A program made the translations under genes and the position numbers. The notes beneath the pieces were generated by a model. It saw only the letters and a program-made list of their open reading frames with translations. It was not told the origin of the DNA and did no database searches. From Capitulum mitella (taxonomy: Eukaryota > Arthropoda > Thecostraca > Pollicipedomorpha > Pollicipedidae), in the NCBI GenBank assembly GCA_030062745.1, contig CP099839.1:25595324-25659323 (forward strand): DNA of 64,000 nt, in the 5' to 3' direction. This document shows positions 1 to 64,000 of this stretch, in pieces (the stretch's first letter is position 1; each line of letters starts with the position of its first letter).

Positions 1-1867
1 AGAGCCCTCATCACATCCTGGGTACGCGCCTGATTCGCACCTCCTTTCATTAAATTTTTTTTTAAGTGGCATGGCCGTAGTGATAGAAGACTGTTCATGA
101 CATCAATCGTGGTAACACCACGCAATCCGATTTGCAGGCGAAACTTGGCCCCTTTATCCGCTTCAAAAGGAGGGTAGCTATCTCGTCTCCCGTACCCTCT
201 ACCGGTTGGTTGGTCGGTTGGTTGATGATTGCTCGGCCTTTGGTCTCGCTTGTAGTTAAAGGCATTCCGAAATCATTGGGGGGGGGGGCATCTTCTGCTA
301 AGTACCGAAGAGCGGCTGTCCCCCTGCCAACGCGTATCAGCCGGTCTCTTCCTCCATCCTGAAATGACACCCTGACTGTGCCATTGTCTGTACCATATAA
401 TCTGTATAATACAAATGTACCACTGACTGTACCACATCCAAAATGTGGATCACCAAAAAAGGCCAAGAGCCACACCATGGTGTTGTTACCAGAACCGCTC
501 TTGCTTTATAATGCTGCGAAAATAACCATATTTCGTGGAGAGGAGATACGAAAGATCATGAGTTCCATCCAGCAAGATAGTGTGGCATTGTCTTCCGCCT
601 GGTACTTGACCCTCAAATGGACAGTACAAGCAGTCCACTTGCATGCCAGGCATTGTTTCCTGCCTTCTGACGTTTCGTGGCATCTGAACTTCATCCGCTG
701 TCCTTCGTTTTTCCATGGCCAATCATTCAGCTCGTTTTCCGAGGTAGACGAGGCGGCCGGCCTTCGCTAGATAGCTTTTCCTCTCACACGTTTTGCCTCT
801 TCGGACCTCATTGTCAATATGAAACAGTGCACTAGAACAAATTATCTAAGTGCGTACATCAACCCACCTGTTTCAGATTGATTTCAAGCTGGCTAGGGGC
901 CATGCGTACCGGGCACGAAATGTGTCGTAAACCGGCTGCCACTTCAGTCTGAAACTGAAATCTACCAGAACTCCATCTTTGTTTAGGACATTCAAAACTT
1001 TTTGCTATATGCTGGCGCAATATTTGACGTGTCTGGTGATGAATGCAACCATAGAACTCAATTTTTTGTTTAAGAAGTATCTTTTGGATTTCATCGTCCA
1101 GTGAACACCACCCTCCCTAATTGCGCCACCTTCCTCCCCCAGTGATCTGTTAACTGAGGTAGCTGATTGCTAAATAAGGGATATTTTCTTAGAGAGACGG
1201 CATGACTGCAGGTTAGATTATTTCCTGCTTTTCTTTGGCGGCGATACAGACGTGTGTTGGGTCAGTGAAGCTTCAGTGCTTGAAACAATTTTCTAGTTTG
1301 TGTTATTCGTGTATGACTGTGCTATCAATGTCATGAAACAAAATTGACGCTTTACAATGCTTCCGTTGTGAAACTAGGCTTCCTATTTGACCAAAACATA
1401 GGAATATGTGCGCGCGTTTTTTTAATTAATTTCCGGCTAGTTTTGTTGTCGCGGAGCCATTTTGGCCCACTCATGTACATTGACGGCATGGCTCGCCGCT
1501 GGCCACACACTGTGCCGTTCGGTGTCAGGTGAGCTCGCAGTGCTCTTTCCCATTGGGGGATTTAGCTGCCGCTGCAGGAATTTGTTTCCAAGTTGTCATG
1601 CTAATACACACCCTGGAGGGGGCGGGGAGGACGGAGGGGGAGAGGACTTTCCCCTTCTGAAACTCGAAAACCCTTATGATATCGGTGACCTTACTTCGAC
1701 GCGTAAGTAATGCAGGACTATTTCATTTTTGAGCTTAAGAACGAAGTATTTTCGGATCACAAGAGGCGTGTGGGCCCCAGGCTTATCGAATGGGTCTATG
1801 TAGCCACTTCCATGGGGTCTGCCCAACATCTTACCGGAGTTCGAGCACGTCTCCCCGCCTGTTGGCA
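1..1867. other. Spacer, no supported gene
   Basis: No recognisable gene. A short GGTT-rich tract lies at 204-223 and an 11-G run at 278-288. A minus-strand frame at 95-478 (127 aa) and overlapping minus frames at 486-722 compete with a plus frame at 378-770. None has a recognisable domain, and their mutual overlap argues for chance frames. The rest is ordinary mixed-composition DNA. Confidence 0.5.
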
Positions 1868-2013
1868 CAGGTGGCGGAACGGGGGTGCACGGGGGCACTG
1901 CGCCCCCCTTAACTGGCGGAATTTAACATTAACCCTGTGGCACTGCATGTAAAACAATGGCTCGAAAAGTAGCCGGTGCCCTCCTTGCCGGAACACGTTC
2001 CGCCGCTAGTGCC
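1868..2013 (+). mobile_element. hAT-like MITE, family J copy 1
   Basis: A ~146-bp non-autonomous element. It starts CAGGTGGCGGAACGGGG and ends in the inverted motif TTCCGCCGCTAGTGCC. The flanks TGTTGGCA (1860-1867) and TGTTGGGA (2014-2021) match at 7 of 8 positions, which fits an 8-bp hAT-type target duplication. Its interior (AACATTAACCCTGTGGC, near 1924) matches the element at 9528-9682. No coding capacity is present. Confidence 0.6.
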
Positions 2014-5000
2014 TGTTGGGAAGTATTGACAGAAAGAAAAATTTGTAGAACTGTTCATAATGTTCCAGATAATGGTCCATTATCCCCTTTGCCGAAAACG
2101 TACCTGGAACTCCGTATCATTTCCGTGATGGCGCAATCAGGCACATCATGTGGAGGTGTCTTTCGACCCTGTGCATCAATAGGAGCACAATAATGCACAT
2201 TTTATGCACATCGTGTTCATGGTTGAAAAAACTGGAGCAAAAAACACATGCTTGGGGCCATTTTTGACTTTGACCTCACCATGGCCGAATCTTCCAGGGA
2301 TCACAATCCGTGGAGAATGGGATTCTTGCTGGGAATAGATAGTCTTCTTTGGCTTTGATGGACTCGAAATGCAGAAGATTCTGTGCAAATTTGATCAAAA
2401 TCAAAGTAAAATCTAGCGAATTGTTTTATGCCCACGCTATATGAACCAGTGACATTCAATCTTCAAGTGACAGTGCTTAAAAGTGTTGGATCGAGGCCAT
2501 ATTTTGCACGTATGATTCCCTACCAAAAACACATCAATTAATGACAAAGCACTCTGGAAAAGCCTTCATCGTAATTTGCCCGTAGTATTGGGGACCACCC
2601 TTGTAATACACGAATTTAGCAATTGCACTTCTATTGAGCTTCGTTATGGTTACGGCTTAGTCAAAACTATGTGTGAAGGGTAACTATGGGCACATTTGGA
2701 AAGACAGCGTTCCATTATAATTGTCAAGCATTTGGAGAGAGGGGGGGTTCACACTTGGAATCCTTGCCTCATTCATTACGTCTGCTACGGGTTTCCCCCT
2801 GGTGCAGCATTGCTTAAGAAGATGACAATGCATAATTCTACTTTCCGGTAAGCAATACATTCCTGTCATCACCAATGGCACGAAAAATGGGCTTGAAACC
2901 ATTTCCTTCTGATCCAGTCACAATAGCTATACACTCCATCACGGGGCCACAACCACGGCGTGCCAAAAAGGCGACCGAGGTGTGCGCAGAGCTTAGTTTT
3001 GTTCAGGGCAGGAGCTGCGGCTATGCTAAGGAGGTCATCTTTGCAAGTTCGTCCCGGTAACCGAGGACGCCAGAACCGTCAATGCACTGGGGCACCTCGC
3101 TGGTCTCCTCCGGAATACCCCTATGGCGATGAACATAAAGAACGTACTTTCACCCCGTCTCCTTCCATTTATTCCGCCTCCAGTGCCTATAATGCACGTT
3201 GTATTAATTTTAATGATGTAGTCGCCTAATTTGCTTGTTCTCCCTAATTTGCCCACTCCTTCCACAGGTAAACAAGCCTAATAGGCCTCAGCAGATTCAC
3301 AAGGAGCAGGGCTAAAAACACTCTAAAACGTCGTCTACAGCCTAACCAAGCAGAAAAAGCATTCACGTCATTGGCCATTCATCATAAAAAGATAAGCACT
3401 TTGGTTGCTCTTAGTGAGCTAAATGGGTGCTTTGAGCAATGCTCGTCTTGATACAACAGTTTAAGCAACGTTTTCTATGAATGTTAACTCTCAGCACCAA
3501 AATGCTTTGATCAGGCACTCGGGTTGTTGCTGAGAGTAACAAATGAGAACCCCAATGTTTAGAGACTTTGAGGTAACTAAAACCAAGCTACAGTGATGTT
3601 TACATGCTTCATGTGGGATGTTAGTTACCATCAGAAGTAAGCCAACGCGTTACACGGTTGGTTTGGGATCAAAATGGAAGTTCTGCATCGCATGCAGACC
3701 TGTGCACCCGTTTAGTAACTTTATCTAGACCAAGGTACTAAAGTAGGCATCACAAACTTTGCACAAATTGAGGATCCCATGTCCAGCAAGCTGCACGACC
3801 ACATGGGTGCATCTTGCCACTGATGCCCTATTTTTGTGCCGGATGGCGTCAGTGACCTTGCAGCTAACCACAAAATTTGACTCCTCTAGCATCAACAGTT
3901 CTCAAGCCAAAGGCCTGAATGCCAAAGGAGTCTACCACAGCACGAGCGTCCTGCGCACACCAGGCTGAAGCTACTGACGTGTAAAACAGCTATATATATA
4001 CATTGACTGCCAGGTATCATGTGTTTCTACCTGCCAATGTTCAGCATCCCAACGGTTGTAGATTTGTGGCAATGCTATTCTCGCTCCACGCGCAAGGCAG
4101 CCCCGTTCCGACCTGAATCCATCGGAATTAAACGCCCATCTGCCCGTCCGCCTTTCCAAGCCATCATCATTGCACCGAACTGCGCCGTTTGCGTCCCGGC
4201 AATTGGCCCATAAGAACCACAGGTAGAAAAGAGGCGCGCATGCGAGGCACGTGGGCCATTGGACCATTATGTGGGGCATCGTTTGATAACCCTAGTGCTG
4301 GTCTGTCTACCAACCAAATTTCAACCGCCTGGGTTACTTCTGACGGTACTCGGAGGCCCTGAGTCCAGATCGGAACGTTTGCCTGTGGATCGCCACGTGG
4401 ATCGCACGTGGATGCCGACCTCAAAAGCACGCACGCGCAAGCGGAGCCCATGATGTCACCAAGTCTTGAGTCAACGGCACCCGCCCTTTGACCTGTACCC
4501 ATGATTAATTGAATTCTGCAGAGGTCTGGCTCGCGCCACGTGGCACGGACCATACGCCGCGAATCGCTTCGAAATCTGCACCACAATCTGTCCGTCAAGT
4601 CGGTGCACCCGATGGTGCTACTTGTGTCGCAATCGGATGGCGCGTTCGGGTGTTAAAGGCTCGGAAGCTTGGACTGACTGACTGACTAAATGAATGACAA
4701 AACGACAAATGACACTTTGATCTGAACTTTTCCGAGCAACCGCCATGTGTGAAATCTCACTCGCTAAGAGCGTGCTCTGCACGCTTTTACCTTTTTCGAT
4801 TCTGAATGACGAACACGTACGTGCTTAATATAAGACGCCTGGCCATTTGATAGGCAATATTTTGCACTGACGTAGTGTTTTTATATAAAATAGTGAGCGG
4901 ATCGGCCCTTGTGTTCTGGTCCGTTGGTGTTTGCGGCACGCGTTGTGATTGGTCGTGGCCGAACACGTTATAGAAACTGGAAGTAGGAAAAGCGCTTTAT

Positions 5001-5272
5001 AACGGTTTCATAAAACCCGTGTCGGGCGCCGATACGTCATGTTCCATTAATTGTTAGCGGCGAATATTAGTGACAACTAGCTGGAGTAGCCATTCGATAA
5101 GGGCTTTAAGACGATTTGGAAATGGCATTGATCTCAGGCCAATATCTGAATTTGGGCTTTTTTGACCTATATACTCCGTACACCACACGCCCATGGCCGA
5201 AATGATAAGTTCAGAAATGTTTCTTCCATATGACAGGCTGGAATGTAATGATGCAATGATGTGTGGTGCGTC
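2014..5272. other. Long spacer, no supported gene
   Basis: No gene recognised. Minus-strand frames at 3971-4279 and 4167-4598 (102 and 143 aa) overlap in different frames over a GC-richer patch at 4020-4600. Neither shows a known domain. A TATA-like string (TATATAAAA, 4882-4890) lies near the CRE-like TGACGTAG (4868-4875), but no downstream gene supports a promoter call. Confidence 0.45.
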
Positions 5273-5332
5273 ATGTAGTGATACAATATGTAGTGATGTA
5301 ATTTGTAATAATATAACATGCAGTGGTGCGTG
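5273..5332. repeat. 15-bp degenerate minisatellite, 4 units
   Basis: Four adjacent 15-bp units, at 5273-5287, 5288-5302, 5303-5317 and 5318-5332. They are variants of ATGTAGTGATRYAAT. The first two differ at two or three positions and the last two are more diverged. Confidence 0.65.
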
Positions 5333-6231
5333 AAGACTAACATGGGATGGTTAGGAGGGCAGCTGCCCTTCTAGCTGGGGAGGGAGCCTTTTCGTACGGT
5401 TTATTAAACTGTGATTCAGAAGAGAGAATACAAAAATGCCGGAAATGGAAAGGATGCGGTTAAAATCCGATGGCTTTCCATCAGCAGTGATGATTGTTAC
5501 CCTTCCGTCCCATTTTCCATCTTTTTGTTGCTTCTGTCATGAACGCAAAATCGGAGCAACATCAGCACCATCAGCTTAGTGTCAGATGGAGTCTAAAGCG
5601 GTGCTAGCTAAGTGGCGCAATTGGCACGCATGTATCAGACGAAAACAAGTGTTACGAGCAAACAGCTCAAACAGTGAGGTAATGGAGGTGCATGCACTTT
5701 ATCGTGCAAGTTAAGTATCTGACTACAAGGCAGCATTTGCTCCGAACGCACCATGGAGCCTATACTACGGCCCGACACGTGTGCTGCCGTCCGTCGCCAA
5801 CGGCTGATTGGCCGCGCGACTGACAGATCAGCCGTTCAGTTACTTGCGTTTTTTTTTATCTACGAGCTCTTATTTTACGCGCAAAAATACATGCGAGGCC
5901 TCAATGACCGTGCGCCAGTATCACAAAAGACCCCACAATTTCGTCATGGAGACTATATAATGTGTCTAGCTTTTGCGTTGAGTTATGCTGATACCTGCAC
6001 ACGGACGACCAGTGTACGAGTTTGCACTGCGCAATTTTTCGCTAAATTGTGTGTCCCAGAGCCGAAACGTGGTTGGTGCGCTATTTTTTAGTTCCTGGGC
6101 CACTTGTTTAGGTTTGGCTGGTTTTGAGAGTCCGTCTTTGGACTGGTTTAACACCTGAATAAACCTTTTATATAAACTACTGTTTTTCTATAGAATACGA
6201 CCTGTATACGTTATCGACAAGAAGCTGAAGG
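5333..6231. other. Spacer, no supported gene
   Basis: No gene or repeat recognised apart from a plus-strand frame at 5753-6091 (112 aa), which includes a lysine- and phenylalanine-rich stretch and has no identifiable domain. Confidence 0.4.
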
Positions 6232-7418
6232 TGTTCGCGCAATAAGAGGTGGGGGAGCTGTCCACTCTCATGTTTTTTGCTCATAACATGCACAAGAATA
6301 ATATTAAAGGTCTATAATTTTGTGTGTCTTCTGAACTTCTAACGCAGATTTTGCGGTCTGAAATTTTAAAATCAGCCCAAACTTTTCACTGACAGCCCGG
6401 CGAAGTAGTGAGGCCATTTGCGCGGTCGATCTTTCGTCGGTGGCGGACGGCCGCACGCCTATCGAGTCGTTGTGAAGGGCATTATGTTGTCTGTGAAATA
6501 GGTTCTGTCGGACAGCCAGCTACAACGTACGGTGTGGAGTTAGCCTATGTGATGAATATACAATGCAGTTGCGCAGATAGCCTGGGGCGGGTCAATCGAA
6601 GTCAGCTAAAACCAAATAATGGATGTAAAACATTGCAGATCTACTCAGCCATCTTCGATGAAACTTTGTTTAGAGTTGGACTTCTAGATGATCGTACTTA
6701 CCCTGAAGTACAAGTTGTCTGGGTCACGTTGATAGAGATTAACTGAGGACAAGTATTGAAAAAACAACATTTTGTTAAGGGGTCATGCCACATGGTGGGG
6801 TTTCCACTGCATGATGGTTGCACGTGCCTCACGGCAAAGGGAAGCTAGGTCAGGTCAACAAAGGTGATCCAAGGTCAGTAAGTGAATATGCAGCTTTCTC
6901 TTTCTTCATATCTACCATATTATCTGAATTTGGTTTTCGTGAGCATGCATTTTGTTCACCTCTGCTGACCCCTGCTTACCTCACACGACCTCAGATGACC
7001 TATGTGCGTCACCTAACGTAGAGATTTACGTAAGTGAATCCTACCCACAAACAGTGAGCCAGATTGCGTTATGTTCGATTTCGAGAAAACACAACATTTC
7101 CGAATGTTCAACTAGGTTAATCTGGTCTCGCCACACTTGGGGCAATCTCAATGTGCAGTATGTAAGGTTAGGCCTGCGGCTACACAAAATTCGGTTGCGG
7201 TCATTTCAACAGGCCTGGAGAAAGCAAGCGATGTTCATGAGTCAGCGTTTGACTTGATTTCATCTCGAAGGACTTGACCTAGTTCATTGAGTTTCCAGGG
7301 TTGTGAGACCATGGTGAAGACTTCCTGCCGCAACATTCTGTCATGGTTGAAAAGGTCAGAAGATGGTTGGGCTGAGGGGAGGGGCAAATATTCCCAGCCC
7401 CCACCAGCATGCGCGAAA
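6232..7418 (+). mobile_element. TTAA-type ~1.2-kb element, family C copy 2
   Basis: Homologous along its length to 11195-12434 and to the minus strand of 49908-51575. Shared blocks include a CGATCTTTCGTCGG segment with a GGACGGCCGC neighbour (6430-6455). There are also clustered AGGTCA hexamers (for example 6848-6880), a TGACCTCAGATGACC-type region near 6980-7000, and an ACACAAAATTCGGTTGCGG block (7183-7201). The left end has a GGGGG...GTCCACTC hairpin (6250-6275). The right end has AGGGGCAAATATTCCC...CCCCCACC (7379-7404). The terminal TTAA is not preserved in this copy, so the boundaries are inferred from the other copies. No protein is encoded. Confidence 0.65.
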
Positions 7419-9087
7419 CAATCAGAGGTTCACCAGCGCACCTGTAACGTCAGCCTGGCACCGACCTGTTTATGCTGGCTTCAGCTGTATTCATCACAAG
7501 CTCTACTTCCCGCTACCGGCCAGCAACACCGGCACATTTCAGCACAGGCTCCAGTAATACTGCCGACATTTATTCAATGATGCCGGTGTTGATTCTGCGC
7601 CGGCTGCACCAGTAACCTCATTGTCGAAACACCCTATATTTGGTTGGCATCCATGCGGTTCTATAAAGGCAAGCTCAGTGCACGCAACCACGAAGTGCCG
7701 GTGTTTTGGTTCCAGCACCTACATAGTGCTAGAATATCAAGCACCAATAGTGGGCCCGCACGAGAAGGGATTGGTTTCCGGTCTCTAGCACCTTTATGGT
7801 ACTACATTATCTAGCACCAACTGGGTGCACTTACCTAGGAAGAGCTGGGTTTTGACACCGATCACCGTTACAGTGCAAAATGGCGCACACCGCCTCGGTG
7901 TTCATTTTGAGCGTCCGCCTATTGGGTACAGTGTTATGATCAGGCGCAGGTTTTAAGCACCATGCTTAAGTTAATTTCGGGGTGCTGTGCCGCTGCCAGA
8001 AAGTCGCTTAAATCAAACAGTCCTGTAGTGCTTAAAGTTGACATTTGAAATAGCACCAAATGAATGTTTATCTTTTTTTTACTGTGTTTATCCAGATGGG
8101 TTTTGTTGTTTGGCTCGAAACTGCCGCTATTTATGAGAAGTGAGACGCGCAACGGCTTTTCACGTCGTCAGCTGTGCTAGGCTTGTGCTGTTGCACTTGT
8201 ACAGTGTCCGTGACTAGAGGTGGTTAGAAGTAAAATTAACATAGTTCTGCGGGCTATTGTCAGTCGGAGAGCAGACCAGGATGCTGCTCGGGGGAGAGGG
8301 GGGGAGTCGTGCCAAGAAGGCCCATCCTGAAGCACAAAGACGCTACGTTTTTCGTCTTACTCGTGCTCATTTTTGTTGAACAAACAGGATGCACCTTTTG
8401 AGCACAAAGAAAATTATTTTTCCGGAAAAAATCCAAATTTTGATACAAAAAAGCTCACTGATGTCATGCCATAGTGCGAAACCATTTTCGCTATGGGATG
8501 CGTGCTTATTTCGCGGCAAAAAAGTCCCAATTTCATTTTACCAACAAATCCTGATTGCCTTCTGATCCGGATGTCGTTGTCTCATGGAAACACTACATTC
8601 ATGTTGTTAATCCGTGTGGGAAATTCGGATTGAAAAATATAGATTTACCTGGGTAGATCCTGATTACCCAGAGATGAAAAAGATAAGACATGATAAGATA
8701 ATTAGAGATAATGACGCATGGTGGGCTACCAACTAAGTGGTTTCTTTATGTCAGCTCTAACGTTTTTTGGACTAAACTGGACCCTTTTTAAACTTGCAGT
8801 ATTTTGTGAATGCTGCCGCGAGCTGTTATGACCGATTATGGTGTGGTTCTCTTGAAGATTTCCCAGCAAATGGTGGTGTTGTGTGTGTTTACACCTCGTG
8901 TCATCGTCTCGTGGAGACAAAAATGTCGCCTTCAGAAAGTTTGGTGTGGGAGCTTGGTGTTTGAAGGCCTTTAAAATCCGTCGGACCGCTCTTCATTCAC
9001 AGTGGTAGTACGTCACTAATGCTTACAGCTCGCACAGCTACAATCGGACCTCACAACTTTCATGTCAGTGACAGGAGATAATATGTT
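7419..9087. other. Spacer with AGCAC-rich stretch
   Basis: No gene recognised. The 7560-8060 stretch repeatedly contains GCACC/AGCAC and the complementary GTGCT (for example around 7710-7750 and 7785-7830). This suggests an old palindromic or tandem repeat too decayed to delimit. The frames here are short and have no recognisable domains. Confidence 0.4.
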
Positions 9088-9149
9088 CAGGGGCGTAGGA
9101 ACCGGGGGAGCAGAGGGGGATGCCCCCACCCCCCGTTCCTACGCCCCCG
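9088..9149. mobile_element. 62-bp palindromic hAT-like mini-MITE
   Basis: It starts CAGGGGCGTAGGAACCGGGG and ends in the inverse, CCCCGTTCCTACGCCCCC. Almost the whole element is therefore one hairpin with G- and C-runs in the middle. The end motif matches the CAGGGGCGTAG type seen at 60533. No clear target duplication remains. Confidence 0.6.
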
Positions 9150-9527
9150 TTCCGACGCTATTCAATACGTCCACCAAGCTATGCGATAACCATGGCAACT
9201 TACAGTCAAGGTGAAGGTTCAACGGCTTTGAAGAGAAACGTTTCACAGGCACCATAAATGGCGCCGGAACGAGGATTTCTCCTCATCTGAATTTTTGAAA
9301 CACTTGATGTAATCCGGGCTTGGTACCACACGGAAGTCCAATTCTAATCCGGTCTTTTCGTAGAAACGGGGCTAATAAGACAACCAAGGCAACAGATTGC
9401 GGAGAAAAACTATTTTTATATTTCTTCACGTGACTTCTGGTCACGCTAGATATGTTGACATCAGTGGCGGTCCGTATTCTAACAAACACATGAGGTGCAG
9501 CGCAAATGTAACACCAAACTGTCTTTT
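9150..9527. other. Spacer with possible isolated hAT-type end
   Basis: No gene seen. CAGTGGCGGTCCG at 9462-9474 resembles a hAT terminal motif, but no partner end could be paired with it. Confidence 0.35.
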
Positions 9528-9682
9528 CAGGGGCGGCGGATTAGGGGGACAGGGGGACAGCTGCTCCCATCCCCATCCTCGGTCGAAACTTTAATTAACA
9601 TTAACCCTATGGCGTTGCATGGAAAGAAACGAATTAAAAAATTGCCTTGCCCCCCATCTCCGAAGAAGCTCCGCCGTCACTG
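9528..9682 (+). mobile_element. hAT-like MITE, family J copy 2
   Basis: A 155-bp element. The ends CAGGGGCGGCGGATTAGG and AGCTCCGCCGTCACTG are inverted repeats. The flanks TGTCTTTT and TGCCTTAT agree at 6 of 8 positions, a decayed 8-bp duplication. The interior AACATTAACCCTATGGCG matches copy 1 at 1868-2013. Confidence 0.6.
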
Positions 9683-11194
9683 TGCCTTATATACAGCTGT
9701 CTGTTTTATATACATTGTTAACTATTTAACCGTAAATGGTATCCAGCCTTTTTCAGATCACCGTATGCAGAAGAAACGAAATGTTTCATGACGCGTCATT
9801 TTCGATGTTTCGTCTATTACCTGCAAAAAAGCTGGCGCAAACTGGGCATCCACTTGTACCCGAACAACGAAAATAATCAGAATAACCTCGCATAAGCGCT
9901 CTAGACGGAAAATGCTCTTCCGTTTCAGGGGCGGTTACATGATCGTTACTGCGGGGGATGCAGTCATTGTTAGATCATTTTTGCGCAGTTCCAGAGCATA
10001 TATCTAACGCTTTGAACTAATACGAAATGTCAATATATAATGCTGTAATCAACAGTTACCCTACAAACACATTCCTATCTCCGCTTCTGACGCCAGGGGT
10101 GTCGCGCAGTCTTGCAATCGAACATCCTTCGTCGGTGAGCCCGACGGTGGCGCGTTGACGTTGGCGGTTAGAAGCAGTACTACGTCTCGCCTCACAGAGA
10201 CCGGCAGCTGCGTTTGCGGCTGGCGACGTACAGTTTCGCGAACGCTCGCCAAGGGCGCTGTATTATACGGAATTCCAGCGTTGGATGAGGCGAACGAACT
10301 GGCTGCCTCTATGGACGCTTTGCACCCTTTGTTTGCGCGGGCAGCGGGATGGGGATGCTGCGCGGCGCGCGGCGTCTTTGCGAGCATGATCCCTGCTATG
10401 CTGATGAATGCGGGAACAAAATGGGCACACTATTCCGGTTGAATCATGCATTCAGTTTTATAAAAAACATTATTACGCGGAGATACGTTCGATTTTAATT
10501 CTACATTTCCCGATATTTTTGGTGAGGTACTGCCCCAGTATCCTCTAATGACGAGCAACCACTGGCTGACAAAGAAAACAAACAATTTACAATACTTCTA
10601 AGGGTACAACTTTGTCTCCAGTAACCGTGGGTAAAACCAGTTCAGCTGGGTTCGGAAGTCACGACGTCTGTTGCGTTTCCGGGTAGGTGCTTGTAAAGTG
10701 CGTCTTAATTACAGGAGATAAACTTGCCAGAATTGGAAAGTAATCAGTTTTCTTAGAATTCGGCCTTGAAGTACAAGGGTCACAGCACGTCGGAAAAGTG
10801 GCTTTATTTCCTTGACGAGAAACACCACCACTTTGATCGTCAGGGATGCGATTTCCATTAAAGAGTGTTCGCCATGGTTGACGCATGGCTGTTCTGGGAG
10901 CTTATGACAGCAAATGCAATATTTGCTTGTGCATCGGCTTCAGCATTTTGCTTTAGTTCTTTGTGTCAAGATGTGCTCAGTATGCCAAAAATGTCGCTTA
11001 ACGTTGAACGATCAGTTTCTGAGGCTGCTGACTTCAACTTTGTGTATCAGGAGACAGATAAAAACCTACATCCGTGTCAACCGTACGTGTTCCCTCTTTA
11101 GTTCACGTCTGCATAATTCATCTCACAATCATGGAAACAGGATGTCTTCGTAACCGACTGTCGTCAGCTCTTATGATGAAGAGTAAGGCCAACG
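9683..11194. other. Spacer with GC-rich open patch
   Basis: A GC-rich patch at 10090-10440 is open on both strands: plus 10155-10442, 95 aa, and minus 10061-10387, 108 aa. No known domain is visible in either, so this may be compositional. The rest shows no gene. Confidence 0.35.
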
Positions 11195-12434
11195 TTATCA
11201 CGCGCTCTGGTGCGGGGACAAAAATTGCCAACCACTCATACTGTAGTGCGCATAAATTCATAAGGCGCAAAAGTTCATAAGGTTAGAGGGCTGAAATTTA
11301 CATCTCTTCTGATAAATTCCCAGCGCACCTTTTACCGTACGAAATTTTTAAATTGGTTTGTAATTTTTTACAACAGCCCGGTAAGATCGAAGGGCCGGTC
11401 ACGGAGCCGATCTTTCGTCGGCTCCAGACGGCCGCAAGCGTGTCGGACCTTAGGAAAGGCGCTTGGTTACGTATGGAGTAGGTTCTGCGAGACAGCATGC
11501 TGCAATACATTGTGGGGAATTAGCCTAAGTGGAAAATTTGCAATATAAATGCACAGGTAGCCTGGATCAGGTCAGCTGAGGTCATTCAGGATTAAATGAT
11601 GAAGATAAAGCATTATTTCTTTTCCTTGCAGGTTATTTAAAGCTATCTCAAACGATCATTGTGGGGATTATTCTGCTAGATGCATGCACTTACTCTGAAC
11701 CGCAGGCGACTAAGGTCAGGTCAGTCGAGGTCAGCCAAGGTCAGGTATTGGAAATGCAGCATTTTGTTAAAGGTCATTTGAGAGTGCGGTGGGACCTTGA
11801 CTGTATCGTGAATGCAGTAGCCTTAAAGAAAAGAGAATCTAGGCCAGGTCAGCTGAGGTCAATCAAAGTCAATTAATAAAGTTGCAACATCTTCTCTTTT
11901 TTCCAGATCTACCAAAAAATCCCAGTTAGATTTAGAGAGGATACATTTTGTTGACCTCATCTGACCTCGAGGGACCTCAGATGGCCGAAGTACGTCACCT
12001 AACTGAGAGTGTATAGGTGTATCCTATCTACAAATAACTGTACAGGCTGTGTTTTGCTCGATTTTGGAAAACTACGACATTCTCCAATGTTATCTGGAAT
12101 GGCCTCGTTTGATATGACGTAGGCAAAGCACACTGTATGGTACGTAATGCCACGACATGGACTAAGGTCCCGCAAAATTCGGATGCAATCGTTTCAGTAA
12201 ATCTGGAGAAAAGACAGGGTGCTACCGATTCGACGTTTGACCTCATTTAACCTTGACAGGCTTGACCTTAGTCAGTCAGCTTGTCAGGAAGTTCCGATCA
12301 TCATGCAGAATTTCTTCCCAAAGGATTTTGTTCTGATTCCGATTGGAACAAACAGGATTTTGTTGCAATCGTTTAAATACGTCGGAAGACAAAGGGGACG
12401 GATGCAAAATATTTCACCCATAGGTGCGCGTTAT
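11195..12434 (+). mobile_element. TTAA-type ~1.2-kb element, family C copy 1
   Basis: The decayed left terminus is TTATCACGCG, then GCGGGGACAAAAATTGC, aligning with the intact TTAACGCG end of the copy at 49908-51575. The right end has AAAGGGGACGG...TTTCACCC followed by GTGCGCGTTAT. The body has the shared CGATCTTTCGTCGGCTCC block (11409-11426) and dense AGGTCA hexamers. Four of these fall within 11714-11745. There are also ACCTCATCTGACCTCGAGGG at 11956-11975 and an acceptor-like poly-pyrimidine plus CAG at 11895-11906. No transposase is present. Confidence 0.7.
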
Positions 12435-13292
12435 TTTCAGATATTTACCAGCACGTGTATTAAAAATATCATGACGCAACGGGGCAACTGAACACAGCGT
12501 GCGACAGACTTGCTCGCATTGGCATACTCAAAATGCTCATGTCCTTATCTTGGTCCTTTATTATTATTAAGGTCCTTGTTTCACGCCATTGGTCTGAGCG
12601 ATGAAGACATTTATTTTTTCTATTTATAATATACCATGGTACCAACGTTCACTAACATAAAGGACTAGTACACCCCCTCGGGTTTTTCGCAAACCGACCT
12701 TCAACTTCGCCGATGGCCGTAACAGCTAAGTTTAACAATTTCCACCAACAGGACATCAAATCCGGGGTCATCCATGACCCTCACGGCGCGACGCCGCCGT
12801 CGGTACCGACAGCAAAGCTGAACATACCGAAGGGAAGCACATCTAGCAAATGCTCCAGGACAGCGGTCATCGGGAAAGTTTGCGAGCCACGCCATGCCCT
12901 TAACGTGCCGTGTCATTAAGACTGAGTGACGACCAGCCAAGAGTCCTCTCGACAAGAGACACCAGAAAGAGACATCAGAATTGACGAAACAGGCCGACCC
13001 AAGGTTGCACGTACCGGCGCTCCAGAATGGACGCGGCGAAACGTTCCCTAGCCGAATGTACCTGCTCCCTTGTGTCTCTGTTCTGGCTGAGTTCTCATGC
13101 GGCGATGGAATGGACGAAAGATCCATTTTGGCATTTAATCGCACTAACATGTTCCTATCTGTATTACTGCTGTCTCTGTTTACTGTTCCCCTCTTCGTCA
13201 GAGGCTCGCTGGGATTTTGTGACGGGTGGCTAAGCCTTTTGTCAAGATGAACTCCAATCAGCGGAGAGGCACCAAAGCAAGGTCCCCCACAG
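12435..13292. other. Spacer with antiparallel open frames
   Basis: A minus frame at 12701-13150 (149 aa) and plus frames at 12713-12919 and 12981-13250 overlap. The minus frame has an arginine-rich patch. No domain could be recognised in any of them and no splice structure supports a gene. Confidence 0.35.
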
Positions 13293-13461
13293 CAGGGGCG
13301 CAGCCAGAATTTTCCTCAGGAGGGGGGGGGGAGGTGGAGCTCAGTGAGAACTGAATATCATACGAAAACCGCCTATTGGGAAGAATATGTGCAATGTTTT
13401 CATGAAAAATGTGAGCCTAAGGGGGGAGGACGGCCCCGGCCCCCTTCTGGCTGCGCCGGTA
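13293..13461 (+). mobile_element. hAT-like MITE, family G copy 1
   Basis: A 169-bp element with inverted ends: CAGGGGCGCAGCCAGAA on the left and TTCTGGCTGCGCCGGTA on the right. The flanks CCCCACAG (13285-13292) and CTCTACAG (13462-13469) agree at 6 of 8 positions. The interior (ATCATACGAAAACCGCC, ATGTGCAATG) is shared with 20229-20371 and 40393-40562, both in the opposite orientation. G- and C-runs flank the interior. Confidence 0.75.
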
Positions 13462-14469
13462 CTCTACAGCCTTTATTGGCCGCAAGAACATTGGGGTCAC
13501 ATGCGACGTTTAGAAGTGTTCTACAACTGTTCTACAGTGTGCTCCGATCTGATAGCAGAGGGCAGTGTACGGGGCGGCTGATTCGGCACACCTGTCGCCA
13601 CACAGGAACAGCACGTGGTTACGGGCATCACCTATCACCATCATCACGGGCACCCTGACGTCATCAGAGCACTCGACAGCGTTTCGTTCGTCCGCCGTCA
13701 CCGACATGCTCAGACTGATGCTGCTGATGCTGGACCTTGGCCTGCCTGCCGCAGGAACTATGGGCCATGTGTCGCACGTCGCGTTCAGTTACGGACGTCC
13801 CGGCGATTCTTGGGGGACTTGGGGCCTCTCCTTTACGGATGACGATTGCGGAAGACATCGTCAGGTTTTTGAGCAAAATTGATGCCACCGGTGGGAGCGG
13901 GGCCGGTAGGCTCTCTGTCCCGGAAATGGCTATGTGGATTTGGAGGAACATGGGATGAAATGCATTTGCAACTCAAATGAAAATGAAAAATTTTCCCTGT
14001 CCGGTCACGGGAAACGCACAGCGCCATCTTCACGTGCCTTCCTTTAGTGACCACACCACCTCGACCTGTGTCGCACTGTACCAGAACCTCTTTTGGACCT
14101 CCTGGATGACCATGGGAAGACCAGAGGATAACCATGAAGTCGGTCAAACGTGTCTTCAAGACAGGCACTTTGCGTTCCTGCCGTGTGTGGAAATATACCT
14201 TATCCGAGATTACGGGTTTTCTCTGTAATTCCCGGAAGGCCTGGATGTAGGGCATGCTGTACTTAAGGTTTGCTTTGCTTTGACCACCTAAGCCCTACTT
14301 ATTCATAGACGATATACGACGAGAAGACGATGGAACAACTGGACTCGGTGCTATGTAGGGTGTAAAAAGATAGAAAATCACGAAGAGAAGAGGCACAAAC
14401 ATTCGGCCCTACGCCAAATCCCGGTGGAGGGGAAGGTGAAAAAGAAGGGCAGGTTCGGTTAATGGCCGA
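13462..14469. other. Spacer with overlapping short frames
   Basis: Frames on both strands (plus 13565-13882, minus 13664-13951, minus 13833-14255) overlap each other. None contains a recognisable motif. Composition is moderately GC-rich up to ~13960. Confidence 0.35.
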
Positions 14470-14665
14470 CTTCGGAGCAGACCTGAGTGTTCTCGGACAC
14501 TGGCCACTTCTCCGGAGCAGACCATAACCGCTACCATTACCGTCTCCAGGGAAGACCTGAGTAGTTTTCTCCGAAGCCAGCCGTTACTCCGGAGAAGACC
14601 GTAACCGTTACCGTTACTGGCTCCGGACAAGATCTGAGTCTTCTCCGGAGCAGGCCGTTACTTGG
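14470..14665. repeat. ~76-bp tandem repeat, about 2.5 units
   Basis: Units start at about 14511 and 14589, with a partial unit upstream. Each begins CTCCGGAGMAGACC and runs through ACCGTTACCGTTAC-like sequence, GACCTGAGT and a TCTCCGRAG motif. The third start at 14663 decays immediately. Confidence 0.65.
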
Positions 14666-15361
14666 AGCTGCCATTCCTTTCTCAGCCTTCCTTATCACCT
14701 CAAGATGGCCTAGGGGCAAAGATTTGTGAGTGCCCCTTCTCCTCGCGTCTTGCTACAGCCTCACAGTACCGAGGTCAGTCGTTTCATCTTTTCCTCATCG
14801 TCTCTCGTCTGTGAGTAGGTAGGGTTTTCGTGGTCAAAGCAAAAAAGCGAATTTTGCATTCCCTTGTCCTTATTTGGTGGAAGCCATTCCGCTGGGGGAA
14901 AAGCAAACATTGTAAACATTGGGCAAAGCAAATAACAAATAGCATTGCAGAGCAAACCTGAGCCGACCCGTTGAAGTCCAAGCTGGAGTAAAAAATTCGC
15001 TAGTTAGATACTTAATTATAAAGGCGAAGCAACGAATAAATGTGAATGGACCAACCGAGATAACCAAAATATCATCACTGTCACTTAATGACCTGGTTAG
15101 GCCAAGACCATTGAACCGTTTCAAATTTATGCATTTTTCTTTAGGTAACCCTGTTTCCATGGTGTATGGGACATCTGGAGGCACTGACTCTCAACGAAGT
15201 CCATTTTATCCTCTCACTGATGCATAGAACAGTTCGTGGGATTTAAAACTACTTTTATGGAAAAACGTTAGCATTGAGCTTCAACCTGACCTTGACCTTA
15301 ACCTTTGCCTGGGACCTTGACCTCTTGTCCTTTCCTTCGGCCTTTTTTCGACAACACTTTT
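14666..15361. other. Spacer, no supported gene
   Basis: No gene recognised. TGACCTTGACCTTAACC occurs at 15287-15303 and a further GACCTTGACC at 15311-15320, just before the B-family end at 15362. Confidence 0.4.
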
Positions 15362-16076
15362 TTAACCCGCCCGACTTGAGGAGGTGGTTGACCGCCCCCT
15401 GAGGTTTTTCCAAAATTGTTAGAGAACGAACGAACGCAGTGCCGCGAAAGTTTGTGCACCTTTAGCTTGATCATTTGTACATCTTTTGTCAAATTTGTGC
15501 CTGATGATCATTTGTACATCTCAGGTGTACAAATCAGGTGCCTGATGTAGGTCAGGTCAAGTGGACCTATGTCCAAAAAGTCTAGCACTCTTTAACTTTT
15601 TCGGAAACATGATGTCGTAATGAAACGTACGGGGATTGGAGATCTTGACAGATGCAACAAACATGCTATCTCAAAATTTTCGGGAACTTTCGGGCCATTG
15701 ACCAAAGGCCAATGACCAAGAAATGTCGTCGTTTCAAGAAATGATTCAAGAAAGAAATGTCATTCAAGAAATGTCGTCGTTTGTTCGGAAATTAGCAGTT
15801 TTTTACAATGTTATGAGTGTGGGGTGATGACGACATCCAGTCGCCGTACGTGGGCAAAATATCAATGACCTGCAACCATTGCTCTGAGGTCAAGTCACGA
15901 ATAACTGTTATGGGCCAAAATTCACCACCGTCAAGATCGGTGAAGAATGACTCAGAGCGGGTAGATAATGGCACAACTGGCTCGCTCAGTCGCGAATCAT
16001 ACCCTACAGCTCGAAAAGTAAAAAAAAACCTGAATATTTTGGAAAAACGGGCTATCGGGAATAAAGCTCCGCCATT
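15362..16076 (+). mobile_element. TTAA family B element, left half (old copy)
   Basis: It begins TTAACCCGCCCGACTTGAG, then GGTGGTTGACCGCCCC (the subterminal hairpin) and GAGGTTTTTCC, as in the full B copies. Colinear similarity to 16513-17744 runs to AATAAAGCTCCGCCATT and then stops abruptly. A local duplication of CAAGAAATGTCGTCG lies at 15718-15778. The missing right half appears to resume at 21791 with the same CGCCATT, so both are probably one element split by an insertion. Confidence 0.65.
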
Positions 16077-16512
16077 ATCACAGTTATCTCCGGGAACATT
16101 GTCTTATTTCTTCGAGTTATTTGGTCCATTCCGACCCCTGATTCCAAAGCTTTTGCCAGAACTGCAAAAGTGAAGACCGAAAAATGCAAAAAATTGAATG
16201 GAAATTGCCCTTTTCAGTCCTTGTAGCGGCGCATGGCTGAAACAGCCTGTGATTGGTTGTGCCGTCACGAAACCCTCAGAGTCGATCCTTCGGACCGGGC
16301 CATGACGTTTAACGCGGTGGGAAAAATCACCCCAGGTTTTTTACTTGCAGTTCCTGAGCCGTTCGAGATAAGGCCGTGAAACTTGGAAGTTGTTCTTAGT
16401 TGTTCTAACACACGTTGGCATAAATGCGCGATTCCTGTGCATCAAGTGGCAGCTCTAGAAGGGGATTCAGAGAATATTGTAAAAATTTAACGTAGTTTCA
16501 TAGCCCGAAAGT

Positions 16513-17744
16513 TTAACCCGTCCCCGACTAAGGGGGGGGGCAGTTGACTGCCCCAATGAGGTTTTTCTCGGATTGCGATAGAACCAACAAACACAGAGTC
16601 ACGAAACTTTGTGTACCTTTTGCTTCATCAATTTTACATCTCGTGTCAAAATTTTGACCTCAGGTCACGTCAGGTGTCTGACCTAGGTCAGGTCAAACAG
16701 ACCTATGTCCAAAAAAATTTAGCGCCCTCTTACTTTTTCGGAAAACAAGATATGTCAATAATACTTTCAGGGATTAGTGATCGCCATAGATGCAACAAAT
16801 CTGCTATCTCAGATTTTTCGGAATTTTTCGGGTCATTGACCTAAGGTCAAGCCCATTTTCAAGACATGTCGTCGTTTTTTCGGAAATTGACGGAATATTA
16901 CGCAACATTTTTAGTGTGGAGTGAAGCAGACATCTAGTTACATCGTCACTGAGCAAAGAATCAATAACTTCCAGCCTTTGACCTGAGGTCAGGTCACGAA
17001 TAACTGTAGTGGGCCAAAATGTACCACCGTCAAAATCGGCGATGAATTACTCAGAATGGGTAGAAAATGGCGGAACTAGCTTGCACAGACGTAAGTAATA
17101 CCAGGAACCTCAAAAAGTTTGAAAACGTAGCATATTTTGGAAATAAACAGGCTCTCGCGAATAAAGCTTCGCCAATTGTGTAGATTGGTAACTAATGAAT
17201 TTTTCCAAAATATAAGCATGGAAACCGATCACAAGAACCACAGAGATACATAATGTTTACATAGATCATCTTTTTTCGCGAAAATAAAGGAACGCTAAAA
17301 TTAGTTCCCGTCAATTTGTTACTGCATACGGCTGCGGCGCACGCCGACAGCTGGCGGGAGAATTGCTGTGTCATTAACTCAACGTTTCGGATATATATTG
17401 AACAAATCTGGAGAAATTAGACGTGTATCGGCATCCGTGGACTTGTACTTGTGCGCTGGTGCCTTAACCTATGCGTTATTAGTTACAGCCCTTGAGATTC
17501 AGGCCATTTCTCGGTCTCAAGCAGTCGGCTATGAGAAAACATATATGGGACGTAAACTGCTTACATATCATCTAAAACTAAAAATGAGACCAGTTGCGAG
17601 CTCTACTCGTCACAAGCTTTCCAACGGTGTGCTTATTTTTATCGTGCGACCAACCGTTCGTGAGTTAGAAGGGGCGGCCAACTGCCCCCCCCCCCCACCC
17701 AGTCGCCCGTCTTCGAAACCGACCGACGGTCGTGCGCGGGTTAA
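16513..17744 (+). mobile_element. TTAA family B element, full copy 1
   Basis: A 1232-bp unit bounded by TTAA on both sides. Left end: TTAACCCGTCCCCGACT, then a G-run and CAGTTGACTGCCCC. Right end: CAACTGCCCCCC, then GACCGACGGTCGTGCGCGGG-TTAA. The TTAACCCG...CGGGTTAA termini are inverted. The body carries everted or direct AGGTCA pairs around 16655-16700, 16840-16860 and 16979-17000. A 145-codon frame (17368-17805) runs past the right end. Comparison with the other copies shows frame-breaking indels, so it is probably not a gene. Confidence 0.8.
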
Positions 17745-17871
17745 GTTAAATATATCAACTACTGGCCAATTTGTCATCTCTTTGGGAAGGCCAATTGCCC
17801 CATAGACCCTCCATTGCCTTAGAACCGATACAAAGCCATCCCCCCACTTAGCTCAGAGCGCAAATGCTATA
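17745..17871. other. Short interval between elements
   Basis: A 127-bp interval separating B copy 1 from the family E left end. It contains TTAAATATATC and a C-run (17840-17845). No gene. Confidence 0.4.
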
Positions 17872-18500
17872 TTAACCCTTGCCAGTCCAAGGGGGAGGGA
17901 GCGCAGCCCCCCGGTTTTTCCAGGACAGGTGCTAAACCGTTTGGCCTAATGGGCTGGCGTTTTGGCTGCCTGAGTTTTAAACCTTTTTCACATGCCCCGA
18001 AAACTCCAAGCTGATGTCATGTCAGGTCACTGAGCTGCGACCTCGTTCTCGAGGGCCTGCAGGTCACCAATATGGAGAATCTGAGCCGTGCCGTCCTAAA
18101 TAATGCTTTCGAGATGGTTTTAGACCTGATTGTTGTTTGCTAGTGGTTTAAGAGGTACCACCCGCCTATAGGGTGACCTTTGCAACCCATTGCAAGACCG
18201 GGATCATCTAAGGCCAAGGTCACGTCGGGTCGTATTCCTTGAAAATTGGTCTTCTACGACTCTCGTTATGTGTTTCGAGGCGTCATACAGTTTTATAGGA
18301 GCAAGGTTTATGTCTGTAGAGGGCACGAGGTCATTAAGGGTCAAGTTCATGTCCGGCCAAGTTCCGGCTTTGTCTCAAGTGATGGAACTTGCTCTTTTAC
18401 CATGCAACGAAACTGCAGTACAGTTTGCAAGGTCGGTTCAAGATCATTAAAGCTCAAGGTCGAGGTAACCTACATGACCTCATGTGACCTTCCCAACCAC
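17872..18500 (+). mobile_element. TTAA-type element, family E (left part)
   Basis: It starts TTAACCCTTGCCAGTCC, then GGGGGAGGG...GCAGCCCCCCGG and GGTTTTTCC, the layout of the B family left end but with different sequence. The body has many half-sites: GGTCACTG near 18025, AAGGTCACG near 18216, AAGGTCGAGG near 18454 and ATGACCTCATGTGACC at 18475-18490. I could not find the matching right TTAA, so the element may be truncated or interrupted and the end given is approximate. Confidence 0.45.
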
Positions 18501-19079
18501 TTGGACACCATTATGGTGTACGTGGACCTTATAAAGCGTTGCCTTGTACTTCCCGAAAGAGCGCCGCAAACAGCGACCGAACTTTGTATCTGTTTGGGGG
18601 GGCCATGCCCCCCATGCTGAGCTGCACCCCCCGTAATTGGCTGGCCCCCTCGCAATGTAGAATTTGACCCCCACTACTCCATCAGTTCGCAATGATAAGA
18701 ACCTAGCATTTTGTAAAAAGAAAAGAAATAGAAAAGAAGTTATATTTTTACGCATCTCCAACATATGAAACGAGAGGTTTGGTGAACTTACTTTTTTCTA
18801 AGAAAGGTTTTTCTATAATTATGGGTGAAATGAAGCACAAATACCGCATTTTAGATAACTGTGGAATTTTGTTTTTAAAATCGCAGTCGGCGTGCCCGCG
18901 AGGATATTTATTACTGCTATTCAGGACCAGGGGCGGGACTTTACATTTCTTTGCAGGGCCTTTACCCCTCCATTGTTGATTCCCCCGTGCTTCCTGCTCG
19001 TAATTACAGTAGAGATAGACAATGATTACAAAAATAATGGTTGTAACAGATAACAGATAAAAGGGTATGGAATACCGTA
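18501..19079. other. Spacer with G/C-run cluster
   Basis: GGGGGGGCCATGCCCCCC at 18595-18612 is a strong hairpin, followed by further C-runs to 18655. It may be the remnant of a MITE or the right end of family E. The downstream sequence is A/T-rich and shows no gene. Confidence 0.4.
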
Positions 19080-19270
19080 TGAAATGCCCTAATGTATATA
19101 TATATATATATATCGTTGGCTTTTTCATGGATAATGAAAAGCAAAAAAAAAACATAAAAATTGACATTGATCAAAGTAACGTTCGCTAAATCCGTTGTGA
19201 AAAACACGTTTGGCGAAGGTATGGTTGTCAGTTCTTCAGCTCGGCCACTCCCCCCCCAGTCATTTAAACA
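19080..19270 (-). mobile_element. 5'-truncated LINE 3' tail, copy 1
   Basis: Read on the minus strand, this matches the 3' tail of the LINE relic at 25505-26340 and the fragment at 52660-52845. It has the sequence CCAAACGTG...ACGGATTTAGCGAAC, then TTGATCAATG, then an A/T-rich tract ending in a (TA)n microsatellite (19091-19113). It has no coding part, as expected for a short 5'-truncated copy. Confidence 0.5.
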
Positions 19271-19977
19271 AAGTTCCACCTCTGCGGGAAAATCACGTAA
19301 AAACTTGATATAACGTCGTCTGACCTAATGTGGCGAGTCAACCGTGCGAGATATCTCAAAATGGCCAAGTAAAAATTGTAGGGAACAGGCAGGGCTGTCT
19401 ACTGTTTTTTTCCTTCTTGCACGGTAGGTGCGGAAACGCATGGGAGACGTCACACAAACCAACTCCCCTGGACTGGCGAAGGAGGCAGAAATGAGAAAGC
19501 TAGCGAGGTTTAAATCGTGACTTAAATGATTAAGCAGCACGATACTCACTTGACATGTGTTGGGCATCTTACCTCAGTGTCCACGCTCTTGCACCGTTTT
19601 GGCTCCCTGTGCAGGAAATACTGACTAAAGAGAGTCCCGCAGTACTTCCTGAGGACCGCAATACCTGCATCATCCCTGCCCAGCGGCACAGCCTGAAGAG
19701 ATAACTTTCACTAAACTATGTATGTTTTCGTCGATAACGGCTTCTACGGCATACGGCTTGAGGTGTATCTTGCTGCGGCGTCATTTTGCACCGCACAATG
19801 ACAATCATACCACTTCTGCTCAGCTCAACATAACGTACTGCATGGTTGCCGTAGGGACTCCCAACAACGCTTGAACGCGTATATGCATATTTTTGCCTCA
19901 ATTAAGCTTTTTTCGTGGCATTTTTCCCACTTCTTTTCACTTGAATTTCCCGTTTCCATATCGTTGATATTTCAAGG
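19271..19977. other. Spacer, no supported gene
   Basis: No gene or repeat recognised. Short minus frames at 19325-19567 and 19716-19901 have no recognisable domains. Confidence 0.4.
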
Positions 19978-20405
19978 CAGGCACGTTACCAGGATATTCG
20001 GGGGGGGGGGTAAATGTCAACCTTTGTTATATGCCACTGGCATATATGAAAATGTATAGGAAAAAGCAACAGTTTTACGTAATTAACCTCATATTTAACG
20101 CACAGGAGAAACAAGCAATGTTTGCTTTTGCAGCATATATATGACCCACTATTCCGTATTCTTGCGAAATAGTTTGATATCTAGTGTAGACCGCTTGGCT
20201 TAGGGATTGTGATGGGGGGGGCATGGCCTACAGTCGCAGCCGGACCCCTTTGGACTCGCATTTTTTTGTGAAAACCATTGCACATTGCCTTCTCGGCAGA
20301 TGGTTTTTGTATGATTTCGATTCACACTGAGCTCCGCTTCCTCCCTTAAGAAAATCCTGGCTGCGCTCCTGCCATGGCTTATGATCTCCCTCGGCTACGT
20401 GCCTG
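19978..20405 (+). mobile_element. hAT-like MITE, family H copy 2 (interrupted)
   Basis: The left end CAGGCACGTTACCAGGATAT and the right end CTCCCTCGGCTACGTGCCTG are inverted repeats. The body matches 60533-60805 (ATGCCACTGGCATA, TTTAACGCACAGGA, GCTTGGCT). A family G MITE interrupts it between 20229 and 20371. Without that insert and one copy of its 8-bp duplication, the element is about 277 bp, close to the uninterrupted copy at 273 bp. Confidence 0.7.
20229..20371 (-). mobile_element. hAT-like MITE, family G copy 2, nested in H
   Basis: About 143 bp, with ends TACAGTCGCAGCC and GGCTGCGCTCCTG. The interior (AAAACCATTGCACATTG, TTTTTGTATGATTTCG) is the reverse complement of the copy at 13293. 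The flanks GCATGGCC and CCATGGCT agree at 6 of 8 positions. Both flanks lie inside family H sequence, so this insertion postdates that element. Confidence 0.7.
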
Positions 20406-21326
20406 TCTAGAAGCGATATATTTTGTGATAATATTTCCATATCTGAATGTCCTAGCGTGATCGCAAACTCGACCCGTTCAACGGAAAGTCATGACATTTA
20501 TGATTTGGTATATTCGTTGATTATGAACAGTTTTCAACATCAACATCAACTCAGCCAGTACCATTATTGGCAACTACCGACAAAGAGTGAGCGTTGTCAA
20601 CATAGTTATGACGGTGGTAGTCATCAAGAGGAGATGAGTGCACCGCCCTGTTTACTTTATAACCAGTATAAACCAGTTAGAATATTTTTGTCTAATGCCA
20701 ATTGTCGATTTGGTTTGGGCTCCTGAGAGAAAAGAAATGTCATGGCTCTGCATAAAACGCTGTTCTTAATGCGCCGGACCGATGTGGTGCATTAAGTGCA
20801 AACATACAGTCAACACAGCTGAAATATCTAGACAGTCAGTCCTGCCATCCCGTCCCCTCTGTAAGCAACGAAGAGGCAACACATTACGGCACACAGAGGT
20901 GTGCCGCCATGACGTCCGGGATGAACGTCATCAGTGTAATGAGTTTCTCAGACATGCAGGAATTCCGATCTAATGAATGGGTGAAAAACCAACACGCAAA
21001 GCGGAAGGCTAAATCGGCTCCTAAGTTGTCTGTAGAGGGGATCGCTTGATTACATGCTTGCCTTGCCGCCCCTTATTTCTGGACTTTGGAAATCTGTCAG
21101 CCAGAACACTGTCATCATCATGGCGTCAACCTTCGGCGAATTTTATGAATGGGCCTTTTTGAACGAATTCATTGTTGACTGAACTTAATGTCTGTAACGT
21201 TGGACTACATTACCGTTGACTTATGGTGTGCACGGCACCATTCATAGTGCTCACCAAAGGCGGAACGCCTTTGAGCAACGAAGACACCATCGCGGAAAAA
21301 CAATTTGGATTGATATGAGCATTAAT
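20406..21326. other. Spacer, no supported gene
   Basis: No recognisable gene or repeat. Frames are under 90 codons. The last 90 bp contain AAAGGCGGAACGCCTTTG (21254-21271), a short perfect hairpin. Confidence 0.4.
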
Positions 21327-21815
21327 TTATTCTGAGAATTTAATCGGAAGCACTGTTTCCCAGTGCTTACCACGTTTTACTATTCGTGCCTGCGTGCCTT
21401 TAGCCAGCCGCGGAGCAAGAGACTGTGGAGAGGAAACGACTGCAGTCCAGATGGGCGCATATGAATTGCCTAAGGTCGCCGTAGTGCACAAAACCGCCGA
21501 AGGCAATGCAACTTCACCGAACAACCGTTGGACTGGGACCTTGTGATCAGTCACAGTGAGAAGACGGCGACAAAATACCGAAACATAAACCAAAACGGCC
21601 GACCGCCAACGAAGCTCGCAGGCTCTTGAGGGTTTTCGTGACGTCGCATAGCCTAGGGCGCGTTTTAAGGCCACTGCACCTTCCGGCGCGAATATCTCGT
21701 GAACTAGACATCGCACAGCAATTTGAATGGTATCTTTGTAGCCAGCGTCTGCAGTTCTAACGAATGAGCATGAATGAGGATTGGTCACTACGCCATTGTG
21801 TAGATTGATAACCAA
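21327..21815 (-). other. 162-codon open frame, product unknown
   Basis: This frame is read on the minus strand and ends ...KFSE. Its upstream end overlaps the old B element, so the first ~8 codons are B sequence and the rest comes from the 5.7-kb inserted segment. No conserved domain or catalytic motif is recognisable. AATAAA overlaps its stop region, and TTAATT follows. The stretch ATATCTCGTGAACTAGACATC (21690-21712) resembles the subterminal ATCTCGAGAACTACACATC of family A. The frame may therefore lie partly in a decayed TTAA element rather than a gene. Confidence 0.15.
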
Positions 21816-21988
21816 TGATTCAAAATTTACGCACTAGAAACCGTCATAGAAACCACTAGAGTCAAGAAGCATCGCTTGGAAAGCATTATATCGAAAAAAT
21901 AAAGAAACTCTAAAATTAGTTCCCGCTAGTTTCATACTGCGTTCAGCAACGGCGCCCGCCATGCCGTGACAAGAAAATCGCCGCGTCT
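21791..21988 (+). mobile_element. TTAA family B old copy, central part
   Basis: It resumes the B-family alignment at CGCCATTGTGTAGATTG. It continues through the ATAAAG...CTAAAATTAGTTCCCG block to the internal TTAA. At that TTAA a younger B element (21989-23210) has inserted. It is more diverged from the full copies than they are from each other. Confidence 0.65.
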
Positions 21989-23210
21989 TTAACCCGTCGC
22001 CGACTGGGGGGGGCAGTTGATTGCCCCCAATAAGGTTTTGCTCGGATTGCGAGAGAACGAACAAACACAGAGTCACCAAACTTTGTGTACCTTTTGCTTC
22101 ATCAATTTTACATCTCGTGTCAAAATTTTGACCTCAGGTCAGGTCCGGTGCCTGACCCAAGTCAGGTCAAACGGATCTATGTCAAAAACGTTTAGCACTC
22201 TGTAACTTTTTCGCAAAACAAAATATCTCAGTAATACTTTCAAAGAATAGTGATCGTGATAGCTGCAATAAATCTGCTTCCTCAGATTTTTTGGGATTTT
22301 CCGGGTCATTGACCTAAGGTCAAACCCATTTTTAAGATATGTGGCCGTTTTTTCGGAAAGTGACGGAATATTTCATAACATTTTTAGTGTGGAGTGAAGC
22401 AGACATCTAGTTACCGTCATTGGGCAAAGTATCAATGACTTCCAGCCATTGACCTGAGGTCAGGTCACGAATAACTGTAGTGAGCCAAACTGTACCACCG
22501 TCAAAATCAGCGATGAATTACTCAGAATGGGTAGAAAATGGCTGAACTAGCTTGCACAGACGTAATTAATACCAGGAACCTCAAAAAGTTTGAAAAAGTA
22601 GCATATTTTGGAAATAAACAGGCTCTCGCGAATAAAGCTCCGCCAACTTTGTAGATTGGTAACTAATGAATTTTTCCAAAATTTAAGCATGAGAAACCAT
22701 CACAGCAACCACAAAGACCAATAAAATTGACATAGATCGTCTTTTTTTGCGAAAATAAAGGAACGCTTAAATTAGATCCCGTCAATTTGGTACCGCATAC
22801 GGCAGCGGCGCAGCCCGACAGCTAGCGAGAGAATTGTCGTGTCTTTAACTCCACGTTTCGGCGCAGATATTGAACAAATCTGGGAAATTAGACGTGTATC
22901 GGCATCCGCGGACCTTTACTTGTGCGCTGGTGCCTTTACCTATGCGTTATTAATCACAGCCCTTGAGATTCAGGCCATTTCTCAGTCTCATGCAGTCGGC
23001 CATGAGAAAACATATATAAGGCGTAAATTGGCTTACATATTATCTAAAACTAAAAATGAGACCAGTTTCGAGCTCCACTCGTCACAAGCTTTCCAACAGT
23101 ATACTTATTTTTACCGTGTGACCAACCGTTCGTGAGTTAGAGGGAGGCAGCCAACTGCCCTCCCCCAGTTGCCGATGTTCGAAACGGACCGACGGTCGTG
23201 CGCGGGTTAA
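21989..23210 (+). mobile_element. TTAA family B element, full copy 2 (nested)
   Basis: A 1222-bp unit. Left end: TTAACCCGTCGCCGACT, then a G-run and CAGTTGATTGCCCCC. Right end: GACCGACGGTCGTGCGCGGG-TTAA. It sits exactly in the internal TTAA of an older B copy: the sequence GCGTCT-TTAA before it and TTAA-GTCAACGTTT after it join to match the uninterrupted GTCTTTAACTCAACG of the other copies. This shows directly that the family integrates at TTAA and duplicates it. Confidence 0.85.
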
Positions 23211-23759
23211 GTCAACGTTTCCGCGTGTTTATTAAACGAATCAGAGAAATTACACGTACGTCGACATCTGCGGACTTTTAACTTTTCGTTGGTGCCTTTA
23301 CCTAGAATTTATTAATCATAATTCTTGAGATCTAGGCCGTTTCTCGGTTTCATGTAGTCGGCTATGAGAAGACATACACGGGGTGTAAATGGGTTACATG
23401 CATGGGTGGAGCCACGAACCGGAAATTGGGGATAAACAGTCTAGCCGAAAATCTCATTTCCCAACGAAACATGGCGAAAAACGCCCATTTTCCGTCCAAA
23501 TCCGAGGGGAGACAACGCCCATTTTGCCAAAATTGTAGGAGACATGTCCCCCAGTCATCCCCCTGGTTACGCCCATGCTTTCATATTTCCCACAACTAAA
23601 AATGAGGCGAGTTTCGAGCTCTACTTGTTACGAGCTTTCTAACGGTATGTTTATTTGTATTGTGCGACCAATCGTTCATGAGTCAGAGGGGGGCGGCGAT
23701 CAACTGCTCCCCCACAGTCGGGCGTGTATAGCGCTGACTGTCAGTGAGACTTGGGTTAA
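23211..23759 (+). mobile_element. TTAA family B old copy, right part
   Basis: It continues from the internal TTAA (GTCAACGTTTCCGCGTG) to a right end at 23756-23759 (TTGGGTTAA). The terminal G/C hairpin (GGGGGGCGGCGATCAACTG, C-run) is retained. A 177-bp MITE interrupts it at 23401-23577. The frame present in younger copies has stops here. Confidence 0.7.
23401..23577 (+). mobile_element. hAT-like MITE inside old family B copy
   Basis: A 177-bp insert. Its ends CATGGGTGGAGCCACG and CCTGGTTACGCCCATG are imperfect inverted repeats of the CAGGGGCGTAGCC type. The flanks GTTACATG and CTTTCATA both resemble the uninterrupted GCTTACATATT of other B copies, which fits a decayed 8-bp duplication. The interior has an imperfect internal repeat (AAACGCCCATTTTCCG and CAACGCCCATTTTGCC). 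Confidence 0.65.
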
Positions 23760-24324
23760 GGTTTTAGAACAATTCTATGACATAAATTACGCTTCCGACT
23801 TTTGGGATATTCACGGCGGCTTCAAGAGTGGAAGCATTCGTTCTGCTGAGATTTGACTTGCCCTGGGACGTCATTCGTGATGTTAAACACCGTAAACCGC
23901 ACATTTACTAAAACCTCTCGTGGGCTATCGTTCACAGTTTAAAACGCTTCGATTGGTTCATAAGTTACAAAGTTAGACGGGAGGGGACAAAAGTGCCTCC
24001 CACCAGCGAATGACGTAGTTCTAAATAGGCCAGCTGTCGCCGAGTTTAAACACGAATATACTTAATTTCGTGAGGTTATTCACGAGAAGCGCTATGCTGT
24101 CTGCGTGGTACGTCTGCGTCTCGGAGAGAAACGAATGAAAACAAAAGGCTTCATGTCTACGTGAGAGTGGCAAAACGTGGTTATTCATGCTCCGCCTATG
24201 ACCGAATGCCGAGTGTGACTACCCATGTGGTTTATCGTTGGAGTTTTTAGTCCTGAATAGCAGACCCCAGCTGACTCTAACTCTATTGGAGGCCCGGCTG
24301 GGAATGTGCACACACACACAGACG
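23760..24324. other. Spacer with possible D-type relic end
   Basis: GGGAGGGGACAAAAGTGCC followed by TCCCACC (23980-24005) resembles the G/C hairpin of the family D ends (GGGGCACAAAAGTGCCCC). No TTAA or body could be aligned. No gene is seen. Confidence 0.35.
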
Positions 24325-24395
24325 ACCAGAAAACGCCGACACTGTCTCCGACCGACGTCAGTGGAGCCTCTACTGTCTCCCAGCCTCACCCCTAT
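24325..24395. repeat. Dispersed repeat K, fragment 1
   Basis: About 70 bp similar to 44826-44890. Shared words are CCAGAAAA, the CCGACC-ACGTCA segment, GAGCCT and ACTGTCTC. Read on the minus strand, the two copies share the residues ETV, VGD and VFW in one frame, which hints at an old coding origin. Confidence 0.45.
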
Positions 24396-25504
24396 CCTAC
24401 ATGTGAAACCCACATCCAGGTTGGTCATATTGCACCTTCTGATGAGATGGGTACACTCTAGGCATCTCCTGTAACTCTACATGCTTGGGCATATGAGGTC
24501 TTTGACCCCCAAATGCCCATTGGGATGCCTGAAAGCGTCAATGGCTTAAAGTTTCGTACACCAAGACCCCAGCTCCCTTACTTATCCACTTACTTATAAT
24601 GGGTTTTAAGACATGCCACGACTCACTGGCCATTACGCGCCGTCTGAGGTCTGCGTGAGTCACGCTTCTGTGGCGTGTGGGCGATGAGTTTCGAAACAGG
24701 GCAAGCGGCCCATTTAACGTTACAAAGAGAAGGAGACGTGAACACAAACAATTAGCTAAGTCTGAGTTTGCATGTGCGCAGACTAATTAAAAGCCGCGTG
24801 GAAGACCAGCAAGTGTGGAAGCCACCGTGAAGCGGCCGCATGGGGAAGATGACACGGGTAATCGCCTCGACCACTGCAAGTGTCATTACTTGAGCCTTCC
24901 TTTAAAATGTTGCTCTAAGATTTACGCTAGTTTCTGGCCGAGGTGACGGCACTTGACCTACTATCACGAAGAACACCGAGGGGTCTGCATCTTGCGGGCT
25001 AAGACGAGATCGCCCACACCGCGTCTCACGCCGGCTGAGCGTCCACGCTAGCACGCTGGGGGTTGAGGAAGAGAAGGATGAGTGGGAGAGAGAGACAGAA
25101 TTGCTGATGTGGTGGTGGTGCTGTGCTAAAGTTCTCCTGCTTTGTGCGTTGTCATGCTCCTGCTATGTCATTCAGGCGCTTGAATAACAGTTTCAAAAGG
25201 TCTGAGTGCTGGTTTGCCAAGGGTGTTCAGAGTGAGTTGGATTGCGAATAGTGGCAGATTCCGCCGTGAAACGGGCACTCTGTTTAGAAGCGTTGCTTTT
25301 GGTAGGCTTGCTAGTGCTAGGGGCTTACCAAAAGTGTCTGTAAGAAAACAAATTTTAAATCTTAGGTGTATGTAAAAAATGCCATTAGAATAAAAGATAA
25401 AAGCCAGAATCATTAATTTTATACAACAAAGTGACAGCAAAAATATATGCAAATGGTGTATGTCTTTATCTATGAATGTCCATCGATCTGTCCATCTGTC
25501 CATA
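24396..25504. other. Spacer, no supported gene
   Basis: No gene seen. The minus frame at 25168-25563 (131 aa) is driven by A/T-rich and (TA)n sequence. GTGGTGGTGGTGCTGTG lies near 25111. Confidence 0.4.
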
Positions 25505-25699
25505 CCTGTATAAATATATATATATATATATATCCAGTATATATACGTATAGACCGTATACATCTGGGATATTCGCGATTTTTATTTGATCAGCATTAAA
25601 AAAAATATAAATTTCCCTTGTCTAAAACAAAGTGGGCCGAATCCGTCGAGACCTGCATTTGGCGAGGTTAACTTGTCGGGCTCTCGGCTGGACACCCTG
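25505..25699 (-). mobile_element. LINE 3' tail with (TA)n terminus, copy 2
   Basis: On the minus strand this follows the RNase H relic directly: CGAGAGCCCGACAAGTTAAC, then CGGATTCGGCCCAC, then TGATCAAATAAAAATC, ending in (TA)n at 25507-25533. The same tail without the coding part occurs at 19080-19270 and 52660-52845. This identifies it as the 3' end of a non-LTR element. Confidence 0.55.
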
Positions 25700-26340
25700 G
25701 ATGCCTGCTGATGGCATTTACACAAAACGACATCTCTGCCTAGTCGGATGTGGTGTTGGAGGGCTGTATTTCAGTCGTTCACTGGCAATTTCATGTCGAA
25801 GCGAGTGCTGCAATGTAATGCTTGTTTTGCAGTGTTCCGTTCGCTCGTTCCCTTTGATGTCTGCGTGTCCCGGCATTCGAAGGGATGAAATGTTGTTTGC
25901 GTCACGGGACATGTGCCGCTGTACGTGATCTGTGATGTAGCGTGATGGGTCGACCGTGATGCAATACTGATTTCGAGTCGGAGCAGACAACCACGATAAT
26001 CCTGTGTCTGGTTGATAGCCATGGGTAGACCTGATAGACCAAGGGCTATCAGGATGACCATAGCTTCCGCTGTGAAAATGGATGTTTTGCCTGGGCGATG
26101 TGAGTCCAAATCCGACTTTGCAGTCGATTTTGGACCCGTCCGTGCACATGGAAGGTTTGTGGTTGATAACTGTGGCGCGCTCGCTGAACCTGGCGTGGAT
26201 TTCTGTTTGCGCTATGTCTGCCTTACGTTCTGTGAGTAGGTATTCAACGGTGGACGGTGTGTGTATTCAGAATGGCTCGAAGGGCGATCTGGGTGCCGTA
26301 TGGTGCAACATACTGAAGGCCTGCTAGAGCCGTGCATTCT
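25700..26340 (-). pseudogene. Non-LTR retrotransposon relic: RT thumb and RNase H
   Basis: A decayed polyprotein 3' end read on the minus strand across at least three frames. From 26330 down: an RT C-terminal (thumb-like) APYGT segment, then YLLTERKADIAQTEIHARF, then TDGSK (the first RNase H aspartate motif). Next come VGFGLTS, TAEAMVILIAL (the glutamate helix), GCLLRLEISIASRSTHHATS, and MPGHADIKGNERTE, the usual (W)xPGHxxIxGNExA box of LINE RNase H. Frameshifts separate these blocks and TAG/TGA codons occur, so it is dead. Domain order and motifs fit RNase H-bearing LINE clades (I, R1 or LOA type). I cannot choose between them. The upstream start at ~26345 abuts repeat K, which suggests 5' truncation. 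Confidence 0.75.
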
Positions 26341-26344
26341 CCAG

Positions 26345-26600
26345 CCACCCCAAGACCCTCCCACACATGCACAAATTCGGCATTAATCACAATACCGCGC
26401 GTGGCTTGAAGCTGCACGCTCGATTTTTCTAAACGCTGAGAAGCGGTCGCCGAAGGTCACGCGGCAAATACACAAGACCGGAAGTCATTCTTAAATACAA
26501 TGCCGGCCAGACAGTCGCTTCTGGCTGCTTGCGGCCCCCGACAGGTTGCGACAGGTCGCACCAAATTTGACGTCGTTGGACTATATGTCAGGATCGACGT
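26345..26600. repeat. Dispersed repeat K, fragment 2
   Basis: Similar to 44885-45140. Shared blocks are CATTAATCAC, CGCGYGGCTTGAWG, TGCRCRCTCGATT, GGTC...AAGTCA and CCCGACG-GTTG. At 44.8 kb this segment is contiguous with the part seen here at 24325-24395, so the local copy is split by about 2 kb that includes the LINE relic. Confidence 0.5.
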
Positions 26601-27539
26601 GGGCATTACGCTCATCGCCAGTATGATTGGCTAATCACCGCACGAGACAGCTGTCTGTTCGATCAAAACCATCAGTCCGATGCTCGGCAAAACGCAGCTT
26701 GCAGTCATCGACACCGATCGTTTGTCGAATGAATCGACAGCATCCACATAAAACAGTCAGACCTCATGATCAGCCGTGATGATGCGTCCTCACAAAGCTG
26801 CCATTGAAGGATGCAGTGGTAGCTGTTTGCAACAAGCTGACCGTAAATGGCACTATGTTTGGAGGAACCGAAGGAACCTAGTTGGACGTGAACAGTGTCA
26901 GTATATATAAAGCCCTGCTCGCTGACTGCCTGGAGTGTACATATGCCCGCTGTACCTACACAGGAACCAAGAAAAGATCTTCGCATGGGCCAAAACACAT
27001 TGGTCGTCCTAATAAACGTTCTCTTGGAACATTCTGGAGAAATCATCCTTCAGACAGGTGATAAGGGCCATCTGTTGGAAAAACAACATAGCTGGATAGT
27101 AGATGACCACGTTTTCAGCATTCATCTCTACGGGGAGTCCCTAGAAATGAGATAAACATAGTCATAGAGAGCCACGAAGAGGCAAGACAGTGATAAGTCC
27201 GACCCACAGTTCTAGACACACTTGCAGAGAGATGGAAACTGTCGCACAGACGAATAAACCAGACGGGAGGCGGGCGGTCACAGACGCAAGGCGAAAAACG
27301 AGGTCAGGGAGCGTTTCGGAAAGAATGACAGACGTGCAGACTGCCAACCAAACAGGGTTAAATCGCAGTCGTTGTGATCATGTTCACCGTAGTGTTCAGC
27401 GCAAGAAAATTCCAGAATATGGCCGAGACAGAAATCGATATGATTAAAATATCACTCGCCAAATCACTTGCAATCATTGCCGCCCTGGTTAAGTGAGCGG
27501 GGAAATTCTCGACCGCAGCAGTCTGAAAATGTTTAAAAC
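26601..27539. other. Spacer, no supported gene
   Basis: No gene or repeat recognised. The minus frame at 26705-27046 and plus frames at 26895-27155 and 27190-27447 have no domains. Confidence 0.4.
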
Positions 27540-28075
27540 TGTCCTTGGACGCCAGGCGCGTGCCTGTAGCGTATGACGTCGAGCGGCGCTAAAAAAGTGA
27601 CGTTTTGAGGTCAGGTCGGCGGGGCCGGCGTCGGCGTTCTGTCGCACCGGCAAAACAGGTCAGAGCCGGCGCCGACCTGTTTGTTTAGAAAGTTGGTCGC
27701 GGACGAGCGCGCGCGTCGGCGGCGAGGCGCCTGCGCCGTCAGCACGTCTCGGGCGGCTCCCAAAATGGCCGCTCCGTATTGATCGCGTCCCGTTCGCCTT
27801 CTTCTCCCCCTGTGACCCTCCGGGGAAGGAGACGACCTCGGCTCCCCGCCGTCGGCCGCCGGTGCCGCCCCTATCGATTCGGAGTCGCGCTGCCCGGCGC
27901 GGAGGCGGGTCGCCGTCGGAGACCAGGCGCTCCGGCTGGCGTCTCCCCGCCGCCGGGGTCACCACCGGGTCGGCGGCCTGGTGACTGGTGCTCAGACGCC
28001 GGCGGGGTCTGGTGACTGGTGCTCGGTCGCCGGCGGTACCCTCCAGTTGCGACTGACGTGCCTTGCTGCGGAAAT
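27540..28075. promoter_or_regulatory. CpG-rich block, possible promoter region
   Basis: The strongest GC- and CpG-rich block in the window, rich in CGGCG, GCGCGCG and GCCGGCGCCGACC strings. It contains AAAATGGCCGCTCC (27762-27775), which resembles a YY1-type AAGATGGCGGC promoter site, and AGGTCAGGTCGG near 27610. Two 31-bp tandem units lie at 27978-28039. Long frames on both strands (minus 27660-27965, plus 27779-28015) are arginine- and proline-rich, as GC-rich DNA gives by chance. No adjoining exon could be identified, so promoter function is an inference. Confidence 0.3.
27978..28039. repeat. 31-bp tandem duplication
   Basis: Two units of CTGGTGACTGGTGCTC followed by (A/G)G(A/T)CGCCGGCGG, adjacent, inside the CpG-rich block. 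Confidence 0.7.
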
Positions 28076-29649
28076 CTGACGGCTGGGTCGAGAAAGAAAG
28101 CGGGTGAAAGGTGCTTTCACCTCCGAATTGTAATCAGATGGAACAAGATATTCAGAGGTGGCCTTAGAGCACGAGTTTCATTCCGAATACTTTTGGTGGG
28201 GCCAGAGCCCTGCTAATGCTTTTTTCATTTTAAGAATCGTCCTGCGGGCGTTGACTGGGAAGAAATGGTCAGGCCCCCCCCCCCCCCAATAACTTCCAGT
28301 AAACAACATAGGTGCATGGAGGATTATCAGCACTCAGTGGCGGCGAATCGTATTTTCGGAAGCGGGAGGGGCAAACAACTTTTCAGGGGCCTCTCAAACG
28401 GCGTGGGGCCCCTCTGGCGGCAATGCATGTGTATCTGTATGCACTACGCAAGCAGGCGTATATGCATACATACAGCACAAAATAAGAAGGTCAGGTCCGT
28501 GTCCAGGTTATGTTTATCTCACAGTTAGCAATCTCGGCATTATATCACTTGGGCTACAACTTGGGTATCACGTGAACTATTTTATACGGTAACACCACAA
28601 TTGCGGGAACTTCGTGTACTGAAAAACTGTGCTGCTTGCATACAGCAAAGTCACCGACGGTGAAAGCTGTTCCGAATAAAAATGGACGCTCATGAACACG
28701 TTTTCACCATCGACTGCATTAGCATATGTTGCACTAATTGTACTAGCATGCGTGTTCCTTCTGCCCTTCTTCGCGACACTCGCAGCGGTAAAATACGACG
28801 TGGCTCTTCGGTCCCAGGATCAGTGCGGGCCGTCGGCGGCTGGAAGGGAGGAAAGTGGCGCACAGATGCCAAGGCACGGCAGTGGTTACTCAACCACATC
28901 AAGCACGCCGTGCACGCTGACCCGCATACCGCTTTGCAAGGGTCTGACTATGAATCCCATCACTGCCTGAGTATCCCGTCTTCTCAGCCACCGTGGTGAG
29001 ATGGTGGCGACCCATCAGACCTGCTGTCTGGTGGGGTCGCCGGGATCGCTGCTGTCTTTGTTACAGCTGTTATAGATGTGGTCTTTGAATCGGTGAAATC
29101 CATGAGAAGCCAGTCACTCCTAATAACCACATGAACAAACTGCAATGAACGATTTTCGATTGAGAGTTTGACTTTGCTTTCTGGAGACCACAACGCCCAC
29201 GTATTCGCCTGTTAGGCTCGCAAAAGTCCGGCGGGCCCCGAAAAGTTGACCGGGCGGGCGCCGCAAATTTTGAAAGCGTTATGTCTACCGTCAGTGCAGC
29301 GGCAGGTGGGGGACGGGGGTCAGTGGAGGAGGCATGACATCATTGAGAATTGCGACGTAAAAAGCCTTGGCTGCCGGGTGCGCAAGGACCGGCATGCATT
29401 ACGGCCTGCCTCCAGGATTCTTCAGCTACGTCACGCTTTTTGACCTTCAAAGGCACCATGAAGGTTTGTTTCTGTCGCCCCTTAGCGAGTCATCACTCTT
29501 GCTGTTGACCATTAACGTTAAGCTAGCTTGCACCTTATGAAGGCTTCATGGGACGGTTTACCTATCCGCTCGTAGACTATCCTGGTCCGCGGAAAGTGAG
29601 CAGTAGAGGTCATGCGGGCCCTAAGCCACGGGCCCCAAGCCCATGGCTT
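28076..29649. other. Spacer with isolated hAT-type end
   Basis: A 14-C run lies at 28274-28287. CAGTGGCGGCGAATC at 28335-28349 looks like a hAT terminal motif without an identified partner. A hydrophobic plus frame (28692-28970) has one stretch, ALAYVALIVLACVFLLPFF, that could span a membrane. It overlaps another frame and has no other support. Confidence 0.35.
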
Positions 29650-30867
29650 TTAACCCTATTCCCGGAGGGCTAGACGGTATGGTCGATTCCCGGCAGGGGG
29701 GTCGGTTCGGCCACCCCCCTGAGATCTCGAGAACTACACATCCGATTTCATCGCAACAAACGGAAATCGATTTGCCATGACGTAAACTACACTTAAATAA
29801 AGAGAAATTTCCAAAATTTTGAAAGGTGTAGATACGGGGGGGGGGGCAAAAATGTCAAAATCAGGGATATTTTTAGACTTCTTATAACTCCGTTGTTTAT
29901 GGACCGATTTCGATGAAACTGGCATGAACCGAGAGATGATGGATAGGACTTTTACCATTGGTACACATATCTCAAATTTTGAGAAAATTCATGGGCGTTC
30001 ACAGGGTTTCAGAAATAGGAGGACTAGTTTTCCAACAACTGAATGAACAAAGAAGGCAAAAACACTTTTTTGGCTTCTGCTAGTCATGCTATGCTAAAGA
30101 AGTACAAATCGCATTACAGCGTTTGTATAATGTTAGCATAGGCGGTGCCAGGGACATGAAAAAGGGGGAACTGTCATGGTCACACGTTCTTCAGATCAAC
30201 TTGTGACCTTTGACCTTAAATGACCTCCAGTGACCTTGGAGTCACTTGGAATGATCTCGTGTGCATTGAATGCTATCTGTAAACGTTTTAATCATTTGAA
30301 TTCACTCTATTTCAAAAATTTCATTTTATGGCTATTGCGATATAGGGTACGCGCACTGACATTTTATGTCATAGCTCCGTGACCCGACCTGGTATCAAGC
30401 TGACACTTGATACACAAGTAGAGGGCATCTTTCTACACCTTATATATTCAGGGTTTGGCATTTGGAAAAAAACAGCACCGAAATTATTGCAATAAAACCA
30501 AACTTTAACTTTTGATCTTGACCTGACCTTGTAAAGTGATCTCTGATAAACAAAATTATATCTGCACATTGTTCAACTATTTAGCTATACATCCATATAA
30601 AGTTTTAAGTCCTATCATAAAAACGCTGTTTTTGGAAGACATTTTCCTTTTTCCCTCAACATGGCCAAAAATGGCCTGAGGTGCCTCCCAAAAACGTTGC
30701 CTGACTTCTCCCCTGAGGAAAACAGAATTTTGAAATTTTGTCACGGCACGTAAAAAGAATAGCTAGGAAACGTCACGAAGTTTCGTGAAGCTGCGTCAAA
30801 AAGCCTGGAATTGGCAAGCAAAAAACCCGAGGGGGCGAATTCAGCCCCCTGTCTGGAATAGGGTTAA
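29650..30867 (+). mobile_element. TTAA family A element, full copy 1
   Basis: A 1218-bp unit with TTAA at both edges. Left: TTAACCCTATTCCCGGAGGG. Right: TCTGGAATAGGGTTAA, giving inverted TTAACCCTATTCC termini. A G-run/C-run hairpin lies inside each end: GGGGGGTCGG...CCACCCCCC at 29694-29717, and GGGGGCGAATTCAGCCCCC at 30832-30850. GAGATCTCGAGAACTACAC follows the left hairpin. The body contains TGACCTTTGACCTTAAATG (30205-30223), TGACCTCCAGTGACCTTGG (30222-30240), and TTGACCTGACCTTG (30518-30531). A 10-G run occurs at 29837-29847. No open frame of size is present. Confidence 0.85.
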
Positions 30868-32430
30868 TGGGCTCTCGATTACACCAAGAACCCACTGTCC
30901 TTGGCAAGGTCCAGAGACTCCGGATATGTGCGGGATTTTCTGAAGACCCCGAAATTTTGCTTGCGAAAATTTGCCGCCGAAACTGGGCTCCTGACTTTCA
31001 ATCGGCTCCTAAATACACCAATGGCTCCTGACCCTCTCTGGAGGCCCATGTACATATGTGGAGAGTCTCTTGACTTGAACAGGGGCCAGTAACGTACCCA
31101 CAGGGTGTGGGGTCAGGGACCATGTCAACCGAAGGTGGTGGAAGCCCCCGCTACTTTAAAAGGAGTGGGGCAGAAGATCACACTGCTTTTAAGCAGTTTA
31201 AGGCGCCCGTAGGACGCCCATGACGTCAAAAACGGGCCTCTGAGGCATCAACATAAAGCCCCGAGCCTAAAAAGGGCCCCCAATCCGGAAAGGGTCTCTT
31301 TAAGCCACAAAAATGACCCTCTTGGTCGTGACGGCCCTTTGGACCTAATGTGGCCCACTCCTGGACGAAATCTTGGTTACACCGTTGGTCCCAGTGGCAC
31401 CAAAATAGGACCTTGTGCCTAAAAAGGTCCCTGAATAATAGAAAAACAGGTTCCTGAATCACGAAGAAGGTCCCCTTATCTGGAAAGGCCCCTTGACCCA
31501 TTTGACCTTCTCTTGGACAAAATCCTAGGCACGTCATTGGAGGGGTTCAGTTTATTGGGGATCTATTGGAAGTCAGGGGCTCCTGCAACTAATGTTCAAG
31601 GTCCATTGGGACCCCTAGCTTTCAAATAGCCTCTGGATACACCAAGGGCCTCTGGCTCTTTCCCGGATACCCTAAGCATGTCTGGAGTGCCTTTGGACTT
31701 TACCAAAAGCTTTGGGCCTTCCGTATCTAGGTTACTGAAATTCAGGAGCCCCTGTGGCTCCTGAATTTCAGCTCTCTTCCTTATAAGGAGTCCATGGTGG
31801 TCACTGGCTTTCAAAAGATCCTGGCACACCCAGAACCCCAGCCCTGATCAGGCCTAAGGGCCCTTGGTACGTACGAGGTGTTCTGGAGAGCACCAGGGGC
31901 TCTTGTGTATTTTGGTTACCCATTGGAAAGACGGGGTCCCTGAGGCTGCCATCGGTCCATTGGGCCTCCTGACTTTCGAAGGATCCGAAGGTACACCAAG
32001 GACCCCTGGCCTTCTCCAGGGGTCTTCCTTCACATATCCAGATGTCTTTAGACTTACCGGGGGCCATCTGTGTATTTGGGAGCCCATTGGAAGTCAGGCG
32101 CTCCTGTCGCTGCTAGGGACCCATTGGGGTCCCCGAACTTCAAAGGGTCTGGAAACACACCGAGGGCCCCTGATCCTTTTTGAAATGCCCTCTGCATATC
32201 TGGATGGTCTTTGGTGTTGACCAGGGGCCCTCGGTGTGTTTGGGCGCCCTGTAAGAGTTTGAGCTTCCAGCCAGAGCCAACCGCCAAATGTATTCGGGGA
32301 CCACTAGGAGTCACAGGGCTTTGTGACTTCTATGAAGTCGCGCTGGGCACGCGGCTTTCGAATGGCCCAGAATATATAAAGAGTCTCTGGTAAGTGATCA
32401 GGTCCAGAGATCCTCTAGGTATGTACATGA
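30868..32430. repeat. Degenerate ~170-bp tandem array
   Basis: Imperfect units spaced about 165-175 bp apart carry the same order of phrases. These are CCATTGGG(A/G)(C/T)CCC, ACTTTCRAAGG, ACACCAAGGGCC, a CTCTNCATATCTGGATGTC-like stretch, ACCAGGGGC, and a CTGTGTATTTGGG-like stretch. The clearest anchors are at ~31590, 31785, 31955 and 32125. Weaker units lie at 30880-31095 and 32290-32400. Minus frames here are repeat translations, not a gene. Confidence 0.6.
31250..31545. repeat. 152-bp tandem dimer
   Basis: Two units with the same landmarks 152 bp apart: GCCTAAAAAGGGCCC (31266) and GCCTAAAAAGGTCCC (31418). CTCCTGGACGAAATCTTGG (31358) and CTCTTGGACAAAATCCTAGG (31510) show the same spacing. 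Confidence 0.6.
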
Positions 32431-33013
32431 GTTTCTGGGGGAATGGGGGGGGGGGGAAATGTTGGTCACATTTAAATTTATTTATGTAATATCTATTTAT
32501 GCATTTATGTAATATCTACGCTAACGTGTTAATGGGCCCCTGCGCAAACACAGGGTCCTGTCAACATTTGGAGGGGAAAAATCATATTCTTCCTCCCAAA
32601 AGAATGGAATGGGGACAGCTGCCCTCCAGCCCCATCACCAGTCCCCCCCTCCCCAATGCTTATCTACTGTCCTTGCCTGCACTTCAAAAAATAAATAAAT
32701 GAATAAAAATTGGGATCGTACTTTGTCAACAGCTCATCGCATCACTCCCCTACCTCCGATTCCAAAACCATTTGGCCTTTTTGAAGCTGATTTAACCGGT
32801 CGTGTTTAATTTCTTTAGTTTAATTTCTTGATAAACTTGTCTCATTTACTTATGGTGTAAACTGACATTGGGGAAGGCGCGAGGGCTGGCGACTACGAGA
32901 CGTCGTCAGTTTGACTGGGCGGCAGACACCAGTAATAAAACTGAATAACCCCGGGACCAAACAATGCAATGTGGCAAACCCAAATCCTTGATGTAGTCGT
33001 TCCTAGCCCTCTT
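32431..33013. other. Spacer, no supported gene
   Basis: It contains a G-run (32444-32456), a TTTATG/ATTTA-rich stretch at 32468-32520 and AAATAAATAAATGAATAAAAA near 32690. No gene. Confidence 0.4.
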
Positions 33014-34325
33014 TTAACCCGCGCAGTGGAAAGGGATTTCGCGCTATCGCGCACTAGAAGGGGGGGGGGGCACAAAAGTGCCCCCTCTGATCTCGGAGAC
33101 GGAAAGAGCTAGAGACATGAAATGTGGACACGGCGGGGCCATAACGGTTTACGCTGTGTGCAATTTTTATGACCCTGTGTCAATACAGTCAAGGTCAAAT
33201 GGGATTGAAAAGGTCAGCTTTGGACATTTTCTCTTCCCGTACAGGTTATTCCGTACAACTTTTTGGACGAAACGGGAAAAGGGTGTTGGTTTGCGCGTTA
33301 AAACGTGGAATACGACAACTGCCATTCATTTGACGTTTTGTCTGATTTTGGGCCGAAGTCATGTCACGTCAATGACCAATGACGTCATCTTTTGCAGATC
33401 AGATTTCGAGTAACACGGGATAGCTTGAGCCTAAATGAGAGCGCTACACGCATCTTTTGGCATATTTTCAATGAAGGTACCCATTATCGGCACATTTGAT
33501 CACTTCCAACGTTTATATTGATGTATGTATGTATATGTATACATGCATACACATGTGAGTATCATTGTGCGAAACGTGCTTTTGGTAGGGTCTTTGAATG
33601 CATATTTCATGCCGATCGACATATTGCAAACCAAATCTAGACCAGGTCACAAAATAGATGCCCTTGACCTTCGATGACCTTGACCGGCACTGACCATTGT
33701 ATATATAAGCGTATCCATGGGCACACACGTGTTTTTATTAGCGTCTCTGAATGCATATTTCATACAAATCGACATGTCGCAAAACAAATCTGGACCAGGT
33801 CACAAGATATTTGACCTTGGCCTTCGATGACCTTGACTTCCACTGATCCTAGTATATGTAAGCGAGTCAGTGTGCGCACACGTATTTTTCATTACGGTCT
33901 CTGAATGCATGTTTCATACAAACCTCCAAGTTGCAAAGCAAATCAGGATCAGGTGACAAGCTGTTTGACCTTGACCTTTGGTGACCTTGACCCTTATTGC
34001 CCCTGGCTTTGGTTTTGGTGCATCCATCATTTATGCCCCAATGACGTCGCCTAATAGTGTTCAAACGGTAATCTTAGGTAGAACGCTAGTCCTTCCGCAA
34101 TGTTCCCATTTGTCAGCGCCAACCGTGATTTTCGTTGTTTGCTTGACTTCAGATGCTTGAAACTTTGAAAACTTCCGGTTGATTTTCGATTTTTCTGCGT
34201 CAGTCGACGTGCTGTTCAATTGACATAAATGTTACAAGGTAGCAGCAACCAGCTCCGATCCGTTCTCGAGATTAAGAAAACAGGTGGGGGGCACAAAAAG
34301 ACCTCCCTTCAAATTCGCGTGTTAA
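33014..34325 (+). mobile_element. TTAA-type ~1.3-kb element, family D
   Basis: Left: TTAACCCGCGCAGTGG. Right: AATTCGCGTGTTAA, so the ends read TTAACMCGCG inward on both sides. The hairpin AGGGG...GGGCACAAAAGTGCCCCC (33060-33086) lies inside the left end. GGTGGGGGGCACAAAAAGACC followed by TCCC lies inside the right end. TCTCGAGATT near the right end mirrors the CTCGAGAAC of family A. The body holds three ~155-bp tandem units. No protein is encoded. Confidence 0.75.
33555..34010. repeat. ~155-bp tandem units inside family D
   Basis: Three consecutive units, each with ACACGTG/ACGTATTTTT-like DNA, then a (T)CTCTGAATGCATRTTTCAT phrase, CAAATC, GGACCAGGTCACAA, and TTGACCTT-GATGACCTTGAC, ending before a TATATRTAAGCG phrase. 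GAATGCATATTTCAT recurs at ~33596 and ~33751, and GAATGCATGTTTCAT at ~33904. Confidence 0.75.
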
Positions 34326-34843
34326 ACCATGTTTAGAACCTCCGCTGCTTAAAAATAGCCTGAAACCTACAGGCTGCAAATTAATCTTTTCGGATCTCTC
34401 TTACTCTTTGTTGTCGCCATCCGTGTTCAGAGGATTAACAGAAGCATCCTCGAGACATCAAATTGGAAAGAATTTGGACCTGTTTAATCGACACTGCGCC
34501 TCTGTATTTGATGCATAGTTAAGCCATGGTGCGATGGAGTTCTTAATGGAATCGGAGTTCGACGATAGCTGGTGTCCTAGTTCGGACGTGCATGAGACTG
34601 AGCACATTCACACCAACGCAGGGAGTCGTAGCGTCAGGGAGTCCAGTCTAAGCAAATACCGACATGCTCCTGCAGTTAATTAACGTTTTCTTTCTTCCCC
34701 TTGCTTTACGATATTTGCGAAAAGTCCGAAGTGAGTAGTACAGCGCTCTGTGACCGAAATATAGGGCAAATTTATCGTGCCGTACTTGCGATACCAGAAA
34801 CCAGGACAAACGTAGCGCTGGTCTGTGTTTTCCCGAGCGACGC
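34326..34843. other. Spacer, no supported gene
   Basis: No gene recognised. The region includes a GGGAGTC direct repeat at 34620-34645. Confidence 0.4.
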
Positions 34844-35180
34844 TTATTTCCACATATTGCAGGATATAACAAGGCAAATGAGTTCCCTTCGCACACTTGT
34901 CCAATCGGCTTGAAGACCCGGCGTCATCCAGCAGGGCGCAAAGAGGTTCTGCCGTAATCCAGGGAAGCCAATGAGGTCTGGAGGTACTAGGTGTCCGACG
35001 ATATGACAGACGTATGTACAGTGGTCTTTGCGCCCTGTGCGGCTCTTCGTCACCGACCACCGGCCCTCATTCGTTTTCTTTGCCTCTGGTAGGACTTGAG
35101 AGATTTCCTGAATCTTCACTTCATTTTGGTAGGAGCCAGTCGTAAGTACCATCTCCACCGGCCTCCGAGCACCTGCAGAA
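34844..35180 (-). other. Candidate exon, weak Ig-like pattern
   Basis: On the minus strand, a polypyrimidine-poor acceptor candidate ending TTCTGCAG (35170-35177) opens a stop-free frame. It includes EGRWSVTKSRTGRKDHCTYV followed by CHIVGH. The aromatic-x-C-x-V/I-x-H pattern is reminiscent of the F strand of C1-type Ig domains. The partner cysteine expected ~55-60 residues upstream is absent from this frame. The frame closes at 34844 with no convincing donor. A second open stretch just upstream on the same strand (35224-35421) ends at a stop. I regard coding status as unproven. Confidence 0.15.
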
Positions 35181-35423
35181 TGCTAGAGTAGAATCAGTCT
35201 ACCCAGCAGGCATATGATCACGTTTAGACACTAAGCGACATGATCTGATCTGACGTTCTCTCCACGAAGTTCTGTTCCAGCCACCCTCCTTTCTTGCCGA
35301 TATTGCGAATCCAAAACTCAGAGTTAGCAGGCTCAGTGGGACTCTGAACGTTGATGCCATATTGTCTTTTGATTTTGTTTGTTGGTGGCGCTGTGATGTT
35401 GCTTCCACTGATCCCTTGCAAAT

Positions 35424-37196
35424 TAAGAAATAAGAAGTAAAAAAAGAAACGGAACGAAACAAACTGACAAAGAAATAAAACGACCTCGGAAGAACTGATA
35501 AACTTCTTCGTGGCTCGAAGAATTACCTATTTCCGCGATGGTTCAATTAATACGGAATTTCCCTGAATAATTGTTTATACGCAATATTTTCGCATCACGG
35601 ACCCAGAACGGCATGCTGTACATCCTACTAATGGTTTCTCCTCCACAGGGGCACGCCTCCACAGAGGGGTGGCCAGATCTGCCTCTGGCGCGAGCTGCGA
35701 CTCAGTCTTCAGCTCACGGTGCCCACAGACCGAGCGGAGGCCAGGCCAGCGCCCGCGATTGTGCCAGCGCAAAACCGGCAAGCGGCCGCTGCCAAAAACA
35801 GAGCTAGATGGTTTCTGTTTCGTTCAAGCAAAATTGCTTACATTATCGACCTCTTTAGACTTACTTCTAATTTGCTTACCAGGCCAGGGTTTGTATTCAA
35901 AATGCTGTTCCACTCCGATCAGCATATCAAAAGTTGCAGATCAGTATTTGTGTGTCTGCCACCGCTGCGAACTTGGCTTGGGAGCTCATCATTGTGAACG
36001 TTAATATAGTCAACACGTTTCCATCTTCCCCCTTTAAACTCGCATACTCGAACGGTTTTTACCTAACATTGTGCCACGCGTAGAAAACATTTCAAATTCA
36101 CCGTTGTGATACGGCTAATGCGACCATCAAGTAAACCTGACCTTCCAAGACCCTTTTTACACGAAGTCAGCGTACGCTACTATGTCAAAAGAGCACGAAA
36201 GGCACTGATCGGAAGGGTAAACGATCTCACTGTACTTCAAGACAGCTGTGTGCGCGAAGTATCGCTGACGGTCGATATGCCATAGAATGCTCCGTATGTC
36301 TTTGTTCTGAGGGGATGATAAATAAAACACCTCTGACGTCCAGAGGCGGCGGCGTGGTGTACTGGTTTCCATGCTCGCCCCTGGCCGAAAGCTCCCTGTT
36401 TCGAGTCTGCGTAATAGTGACATTTCGCCGTCCCCCACGACAACCGTCGTGAGAATGCCCGACGCGAAATGGCCTTGGTAGTTCAGAGCGTCGTTAAATA
36501 ACCCAATAACCAACCGACACTCAGAGTGCGCAGTCGCAATACCCTTCGCGTCATTAGTTCATCGTTAGAAATACGAAATATCCGCATATCATCACAGCGT
36601 GCCGCTCTCCGAAGGCAACCAGGTGCCCTCCACTGGGATGGACGCCAGTTCCACACGGTATGCATTGCCGACTTAGCGTCTGTTCCTCAAGGCCAGGCCG
36701 GTGCTTATGCGTCTGGAACAAGCCGGTAGCCGAGCGACGTCTTGCGTCCCGTCCTTGGCGCTCGAGGCCGAAGCGCCCATGCACACCACTAGCCCGATGC
36801 GGATGGGAACTGGGTCGCGCCCACATTTCGTGGCGTGCAACGGCCGTCGCACATCTCTGCGGTCTCGCCTCGCTTCACGTGCACATGTGCCACCTGTTGC
36901 TGGCCGGCGCAATTTGCTCGCTGCTGCTGGCCGCGTGATTGTACCCCTATTCCTTAGATTGATGTTACAAACAGGGGTAGACTGGATATGTTATCCAGTC
37001 CGGTAGTTTGCTTTTTGGCCTTCACAATCTGGCCACTTCCCACACTGTTATCGGTACAACCATAAGTATTGGAATAAAAAAGGAACGCCTGCACATATTC
37101 CAGTTACCTGTAATTTCAACATTCTTTGTCTGATGCATATTCCGCATAATGTTTCGCCCATTAATTTCAAACATAGATTCGTAGGATTCTACTCGG

Positions 37197-37198
<2 letters not shown>
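35424..37198. other. Spacer with GC-rich patches
   Basis: GC-rich patches at 35670-35810 and 36500-36950 carry overlapping frames on both strands (for example plus 36660-36938 and minus 36554-36826) with no recognisable domains. No gene supported. Confidence 0.35.
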
Positions 37199-37236
<38 letters not shown>

Positions 37237-37259
37237 ATACACATATATATATATATATA
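37199..37259. repeat. (TA)n microsatellite at palindrome edge
   Basis: A perfect TA tract at 37199-37232, then GTGTATACAC, then another TA tract. It borders the left side of the large inverted repeat. A shorter TA-rich tract (40243-40268) borders the right side. Confidence 0.9.
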
Positions 37260-37357
37260 CATCTATATTTATATATGTATATATATAATGAAGATGGTAA
37301 TGAAACTAAAATATTCGGAAAGACAAAAGCAGTATTCGACGTTTCGGCTTCATTAGG

Positions 37358-38045
37358 GGCATTCCACCACAAATCGACAGGGGGGTAACACAACATAGTC
37401 TCGAATTTCGATGAAACTTGGACCTAGGCGTATTCACAGCCCAGGATTGCAGTTTTGCAAGTTTCAGATCGATCCAAGGAAGGGTTATTGTGATACAGTA
37501 CTTTCTATTTCTTTAAATTTGCCCATTTGCACCAAAACTTACTGCACATTTTATTTCATAACTTAGCAGCTATTTGTCTGATTTTCAAGTACGTGACGAC
37601 ATTTTGATCAGAGTAAACTTGCGCAACTTTTGGCTATCTCGAATTTGAAATACATGGGTTTTTGGCAATGTGACCTTCAGTGCTATTTTTAAGGTCAAAT
37701 TTTCGAGGTGTGGCCATAAACTGAATTGAAAACTGTGCACATGTAAAATGTCTCCCAAAGAGCTTTAAATCATTCAACAACCGTCAAAAGTTACGCTTTC
37801 TCAGGTTTAGGATAAACTTTATACGATGAAAAGTCATTAAAATTGGGCAATTTTTGTTGTTTGGTACAACTCCCCCCTGGTGATTGGCCCCTAATTACGT
37901 TAGCACAGGAAAAAAGCTAGTGTGTTGGTCGTCGTAAGAGCAGGCCAGTGGTATCCCGTTTTACGATTGCAGGGCGGTCGGCGACCTCCCAGGTCAGGTC
38001 AATGACCCAGAAATGGCGAAAATCGCCATTTTTGACCCCGGAAGT
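37358..38045 (+). repeat. Left arm of ~3-kb palindromic element
   Basis: It begins GGCATTCCACCACAAATCGA. It matches the reverse complement of 39598-40206 through AAGTTTCAGATCGATC and the TGTGGCCATAAA and AACTCCC...ATTGG blocks, to CCCAGGTCAGGTCAATGACC and ATGGCGAAAATCGCCAT (38013-38029). The arms differ by scattered substitutions and small indels. No coding capacity is visible in the arm. Confidence 0.8.
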
Positions 38046-38114
38046 CTCAGGACAGTCTTGTTTTACCACAGATCGTGTCTGAGGTATTTCGGGACGCTGC
38101 TATCGAATTAGAAC

Positions 38115-38590
38115 AGCTGAAACTTAATACACGAGTAGAGGGAACCCTTCTACATCACATATATTCTGGGTTTGAAATTTAAAAAATAGCGCCGAAATTG
38201 TTACTATAAAACCAAATTTTGACTTTTGACCTTGACCTGACCTTGTAAATCGACCTCAGATGAACAAAACTGTATTTGCACCTTGCCAAACTATTTAGCT
38301 ATACATCCACATAAAGTTTTAAGTTCAATCTTAAAAACCCTATTTTTGGCAGTCATTTCCCTTTTACCCTTAACAGGGCCAAAATTGGCCTGAGGCGCCT
38401 CCCAAAAACGTCGTCTGGCTCCGCCCCTGTGCAAAATAGAATCTCGAAATTTTGTCACAGCACGTAGAAAAAATAGCTAGGAAAAATGATTAAGTTTCGT
38501 GAAGCTGCGTTAAAAACCCTAGAATTGGCAAGCAAACAACCCGAGGGGGGAGGGGGTGATTCAGCTCCCCCCTGCGGGGAATAGGGTTAA
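38115..38590 (+). mobile_element. TTAA family A, 3' fragment
   Basis: It matches the right 480 bp or so of the full A elements. The match runs from CTGAAACTTRATACACRAGTAG and TGACCTTGACCTGACCTTG to the terminal hairpin (AGGGGG...GATTCAGCTCCCCCC) and GGGGAATAGGGTTAA. The left part is absent, and the sequence before ~38115 does not align with family A. It lies between the arms of the palindrome. Confidence 0.75.
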
Positions 38591-39597
38591 GGGACGGCAA
38601 GCCTAAGAACTATCTATTTCGTAATTGCACATATAAGGTGAGGCAACAAAGCCTCGAGCCAAGCCATGAAAAATATAGTCCAACAACATGCTCGTCGCAA
38701 TCTTCCGCTGAAGATTTCGCCATAAAGCAAGGCTAAATTTCAGCTCGGCAGCACCATTCACCTTCACCCGTAGCAGGAAAAGTAGCGGCAGCTGTTGTTG
38801 ACAAGGTTTTGCCACTGCTGGACGAAACTCCAATGAAAACCACTGAATAAAGGCTTGATTTGTCAGCCCGACACTATTCCTAACGTGGTGATCTACGGAG
38901 CTGAAGATATAAAGAGCTGCAACCAGTGCAAAGCTGGCGCTTCCACTTTCGAAACAAATTTGTTTTACAGAGAGATTATAGGAGTTCTTCAAAGAAAAAG
39001 TGGACACAGTAACAATATGTTTTTTGTCCCGAAAGCTGAAGTCCTGAGGTTAGGGGATGAGCTTGGCACACGGTTTGGCAAGGCCAAGACCGTCAAATGG
39101 ATCGAAAAAAAATTCATAGATTGGACCCAGTCAACGCCCGGACAGTTATCGTGCGTGAAATGGCAGCAGACGAGGAAAGAGTGGAGGTGGCTTAAAAGTC
39201 TCCATTGATTGTGTTTTACTGCACCTTTGTATGAATGGATTTTTTCCAACAGACATTACTAGGAGAATGATGCCTTTGCCCCAAGGAAATGACCGCATTG
39301 AGTCCGCACTGGCGTTAATTACATCAGAGCCAGGAAAGAAAAAAAGCGCGCTTCTCGCCATGGAAGGAAGCCAGATTCAGGTTCATTTCAGAGGGCTCTG
39401 GATTCAATTCAGATTCTTTCCAGAGGGCTCTAGATCTATAAATTCTAGACTTAGAGGAGTCTGGAATCTAGAGCCCTCTGGCGAATATGAAATGCACCTT
39501 AATAATTCGAAATAATGCTAAATGGATGCCAAAGTCGAAATCAGCGTTCTATAATATAACAGAGACGATCTGCGGTTAAAAAGCCATTCTGTGTCGG
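38591..39597 (+). other. Palindrome centre with 118-codon frame
   Basis: Single-copy in this window. The plus frame 38855-39208 ends ...KEWRWLKSLH. Its upstream part is open but the start is uncertain, and an overlapping minus frame covers 38603-39007. Lysine- and tryptophan-rich composition near the C-terminus is compatible with a real peptide, but no transposase or other domain can be recognised. It could be the remnant of the gene carried by the palindromic element, or captured host DNA. Confidence 0.25.
39420..39481. repeat. Perfect 16-bp hairpin
   Basis: CCAGAGGGCTCTAGAT (39420-39435) and its exact reverse complement ATCTAGAGCCCTCTGG (39466-39481) are separated by 30 bp. A third related AGAGGGCTCTGGATTC lies upstream at 39390. 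Confidence 0.85.
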
Positions 39598-40206
39598 GTC
39601 CAAAATGGCGATTTTCGCCATTTCTGGGTCATTGACCTGACCTGGGAGGACACCGGTTACCCTAAAACCGTAAAACCAGATACCACTGGCTTTCTCTTAT
39701 GACAAGCAACACACTCGTTTTTGTTTCTCGGCTCTAGCCTAATTTGGAGCCAGTCACCAATTGGGAGTTGTACCAACTAACAAAAACTGCCCAATTTTGA
39801 AGACTTTTCATCACATATATCGGGTAATAAACCTACGAAAAGGTACTTTCCGATGGCATGAAATGATTTAAAACTCTCCGGTAGACTGTTCGCAGTTTTC
39901 ATTTGAATTTATAGCCACGCCTCGAAACTTTGACCTTAAAAATAACGTTTAAGGTTAGAGTTTTAAAAACCCGTTCATTTAAAATTTGAAATAACCAAAA
40001 GTTGCGCTAGTTCATTCTGATCAAAGTACCATCAGGTACTTGAAGATCGAACCAATGGTTGCTAAGTTATGAAGGAAAATGTGCAGTAAGTTTTGATGGA
40101 AATAGGGAAAGTTAAAGAAACTGAAAGCGCTTAACCACAAAAACCCTTCCTCAGATCGATCTGAAACTTGCAGTCAGTGCCTTGTCGATTTGTGGTGGAA
40201 TGCCGC
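39598..40206 (-). repeat. Right arm of ~3-kb palindromic element
   Basis: Inverted relative to 37358-38045. It begins at ATGGCGATTTTCGCCAT and GGGTCATTGACCTGACCTGGG, and ends TCGATTTGTGGTGGAATGCC. Outside it, AAGCTGAAACGTCGACAC (40221-40238) mirrors the GTATTCGACGTTTCGGCTTC left of the other arm. Confidence 0.8.
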
Positions 40207-40392
40207 ATTACTGTCCACCAGGAACGTAAAGCTGAAACGTCGACACATATATGTATATACATATATATCTTGTTTCAGTGCAACGGATGAACAAAAAGTA
40301 CAGATTAGCAAACTGCGATTTTAACAGATTTCATAGTTACCCTTCCTCCAGGCTTGTTCGTATTCTTTTACTATTAATTTCAAGGCCACGCC

Positions 40393-40562
40393 CAAAGGCG
40401 CAGCCAAGGGAGGGGCCCGGGGGACCCGAACCCTTCTCTTTAGGCCCGCATTTTTGAAAACCATTGCACATCGTCTTACCGGCAGGCGGTTTTCGTATGA
40501 TTTCAGTTCACTCTAAACTCCGCCACCCCCTCCCCCCTAAGAAAATCCTGACTGCGCCCCTG
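40393..40562 (-). mobile_element. hAT-like MITE, family G copy 3
   Basis: A 170-bp element with ends CAAAGGCGCAGCCAAGG and CTGACTGCGCCCCTG. A perfect 8-bp target duplication, GCCACGCC, lies at 40385-40392 and 40563-40570. The interior is the reverse complement of 13293-13461 (ATTGCACATCG, GGCGGTTTTCGTATGAT). This is the best-preserved copy for defining the family. Confidence 0.85.
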
Positions 40563-40570
40563 GCCACGCC

Positions 40571-41122
40571 CACCATCGGGATTCACCTTTCTCCTTCCCA
40601 GGCTAGACGTTCTTCAGATATGTCTTTCTTTCCAGAGGGGCAATACAAGCAAGGCCTCGATGACTTCTGTGAGAAGTGTATCGTTCGGATGCACGTCACA
40701 CAGAAGTTGGTCGTTGAAAAATCCGCTTGAACACATTTCTGCTTGTCGGCTTAATGTTGGTGACGAAGAACCCCAAAATCTGGAACAGTGGCAAGACGCA
40801 AAATAAAAAAAAGAAACACGGTTGCAGCATAACAGGTTTCTGACGAAATCACAGCCAAATATGACAATCATGATTCACCAGTAAAGTACAGAAGGACGCC
40901 TCGAATTTGAACTTGAGTGAGTCGCAAAGTGAGAGATTAGAACTAAGCTTACTCGGGCGCCGCTACCCGTCTTCGCCCGCCGCCTCCGGCGAATGTTGCA
41001 GCACTTAGAAACGGACTGGCGTGAAGGAGTGGTGTAGGTGCTGTGAACAAATTCGTGCCACTGTTCACGTTTTTGAACTTTGAACTGTTTCACACTTCGA
41101 CGATAACCCATAACAGCAATAG
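40571..41122. other. Spacer, no supported gene
   Basis: No recognisable gene. Short frames overlap on both strands. Confidence 0.4.
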
Positions 41123-41848
41123 CATGGTGGATCTCATTATACAAGTTTTGATCTTGGGCGAGACCTTGTAGATGTTTGGACAGCTATCCTCCATTGCGTT
41201 AACCTGTGGCGTCCATTCTCCACATATTCCCTAAATACAATCGACATTAACTTTTTCATTCTGATATCAGCTGACTCAGCTTTCGTTAACCGTCATATCC
41301 TGCACCTCGTCGGGTCTTCTCAAAATCGTCATCCGAAGCACACTCTCCCCATCCCCCACCGCTACAGACCTCCGCACAAGTCGCCAGTGCAGAACCTCGA
41401 CGTGCTGACAGCGCTGGCGCCGTGTCCAAACAGCCGCAGGGCCTCAGCGAAGGACCTCGGTACGAGACTACAGTGCAGCTGGATCGCAGCGGCAGTGAGG
41501 GCGGCGTCGCAGATGCGCATCGGCCTCTCCGGCGCCGCTGCTGTCACCGTGTCAGCGTCCGCCGATGATTCAACGGCGCCGCCCGGACGGCAGAAGGGTG
41601 CGTCAAAGTTGACTCAGAGCCGGGGGCGCCCTTCTGGAAACAGTCCGCGGCTGTTGAAAGGGCAAGAGCTTATGAACAATGCTGACAGACTGGGCTTAAG
41701 AACTTCCCCACCGTGTTCGAGTTTGACTCATTCCGCGTCAAATCGCGCAAGAACTGACCCAACCACTTTCGATTGGATGAAATTCAATACGCTCCATAAT
41801 GCCCATCGACAAATAGCCAGCCATGAATGCTTTCCAGGTGACCCCTGA
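41123..41848 (+). other. 241-codon stop-free frame, product unknown
   Basis: The frame is open from just after TAG (41120-41122) to TGA (41846-41848), the longest stop-free run I found. The first ATG in frame is late (in MRIGLSG, near 41512), so a start or splice acceptor is not evident. The first third is mixed in composition (VDVWTAILHCVNLWRPF, FFILISADSAFVN). The middle is GC-rich, with ALAPCPNSRRASAKDLGTR. No known domain was recognised. It could be an exon or a chance frame extended by the GC-rich patch at 41380-41640. Confidence 0.2.
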
Positions 41849-42921
41849 GGTCAGAGGTACATGTCATAAAAGGATATTGATTTTCACAGACATTATTGCA
41901 TGATTCAAATGCCAAGCTTGGTGCGACTGTCACAGAAAGGTGCAATTAGCGCCATTCAAAAGAGGCACGTTCCAGCCTTCATAAAGTCATTGTTTTCGGT
42001 GACCTTGGGATAACCTTTGACCTAATTAGGTTTTGCGGAACATTTTCAGTTTTAACCATGTTTGCCCACCGTCGTGTTTGCAGAGATACAGCACAATGTG
42101 TCTTCAAGTTTCCACAATGGGTGTGGCAAGGAAACGTCTCTGGGCAAATTGAAACGTCCTCAGATATGCTGATTTTAATGGTTGCGAAATTGCGCTTGAG
42201 AAACATCCCCCGAGGCTGTTTGATGAAGACTGATTTCGTTCTTTTCGTTTGTCATATTATTTTACGATTTGGTGTGCACAATGTCCTGCGTGCCTGCTAT
42301 AAATCAGCTTAGTTTTAAATTCCGTGACCAGAATGGTCCAATGTCACAACACCCCACCCCTCCCATCCAGGTCTAACATACCCATTTCTCACGTTTCCAC
42401 GGAAGTGAGTCTGTCGAGTGTTCTTAGTCCTTTAAGCCAAATGAGACAATCCCAGTCGAGCATCGGGGCCTTTTGAAGGCCAACCGAGGCCATTGAGCTC
42501 GATTGGCATTGGATAACTTGTTAGCCTCGGACCATTCAGACCTCGGAATCAGTGCTTTAAAAGAGCACTGATTCCGAATTTCAGATACATTGTCCACCCA
42601 TCGCAACTTACACTCATCGGAGATTCCAAGCCAGCTAAAAGGCGATGATTTTTTGTCATGACATCCTCCTCTGAACACTGGAAAAGCTACAAAAGAAATG
42701 ACAACTTCGCATAGAAACGGGTAGAAGAACTAGGATGATCGAAGTATGTGGCAAAAAATCAGAAAATCGACTTTTATCTAAGACATGGAATGGACGTAAA
42801 AAACCCGATGCGTAGAAAATAGATGTAAAATGCGAAATCAGCGCCCAGAAATCTATAAATGATCAGAAATCAAAATAAGCAACCCACAGTAAACCAATGT
42901 GATCGATCTCAGCTGACCCTC
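41849..42921. other. Spacer, no supported gene
   Basis: Short frames only. An inverted pair lies at 42530-42575 (TCGGAATCAGTGCTTTTAA / AAAGAGCACTGATTCCGA-like), giving a hairpin of about 17 bp around 42542-42575. Confidence 0.4.
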
Positions 42922-44151
42922 TTAACCCGTCCCCGACTGGGGGGGGCAGTTGACTGCCCCCCCTGAGGTTTTTCTGGGATTGCGAGAGAACGAACTAACA
43001 CGGAGTCACAAACCTTTGTGTACCTTTTGCTCCATCAATTTTACGTCTCGTGTCAAAATTTTGACCTCAGGTCAGGTCAGGTGCCTGACCTACAGCAGGT
43101 CAAACAGACCTAAGTCCAAAAAAGTTTAGCACCCTCTAACTTTTTCGCAAAACAAGATATCTCAATAATACTTTCAGGGATAAGTGATCGTGATACATGC
43201 AACAACTCTGCTATCTCGGATTTTTCGGAATTTTCCGGGTCATTGACCTAAGGTCAAGCCCATTTTTAAGACATATCGCCGTTTTTTTTCTGAAATTGAC
43301 GGAATATTTCATCACATTTTTAGTGTGGAGTGAAGCAGACATCTAGTTACCGTCATTGGGCAAAGTATCAGTGACTTCCAGCCATTGACCTGAGGTCAGG
43401 TCACGAATAACTGAAGTGGGTCAAAATGTACCACCGTCAAAATCGACGATGAATTACTCAGAATGGGTAGAAAATGGCACAACTAGCTAGCACAGACGTA
43501 GGTAATACCAGGAACCTCAAAAAGTTTGAAAAAGTAGCATATTTTGGAAATAAACAGGCTCTCGCGAATAAAGCTCCGCCAACTTTGTAGATTGGCAACT
43601 AATCAATTTTTCCAACATTTAAGCATGAGAAACGATCACAAGAACCACAAAGGTCAATAAAATTGACATAGATTGTCTTTTTTCGCGAAAATAAAGGAGC
43701 GCTAAAATTAGTTCCCGTCAATTTGGTACCGCATACGGCAGCGGCGCACAGTGACGCCTGACGGGAGAATTACGGTGTCTTTAACTCAACGTTTCGGCGT
43801 ATATATTGAACAAATCTGGGGAAATTAGACGTGTATCGGCATCCGCGGACATTTACTTGTGCGCTGGTGCCTTTACCTATGCGTTATTAGTTACAGCCCT
43901 TGAGATTCAGGCCATTTCTCGGTCTCATGCAGTCGGCTATGAGAAAACATATATAGGGCGTAAATTGGCTTACATATTATCTAAAACTAAAAATGAGACC
44001 AGTTTCGAGCTCTACTCGTGACGGGCTTTCCAACGGTATGCTTATTTTTATCGTGCGACTAACCGTTCGTGAGTTAGAGGGGGGGCAGTCAACTGCCCCC
44101 CCCCCCCAGTCGCCAGTGTTCGGGACGGACCGACGGTCGTGCGCGGGTTAA
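42922..44151 (+). mobile_element. TTAA family B element, full copy 3
   Basis: The best reference copy, 1230 bp. Left: TTAACCCGTCCCCGACT, then a G-run with CAGTTGACTG and a C-run. Right: the same hairpin (G-run CAGTCAACTG C-run, 44079-44107), then GACCGACGGTCGTGCGCGGG-TTAA. Hexamer clusters are TGACCTCAGGTCAGGTCAGG (43061-43080), TGACCTAAGGTCAAG (43245-43259) and TGACCTGAGGTCAGGTCACG (43387-43406). A 71-codon frame (43806-44021) is shared with other copies but is not maintained across indels. Confidence 0.85.
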
Positions 44152-44815
44152 GACCGCGATGCACGAATAGGATTGTATTAGTTGGCTTTAAGCTTAAGAA
44201 CACCCGATAGACTCAGTTTCGTGGAAATGGGAAGAACAGGAATTTTAAATTTGGATGGTGGGAGTCAATGGGTCGTGGAGGTCATAGTCTTTGACCCTTC
44301 TGTTCAAACAATGTAAAACTAAGCCGATGTGAAGCACGCACGCAGGACATTGTGCACACCAAATTGGAGAACAACTGGACAAACAAATGAGGCACGAAAA
44401 CAACCAGTATTCATGAAGTAGCATCACGGCATATTTCTCAAGCGCTACTAGACAGCATGTAAGGCAAGATACCTAAAAAGTTAAAATTTGCCCAGACATC
44501 TTTTTGCCACACTTATTGCGGTTTTCGCTTTCAACGATCCAATTTTCATGATTTGCAGCAAAAGCGACAGACAATCTCCGTGCTAAGAAAAGAGAAATAA
44601 CCATCTTGAATCCCTTTTGTCATTATAGCGCACATGACAATGCAACTTGGTAAAAGCAAGCTTTAGGGCTAGTCCTCAATTTCCTTAATTAAGAGTCAGT
44701 TACTTTGAAAGTCTTGCCGAGTTTGGTGATACTCGCTTTAACGAGGACAATGTACCTGGGTCGGGACACATGAAGCGCATGACACGACATGGTACGCCAT
44801 GCTTTTGAAACATGC
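44152..44815. other. Spacer, no supported gene
   Basis: No gene seen. Minus frames at 44245-44427 and 44700-44921 are short; the second overlaps repeat K. Confidence 0.4.
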
Positions 44816-45140
44816 AGCCAAAGGCCCAGAAAACTGCCAGCATGTCGCCGACCAACGTCAATAGAGCCTTGACTGTCTCGCAGCCTAAATCACGAACATA
44901 AACAATTTTGGCATAAATCACTTTAATGACGCGCGCGGCTTGATGTTGCGCACTCGATTCTTCTCAAGGCTGAGAGACGAAGTGAAGGTCGGTGCACCGA
45001 GTGTAAAAGGCCGAAAGTCACCCTTAAAGACAATTCCCGCCAAAGTGGTCCGCTTCGGACCACTTTTGCTCCCGACGTTTTGAGAAAGCAGCCCTCAAAT
45101 CTGACTTCGTTCGAGTGTACGTTCGGAAAGACTTATGCGT
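44816..45140. repeat. Dispersed repeat K, contiguous copy
   Basis: It joins the two segments found separately at 24325-24395 and 26345-26600. The inverted pair AAGTGGTCCGCTTCGGACCACTT (45044-45066) forms a strong hairpin here and is not conserved at 26.5 kb. Confidence 0.55.
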
Positions 45141-45924
45141 GATGAAAGCGACACCGTAAGAAAATTAAAAATTCCCGTCGTTGCTAGGTATTATTCATGG
45201 GTATCCATCAGTGACTGTCTCCCTAGAGCACTTGGGGCTCTAAAAAGTATCACTGATGCAATTTAGAGATTTTTCCTCAGTTCTGGAAGGTTTTCGGACG
45301 CCCGTTTAAGGTGATCAGACTGCCTGTTGACATGCCACTTTTTTGGGAGGTTTCCGAAGGTTTTAGTACTACAATGCAAAAAAACATCAAGCACCCTTGC
45401 TGTGGGAATACAACAGATTAATAATTATTATCATTTCGTTGAATGACTGCCATAACCAATCAACTTTTTGACACTGGAGATGCATAAAATATAATTAAGA
45501 AACAACTGAAAATATTTTCAGAGTTCTAACAGCAAAAAATGCTGGAGCGAAAACAATAGAACGAACGGTTTGGCTGGGCAACACTGGTGAACGTCGACAG
45601 AGCGACCGTGTTGAATTACGGTGAGGAGCGTTTTATTACTGTTAGAGGGTCTGCTTTCGTCATTGCACAGTGGATTTGTACAACGTGATATAAATGTGTA
45701 GAGAACTGTCTTGCATATTAAAAGAACAGTGCATCTGCGATGTAATACGGAGGTATTCGGAGGGGTTCTTGTGTAATTTGTCCATGGACTTGCGAAATTT
45801 TAGACCTGTTCTTGTTCGAAGTTCAAAACCGATAGCGTACTATCAGATTTTTAACCACATGCAATTTGACCTTTTCCAAAACACGGCAACCCTATGCACT
45901 AGGTCAATGACTTCTATCAGCAGC
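45141..45924. other. Spacer, no supported gene
   Basis: No gene seen. Plus frame 45694-45933 (79 aa) has no recognisable domain. Confidence 0.4.
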
Positions 45925-46530
45925 CTGACCTGAAGTTGCCATATTCAGGGGAGAACAGTAAATCGCATGAGAAGGGCCGATGGTGAGGATTTAACCGGTT
46001 CCAGCTCGGAACATAGGATTGTCTTCAGCAAAAAGGAGGGTTTTTGTTGTTTTTAGAGGTTGAGGACGTGACACAAGGTCGCCAAGTTGTGAAAGGACAA
46101 ATGAATCGTATATGCCTCGTCAATTTTTGTAACTTTGGTGGAAATCGGTCCCACAGGCTCTAATTACTGGACTGACCGCAGCCGAAGATGTGGGTTTTCT
46201 TTGTGTGTGGAGATTGAGGACCAGAGCTGAGGTCACAAAGTTCTGTAAGAGAAGCAAAGCGCATGTGGCGTGTCGTTTAGTACATTTTTGGTGGCGGTCG
46301 GTCCCATAGGCTTGGAGCACGGGAATGTGTGCAGCCAATAACGAGGGCTTTTCTTTGTGTTCAGAAATTAATCACTTGACCTGAGGTCACCAAGTCTTGG
46401 AAAGAAAAGTAAATCGCGTAAGGCAAATCAATTGGTGAAGGCTTAATGGCGACCGGTCTCATGGGCTCGGAGCATGTGACTGTCTGCAGTAAAAAGCAAA
46501 GGATTCTTGTGGATTACCAGTCGTTTTCGT
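45925..46530. repeat. ~152-bp tandem array, about four units
   Basis: CGGT(T/C)CC/CGGTCYCA anchors fall at 45996, 46146, 46299 and 46453 (periods 150, 153 and 154). Each unit holds a GGTCCCANAGGCT-like phrase, a GNAGCC/TGCAG phrase, a GGGTTTTCTTTGTG phrase, and GAGGTCACMAAGT, best preserved as TTGACCTGAGGTCACC at 46376-46391. It also holds AAAGTAAATCGC-like sequence. Minus frame 46120-46338 is a translation of the repeat. Confidence 0.7.
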
Positions 46531-49500
46531 TGGTCGAACCGACGTTTTTCAAGGTTTTTGGAGCTACGATTTGAACAATTTGTCCAATGGAATCTGGCAG
46601 CAGTGGTCAGCACTGGCGCGGCCAATGTCGGATAGTCAGGGGTTTTCTGGACCTCTGTGCGGCAACAACAACAAAAAGTAACAGGCATTCCTTCAATGAC
46701 CGTCAAAGGTCTGACGCACCGAGATTTCTCTCACGGCATGACAGACTGCAGACGCGAAAAACTTCGAACACGCATTCGTCCGGGGTCAGTTTGGAGAGAA
46801 TGCGTATGCTGCGCAGTCCGACGTCGCTGAGTTCCGTGAACGGGGTCAGGAGAGCCTCTCACCGGTCGCGCCAGCTGACCCGGTGTCAGCTGATTGTGAC
46901 GACTCTCCTCAGCTAAGGGAAACATGTGGTATCGACTGGATGCCGTTGTCGTGCGGCCTGGTAGCCATGTTTGAACTCTGGCTAGAGCACGAATAATCTT
47001 TTTTTAAAACAAAAACAATTAGACAGATCGATGAGGAGTCAAAATGCAACGGGCAGTGAGTGCGAAGGTCAAGCCAGCAACGACAACCAGTTTACAACTT
47101 ACGAGGATTAGATTTACGGCGTTGCATGTAAGAATCCGCCTGAGCACATTCCAGCGTTTTCAGGGTTCCTTCACTCCTTGGTATGCAGGAAGCAACGTGC
47201 AGCCCATACATGTTTGCGATCACCCCTGGGAAGCTGGAATCATTTGATAAATCATACAAAGCATCCGAGCTACTGCGATCCAACGTCCATCTGGACGAGC
47301 GATGGTCTCTCCGTCCGCGCAAGATGGGCTCGAGTAGCTTTGGAGCTCTACATTTGATCCGCGGGTCAGCGGACAATTTGTTTCTCGACGATTATGGCCA
47401 CCACACGGTTGCGTCGTATCTTTGATGGCTCGTTAAGCTTTAGTCATAAGATCTGTCGTCACCTGGAATTGAGCATTTTGTGAAGCGGGTGTGTTATTCA
47501 GGGTCCTTGCAATACGCCCTGCTTAGGAGAGGCTCTTGATCCTCCCAGCAGCATCACCCGAGCAAGCCACTTGGATCAAATTTGTAAAGCAAAACATGCG
47601 CCGCACTGTTGAGCTGTGAAAGAGTGCTAAATTCACCGTCTTTCCCGACGGAGAGCAACGCGAACGTTCACTCCTTGAAAAAGACTGGTAACAAACTCCT
47701 TGACAGTGCTAATTACGATATTGTATACATTCAGCCTGTTTGTTGACTACTTCAAGCACAAAAAATGCCTGAAATTAACATGACCATGAATGAATAGGAA
47801 TGCGCAACCGTGGCATACCTTGTTTTTCCTATTTGTTATCAAAGCGGTCGCAAATAGAATCGAGCAGGTACGAATACCCCTGTGTACATTTAACACTGCC
47901 AATTTTTTGAACAGCAGGATATGAACTCGACTTAAGAGTGGCAGCGTACAGTGTTCAGTAGTTTACCATCAAAGCCTAGGAAGAGGAAATGATAATTGGG
48001 CGGTGCTGTCATTCTGTACCGTCACTCGCATTTGTTCCCGGATGCGGCATCACTGGTTATTTGTTATTGGCACACAACAAAAACACACCTGTGTTAACCG
48101 TGGCCTTCTTGTTTCACACCTGTCTGTGTTCGTATCCTTGTCTTTCATCAGCGTTCACAAGTGGCGCAAGTCAGGTGTGGTGCGGGGCCCTTGAAAATGG
48201 GCAAACAAGCAAAAAAGGATATGCTGAAATTCCAACCGTCTCTTTAAAAGTTGTCTTACTCTTTTACCTTCCTTTTCAAGACACCTCATGACGTTGCTTC
48301 TGTCAGCGTATGCTTCGTTTGTACCGTTGTTTTCAACACCTTTTCTTACCGACTTAATGACATCAGACTGGTAAACTGTCTTTGTCTGACTTAAACTCAA
48401 TTCACCAACAGCGACGTATTTGGCACAAACGCAAACACACCGACTGTGCTGATAATGTAACTTGCCTGGCGATTTACATGCAGCATGCTTCCACGAAAGA
48501 AAGGTTTTTTGTCTGCGCCGCGTAGAATTTGGCTAAATATCGTGACTGGCTCACCTTGGGTTTACCCCTTTTCAAGACATGTTTACCCTTCTTGCTTTAG
48601 GCTCATATTGCCAATAGCCAGCAAAAAAACTAGCGCAATCTATTAATTCATCAAACTACTAACGAGTGTTTCAGCAGCAAAATATTTTTTATATGCGTCA
48701 TTTTTGTCAAGCCTTGCTGTTTTACTTGGCCCGCCATGGCCTGCTAGATCCAACCAGACCTACTTGGTTGCCTTTAATATGTTGGGCGCAAATATGTTTA
48801 TCATTCAGAGTGACAAATCTTTAATGACTGAAACCAATCACGTTGAACATAAAGTTTTACCATGTAAGCTAATGTTTTGAAAACTAACTGGTTAACAACG
48901 TGTTTTGAAAACGATTAACAACGCAAATAATATGAAAACTTGAGTATGCCACTTCCTGCAAACTAAACATCATCCAGCTTGGGGCGGGCTGGCAACCTAG
49001 TTGTTTCTCTAGTTGCCGAGATAAAACGGTGCAACAACATTTTTTTTCATTGTATTGCATGGCCACGAAAACGAAAAATTAAACACGGCAAAAACTTGAA
49101 GATTTTTTTTTTCGGGATTCTTCATCAGTGTTTTTACCAGCATCGTTCTTAGGTGTAAAGACGCAACTAAATCCGTGATTTTTCAGAGGACAATGCTTAC
49201 ATTGCCTAGCCTTGACAGCCGGCATTGGCGTAAGTTGTCAAGCTTAAAACAAACAGATGATTAAACAAACAGATTTACATACTGATTAAACAGGAAGGGA
49301 ACTTTTTTGCTAGTTAATTTTTTCATTCGTATACATATAGTAAATTTGTTTAATTTATCCAATGCAAATAAATTAAACAAAACGGAACTCCTTCAGAACA
49401 AAAAACAAATCTTTGCGGATATAGAAAACGGAATCCGTTGTGTGTAGGAAGCGGGATGGAAAAAGCTGCATACTACATTGCGAGCTGAACGTGGACACGC

Positions 49501-49907
49501 TTTCGAAACGTCTACTGGTTGAACTGGTCACACGGAATGTAGCGGGAGAAAACCCGGGGTAAGTTTCACTGACCTCGTTGCGGACGGAACAAGAATGGTG
49601 GAGCTGTGTAAGAGGACCAGAAGGATGAACAGACAGAACCTCGATTCCGCCTATGTGATGCCATTCGGGCAAGCGCACCTGCGCCTGCTCATGATGTAAC
49701 GCAACAGCTGTAAATGGTACACAGGAGAAGAGGACAAACGAGAAAATGTGGGAAATCGTATGAGCCTTCGTAACAATACAGTCTTGGGACGAGAAGCATA
49801 TTTCAGATTGGCTACAGAAAACCAACAGGATATAACTTGGCTATATCAGCTCAAAATATGTGTACCAGTGAACCATTCCTTTTCACACGCAGGCGGACCT
49901 TGCAGAA
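46531..49907. other. Long spacer, no supported gene
   Basis: Short overlapping frames on both strands (for example plus 46587-46916, minus 47092-47376, plus 47989-48291, minus 49373-49825) show no recognised domain. The region 48470-49380 is A/T-rich. No repeat family from elsewhere in the window was recognised here. Confidence 0.4.
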
Positions 49908-50447
49908 CTACTCACACTGGTGGGGGAGGGGGTATACTTTGTCCCCTATACTTCCTGGTACATCCGATCGATTCCAGCGACGTTTTTAAGAGGAGGTCGT
50001 TGGCCTAATTTCTGATGCGTAACTGTCAGAAAATGGATGGCTAGATCAAGTTTGTCGAGAACAAACAAAGTCAGACATTGAATAACTAGCACTCCCTTAT
50101 TTCTCCAGATTTATCAAGTTGATGGCAACCGAATTTTGTAGAACCGTGGTCCGTATTATGAACTTACATACCACAGGGCCATGTTCACCTATGCCAGGTT
50201 AATTGAGGTCAGTCTAGGTCGATATCTGAAAATGATGGATTCCGTCAAAATGGAGCATAGTAGTCTGGAGCGTTGTTAAAACGTAGGATACCCTTGTGTA
50301 CCTATGAGCAAAGTGACGTACTTAAGTCATTTGAGGTCATCCGGGGTCAACAGGAGTCAACAAAATGCATCCTTGCAATATTTAATTGAGATTATTCGGG
50401 CGATTTCGAGAAGAAGAAAGAATGTTACGTCTTCACTGACCTTGCAT

Positions 50448-50665
50448 CGGGGGGGGGGGGGGGTAGCCAAGGGAGGCTAGGGGGCCATGATCTCTCTTAG
50501 GGCTGAAACTTGAAGTTTTCATACTCACCAGAATGAAAATAAATGTGGATTTCGGGAGCTCGAAAGCTCCAAAATAATGCGGCCCAAATGCGAGGAATGT
50601 TCAGTTTCTAGGGAGGCTTGGTTTGTCCTGGCCTAATCATTGGCGAAATCTCGGCTGCACTCATG
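50448..50665. mobile_element. hAT-like MITE inside family C copy
   Basis: A 218-bp insert with a perfect 8-bp target duplication, CCTTGCAT (50440-50447 and 50666-50673). It starts with a 14-G tract, then TAGCCAAGGGAGG, and ends TCTCGGCTGCACTCATG, a worn version of the CTTGGCTGCGCCCCTG end. Related to families G and H by its ends only. Confidence 0.8.
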
Positions 50666-50864
50666 CCTTGCATGCCATCAGTTAACATGACCAAGCTTTC
50701 AGGTGCCTGCATTCACCATGCAGCCAAATTATCCCAAAATTCCCACATGATCCCTTTATAATATGCTGCGTTTTGAATACCTGACCTCAGTTCGGGTCTA
50801 TTGACCTGACCTAGGTCACTTGCTCCGGAGTAGGTACATTTGTAAGATACAGCCTTACAGTATT

Positions 50865-51115
50865 GGTCGCGCGGCCACTCGGGCCGCGCCCCATAGTTGG
50901 ATGGGCGACCCATAGGGGCGCTCGTGCGCCGCGTGTCACTGTCGTTATTTCGTTTGTCCGCCCAGCCCCCGGAGAGCCCTGGTGCGGGGCCGACGGTAGT
51001 GTGTAAACGGAGTCAGAGCGTGGTGCGCGGTCCCGTCCGACCGGGAATACAAAAATTCGTTGTGTTGCTGAGTGTGTTACGCCCGGTACGCGGACTGCCG
51101 AGTGGAGGAGATAAG
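50865..51115. other. GC-rich insert in family C copy
   Basis: About 250 bp that interrupt the C-family alignment between ATGATTGTG and TCTTACAAATGTACC (minus strand). It is GC-rich, with CGCGCGGCC, GGGCCGCGCCCC and GTGCGCGGTCCCGTCCG. No terminal repeats or coding motif could be identified, so its origin is unknown. Confidence 0.45.
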
Positions 51116-51575
51116 GGATGACGCTACACAATCATCTTGCAGACTTCCGAAAAGCCACGTTAAAATGAGATGAATAATCTGCGGGAAAAATACAGATTGC
51201 TTTATATTTGCCATTTGACTTTGGTTGACCTTAACTGACCTGACCCAGCTACCTGAGCCTTCCGAATGTAAATGAATCAGATAAACCAAATGAACGCAAT
51301 GTGAAGCTGCTGGCCTCTTATTCCATACGCAACATAGTTGCTGTCCCTCGGTCCGCCATGCGCGCGGCCGCCCGCCGCCGACGCTGGATCGACCGGGCGA
51401 CTGGCGTCTCGACTTCACCAAGCTGTAGAGAAGGAAATCACCGCTCGATTTTCAAATTTCAACAGAGAAAAGATGCACAAAAAGTTAAGGGCTGCAGAGT
51501 TGTTATTACGAAGCTCATGCGCAAAACAAAACACGAGGGGTGCGCAGTTTTCGCCCCCATCAATACTCGCGTTAA

Positions 51576-52659
51576 CTAAGATTCGTTGCGACTAAACGCA
51601 CCAGGGTCCAGATACTCCGTGTCAGCGACTTCGACTGTAACTGCTAATGACGATGCACACTGATCTACGCTAACGGATGCCAACTGCTCTAGTCATGGCT
51701 GGAGATCCCGGTGCGATTATGAAGGACCAAGCACTCATTTTTCAGAGATTTGAACATACGACAATAACCGGCAAGACACGGTCTGGAATCATATTTAGAA
51801 CTCCCTCCCCCCAATGGTTTTTAAAAGTTTCAAACCATGGCAACAGCGATGCGAGGCTGCTCACGTGCCTACCGCATGACCCGCCTCTGGCGACCTTCGG
51901 GCTCAGACGACCCTGCCTTCTCCCAGCCCGTTTGAAGCTGTAGCCGGGACGCTTGCCGGACCCTGAAGCGCCTTACGTACGGTCCGCAGCGGCAGTTTTT
52001 AATCACCGCCACCATTCCGTGCGGGATGGGCCCGCCAGGCAACATCCCACCTGAGCGTTCGTAACTCACCGGCGCCAGTTGTCCCTGCTGCGCGGGCGAA
52101 AATCGCCAGCTGGGCCGTGCTCGGAATCAATAGAGCTCGCAGCCCATCCACATGCCACGCCAAGGACGTGTCAAGGTCAGCCAGTCGGTGCGCCAATGGA
52201 TTTCCGGAGGCCTGCACCCGACAGCTGCTCACGTGCTCACAGTATGTCCGCGAATGAAGCAGGTAAATGCAGCGCCTGCCCCCCTCCCATGTTGCAAACA
52301 ACATACATCCCTCCATGGAAAAAGTCGGACACACCTAAAGGGAATTCTGAAGTTTTTTTTGAAGATTCTGGAGGAGTTGAGAGTTCAGGACAGCAAATCC
52401 CCTGCTTTGAAAAACTTTAAGGGGAGTGCTCAACCTCGACATGAGTGTCGATTTGTATTCTGTTGAGAGGGCCCTGGCCCGCCCAGTGTTAATATGTTGA
52501 TGTTGATGAGGGCCTCTTCAATGTTTGTTGGGACCCTCCAATATTTTTTGCCAGTTTTAAAGGGAAATAGGCGGAAATAACGAAAGAAACGGCCGCAATA
52601 GATAAGAGATAGCCAGAAAATATTGAATAAAGCATATAGTGGTGTATCTATATGCCTTT
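51576..52659. other. Spacer, no supported gene
   Basis: A GC-rich patch at 51850-52290 has frames on both strands without domains. Short repeat-like GGGCCCTGGCCCGCCC is at 52469-52484. Confidence 0.4.
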
Positions 52660-52845
52660 TTGTCTCATGTGTATGCATATACATACATGGGAATATACGC
52701 AATTTTTTACTTAAAAAAATTGTAACAAAAACCTATAAATTTCCATTGATCAAAATAAAGTTGGCCAAATCCGTTGAAAAACCCACATTTGGGGGGGAGG
52801 CTAGGTTGTCAGGCCCTTGGCTCAGCACACCCAGTCATTTAGTTA
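52660..52845 (-). mobile_element. 5'-truncated LINE 3' tail, copy 3
   Basis: Minus-strand match to the tails at 19080 and 25505: GAGCCAAGGGCCTGACAACC, CCAAATGTGGGTTTTTCAAC and GGATTTGGCCAACTTTATTT. It ends near an A/T-rich TATGTATATGCATAC tract rather than a long (TA)n. Confidence 0.5.
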
Positions 52846-52924
52846 GTACCTTAAAGTTACTTAGTTAAAGTTAAAAGTTAAACTTAAAAGTTCGTAAGGG
52901 ATGTCTAGTCAGGACAGGGTGTTG

Positions 52925-53700
52925 TTTACTTGTTATAACTACGATTGGGCCGATGTTAATGTAAATATGCATGAACTGAGAACTAATCAAAGACACGTTT
53001 TCCATTGGGCTGAATGTTTAGAATCTCAACAAAATTCATAAGCATGTCAAGTGCTTGGAAAATAGGTGGTATTTTGTTTTTGACTGAATGACGATAGCAG
53101 TTATACATGTGTATTTTTACTAAGCATCTTATGCGTGATAAACACAAATCATGTTACATTGCTTGTATAACGTTTGACCTCAAACGACCTCAAGTGATCT
53201 CAAGTCACAGAAAATGGCCTTGAGCTCATTTCACAGTGTCTGAAACGGCTCCAAAGGTTTGAATTGACTATATATAGAAAAATTCTCTCCATGACCATCG
53301 TGGTATGGAGTGCACGCGCGAACATTTTAGGTAACACTCCGTGGCATGACTGATATCAACCTGAAACCTGAAATTCAGGTATAAAAGCCGCCATTTGCGG
53401 TATGTCTTTCGGTTTTCTATTTTGAAAATTAATTTAAAAAACATGCATATAACCATCTTCAAAACTTTACTTTTGGCAGCAATTTTGCTTCTACGTTTAA
53501 CAGTGCCAAAAAAGACCTGAGGCGCCTCCCAAGAACCTGGTCTGGCTTCGTCACTGCGAGAAACAAAATTTTGGAAATTTGGCGTAGTGCGGAAGAGAAA
53601 TGGATAGAAAAAGTCACTAAGTTTCGTGGCTCTGCTCCAAAATGCCTAAAATGGCGAACAAAAAGCAGGGAGGGATGTTTTAAGGCCCCCTTCCCACGCT
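52925..53700 (+). mobile_element. TTAA family A, highly diverged relic
   Basis: It shares the order of family A blocks: the TTATAACT segment, GATGGAC/TTTTCCATTGG-like sequence, and TGACCTCAAACGACCTCAAG. It continues with ACCTGAAACCTG, TTTTGGCAGCAATTTTGC and GGCGCCTCCCAAGAACCTGG. CACTAAGTTTCGTGGCTCTG follows. No TTAA termini remain, so limits are approximate. It is the oldest-looking A copy here. Confidence 0.6.
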
Positions 53701-54928
53701 GTCGTCAGGTTCATCACCTTCCGTTTCTGAGTGGTTTAAGGTGGTAATATCGAAACATCGTAACATCAGAAACCTGGTAATTTATCCCGACTTTATTTCG
53801 ACATACACTGCAGAAAAAAAAACATGGAGATGGTAACCTTTTGAGAAACGAGTCCAGGATACGTTTTCTGGGAAGCACGTTCGATGTGCAACTTTAGTGG
53901 CTACAATTTCTGTGTGTTTTGCTAAGTGCCATGAAAGTCAGATAACCGTTTACTACAATCTGTCTGTTCATTTCATGCCCCACGACATACTTGGCATGTT
54001 TATGGATATAGTGTCATATGGGCACTCAGGACATTACTTTTTGAAGAGCAGCTAGCGGGCTTTATCACATCAAGGGCGGAGATATTGGTAATTTTAAGCC
54101 ATATTCATGTTTTATGCTTATTTTGGCACGCTAAGACGAAATTACGCCAGCAGGGACCATCCAAGTTATCAAACACTGTTACTTGTGTCATATAACTAAC
54201 TTCCATACAAATCACTTCCTAGGGCGACTGTGAACTATTTTGGACGTATGCTTATAGCATATGTTCCTTGTCGCAAAGTATGGCGCGTATTGCTAGGGGT
54301 TGATCTAGGGAAAGCTTAGTTTGTGCCCATAAATCACGCTAAGCACCCCTTTGCCTTGAGGTGTGGTAAACCAGAGTGATTAACGTGTAATAAAAAAATC
54401 GAAAAAATCAATTTAACCTCCATTTTCGAACTTTTGACACCGCCACTCGTAGTTCCTTTTAAATGCAGTGAATCGATTCGATTCCAGAAATTCACACTTC
54501 AGTTCTGCGAGAAAACACAAAATGTGCCTGTTTTTTATGCATCTGATTGGTGCCGTCTTTACCACATGTCCTCTTTCCATTTATTTCGGGACAGTAGGAT
54601 GACTGTCTTTCGCGGTTTGCAGCCGCAAAACTGCAAAACCCCATCCAAAATGTGGATTGGGAATTGGCGAGTGGAATAAGTTGCCTGCCCCTTTTCTAAA
54701 GGACATGAGAGGAAAATTCTCAAGATAAGTGAACATTAGGGTAGACTCTAACCTCCAACCATTGACACCTGTTTCTGAAGCGTTAGTTGCAGGTGTAGAA
54801 TGATCGCATTTGTGTGACAGCAGTAAAAGAGATATCCATTTGTTCATTGTCTCATAACTGGGTTTTGAATTCCTGTTCCCTTCAGTGCTACTTAAATCGT
54901 TGATAGCAAGGATGTAACTTTATGTATC
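53701..54928. other. Spacer, no supported gene
   Basis: No gene recognised. Short frames at 54434-54679 (plus) and 54581-54847 (minus) overlap. Confidence 0.4.
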
Positions 54929-54994
54929 TTTGTGGGTGCACATGAACCCACTAACTAGATTTGTGCACGGAAACATCGTCTGTGCACCCACAAA
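54929..54994. repeat. Perfect 14-bp inverted repeat
   Basis: TTTGTGGGTGCACA (54929-54942) and TGTGCACCCACAAA (54981-54994) flank a 38-bp loop that contains GTGCACGG. It could be the ends of a tiny palindromic element. Confidence 0.8.
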
Positions 54995-57900
54995 CCCCCA
55001 GAACAGTGTGTGACCCCCAAAGTAATATCTGCACTCTTTCGTAACATAAAAGAGCTAATAGATGTACAAAGATTGCAGGCATACATGGATATGTAGGCGA
55101 ATATCTACGACTTCATTAAAAAATACACCACAAGAATTCAGCCATAGGTAGAAGTGACGGGGAGCTGAGCCCCTTACGGTCTGATTCTTTAGCAAACAAA
55201 ATCCGGCTTTCTGGAGTCCGTAAATGAAGTGGACGAAATCAGGGGAGTCTGCGACTTTGAGGGTAAGGGCTGGCCGGGCCCCTTCCATACAAAAATACCC
55301 TCCATACAAAAATCCTAACATTTGAATGCACCTACAAAAAATTTTGATAAATGTCACCCCGTTTGATAGATAACAACACCAGGGTTCTTCTTACAAACAT
55401 TGGTTGTAACTGGTTATATTTATTAGGTAAATAAAACATGCATTCGAGTCAACCAGCATTTGGGAGTCAATTTAGGAAATCAGCTGCCAAAAACTATCGA
55501 AAACATTCGATTCTGATTCCTGGCCCAAAAAGCGACTATGGTTCTCATTCTGAACCATAGTTGTGAAACAGGGAATCGATTCTAATCCATATTTACGAAA
55601 AAAAAATCGGAGAACGCAAATCATTTCTTGTTCAATTTTGAATTGCTTACAGGTTCGGTCACAACAACTATTTTGAGCTCGTTTTAGACTCTATTTGTCT
55701 ACAAAAGAACGCGGGTGGGAAGGTAACAAAAATTAGCCCGTGTGGAGCTCCTGGATACGCCGTAGATTTATGCTGTAACGTACACCACTATGTTTGCGAT
55801 AATGTCAGACGCTCAGACGTCAGACGTCAGGCGTATACAGCCACCAAGCTCAGTTCATATCCAGATGTCCAGCTTAATCTCTCTGGTTTATTTCATGATT
55901 CAGTGACAAATTTAGGTATAAAAAGATGAAACGCTGGTGTGCCTCAAGTCAGGACATGATCCTGCGTCAGGTCAGGTCACATGGTCGATCTTATATAACA
56001 TTCTATTATCTATGGTTGTGTAACCTAAGGAGTTTCAGTCCAAAGGTACTCATTGACTTTTTGTTTCTTTTGTTATTGGTCCTGGACAAATTACGAAATA
56101 AAGCAAAGGAAACGGCAGAATGCTAGGTGCGGTCACAAGATTAGGTCAGGCCACGATGGGTTATTGGCGTTCTAGTCTGTCGGCATTTAAAAAAAATGTT
56201 CGGAGAAATCATTTCTTCCGTTTTGGAAGCATGTATAGACAACAAACTTGCCAGCTACGTTCAGAAACCTCGCAAATAAAGCGGAATGAAAAGTGAAATA
56301 TCGGGTCACCTAATGCAATATGTGATGAAATGCATGTCATAAATTATATGTCACCGTAATGTATATTCTTTTGGTTTCCCATTGGAATGCTCAGAACTAT
56401 TCTCGGTTCATTAGGGGCGGACCTAGAGCTCTTCTCCGAAATTCCCATTTTTGCATATATAAGACATTTGCACATATAAGCCAAAGAGCTGCGTTATTTT
56501 TAAACATTTTCCGAAACTTCTGAATACTGTGGAGCGGACTGACTGCGAACTTTCCAGTGGTAAAAGTTTCATTTGTCTCCAACATTTCTTTCGCGAGAGA
56601 GAGGGGGGCGTAAAAACGCACCCCCGGTTCCGACCACCCCTGTCAGGGTGCTGGATGGGCCAGGATTAAATATCTATTCCAGACTTACGAGTCCCACTTC
56701 CGTTCCCCCTGACAGCCTTCCACTGACAAAACTCGATCCAAAGCTGACCAGTGAACATGCTAAAAGAACTGTTTTTTATGGTACCTGGCGTCGCCATTAA
56801 CACGCGTTTATTACTTTAACTTCGCAGATTTGTTTCTGTTTCCCCTATACACATGGGTTAACGATCAACGATCGGATCGGGAAAGCTGAATCGAATCCCA
56901 AGAATTCGTTTCAGCTATTTCGCAAGCAAATCAAATGGTTTATTCCCGAAATATTCGGGAAGGGGTGGGGCGGGCTGCAAATATGCGAGATTTAGCGCGA
57001 TACCAGCGACACTTAGCTCTAATATCGAGGTGCCGGAATGGGTTGAAATTGAGACGACTTCTTCACGTCGTTACCACGTACAGGTACTTCACAGAGTCAT
57101 TCATCGCCAGTGCGCACACTCAGCCATGTTATACAATGCAGAACCGTCGTTTTCGTTCGAGACGTTTCGAAAACTTTGGAGGTTTGGGAAGCTTAATGGC
57201 AAATCAGAATTGCTTGAAAGCCCTATTTTATTCAGGTAAACTCAGTTAAAAGTCTGCATACTTCCATCTTACTTAACTCCGAGAAGTATACATCTCTGGG
57301 CATCGCTTTATGCGTACGTTGTCTTTGAGCTATTCCTTTGACGTTAGTCGGCTCCCACAATGCTACAAACCCTTTCGTAACGAGTTCAGAATTAATTGTG
57401 CATTGCCTTATGGTATTTGAGAAAAAGAATTGGGAAAACCTGCATTAATTGGGCGAAGCGTCACGAGGTTAGGTATGCCAATTTAGGAAAGGCACCGTCT
57501 TGCTGTTAAGTGAGAAGGACCTTGCTGACAAAACTTCATGCCGGTGCTGTCTAGTGGCCAGCCCACCCCCTTGATTGCAGCGCCCTGGCATAGCGATACC
57601 ACAACCCATGCAAATGCGTCGATCACTGTTGTCTCTTGAGCTGGAGCTACGCCGTTCTAGATACTGCACAATTTGCACCAGCGCGCACCAGGCCAGCCCA
57701 ATCCCGGATCGAACACCTGCCCCATCTCGTGCGTCTGTTCCCCTCATACCAGCCAACAAGGGGTTACCCGCAGTCTACCTCCTTAGCCCACCATAGACTT
57801 GCTGCGGTCACCTTCCCAGCTCAAGATCGTACGGTCGATAGTCAAGAGGTAATTCATGATGTTGTCTTTAGGTCGAGTGGTTGACCAGTCAGACTGCACG

Positions 57901-58150
57901 TGGATTTCCCCAGCTCTTATCCGATCCCACTGCGGTTTATCGTGAGTATCAGAAACATTCTAGTACTTGATCGAGGCCACGTCAGCTTGAAGATCAGGTC
58001 CCAATACAATATCTTGATGGCATTTGAAAATTTAACTGTTTCTTGAGAAGTTTTACTGAGGATTTTCCTATGCCGCTGCCATTTTTCAAGCTCGAGAAAC
58101 AGCACCATTGAAATCATTTCGGCCTACCCGGCCCAACAAAATGTGCTGAC
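54995..58150. other. Long spacer, no supported gene
   Basis: Clustered hexamers CAGGTCAGGTCAC (55968-55980) and TTAGGTCAGGCCACG (56141-56155) hint at another decayed TTAA-type element that I could not delimit. ACGTCAGACGTCAGG lies near 55816. Frames at 56935-57249 (plus) and 57469-57759 (minus) have no recognised domains. Confidence 0.4.
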
Positions 58151-58221
58151 AGCATCCCTTGCCCTATACAGAGCATCCCTTGCCCTGTACAGGTCGGGAT
58201 GCCCTGTACAGGTCGGGATGT
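58151..58221. repeat. 19-21-bp tandem repeat
   Basis: Units AGCATCCCTTGCCCTATACAG and AGCATCCCTTGCCCTGTACAG, then GTCGGGATGCCCTGTACAG and GTCGGGATGTATAC. This is a 21-bp pair merging into a 19-bp pair. Confidence 0.75.
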
Positions 58222-59682
58222 ATACGCAAAAAAGAACTGGGTTATTGTGGGATGGCATTGGCTCCTCCTTCAAACAGACAATATGAAAAGACGCCACTTT
58301 CCGACAAACGAAAGTTATTTAGCCTAAAAACTGCCCGACAAATGAACGTAATTTGCACAGTAAAAAGTGCCGGTGCTAAGCCCACCGGTCCTGTGACCCA
58401 GTTGGTAAGAGGAAATGTGGACAGGAAAACCTGCGTTGACGTAAAATCCCTGTCCTTGAGGTTTTATTTCGATGCGATCGTTGGACTGTCGAGCCGTTTC
58501 GGTGATGATTACTAGACAAAAATTGGATACCAAACGTTGGTTTGTTGGCGAAGTCCAATTTCAGTCGGATAAACACCAGACACCAAAGTGAATAACATTG
58601 TTCAAATCTTAGGAAAGTTAATTGACATATGAATCGGTGCATCCCAGCAGATACAGAAAGTTCGTCCCGTTTTCGACTAAAACCGCGGCTTGAGAGAAAA
58701 GAAAATTGTTGTCTCTCGTCCACGAAGGACAGAAGCGTTTAGGACAAACGACAAAGAGCATCGAACAACAAATGACGTTTCTTCGCGTTTTGCCAAACCT
58801 TAGCTAAAGTCAGTACAAGGCTGGCGAGAATGACAGCAAAGTAAGAGCGAGAGTGATAAGGAAGAGGAACGGTCGGCGGAGCCTGGACTGCCCTCAGGAG
58901 TCGCCCCTCGCCCAGCAAAGAGCGCCACTGGTTTCTATGGCAGCCTGTCTGCACACAGCGATGCTGTTTACCGTTGGGACTGAACGGCCCAGATTGCTGC
59001 AGGTCTAGGATTTGTGGAAGGAAACTAGTATCTAGATCTAAAATATCTAGAATGTGTGGAAATCAGTCTCTCCACCACCGCTCGGCTGAATGTTCGTTAG
59101 AATGAGAACACAGGAGACCAAATCGATGTTCTGAAATGTTCCGAACACATAGTAGAACGCTTAAAGCGGTAGGAATAGGGAGAGAGGGAGAGGGGCAGGG
59201 AAAGAGGAGAAAAGGTAGAAAATCATTGCTCATTCGATTTTTTTACTTGTTTTTTCAGACTAAGCTCATGGCATTACATATCAGGGATTGACGAAAATTT
59301 TCAATATTTGCTGTCTTCTTTCGCTTCTGTTTTCCGTCTGCGCTGCGAGGTAAGTTTGACGTGGGCTTTGATCTTTCTTTCTGCTTCTTTTGCCATCAGT
59401 ATGCTTTTACCTTTTTACATCTGTTTACCAGGTCCCTGCTGTCCGCCCGGTGGTCGCATGCCCTTACGTCCTCCGTGATTCTCGGTACGACCTCCCGGTT
59501 CACGAATATGATGGCGCGAGGTCAAAGTTCAGAGTTCAGATTCCTCCGTCCGAGATGCGCCCCACTTGAGAGAAGCTGCGACAGGACCCCGGCCTTTACT
59601 GTTTCGCCCTACTCCATGACCGCAAAATCCTGAGCTCTCTACCGGGTATACGTTGCCCCAGATTATTACTGCATTCCTTTCC
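58222..59682. other. Spacer, no supported gene
   Basis: Plus frame 58159-58515 and minus frame 58376-58723 overlap without recognised domains. A purine-rich GGGAGAGAGGGAGAGGGGC lies at 59177-59195. Confidence 0.4.
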
Positions 59683-60322
59683 TTAAAAAAATGAAAAAAA
59701 CTTAACGTACATGTCGTCCTGGAATGTGGTATTCGTTATTTTGGCCCAAATGCTTTCTTTACGTACCAGCTGTTGACGCACAGCTGGATTCATCGTAAGT
59801 GGAGCATACGATTTTTCTTCGTTCTGAAATATCTGTCCTGTTTTGCTGGCATATTGGCTTGTGGCGAGGTCCAGCCAGAGCACAGAGCCACCATGGTGGT
59901 AATGTCCGTTGAAGGAAGGTCAGGCAACGATTCTTGGTGTATTCGTCATAAATATCTCCACCCATCGAAGTACAAATGTGGCAAGAGGAGTTCTTAGACA
60001 CCAACTCTGGGCGCATTAACAACGTAGTCATGATCCTCCAAAAAATATACTTGAGTTTAGGGCGGAGCGAAATTTCATTACGCGAGTTTATACGCATAGT
60101 CGTGCGGAACGTCGACATTTGCCACTATCTGTTTTCATTGAATTCGAAATCCGCTCTGTCGCCCAATGGCATCTCAAATGTTTTCATGACCACACGGAAC
60201 ATTCTTGCCATGCTGCGAAAATTTGCTTTTGCGCCATGTTCCGATACTTTCTGATGTGTTACACATGGTGCTCCGACTTTTTGTGCTTGATGCCAAACTT
60301 GTTCAGTACTTGCTACCCGCAA
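59683..60322 (-). other. Possible decayed coding region, unknown
   Basis: Minus-strand frames at 60125-60322, 59759-60118 and 59683-59883 lie end to end. Switching frames gives continuous protein-like segments such as YFLEDHDYVVNAPRVGV, ELLLPHLYFDGWRYL and PAVRQQLVRKESIWAK. This is the pattern of a frameshifted pseudogene or old transposon ORF. I recognise no family, and the opposite strand is also partly open. Confidence 0.2.
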
Positions 60323-60532
60323 GAAACATAACGCACAGTTTATGTTAGATTTGTATGTTCAGAGCAGTTCATCGAAAAAACTGGTATTTTATTCCATAGC
60401 ACTGCAGGTAACAATTCAAAAACGTACTGCAAAAGGACAAGATACCCAGTCTCTGTAATCAGCCATCGCCCGTCATGCATGTCAAAGTCCTCAGCGCTCG
60501 ACACGATCAGGACACTGAGCCATGAAAATGCT

Positions 60533-60805
60533 CAGGCGCGTAGCCAGGATATCCCTTGGGGGGGCAAATGTCAAATTTTGTCGTATACCACTGGCATAGT
60601 ACAAAAATTAGTGGCATAGTACAAAAAACAGCAATTGCATGCAATTTACGTTATGTTTAACGCACAGGAAAACATATAATGTTCGCTTTTGCAACATTTA
60701 TATGATTATTATTCCGCATTCATGCAAAATCGTCGTATATTTAGTGAGGACTGCTTGGCTCAGGGGGGCCATGACCCCCATGGCTCCCCCTTGGTAACGT
60801 CCCTG
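60533..60805 (+). mobile_element. hAT-like MITE, family H copy 1
   Basis: A 273-bp element. The ends CAGGCGCGTAGCCAGG and CTTGGTAACGTCCCTG are imperfect inverted repeats. The body matches 19978-20405 without that copy's insert. A short internal duplication, GTGGCATAGTACAAAAA, has arisen at 60596-60628. The flanks AAAATGCT and GAAACATT agree at only 4 of 8 positions. Confidence 0.65.
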
Positions 60806-62581
60806 GAAACATTTGTTTAGCAATGATGAGAAATATGGGCAACGTTCATGGAAACGTCTACCCTAGATCTTCTTCGACTTTCTGGTCAGTCCGTTATATG
60901 TTGATTGGAAGTCGAGAAAGTTTCAGTTTACCAGAAAACCAGCCAGATGCTTTCGCCAACCGAATTCTGGTATGGTCGATCCCCGAGGACATTGCTGTGA
61001 TGGTCTGTGGACACGAGTGATAGGGCCACAGTTAATGGTGTCACGTTATTCTGCGTCGCCAGATAAATGCCTTCACGAAGTGGGCCCACGCGGCAAAACG
61101 TCGTCATTCTCGACAGGAAAGCTAAAAGGCATCAGGTGAACCAGATTGGAGGAATTTTCATCGATGCGTCTGCCCTCTTATGATCGTTGCGCCCCGTCCT
61201 GCATCTCTGCTCATCCCGTTTTTCCGGTCACGGATAACATGCCGCTCAGCCATATCTGACACCACGACCCGCTGCTTTGTGGAGATTTATTGCTTGCTTG
61301 ACACCCTCCGGCGGCTGACCGTTAAGTCAGATCGGACGAGTGAATCTTCCAAGCGAACAGTTTTGTCGACCGGTCCTCTCTGCGGCGGCGACCTGCAAGG
61401 GTGCGTGTCGATCCAGGCCTTAGAGGTCTCCGCACCACTCCGATAAAGAGCGCAACTTGCACTGACTAACGAATTAATAGCCTCGAATAACAAAATCGCG
61501 CGGTATCAAACTGTTCCGCGACGGGCACACGACACCAGCGTCAAAACGCACGTCAAAACCGCTCGGCCGAGTCAGCTGGTCCTTCTCTCAGCGCGATGCT
61601 TGGCGACGCTCCACGCGGAAACAAATCCGACCTCAGTCACTGGTCAGCCGCCACCGTTTCTGCCTGTCTCACGTCCAGTCCCGGTCACGAGCAGCCTCTT
61701 GGCTTCTGTTTCCCGGACTGTGGAACCGTTAACACGGATAAATAACGGTCCATGCCGCTGCACGTCGTTCGGACCCATTCGATGTTTTTATGCATTCGTT
61801 CAACGGTCACGTTGCTAACGGTGGCTCTGGGGACTGCGACGTGATCAGGGCTTCAATCGGAATTCCGTCTAAATTTTGAGGTTGCGAAGAACGTTCGCAT
61901 CAGACCAGGCGAGTTTTGATTATTTCAAAGTTAGCTGAACAAAGGATTTTACGGGAAGTCTCTGTCGACTCCTCATATAGCTTTTTCATTTTTGAACTCA
62001 CGCAGTAAAGAACTCGACCCTGTCTTATATACATGGCGTCCATCACCAGTGATGACGTTGAATCGGGCATCAATTTCGGCTCAGTGCTGCAGCTTTTAGT
62101 GCCCGCTCCCCGTCAAGATTCGTATCCATGACGATTTTATCGACCAGCAGGCTTTGTTTTGTCAGTTTCCATGTCAGCAAAGCCAGCACGGAACTTCTGA
62201 ACGGCAACATAACTACGTGGACCATAAACTGGTCAACGACCTCGAGGTCTGACTGGTGTGGGATACGAACCATTCATTCGCTGCTTTGCAGTCTCTAGCC
62301 GCTAACCATGCATCGCAATTGCTTGGATGCAGTGGCTTGGTTCTGTTACCTTTCCTCGCTGCAGAGCATGCTGTCCTTTCCTTAAACAAGATGACTTTTT
62401 TGGACATGGTCTCATGCATCTCGGACGTCTACCGCTCGAGTGGCAGGTCTCGCAAGGACTTAATCCCCCCATATTACATGCTAGGGAACCGCCATGGTCT
62501 ATCTTCAATACGTGTTTTGAACTAAGATAGCCAACCTGTAGATCCCGACGCTGGAAATGTATTTCCAACATATGCTACTTC
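60806..62581. other. Spacer, no supported gene
   Basis: GC-moderate, with many short overlapping frames on both strands between 61180 and 62570 (for example minus 62302-62571 and 62213-62419). No domain recognised. Confidence 0.4.
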
Positions 62582-63778
62582 TTAACCCTATTCCCGGAGG
62601 GCTACACGGTATTTCCGATTTCCGGCAGGGGAAGGGGGGCCGATTGGGCCTCCCTGGGATCTCGAGAACTACACATCCAATTTCGTCGCAACAAACGGCA
62701 ATCGATTTGCCATGACGTAAACTACACTTAAAAAATAGCTTTTCAAATGAAAGGGGTTGATACAGGGGAAAAAATGTCAAATGGGGGTACTTTTGGACGT
62801 CTTTTAACTCCGTTGTTTATGGACCGATTTTAATGAAATTGGCATGGATCCAGAGACTATGGATGGGACTTTTACCAGTTGTACAAACATTTGAAATCTT
62901 GAAAAAAATAATAGGCGTTCACAAGGTTTCAAAAATAGGAGGGCTAGTTTTTTCAAAAACTGCATGAACAAAAAAAGGTAAAACACTTTTTGGCTTCTGT
63001 TGGTCATGTTATGCTGAAGGAGTACAAATCATATTACAGTGTTTGCATGTTGTTGGCATAGGCGATGCCAGGGACATGAAAAAGGGGGAACTGTCATGGA
63101 TACGTGCTCTTCAGATCAACTTGTGATCTTTGGCCTTAAATGACCTTGGGGTCACTTGGAATGATCTCGTGTACATTTAGTATTATCTGTAAACGTTTTC
63201 AATCATTTGAATTCACTCTGTTTCGAAAATTCCATGTTACGGCTATTGTGATACAGGGTACGGACACTGACATTTTATGTCATAGCTCCATGAGCCGACC
63301 TGATATCGAGCTGAAACTTGATACACAAGTAGAGGGTACCATTCTACGTCATATTCCGGAATGGCATTTCAAAAATAGCACCGAAATTATAACTATAAAA
63401 CCAGATTTTGACTTTTGACCTTGACTTGACCTTGCAAAGTTACCTCAGACAAAGAAAATCATATTTGCACGTTGCCCAGCTATTTAGCTATACATCCATA
63501 GAAGGTTTTAAGTCCTGTCTTAAAACACTATTTTTGGCAGTCGTTTTACCTTTACCCTCAACATGGCCAAAAATGGTCTGAGGTGCCTCCCAAAAAGGTT
63601 GCCTGGCTCCCCCCCTGAGCAACAAGAATTTCGAAATATTGCCACAGTACGTAGAAGGAATAGTGACTAGGAAAAGTGACCAAGTTTCGTGAAGCTGTGT
63701 CAAAAATCCTGAAATTGGCAAGCAAAAAAAAACCGGGGGGGGGGGCGAATTCAGCCTCCCCTTCGGGAATAGGGTTAA
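62582..63778 (+). mobile_element. TTAA family A element, full copy 2
   Basis: A 1197-bp unit. Left: TTAACCCTATTCCCGGAGGG. Right: CTTCGGGAATAGGGTTAA. The left G/C hairpin is altered (GGGGAAGGGGGGCCGATTGG, then GCCTCCC) but GATCTCGAGAACTACACATC is intact. The right hairpin has a 12-G tract, then CGAATTCAGCCTCCCC. The body is colinear with 29650-30867, with point differences and small indels. TGACCTTGACTTGACCTTG is at 63416-63434. Confidence 0.85.
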
Positions 63779-64000
63779 AGGTTTACGACTATAGAGTTTA
63801 AAGCGATTTTCCAAGACTTCTAGTGCTTGCCATTAACAGCTGGTGACTTTTTAAGTCCTATTATATATATATATATATATACAATGCGTGTTGCATTACG
63901 CAAGACAGGGCGATGTCAACGGAACTGAGCAGAATGGAACATTGCGAAACAACGATGCGATGTGGTAAACTTTATCGGGCGCCTTTTGCCACATCCACCG
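63779..64000. repeat. Terminal spacer with (TA)n microsatellite
   Basis: A TA tract at 63861-63881 followed by unremarkable sequence to the window end. Confidence 0.7.

Follow-up and report, generated by a model that had tools for sequence, protein, structure and literature searches.

Repeats that differ in sequence but appear to share one architecture raise the question of whether they belong to a single class of mobile element. The window analysed here (64,000 nt of Capitulum mitella CP099839.1, from a genome of 477 Mb) presents such a case, as an earlier note had described within it five TTAA-bounded families, A to E, built to one plan and interpreted as non-autonomous piggyBac-like lineages. 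Our analysis indicates that A, B and D, and probably also C and E, are very likely non-autonomous transposons of the piggyBac superfamily.

Table 1. Repeat units, fragments and end structures located in the 64-kb window.
Feature	Description	Positions	Strand	Basis
A1	5' half of old A copy; short-end palindrome imperfect, centred at 24	15362..16074	+	palindrome, alignment to A2
A2	complete A unit, TTAA to TTAA, 1232 bp	16513..17744	+	self-BLAST, ends
C	TTAACCC short-type end, G-run/C-run hairpin	17872..17914	+	sequence, alignment with other short ends
A5, left piece	3' portion of old A copy that A3 has split	21788..21988	+	
A3	complete A unit of 1222 bp, inserted at TTAA within A5	21989..23210	+	
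A5, right piece	starts at TTAA common to A3, ends GGGTTAA	23207..23759	+	
B1	complete B unit, 1218 bp, long end left	29650..30867	+	
D	complete D unit, 1312 bp, long end left	33014..34325	+	
B3	B 3' fragment, ends GGGTTAA	38115..38590	+	
A4	complete A unit, 1230 bp; query for genome search	42922..44151	+	
A4 short-end palindrome	centre 26 bp from TTAA	42940..42963	+	
A4 long-end palindrome	core = A4 short-end core; centre 57 bp from TTAA	44079..44102	-	
E candidate	long-type end, TTAA 56666-56669, hairpin centre ~52	56266..56669	-	
B2	complete B unit, 1197 bp	62582..63778	+	

All six complete units in the window (A2, A3, A4, B1, B2 and D) start and end with TTAA. The complete A units share 89-90.5% identity with one another, B1 and B2 are 82% alike, and A1 matches A2 at 69.5% over a 729-column alignment; self-BLAST of the window recovered no similarity across families between the A, B and D bodies. 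The D copy contains a 153-bp tandem array (33574-33992), and further D copies were found at two other loci (L048 and L060). The window gave no Rfam match at the gathering threshold, and no tRNA was found in it. The proposed plan of TTAA-bounded units of 1.2-1.3 kb holds for A, B and D. For C, we recognised a 5' end and found no 3' end, so that the length assigned to this family is not established. E had been given no separate coordinates, and our candidate is likewise a single end, which matches locus L088 at 65% over 402 columns and is related to an end that lies close to a decayed copy of piggyBac on contig C7.

The 30 A copies fetched from the genome, which are its best-scoring ones, are all bounded by TTAA at both ends, in agreement with the edges originally proposed, and are 1223-1233 bp long. 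Eight of ten sampled B copies have TTAA at both ends, the remaining two being altered at one end. Immediately inside the TTAA lies CCCG in A and CCCT in B, giving 5'-CC at both ends of these families. The long end of D reads CCCG in the window copy, which thus also has 5'-CC there, and TCCG in L048. The CCC(G/T)-type termini reported previously apply to A, B and the long end of the window D copy, but not to the D short end, CACG, an exception to the 5'-CC(C/T) termini. Clear empty TTAA sites, anticipated by the earlier note, were recovered for three of 36 flank joins: TTAA is present in 36/36 spanning matches for L002, in 38/38 for A3 of the window, and in 4/7 for L008. Two other sites (L023 and L015) were spanned uninterrupted, yet without a clean TTAA, the comparators of L023 having TCAA in 37 of 39 cases and TTAA in one. 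L004 and L013, whose junctions matched only at their own loci, were not counted.

What is new is the geometry of the ends: across families of different sequence, a palindrome is centred about 25-28 bp from the TTAA at one end (short) and 52-58 bp from it at the other (long). In A and B these palindromes, of G-run/C-run type, occur close to either end; in D, close to the long end. In all 30 fetched A copies the centres are 25-28 bp (short) and 53-58 bp (long) from the TTAA. The corresponding distances in eight B copies are 24.5-27.5 bp in seven and 30.5 bp in one for the short end, and 51.5-55 bp for the long end; those of D long ends are 53, 53 and 58 bp. The D short-end palindrome is imperfect, and C and the E candidate contribute one end each. 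The hairpins of these three ends were read by eye and were not the top palindrome of the first 75 bp in a mechanical score, so the hairpin claimed for every end stands for A, B and the long end of D. The long-end palindromes of A2 and A3 in the window have decayed and are not top-scoring either, and of 476 ordinary TTAA ends taken from the window, 22 passed a lenient palindrome test. Alignment revealed GTTTT shortly inside the short-end hairpin (7/7 sequences) and CTC shortly inside the long-end hairpin (7/7), both motifs having been spotted after the alignment was made. The suggestion that several sequence families have a common end plan is supported by these observations.

A and B are large families genome-wide, with elements in thousands of copies. 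On the forward strand of the genome the long-end pattern occurs 5,374 times, against three for its reversed control, and the short-end pattern occurs 4,783 times genome-wide, against six. Exact B termini had no match in genome_contigs, and exact A termini none in viral_contigs. Within a sample of about 3.58 Mb of contig C1, 30 of 47 long ends pair inward with a short end of the same family at 1,192-1,305 bp, with no mixed-family, long/long or short/short pairs; the outward control gave one pair.

The bodies show the traits of non-autonomous elements or MITEs, namely no coding capacity, uniform length and high copy number. The longest ATG-to-stop frame in the eight window pieces examined is 98 aa, as expected from the description of these bodies as lacking ORFs. 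They are also rich in AGGTCA, as had been noticed: counting both strands and overlaps, the window has 56 occurrences inside the eight pieces (6.5/kb) and 83 outside (1.5/kb), against an expectation of about 30 in total, near 0.47/kb, from a mononucleotide shuffle of the window. Among the hexamers of A bodies this one ranks first, with 9-11 in each of 30 A copies, but in ten coding piggyBac copies it is near or below background. None of the papers listed by the literature searches was on AGGTCA-rich piggyBac MITEs.

Taken together, the TTAA boundaries, empty sites, 5'-CCC termini, non-coding bodies and end geometry therefore argue that the term non-autonomous piggyBac-like was right in class. 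In the proposed mechanism, a transposase supplied in trans would excise the elements at TTAA and insert them at new TTAA sites. Each unit would combine a short end, its palindrome centred about 25 bp from the tip, with a long end, where the centre lies about 54 bp from the tip. If Trichoplusia piggyBac is a guide, this palindrome may be the site for a dimer of the C-terminal cysteine-rich domain (CRD) of the transposase, and the unequal spacing may be needed for assembly of the synaptic complex.

The termini of the Trichoplusia ni piggyBac (IFP2) are 5'-CCC, as in A and B, and the letters of its palindrome are unrelated to the G-run/C-run arms of A, B and D. Unlike IFP2, the bodies described here are non-coding, and no transposase has yet been linked to A, B or D ends. 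The likeness lies in the TTAA target, a palindromic repeat about 25 and 54 bp from the tips, and one end of each kind, as far as the available text of two IFP2 studies goes (PMC7351741, PMC12324416). According to these accounts, the minimal IFP2 ends are LE35 and RE63 with a 19-bp palindromic repeat, CRD contact is centred at about bp 25, and the native transposase requires one end of each kind for activity in cells (PMC7351741); the distances inward from the terminal repeats to the palindromic repeats are 3 and 31 nt (PMC12324416). The piggyBat right end is described as having no palindrome matching those of the left end, so this geometry is not universal in piggyBac (PMC11707139, in part). 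Coral CMITEs are similarly non-coding, with TTAA duplication, CCC-type TIRs and several families with different TIRs per genome, one of them related to a piggyBac-like element; they are about 100 bp long with a conserved 75-base core, as opposed to 1.2-1.3 kb here, and the available portion of that report describes no subterminal hairpins (PMC2872659). The mPok MITEs of Daphnia Pokey are also large piggyBac MITEs (about 750 bp) at TTAA, and insert into the TTAA flanking another copy as well; in the sections available, their ends match resident autonomous Pokey (PMC3849761), whereas no such match was found for A, B and D at the 36 loci inspected here.

Coding piggyBac transposases are present in the genome. 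The search for transposases of the piggyBac type (PF13843) gave 118 matches, some loci giving two, and ends were read at 36 loci. PB-I and PB-II, the best-sampled coding families, resemble A, B and D in having TTAACCC termini and TTAA insertion, and encode a DDE_Tnp_1_7 transposase. PB-I has an intact 588-aa frame that aligns to the piggyBat transposase and keeps the three aspartates, which are catalytic in transposases of this type. Unlike A, B and D, these two families have a different terminal sequence (CCCATTAACGCCCAG; CCCTTTAGTGCCCA / CCCATTAGTGCCCAT), no G/C hairpins and few AGGTCA. The proposed search for an autonomous relative did yield coding elements with TTAACCC termini, but none with A-, B- or D-type ends was seen at the 36 loci inspected (of 118 matches); the class of A, B and D is supported, and their cognate transposase was not found.

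Three candidate partners were considered and rejected. A1 (a 5' half) and A5 (a 3' half) could be the outer parts of a single long A element with a coding interior. This is unsupported, because six-frame translation of 17745-21787 (stops as X, 16075-16512 left out) gave no convincing transposase, the sole Pfam match having E 0.26 at a threshold of E 1; since the halves join at one position of the A consensus, to within about 8 bp, later insertion into an old A copy could equally explain them. Locus L049 on contig C2 encodes 593 aa without stops, 50% to PB-I, and a 290-bp fragment of an A 3' end lies about 2.6 kb away. The locus was set aside because the 10.1 kb read there showed no second end, and it may be a domesticated gene. 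On contig C13 a decayed transposase frame lies about 220 bp from the start of an A copy; this copy has an ordinary A body, with another A copy adjoining or inside, and is therefore not a coding A element.

That PB-I or PB-II move A, B and D despite their different ends seems doubtful, given that their termini share little with A beyond CCC and lack hairpins, although PB-I has an intact frame and inserts at TTAA, including a TTAA inside an A copy (L033) into which A elements have inserted too (L002, window A3). Less probable still is that the units are non-autonomous elements of another TTAA superfamily, Kolobok or Sola3, whose ends resemble those of piggyBac by chance. The lack of a piggyBac transposase with A, B or D ends at the loci inspected would fit this reading, as would the TTAA duplications made by Kolobok, but its termini are given as 5'-RR..YY-3' (PMC9587614, available text), whereas both ends of A and B, which do not follow this pattern, and the long end of the window D copy begin 5'-CC; the unequal palindrome spacing of A, B and the D long end also fits piggyBac.

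It is barely conceivable that the hairpins are incidental low-complexity or fragile sites and the units ordinary dispersed repeats with TTAA edges by chance. G-run length does differ between copies, a blind scan for hairpins at TTAA in the window gave 10 matches against 5-12 in displaced controls (no excess), and for the B1 hairpins shuffled sequences fold as well or almost as well (z 0.0 and -1.2). The corresponding DNA folding z-scores are -2.8 and -1.9 for the A4 ends, -2.8 for the D long end and -2.1 for E. This reading is nevertheless contradicted by the existence of empty sites with one TTAA, and stands against the 30/30 TTAA-bounded A copies, the long/short pairing and the 2,656 exact A 3' termini, compared with none in the reversed control.

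AGGTCA is a nuclear-receptor half-site. One extended reading, which we consider unlikely as a whole, is that A, B, D and the others belong to a single receptor-linked radiation of large piggyBac elements left without their transposase. In it the core of the palindrome would have been replaced repeatedly (CAGTTGACTG, CGGAATCCG, GCACAAAAGTGC, GCGTTTTTACGC) with the G/C arms, the two tip distances and the motifs just inside the palindrome retained, and a host nuclear receptor might open chromatin or time transposition via the AGGTCA arrays. If this were true, receptor recruitment would mean that thousands of insertions spread receptor sites through the genome.

The need of piggyBac for one LE plus one RE was shown with constructs in cells, in the available text of PMC7351741; the elements described here, in their thousands, are a natural counterpart, with one end of each kind in 30/30 paired units of the sampled stretch. 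With differing palindromes placed at the same two positions, the families also amount to a natural library from which to learn what the C-terminal domain of the transposase reads.

The units in the window were defined by self-comparison and direct reading. The earlier note had proposed five families of TTAA-edged ~1.2-kb repeats, A to E, built on one shared plan; this holds for A, B and D, which occur as complete units, while for C one end was seen and for E an end is only suggested. No ATG frame longer than 98 aa was found in the window pieces examined.

Units of families A to E in the window
Unit	Position	Strand	State
A1	from 15362 (to 16074)		partial, 5' half
A2	16513-17744		complete, TTAA to TTAA
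C	17872		single end seen
A5	within 21788-23759		partial, 3' half, split by A3
A3	21989-23210		complete, TTAA to TTAA; splits A5
B1	29650-30867		complete, TTAA to TTAA
D	33014-34325		complete, TTAA to TTAA
B3	38115-38590		partial B copy (3' fragment)
A4	42922-44151		complete, TTAA to TTAA
E candidate end	56666-56669	minus	suggested only
B2	62582-63778		complete, TTAA to TTAA

A1 and A5 are halves of old A copies that meet at one consensus position, 5.7 kb apart, with CGCCATT (7 bp) at both breakpoints; either something inserted later into a single old copy and split it, or the two halves are the termini of one longer element. A4 is flanked by inverted repeat arms (42112-42472 and 44150-44521, 71% alike), the right one starting at its right edge. 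The 3' fragment of B begins 6 bp inside the inner edge of the left arm of a large foldback repeat (37337-40215; arms 37456-38109 and 39532-40172, 76% alike), outside which lie AT-rich repeats. An open frame of 182 aa on the minus strand (25718-26266) contains the letters PGHADIKGNE, which may mark an RNase H domain of the kind carried by non-LTR retrotransposons.

Both A and B are large families in the host genome (477,042,490 bp in 16 contigs). With A4 as the query, 40 of 5,547 first-look candidates were scored, and the 30 that scored best were excised; these 30 copies measure 1,223-1,233 bp, have differing flanks and carry TTAA at both edges in every case. The exact 22-nt 3' terminus of A occurs 1,346 + 1,310 times (reversed control, 0 + 0). 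The B query gave 10,321 first-look candidates, 40 of them scored, and among ten copies read TTAACCC and GGGTTAA were both intact in eight, one edge being altered in the other two.

The two ends of these elements are unequal. Counted from the inner edge of the TTAA, the best palindrome of A has its centre 25-28 bp from one edge, here called the short end, and 53-58 bp from the opposite edge, the long end, in 30/30 fetched copies; in the window, A2 and A3 have a decayed long-end palindrome. In eight B copies the long-end centre lies at 51.5-55 bp and the short-end centre at 24.5-27.5 bp, except for one copy at 30.5 bp. Long-end centres of D lie at 53, 53 and 58, and its imperfect short-end hairpin, read by eye, at ~25 bp; the hairpins of C (~27) and E (~52) were likewise read by eye and are mechanically not the top palindrome. 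Palindrome cores vary from family to family, while G/C arms recur. A lenient palindrome test was also passed by 22 of 476 other TTAA ends in the window, so single ends prove little, and the weight rests on repetition of the geometry over copies and families. Past the hairpin, GTTTT follows within about ten bases in 7/7 aligned short ends (A, A1, B, C, two D, and F, a further end type from locus L094) and CTC in 7/7 aligned long ends (A, B, three D, E, and G, from L088); these motifs, spotted by inspection after alignment, would favour common descent or a common reader.

Two genome-wide pattern scans recovered 4,783 short ends (6 with the reversed pattern) and 5,374 long ends (3 with the reversed pattern) on the forward strand, to which the counts are confined since reverse-strand counts repeat rows; doubling the latter would put the strict long ends at roughly ten thousand. 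Pairing was examined in the places listed up to ~3.58 Mb of contig C1, the point at which the listing of short ends stops, with families labelled by eye (47 long ends and 54 short ends, all distinct; 13 long ends past that position excluded). An inward-facing short partner of the same family was found at 1,192-1,305 bp for 30 of the 47 long ends; mixed-family pairs below 1.4 kb, long/long pairs and short/short pairs each numbered zero, and outward-facing control pairs one. The remaining 17 have no partner among the listed short ends; partners that deviate from the strict pattern are expected to be missed in this way, and the D short end (CACG) cannot match that pattern at all.

The end geometry of A and B, and the long end of D, match those of Trichoplusia ni piggyBac. 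According to the study of its transpososome (PMC7351741), the minimal ends are unequal (35 and 63 bp), in both of them the C-terminal domains bind a 19-bp palindromic repeat, contacts on the left end are centred near bp 25, and in cells the native transposase works only on a donor with two unlike ends, a rule that a hyperactive version follows less strictly; the distance from the terminal repeats inward to these palindromic repeats is 3 and 31 nt (PMC12324416). Since piggyBat, according to PMC11707139, is without this geometry, the palindromes support membership of the superfamily and do not define it. The main rival is Kolobok, which also makes TTAA duplications and whose termini read 5'-RR..YY-3' (PMC9587614); A and B start with 5'-CC, so that an assignment to Kolobok is not supported.

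Comparison of empty sites, which the earlier note had proposed, supports insertion at TTAA. For 36 elements, comprising 30 A loci and 6 window units, we spliced the left flank to the right one and sought uninterrupted matches outside each element's own locus, leaving L004 and L013 out of the count because their junction matches are their own loci. Five of the 36 joins were spanned, three with a clean single TTAA: L002, inside an A copy (TTAA in 36/36 spanning matches), window A3, inside A5 (38/38), and L008, inside a B copy (4/7). L023, inside an A copy, was spanned, yet its comparators read TCAA in 37/39 and TTAA in 1/39; L015 gave one rough match. Coding piggyBac copies are inserted within A (L033), B (L039, L053) and D (L048), and one internal TTAA of A has received both A insertions (window A3, L002) and a coding element (L033).

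The genome holds 118 matches to the piggyBac transposase domain PF13843, certain loci yielding two. Thirty excised loci fell by DNA similarity into two groups of 15: PB-I (~2.9 kb, ends CCCATTAACGCCCAG), whose 588-aa frame aligned to the piggyBat transposase keeps the three catalytic aspartates, and PB-II (~2.7 kb, ends CCCTTTAGTGCCCA and CCCATTAGTGCCCAT). Of the 30, 27 show one or more termini of PB-I or PB-II, and L035, L049 and L056 show none. L049 groups with PB-I by DNA, yet has just 50% protein identity to it, and a search of 10.1 kb found no terminal repeats; it is possibly a domesticated transposase gene. The piggyBac-type frame at this site (L049 with L081 and L082, C2:27086600-27096700) runs for 593 aa free of stops, and the region upstream of it is rich in G+C. 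Among five further copies whose flanks were read, two showed PB-III ends (TTAACCCGTTTTAG), a third showed one PB-IV end, whose palindrome has its centre at 24, and the other two showed no end of their own; one additional locus is PB-II. Near a decayed coding copy at L087 (C7:22537139), an end carries a palindrome, GTGGTACC..GGTACCAC, whose centre lies 24 bp from the TTAA, which is the same short-end geometry with a different core; a matching long end was sought there and not found. At L094 (C1:7020061), the TTAACCC end F, with GGTTTTTC inside, lies near a PB-II copy and has partial similarity with A bodies, at 70% across 160 columns. At the 36 loci inspected, no A-, B- or D-type end was seen to belong to a coding element; the A and B termini near some of them are part of other, independent A or B copies. 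The partner transposase may be encoded at one of the remaining matches, may have died out, or may mobilise these units in trans although its own ends differ.

When both strands are counted, no hexamer is commoner in A bodies than AGGTCA (9-11 per copy in 30 copies). Its density there is 7.9/kb, compared with 1.6/kb for the flanks and 0.47/kb after shuffling; the 30 copies are near-identical, and this enrichment is one family's property counted 30 times. Coding copies have 0.28/kb (PB-I, n=5) and 0.67/kb (PB-II, n=5), and in the window D has 11 occurrences, B1 five and B2 three. AGGTCA may act here as a nuclear-receptor half-site. D also holds a tandem array (33574-33992; 153-bp unit, 2.7 copies) with AGGTCA/TGACCT-like motifs, and AGGTCA occurs in another dispersed family (6427-7108, 11408-12268 and 50043-51461; 65-75% alike in self-comparison), in which TTAA ends were not noticed.

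The copies add new members to a known kind of element: the end geometry supports the non-autonomous piggyBac-like class named in the earlier note and gives that assignment a mechanistic footing.
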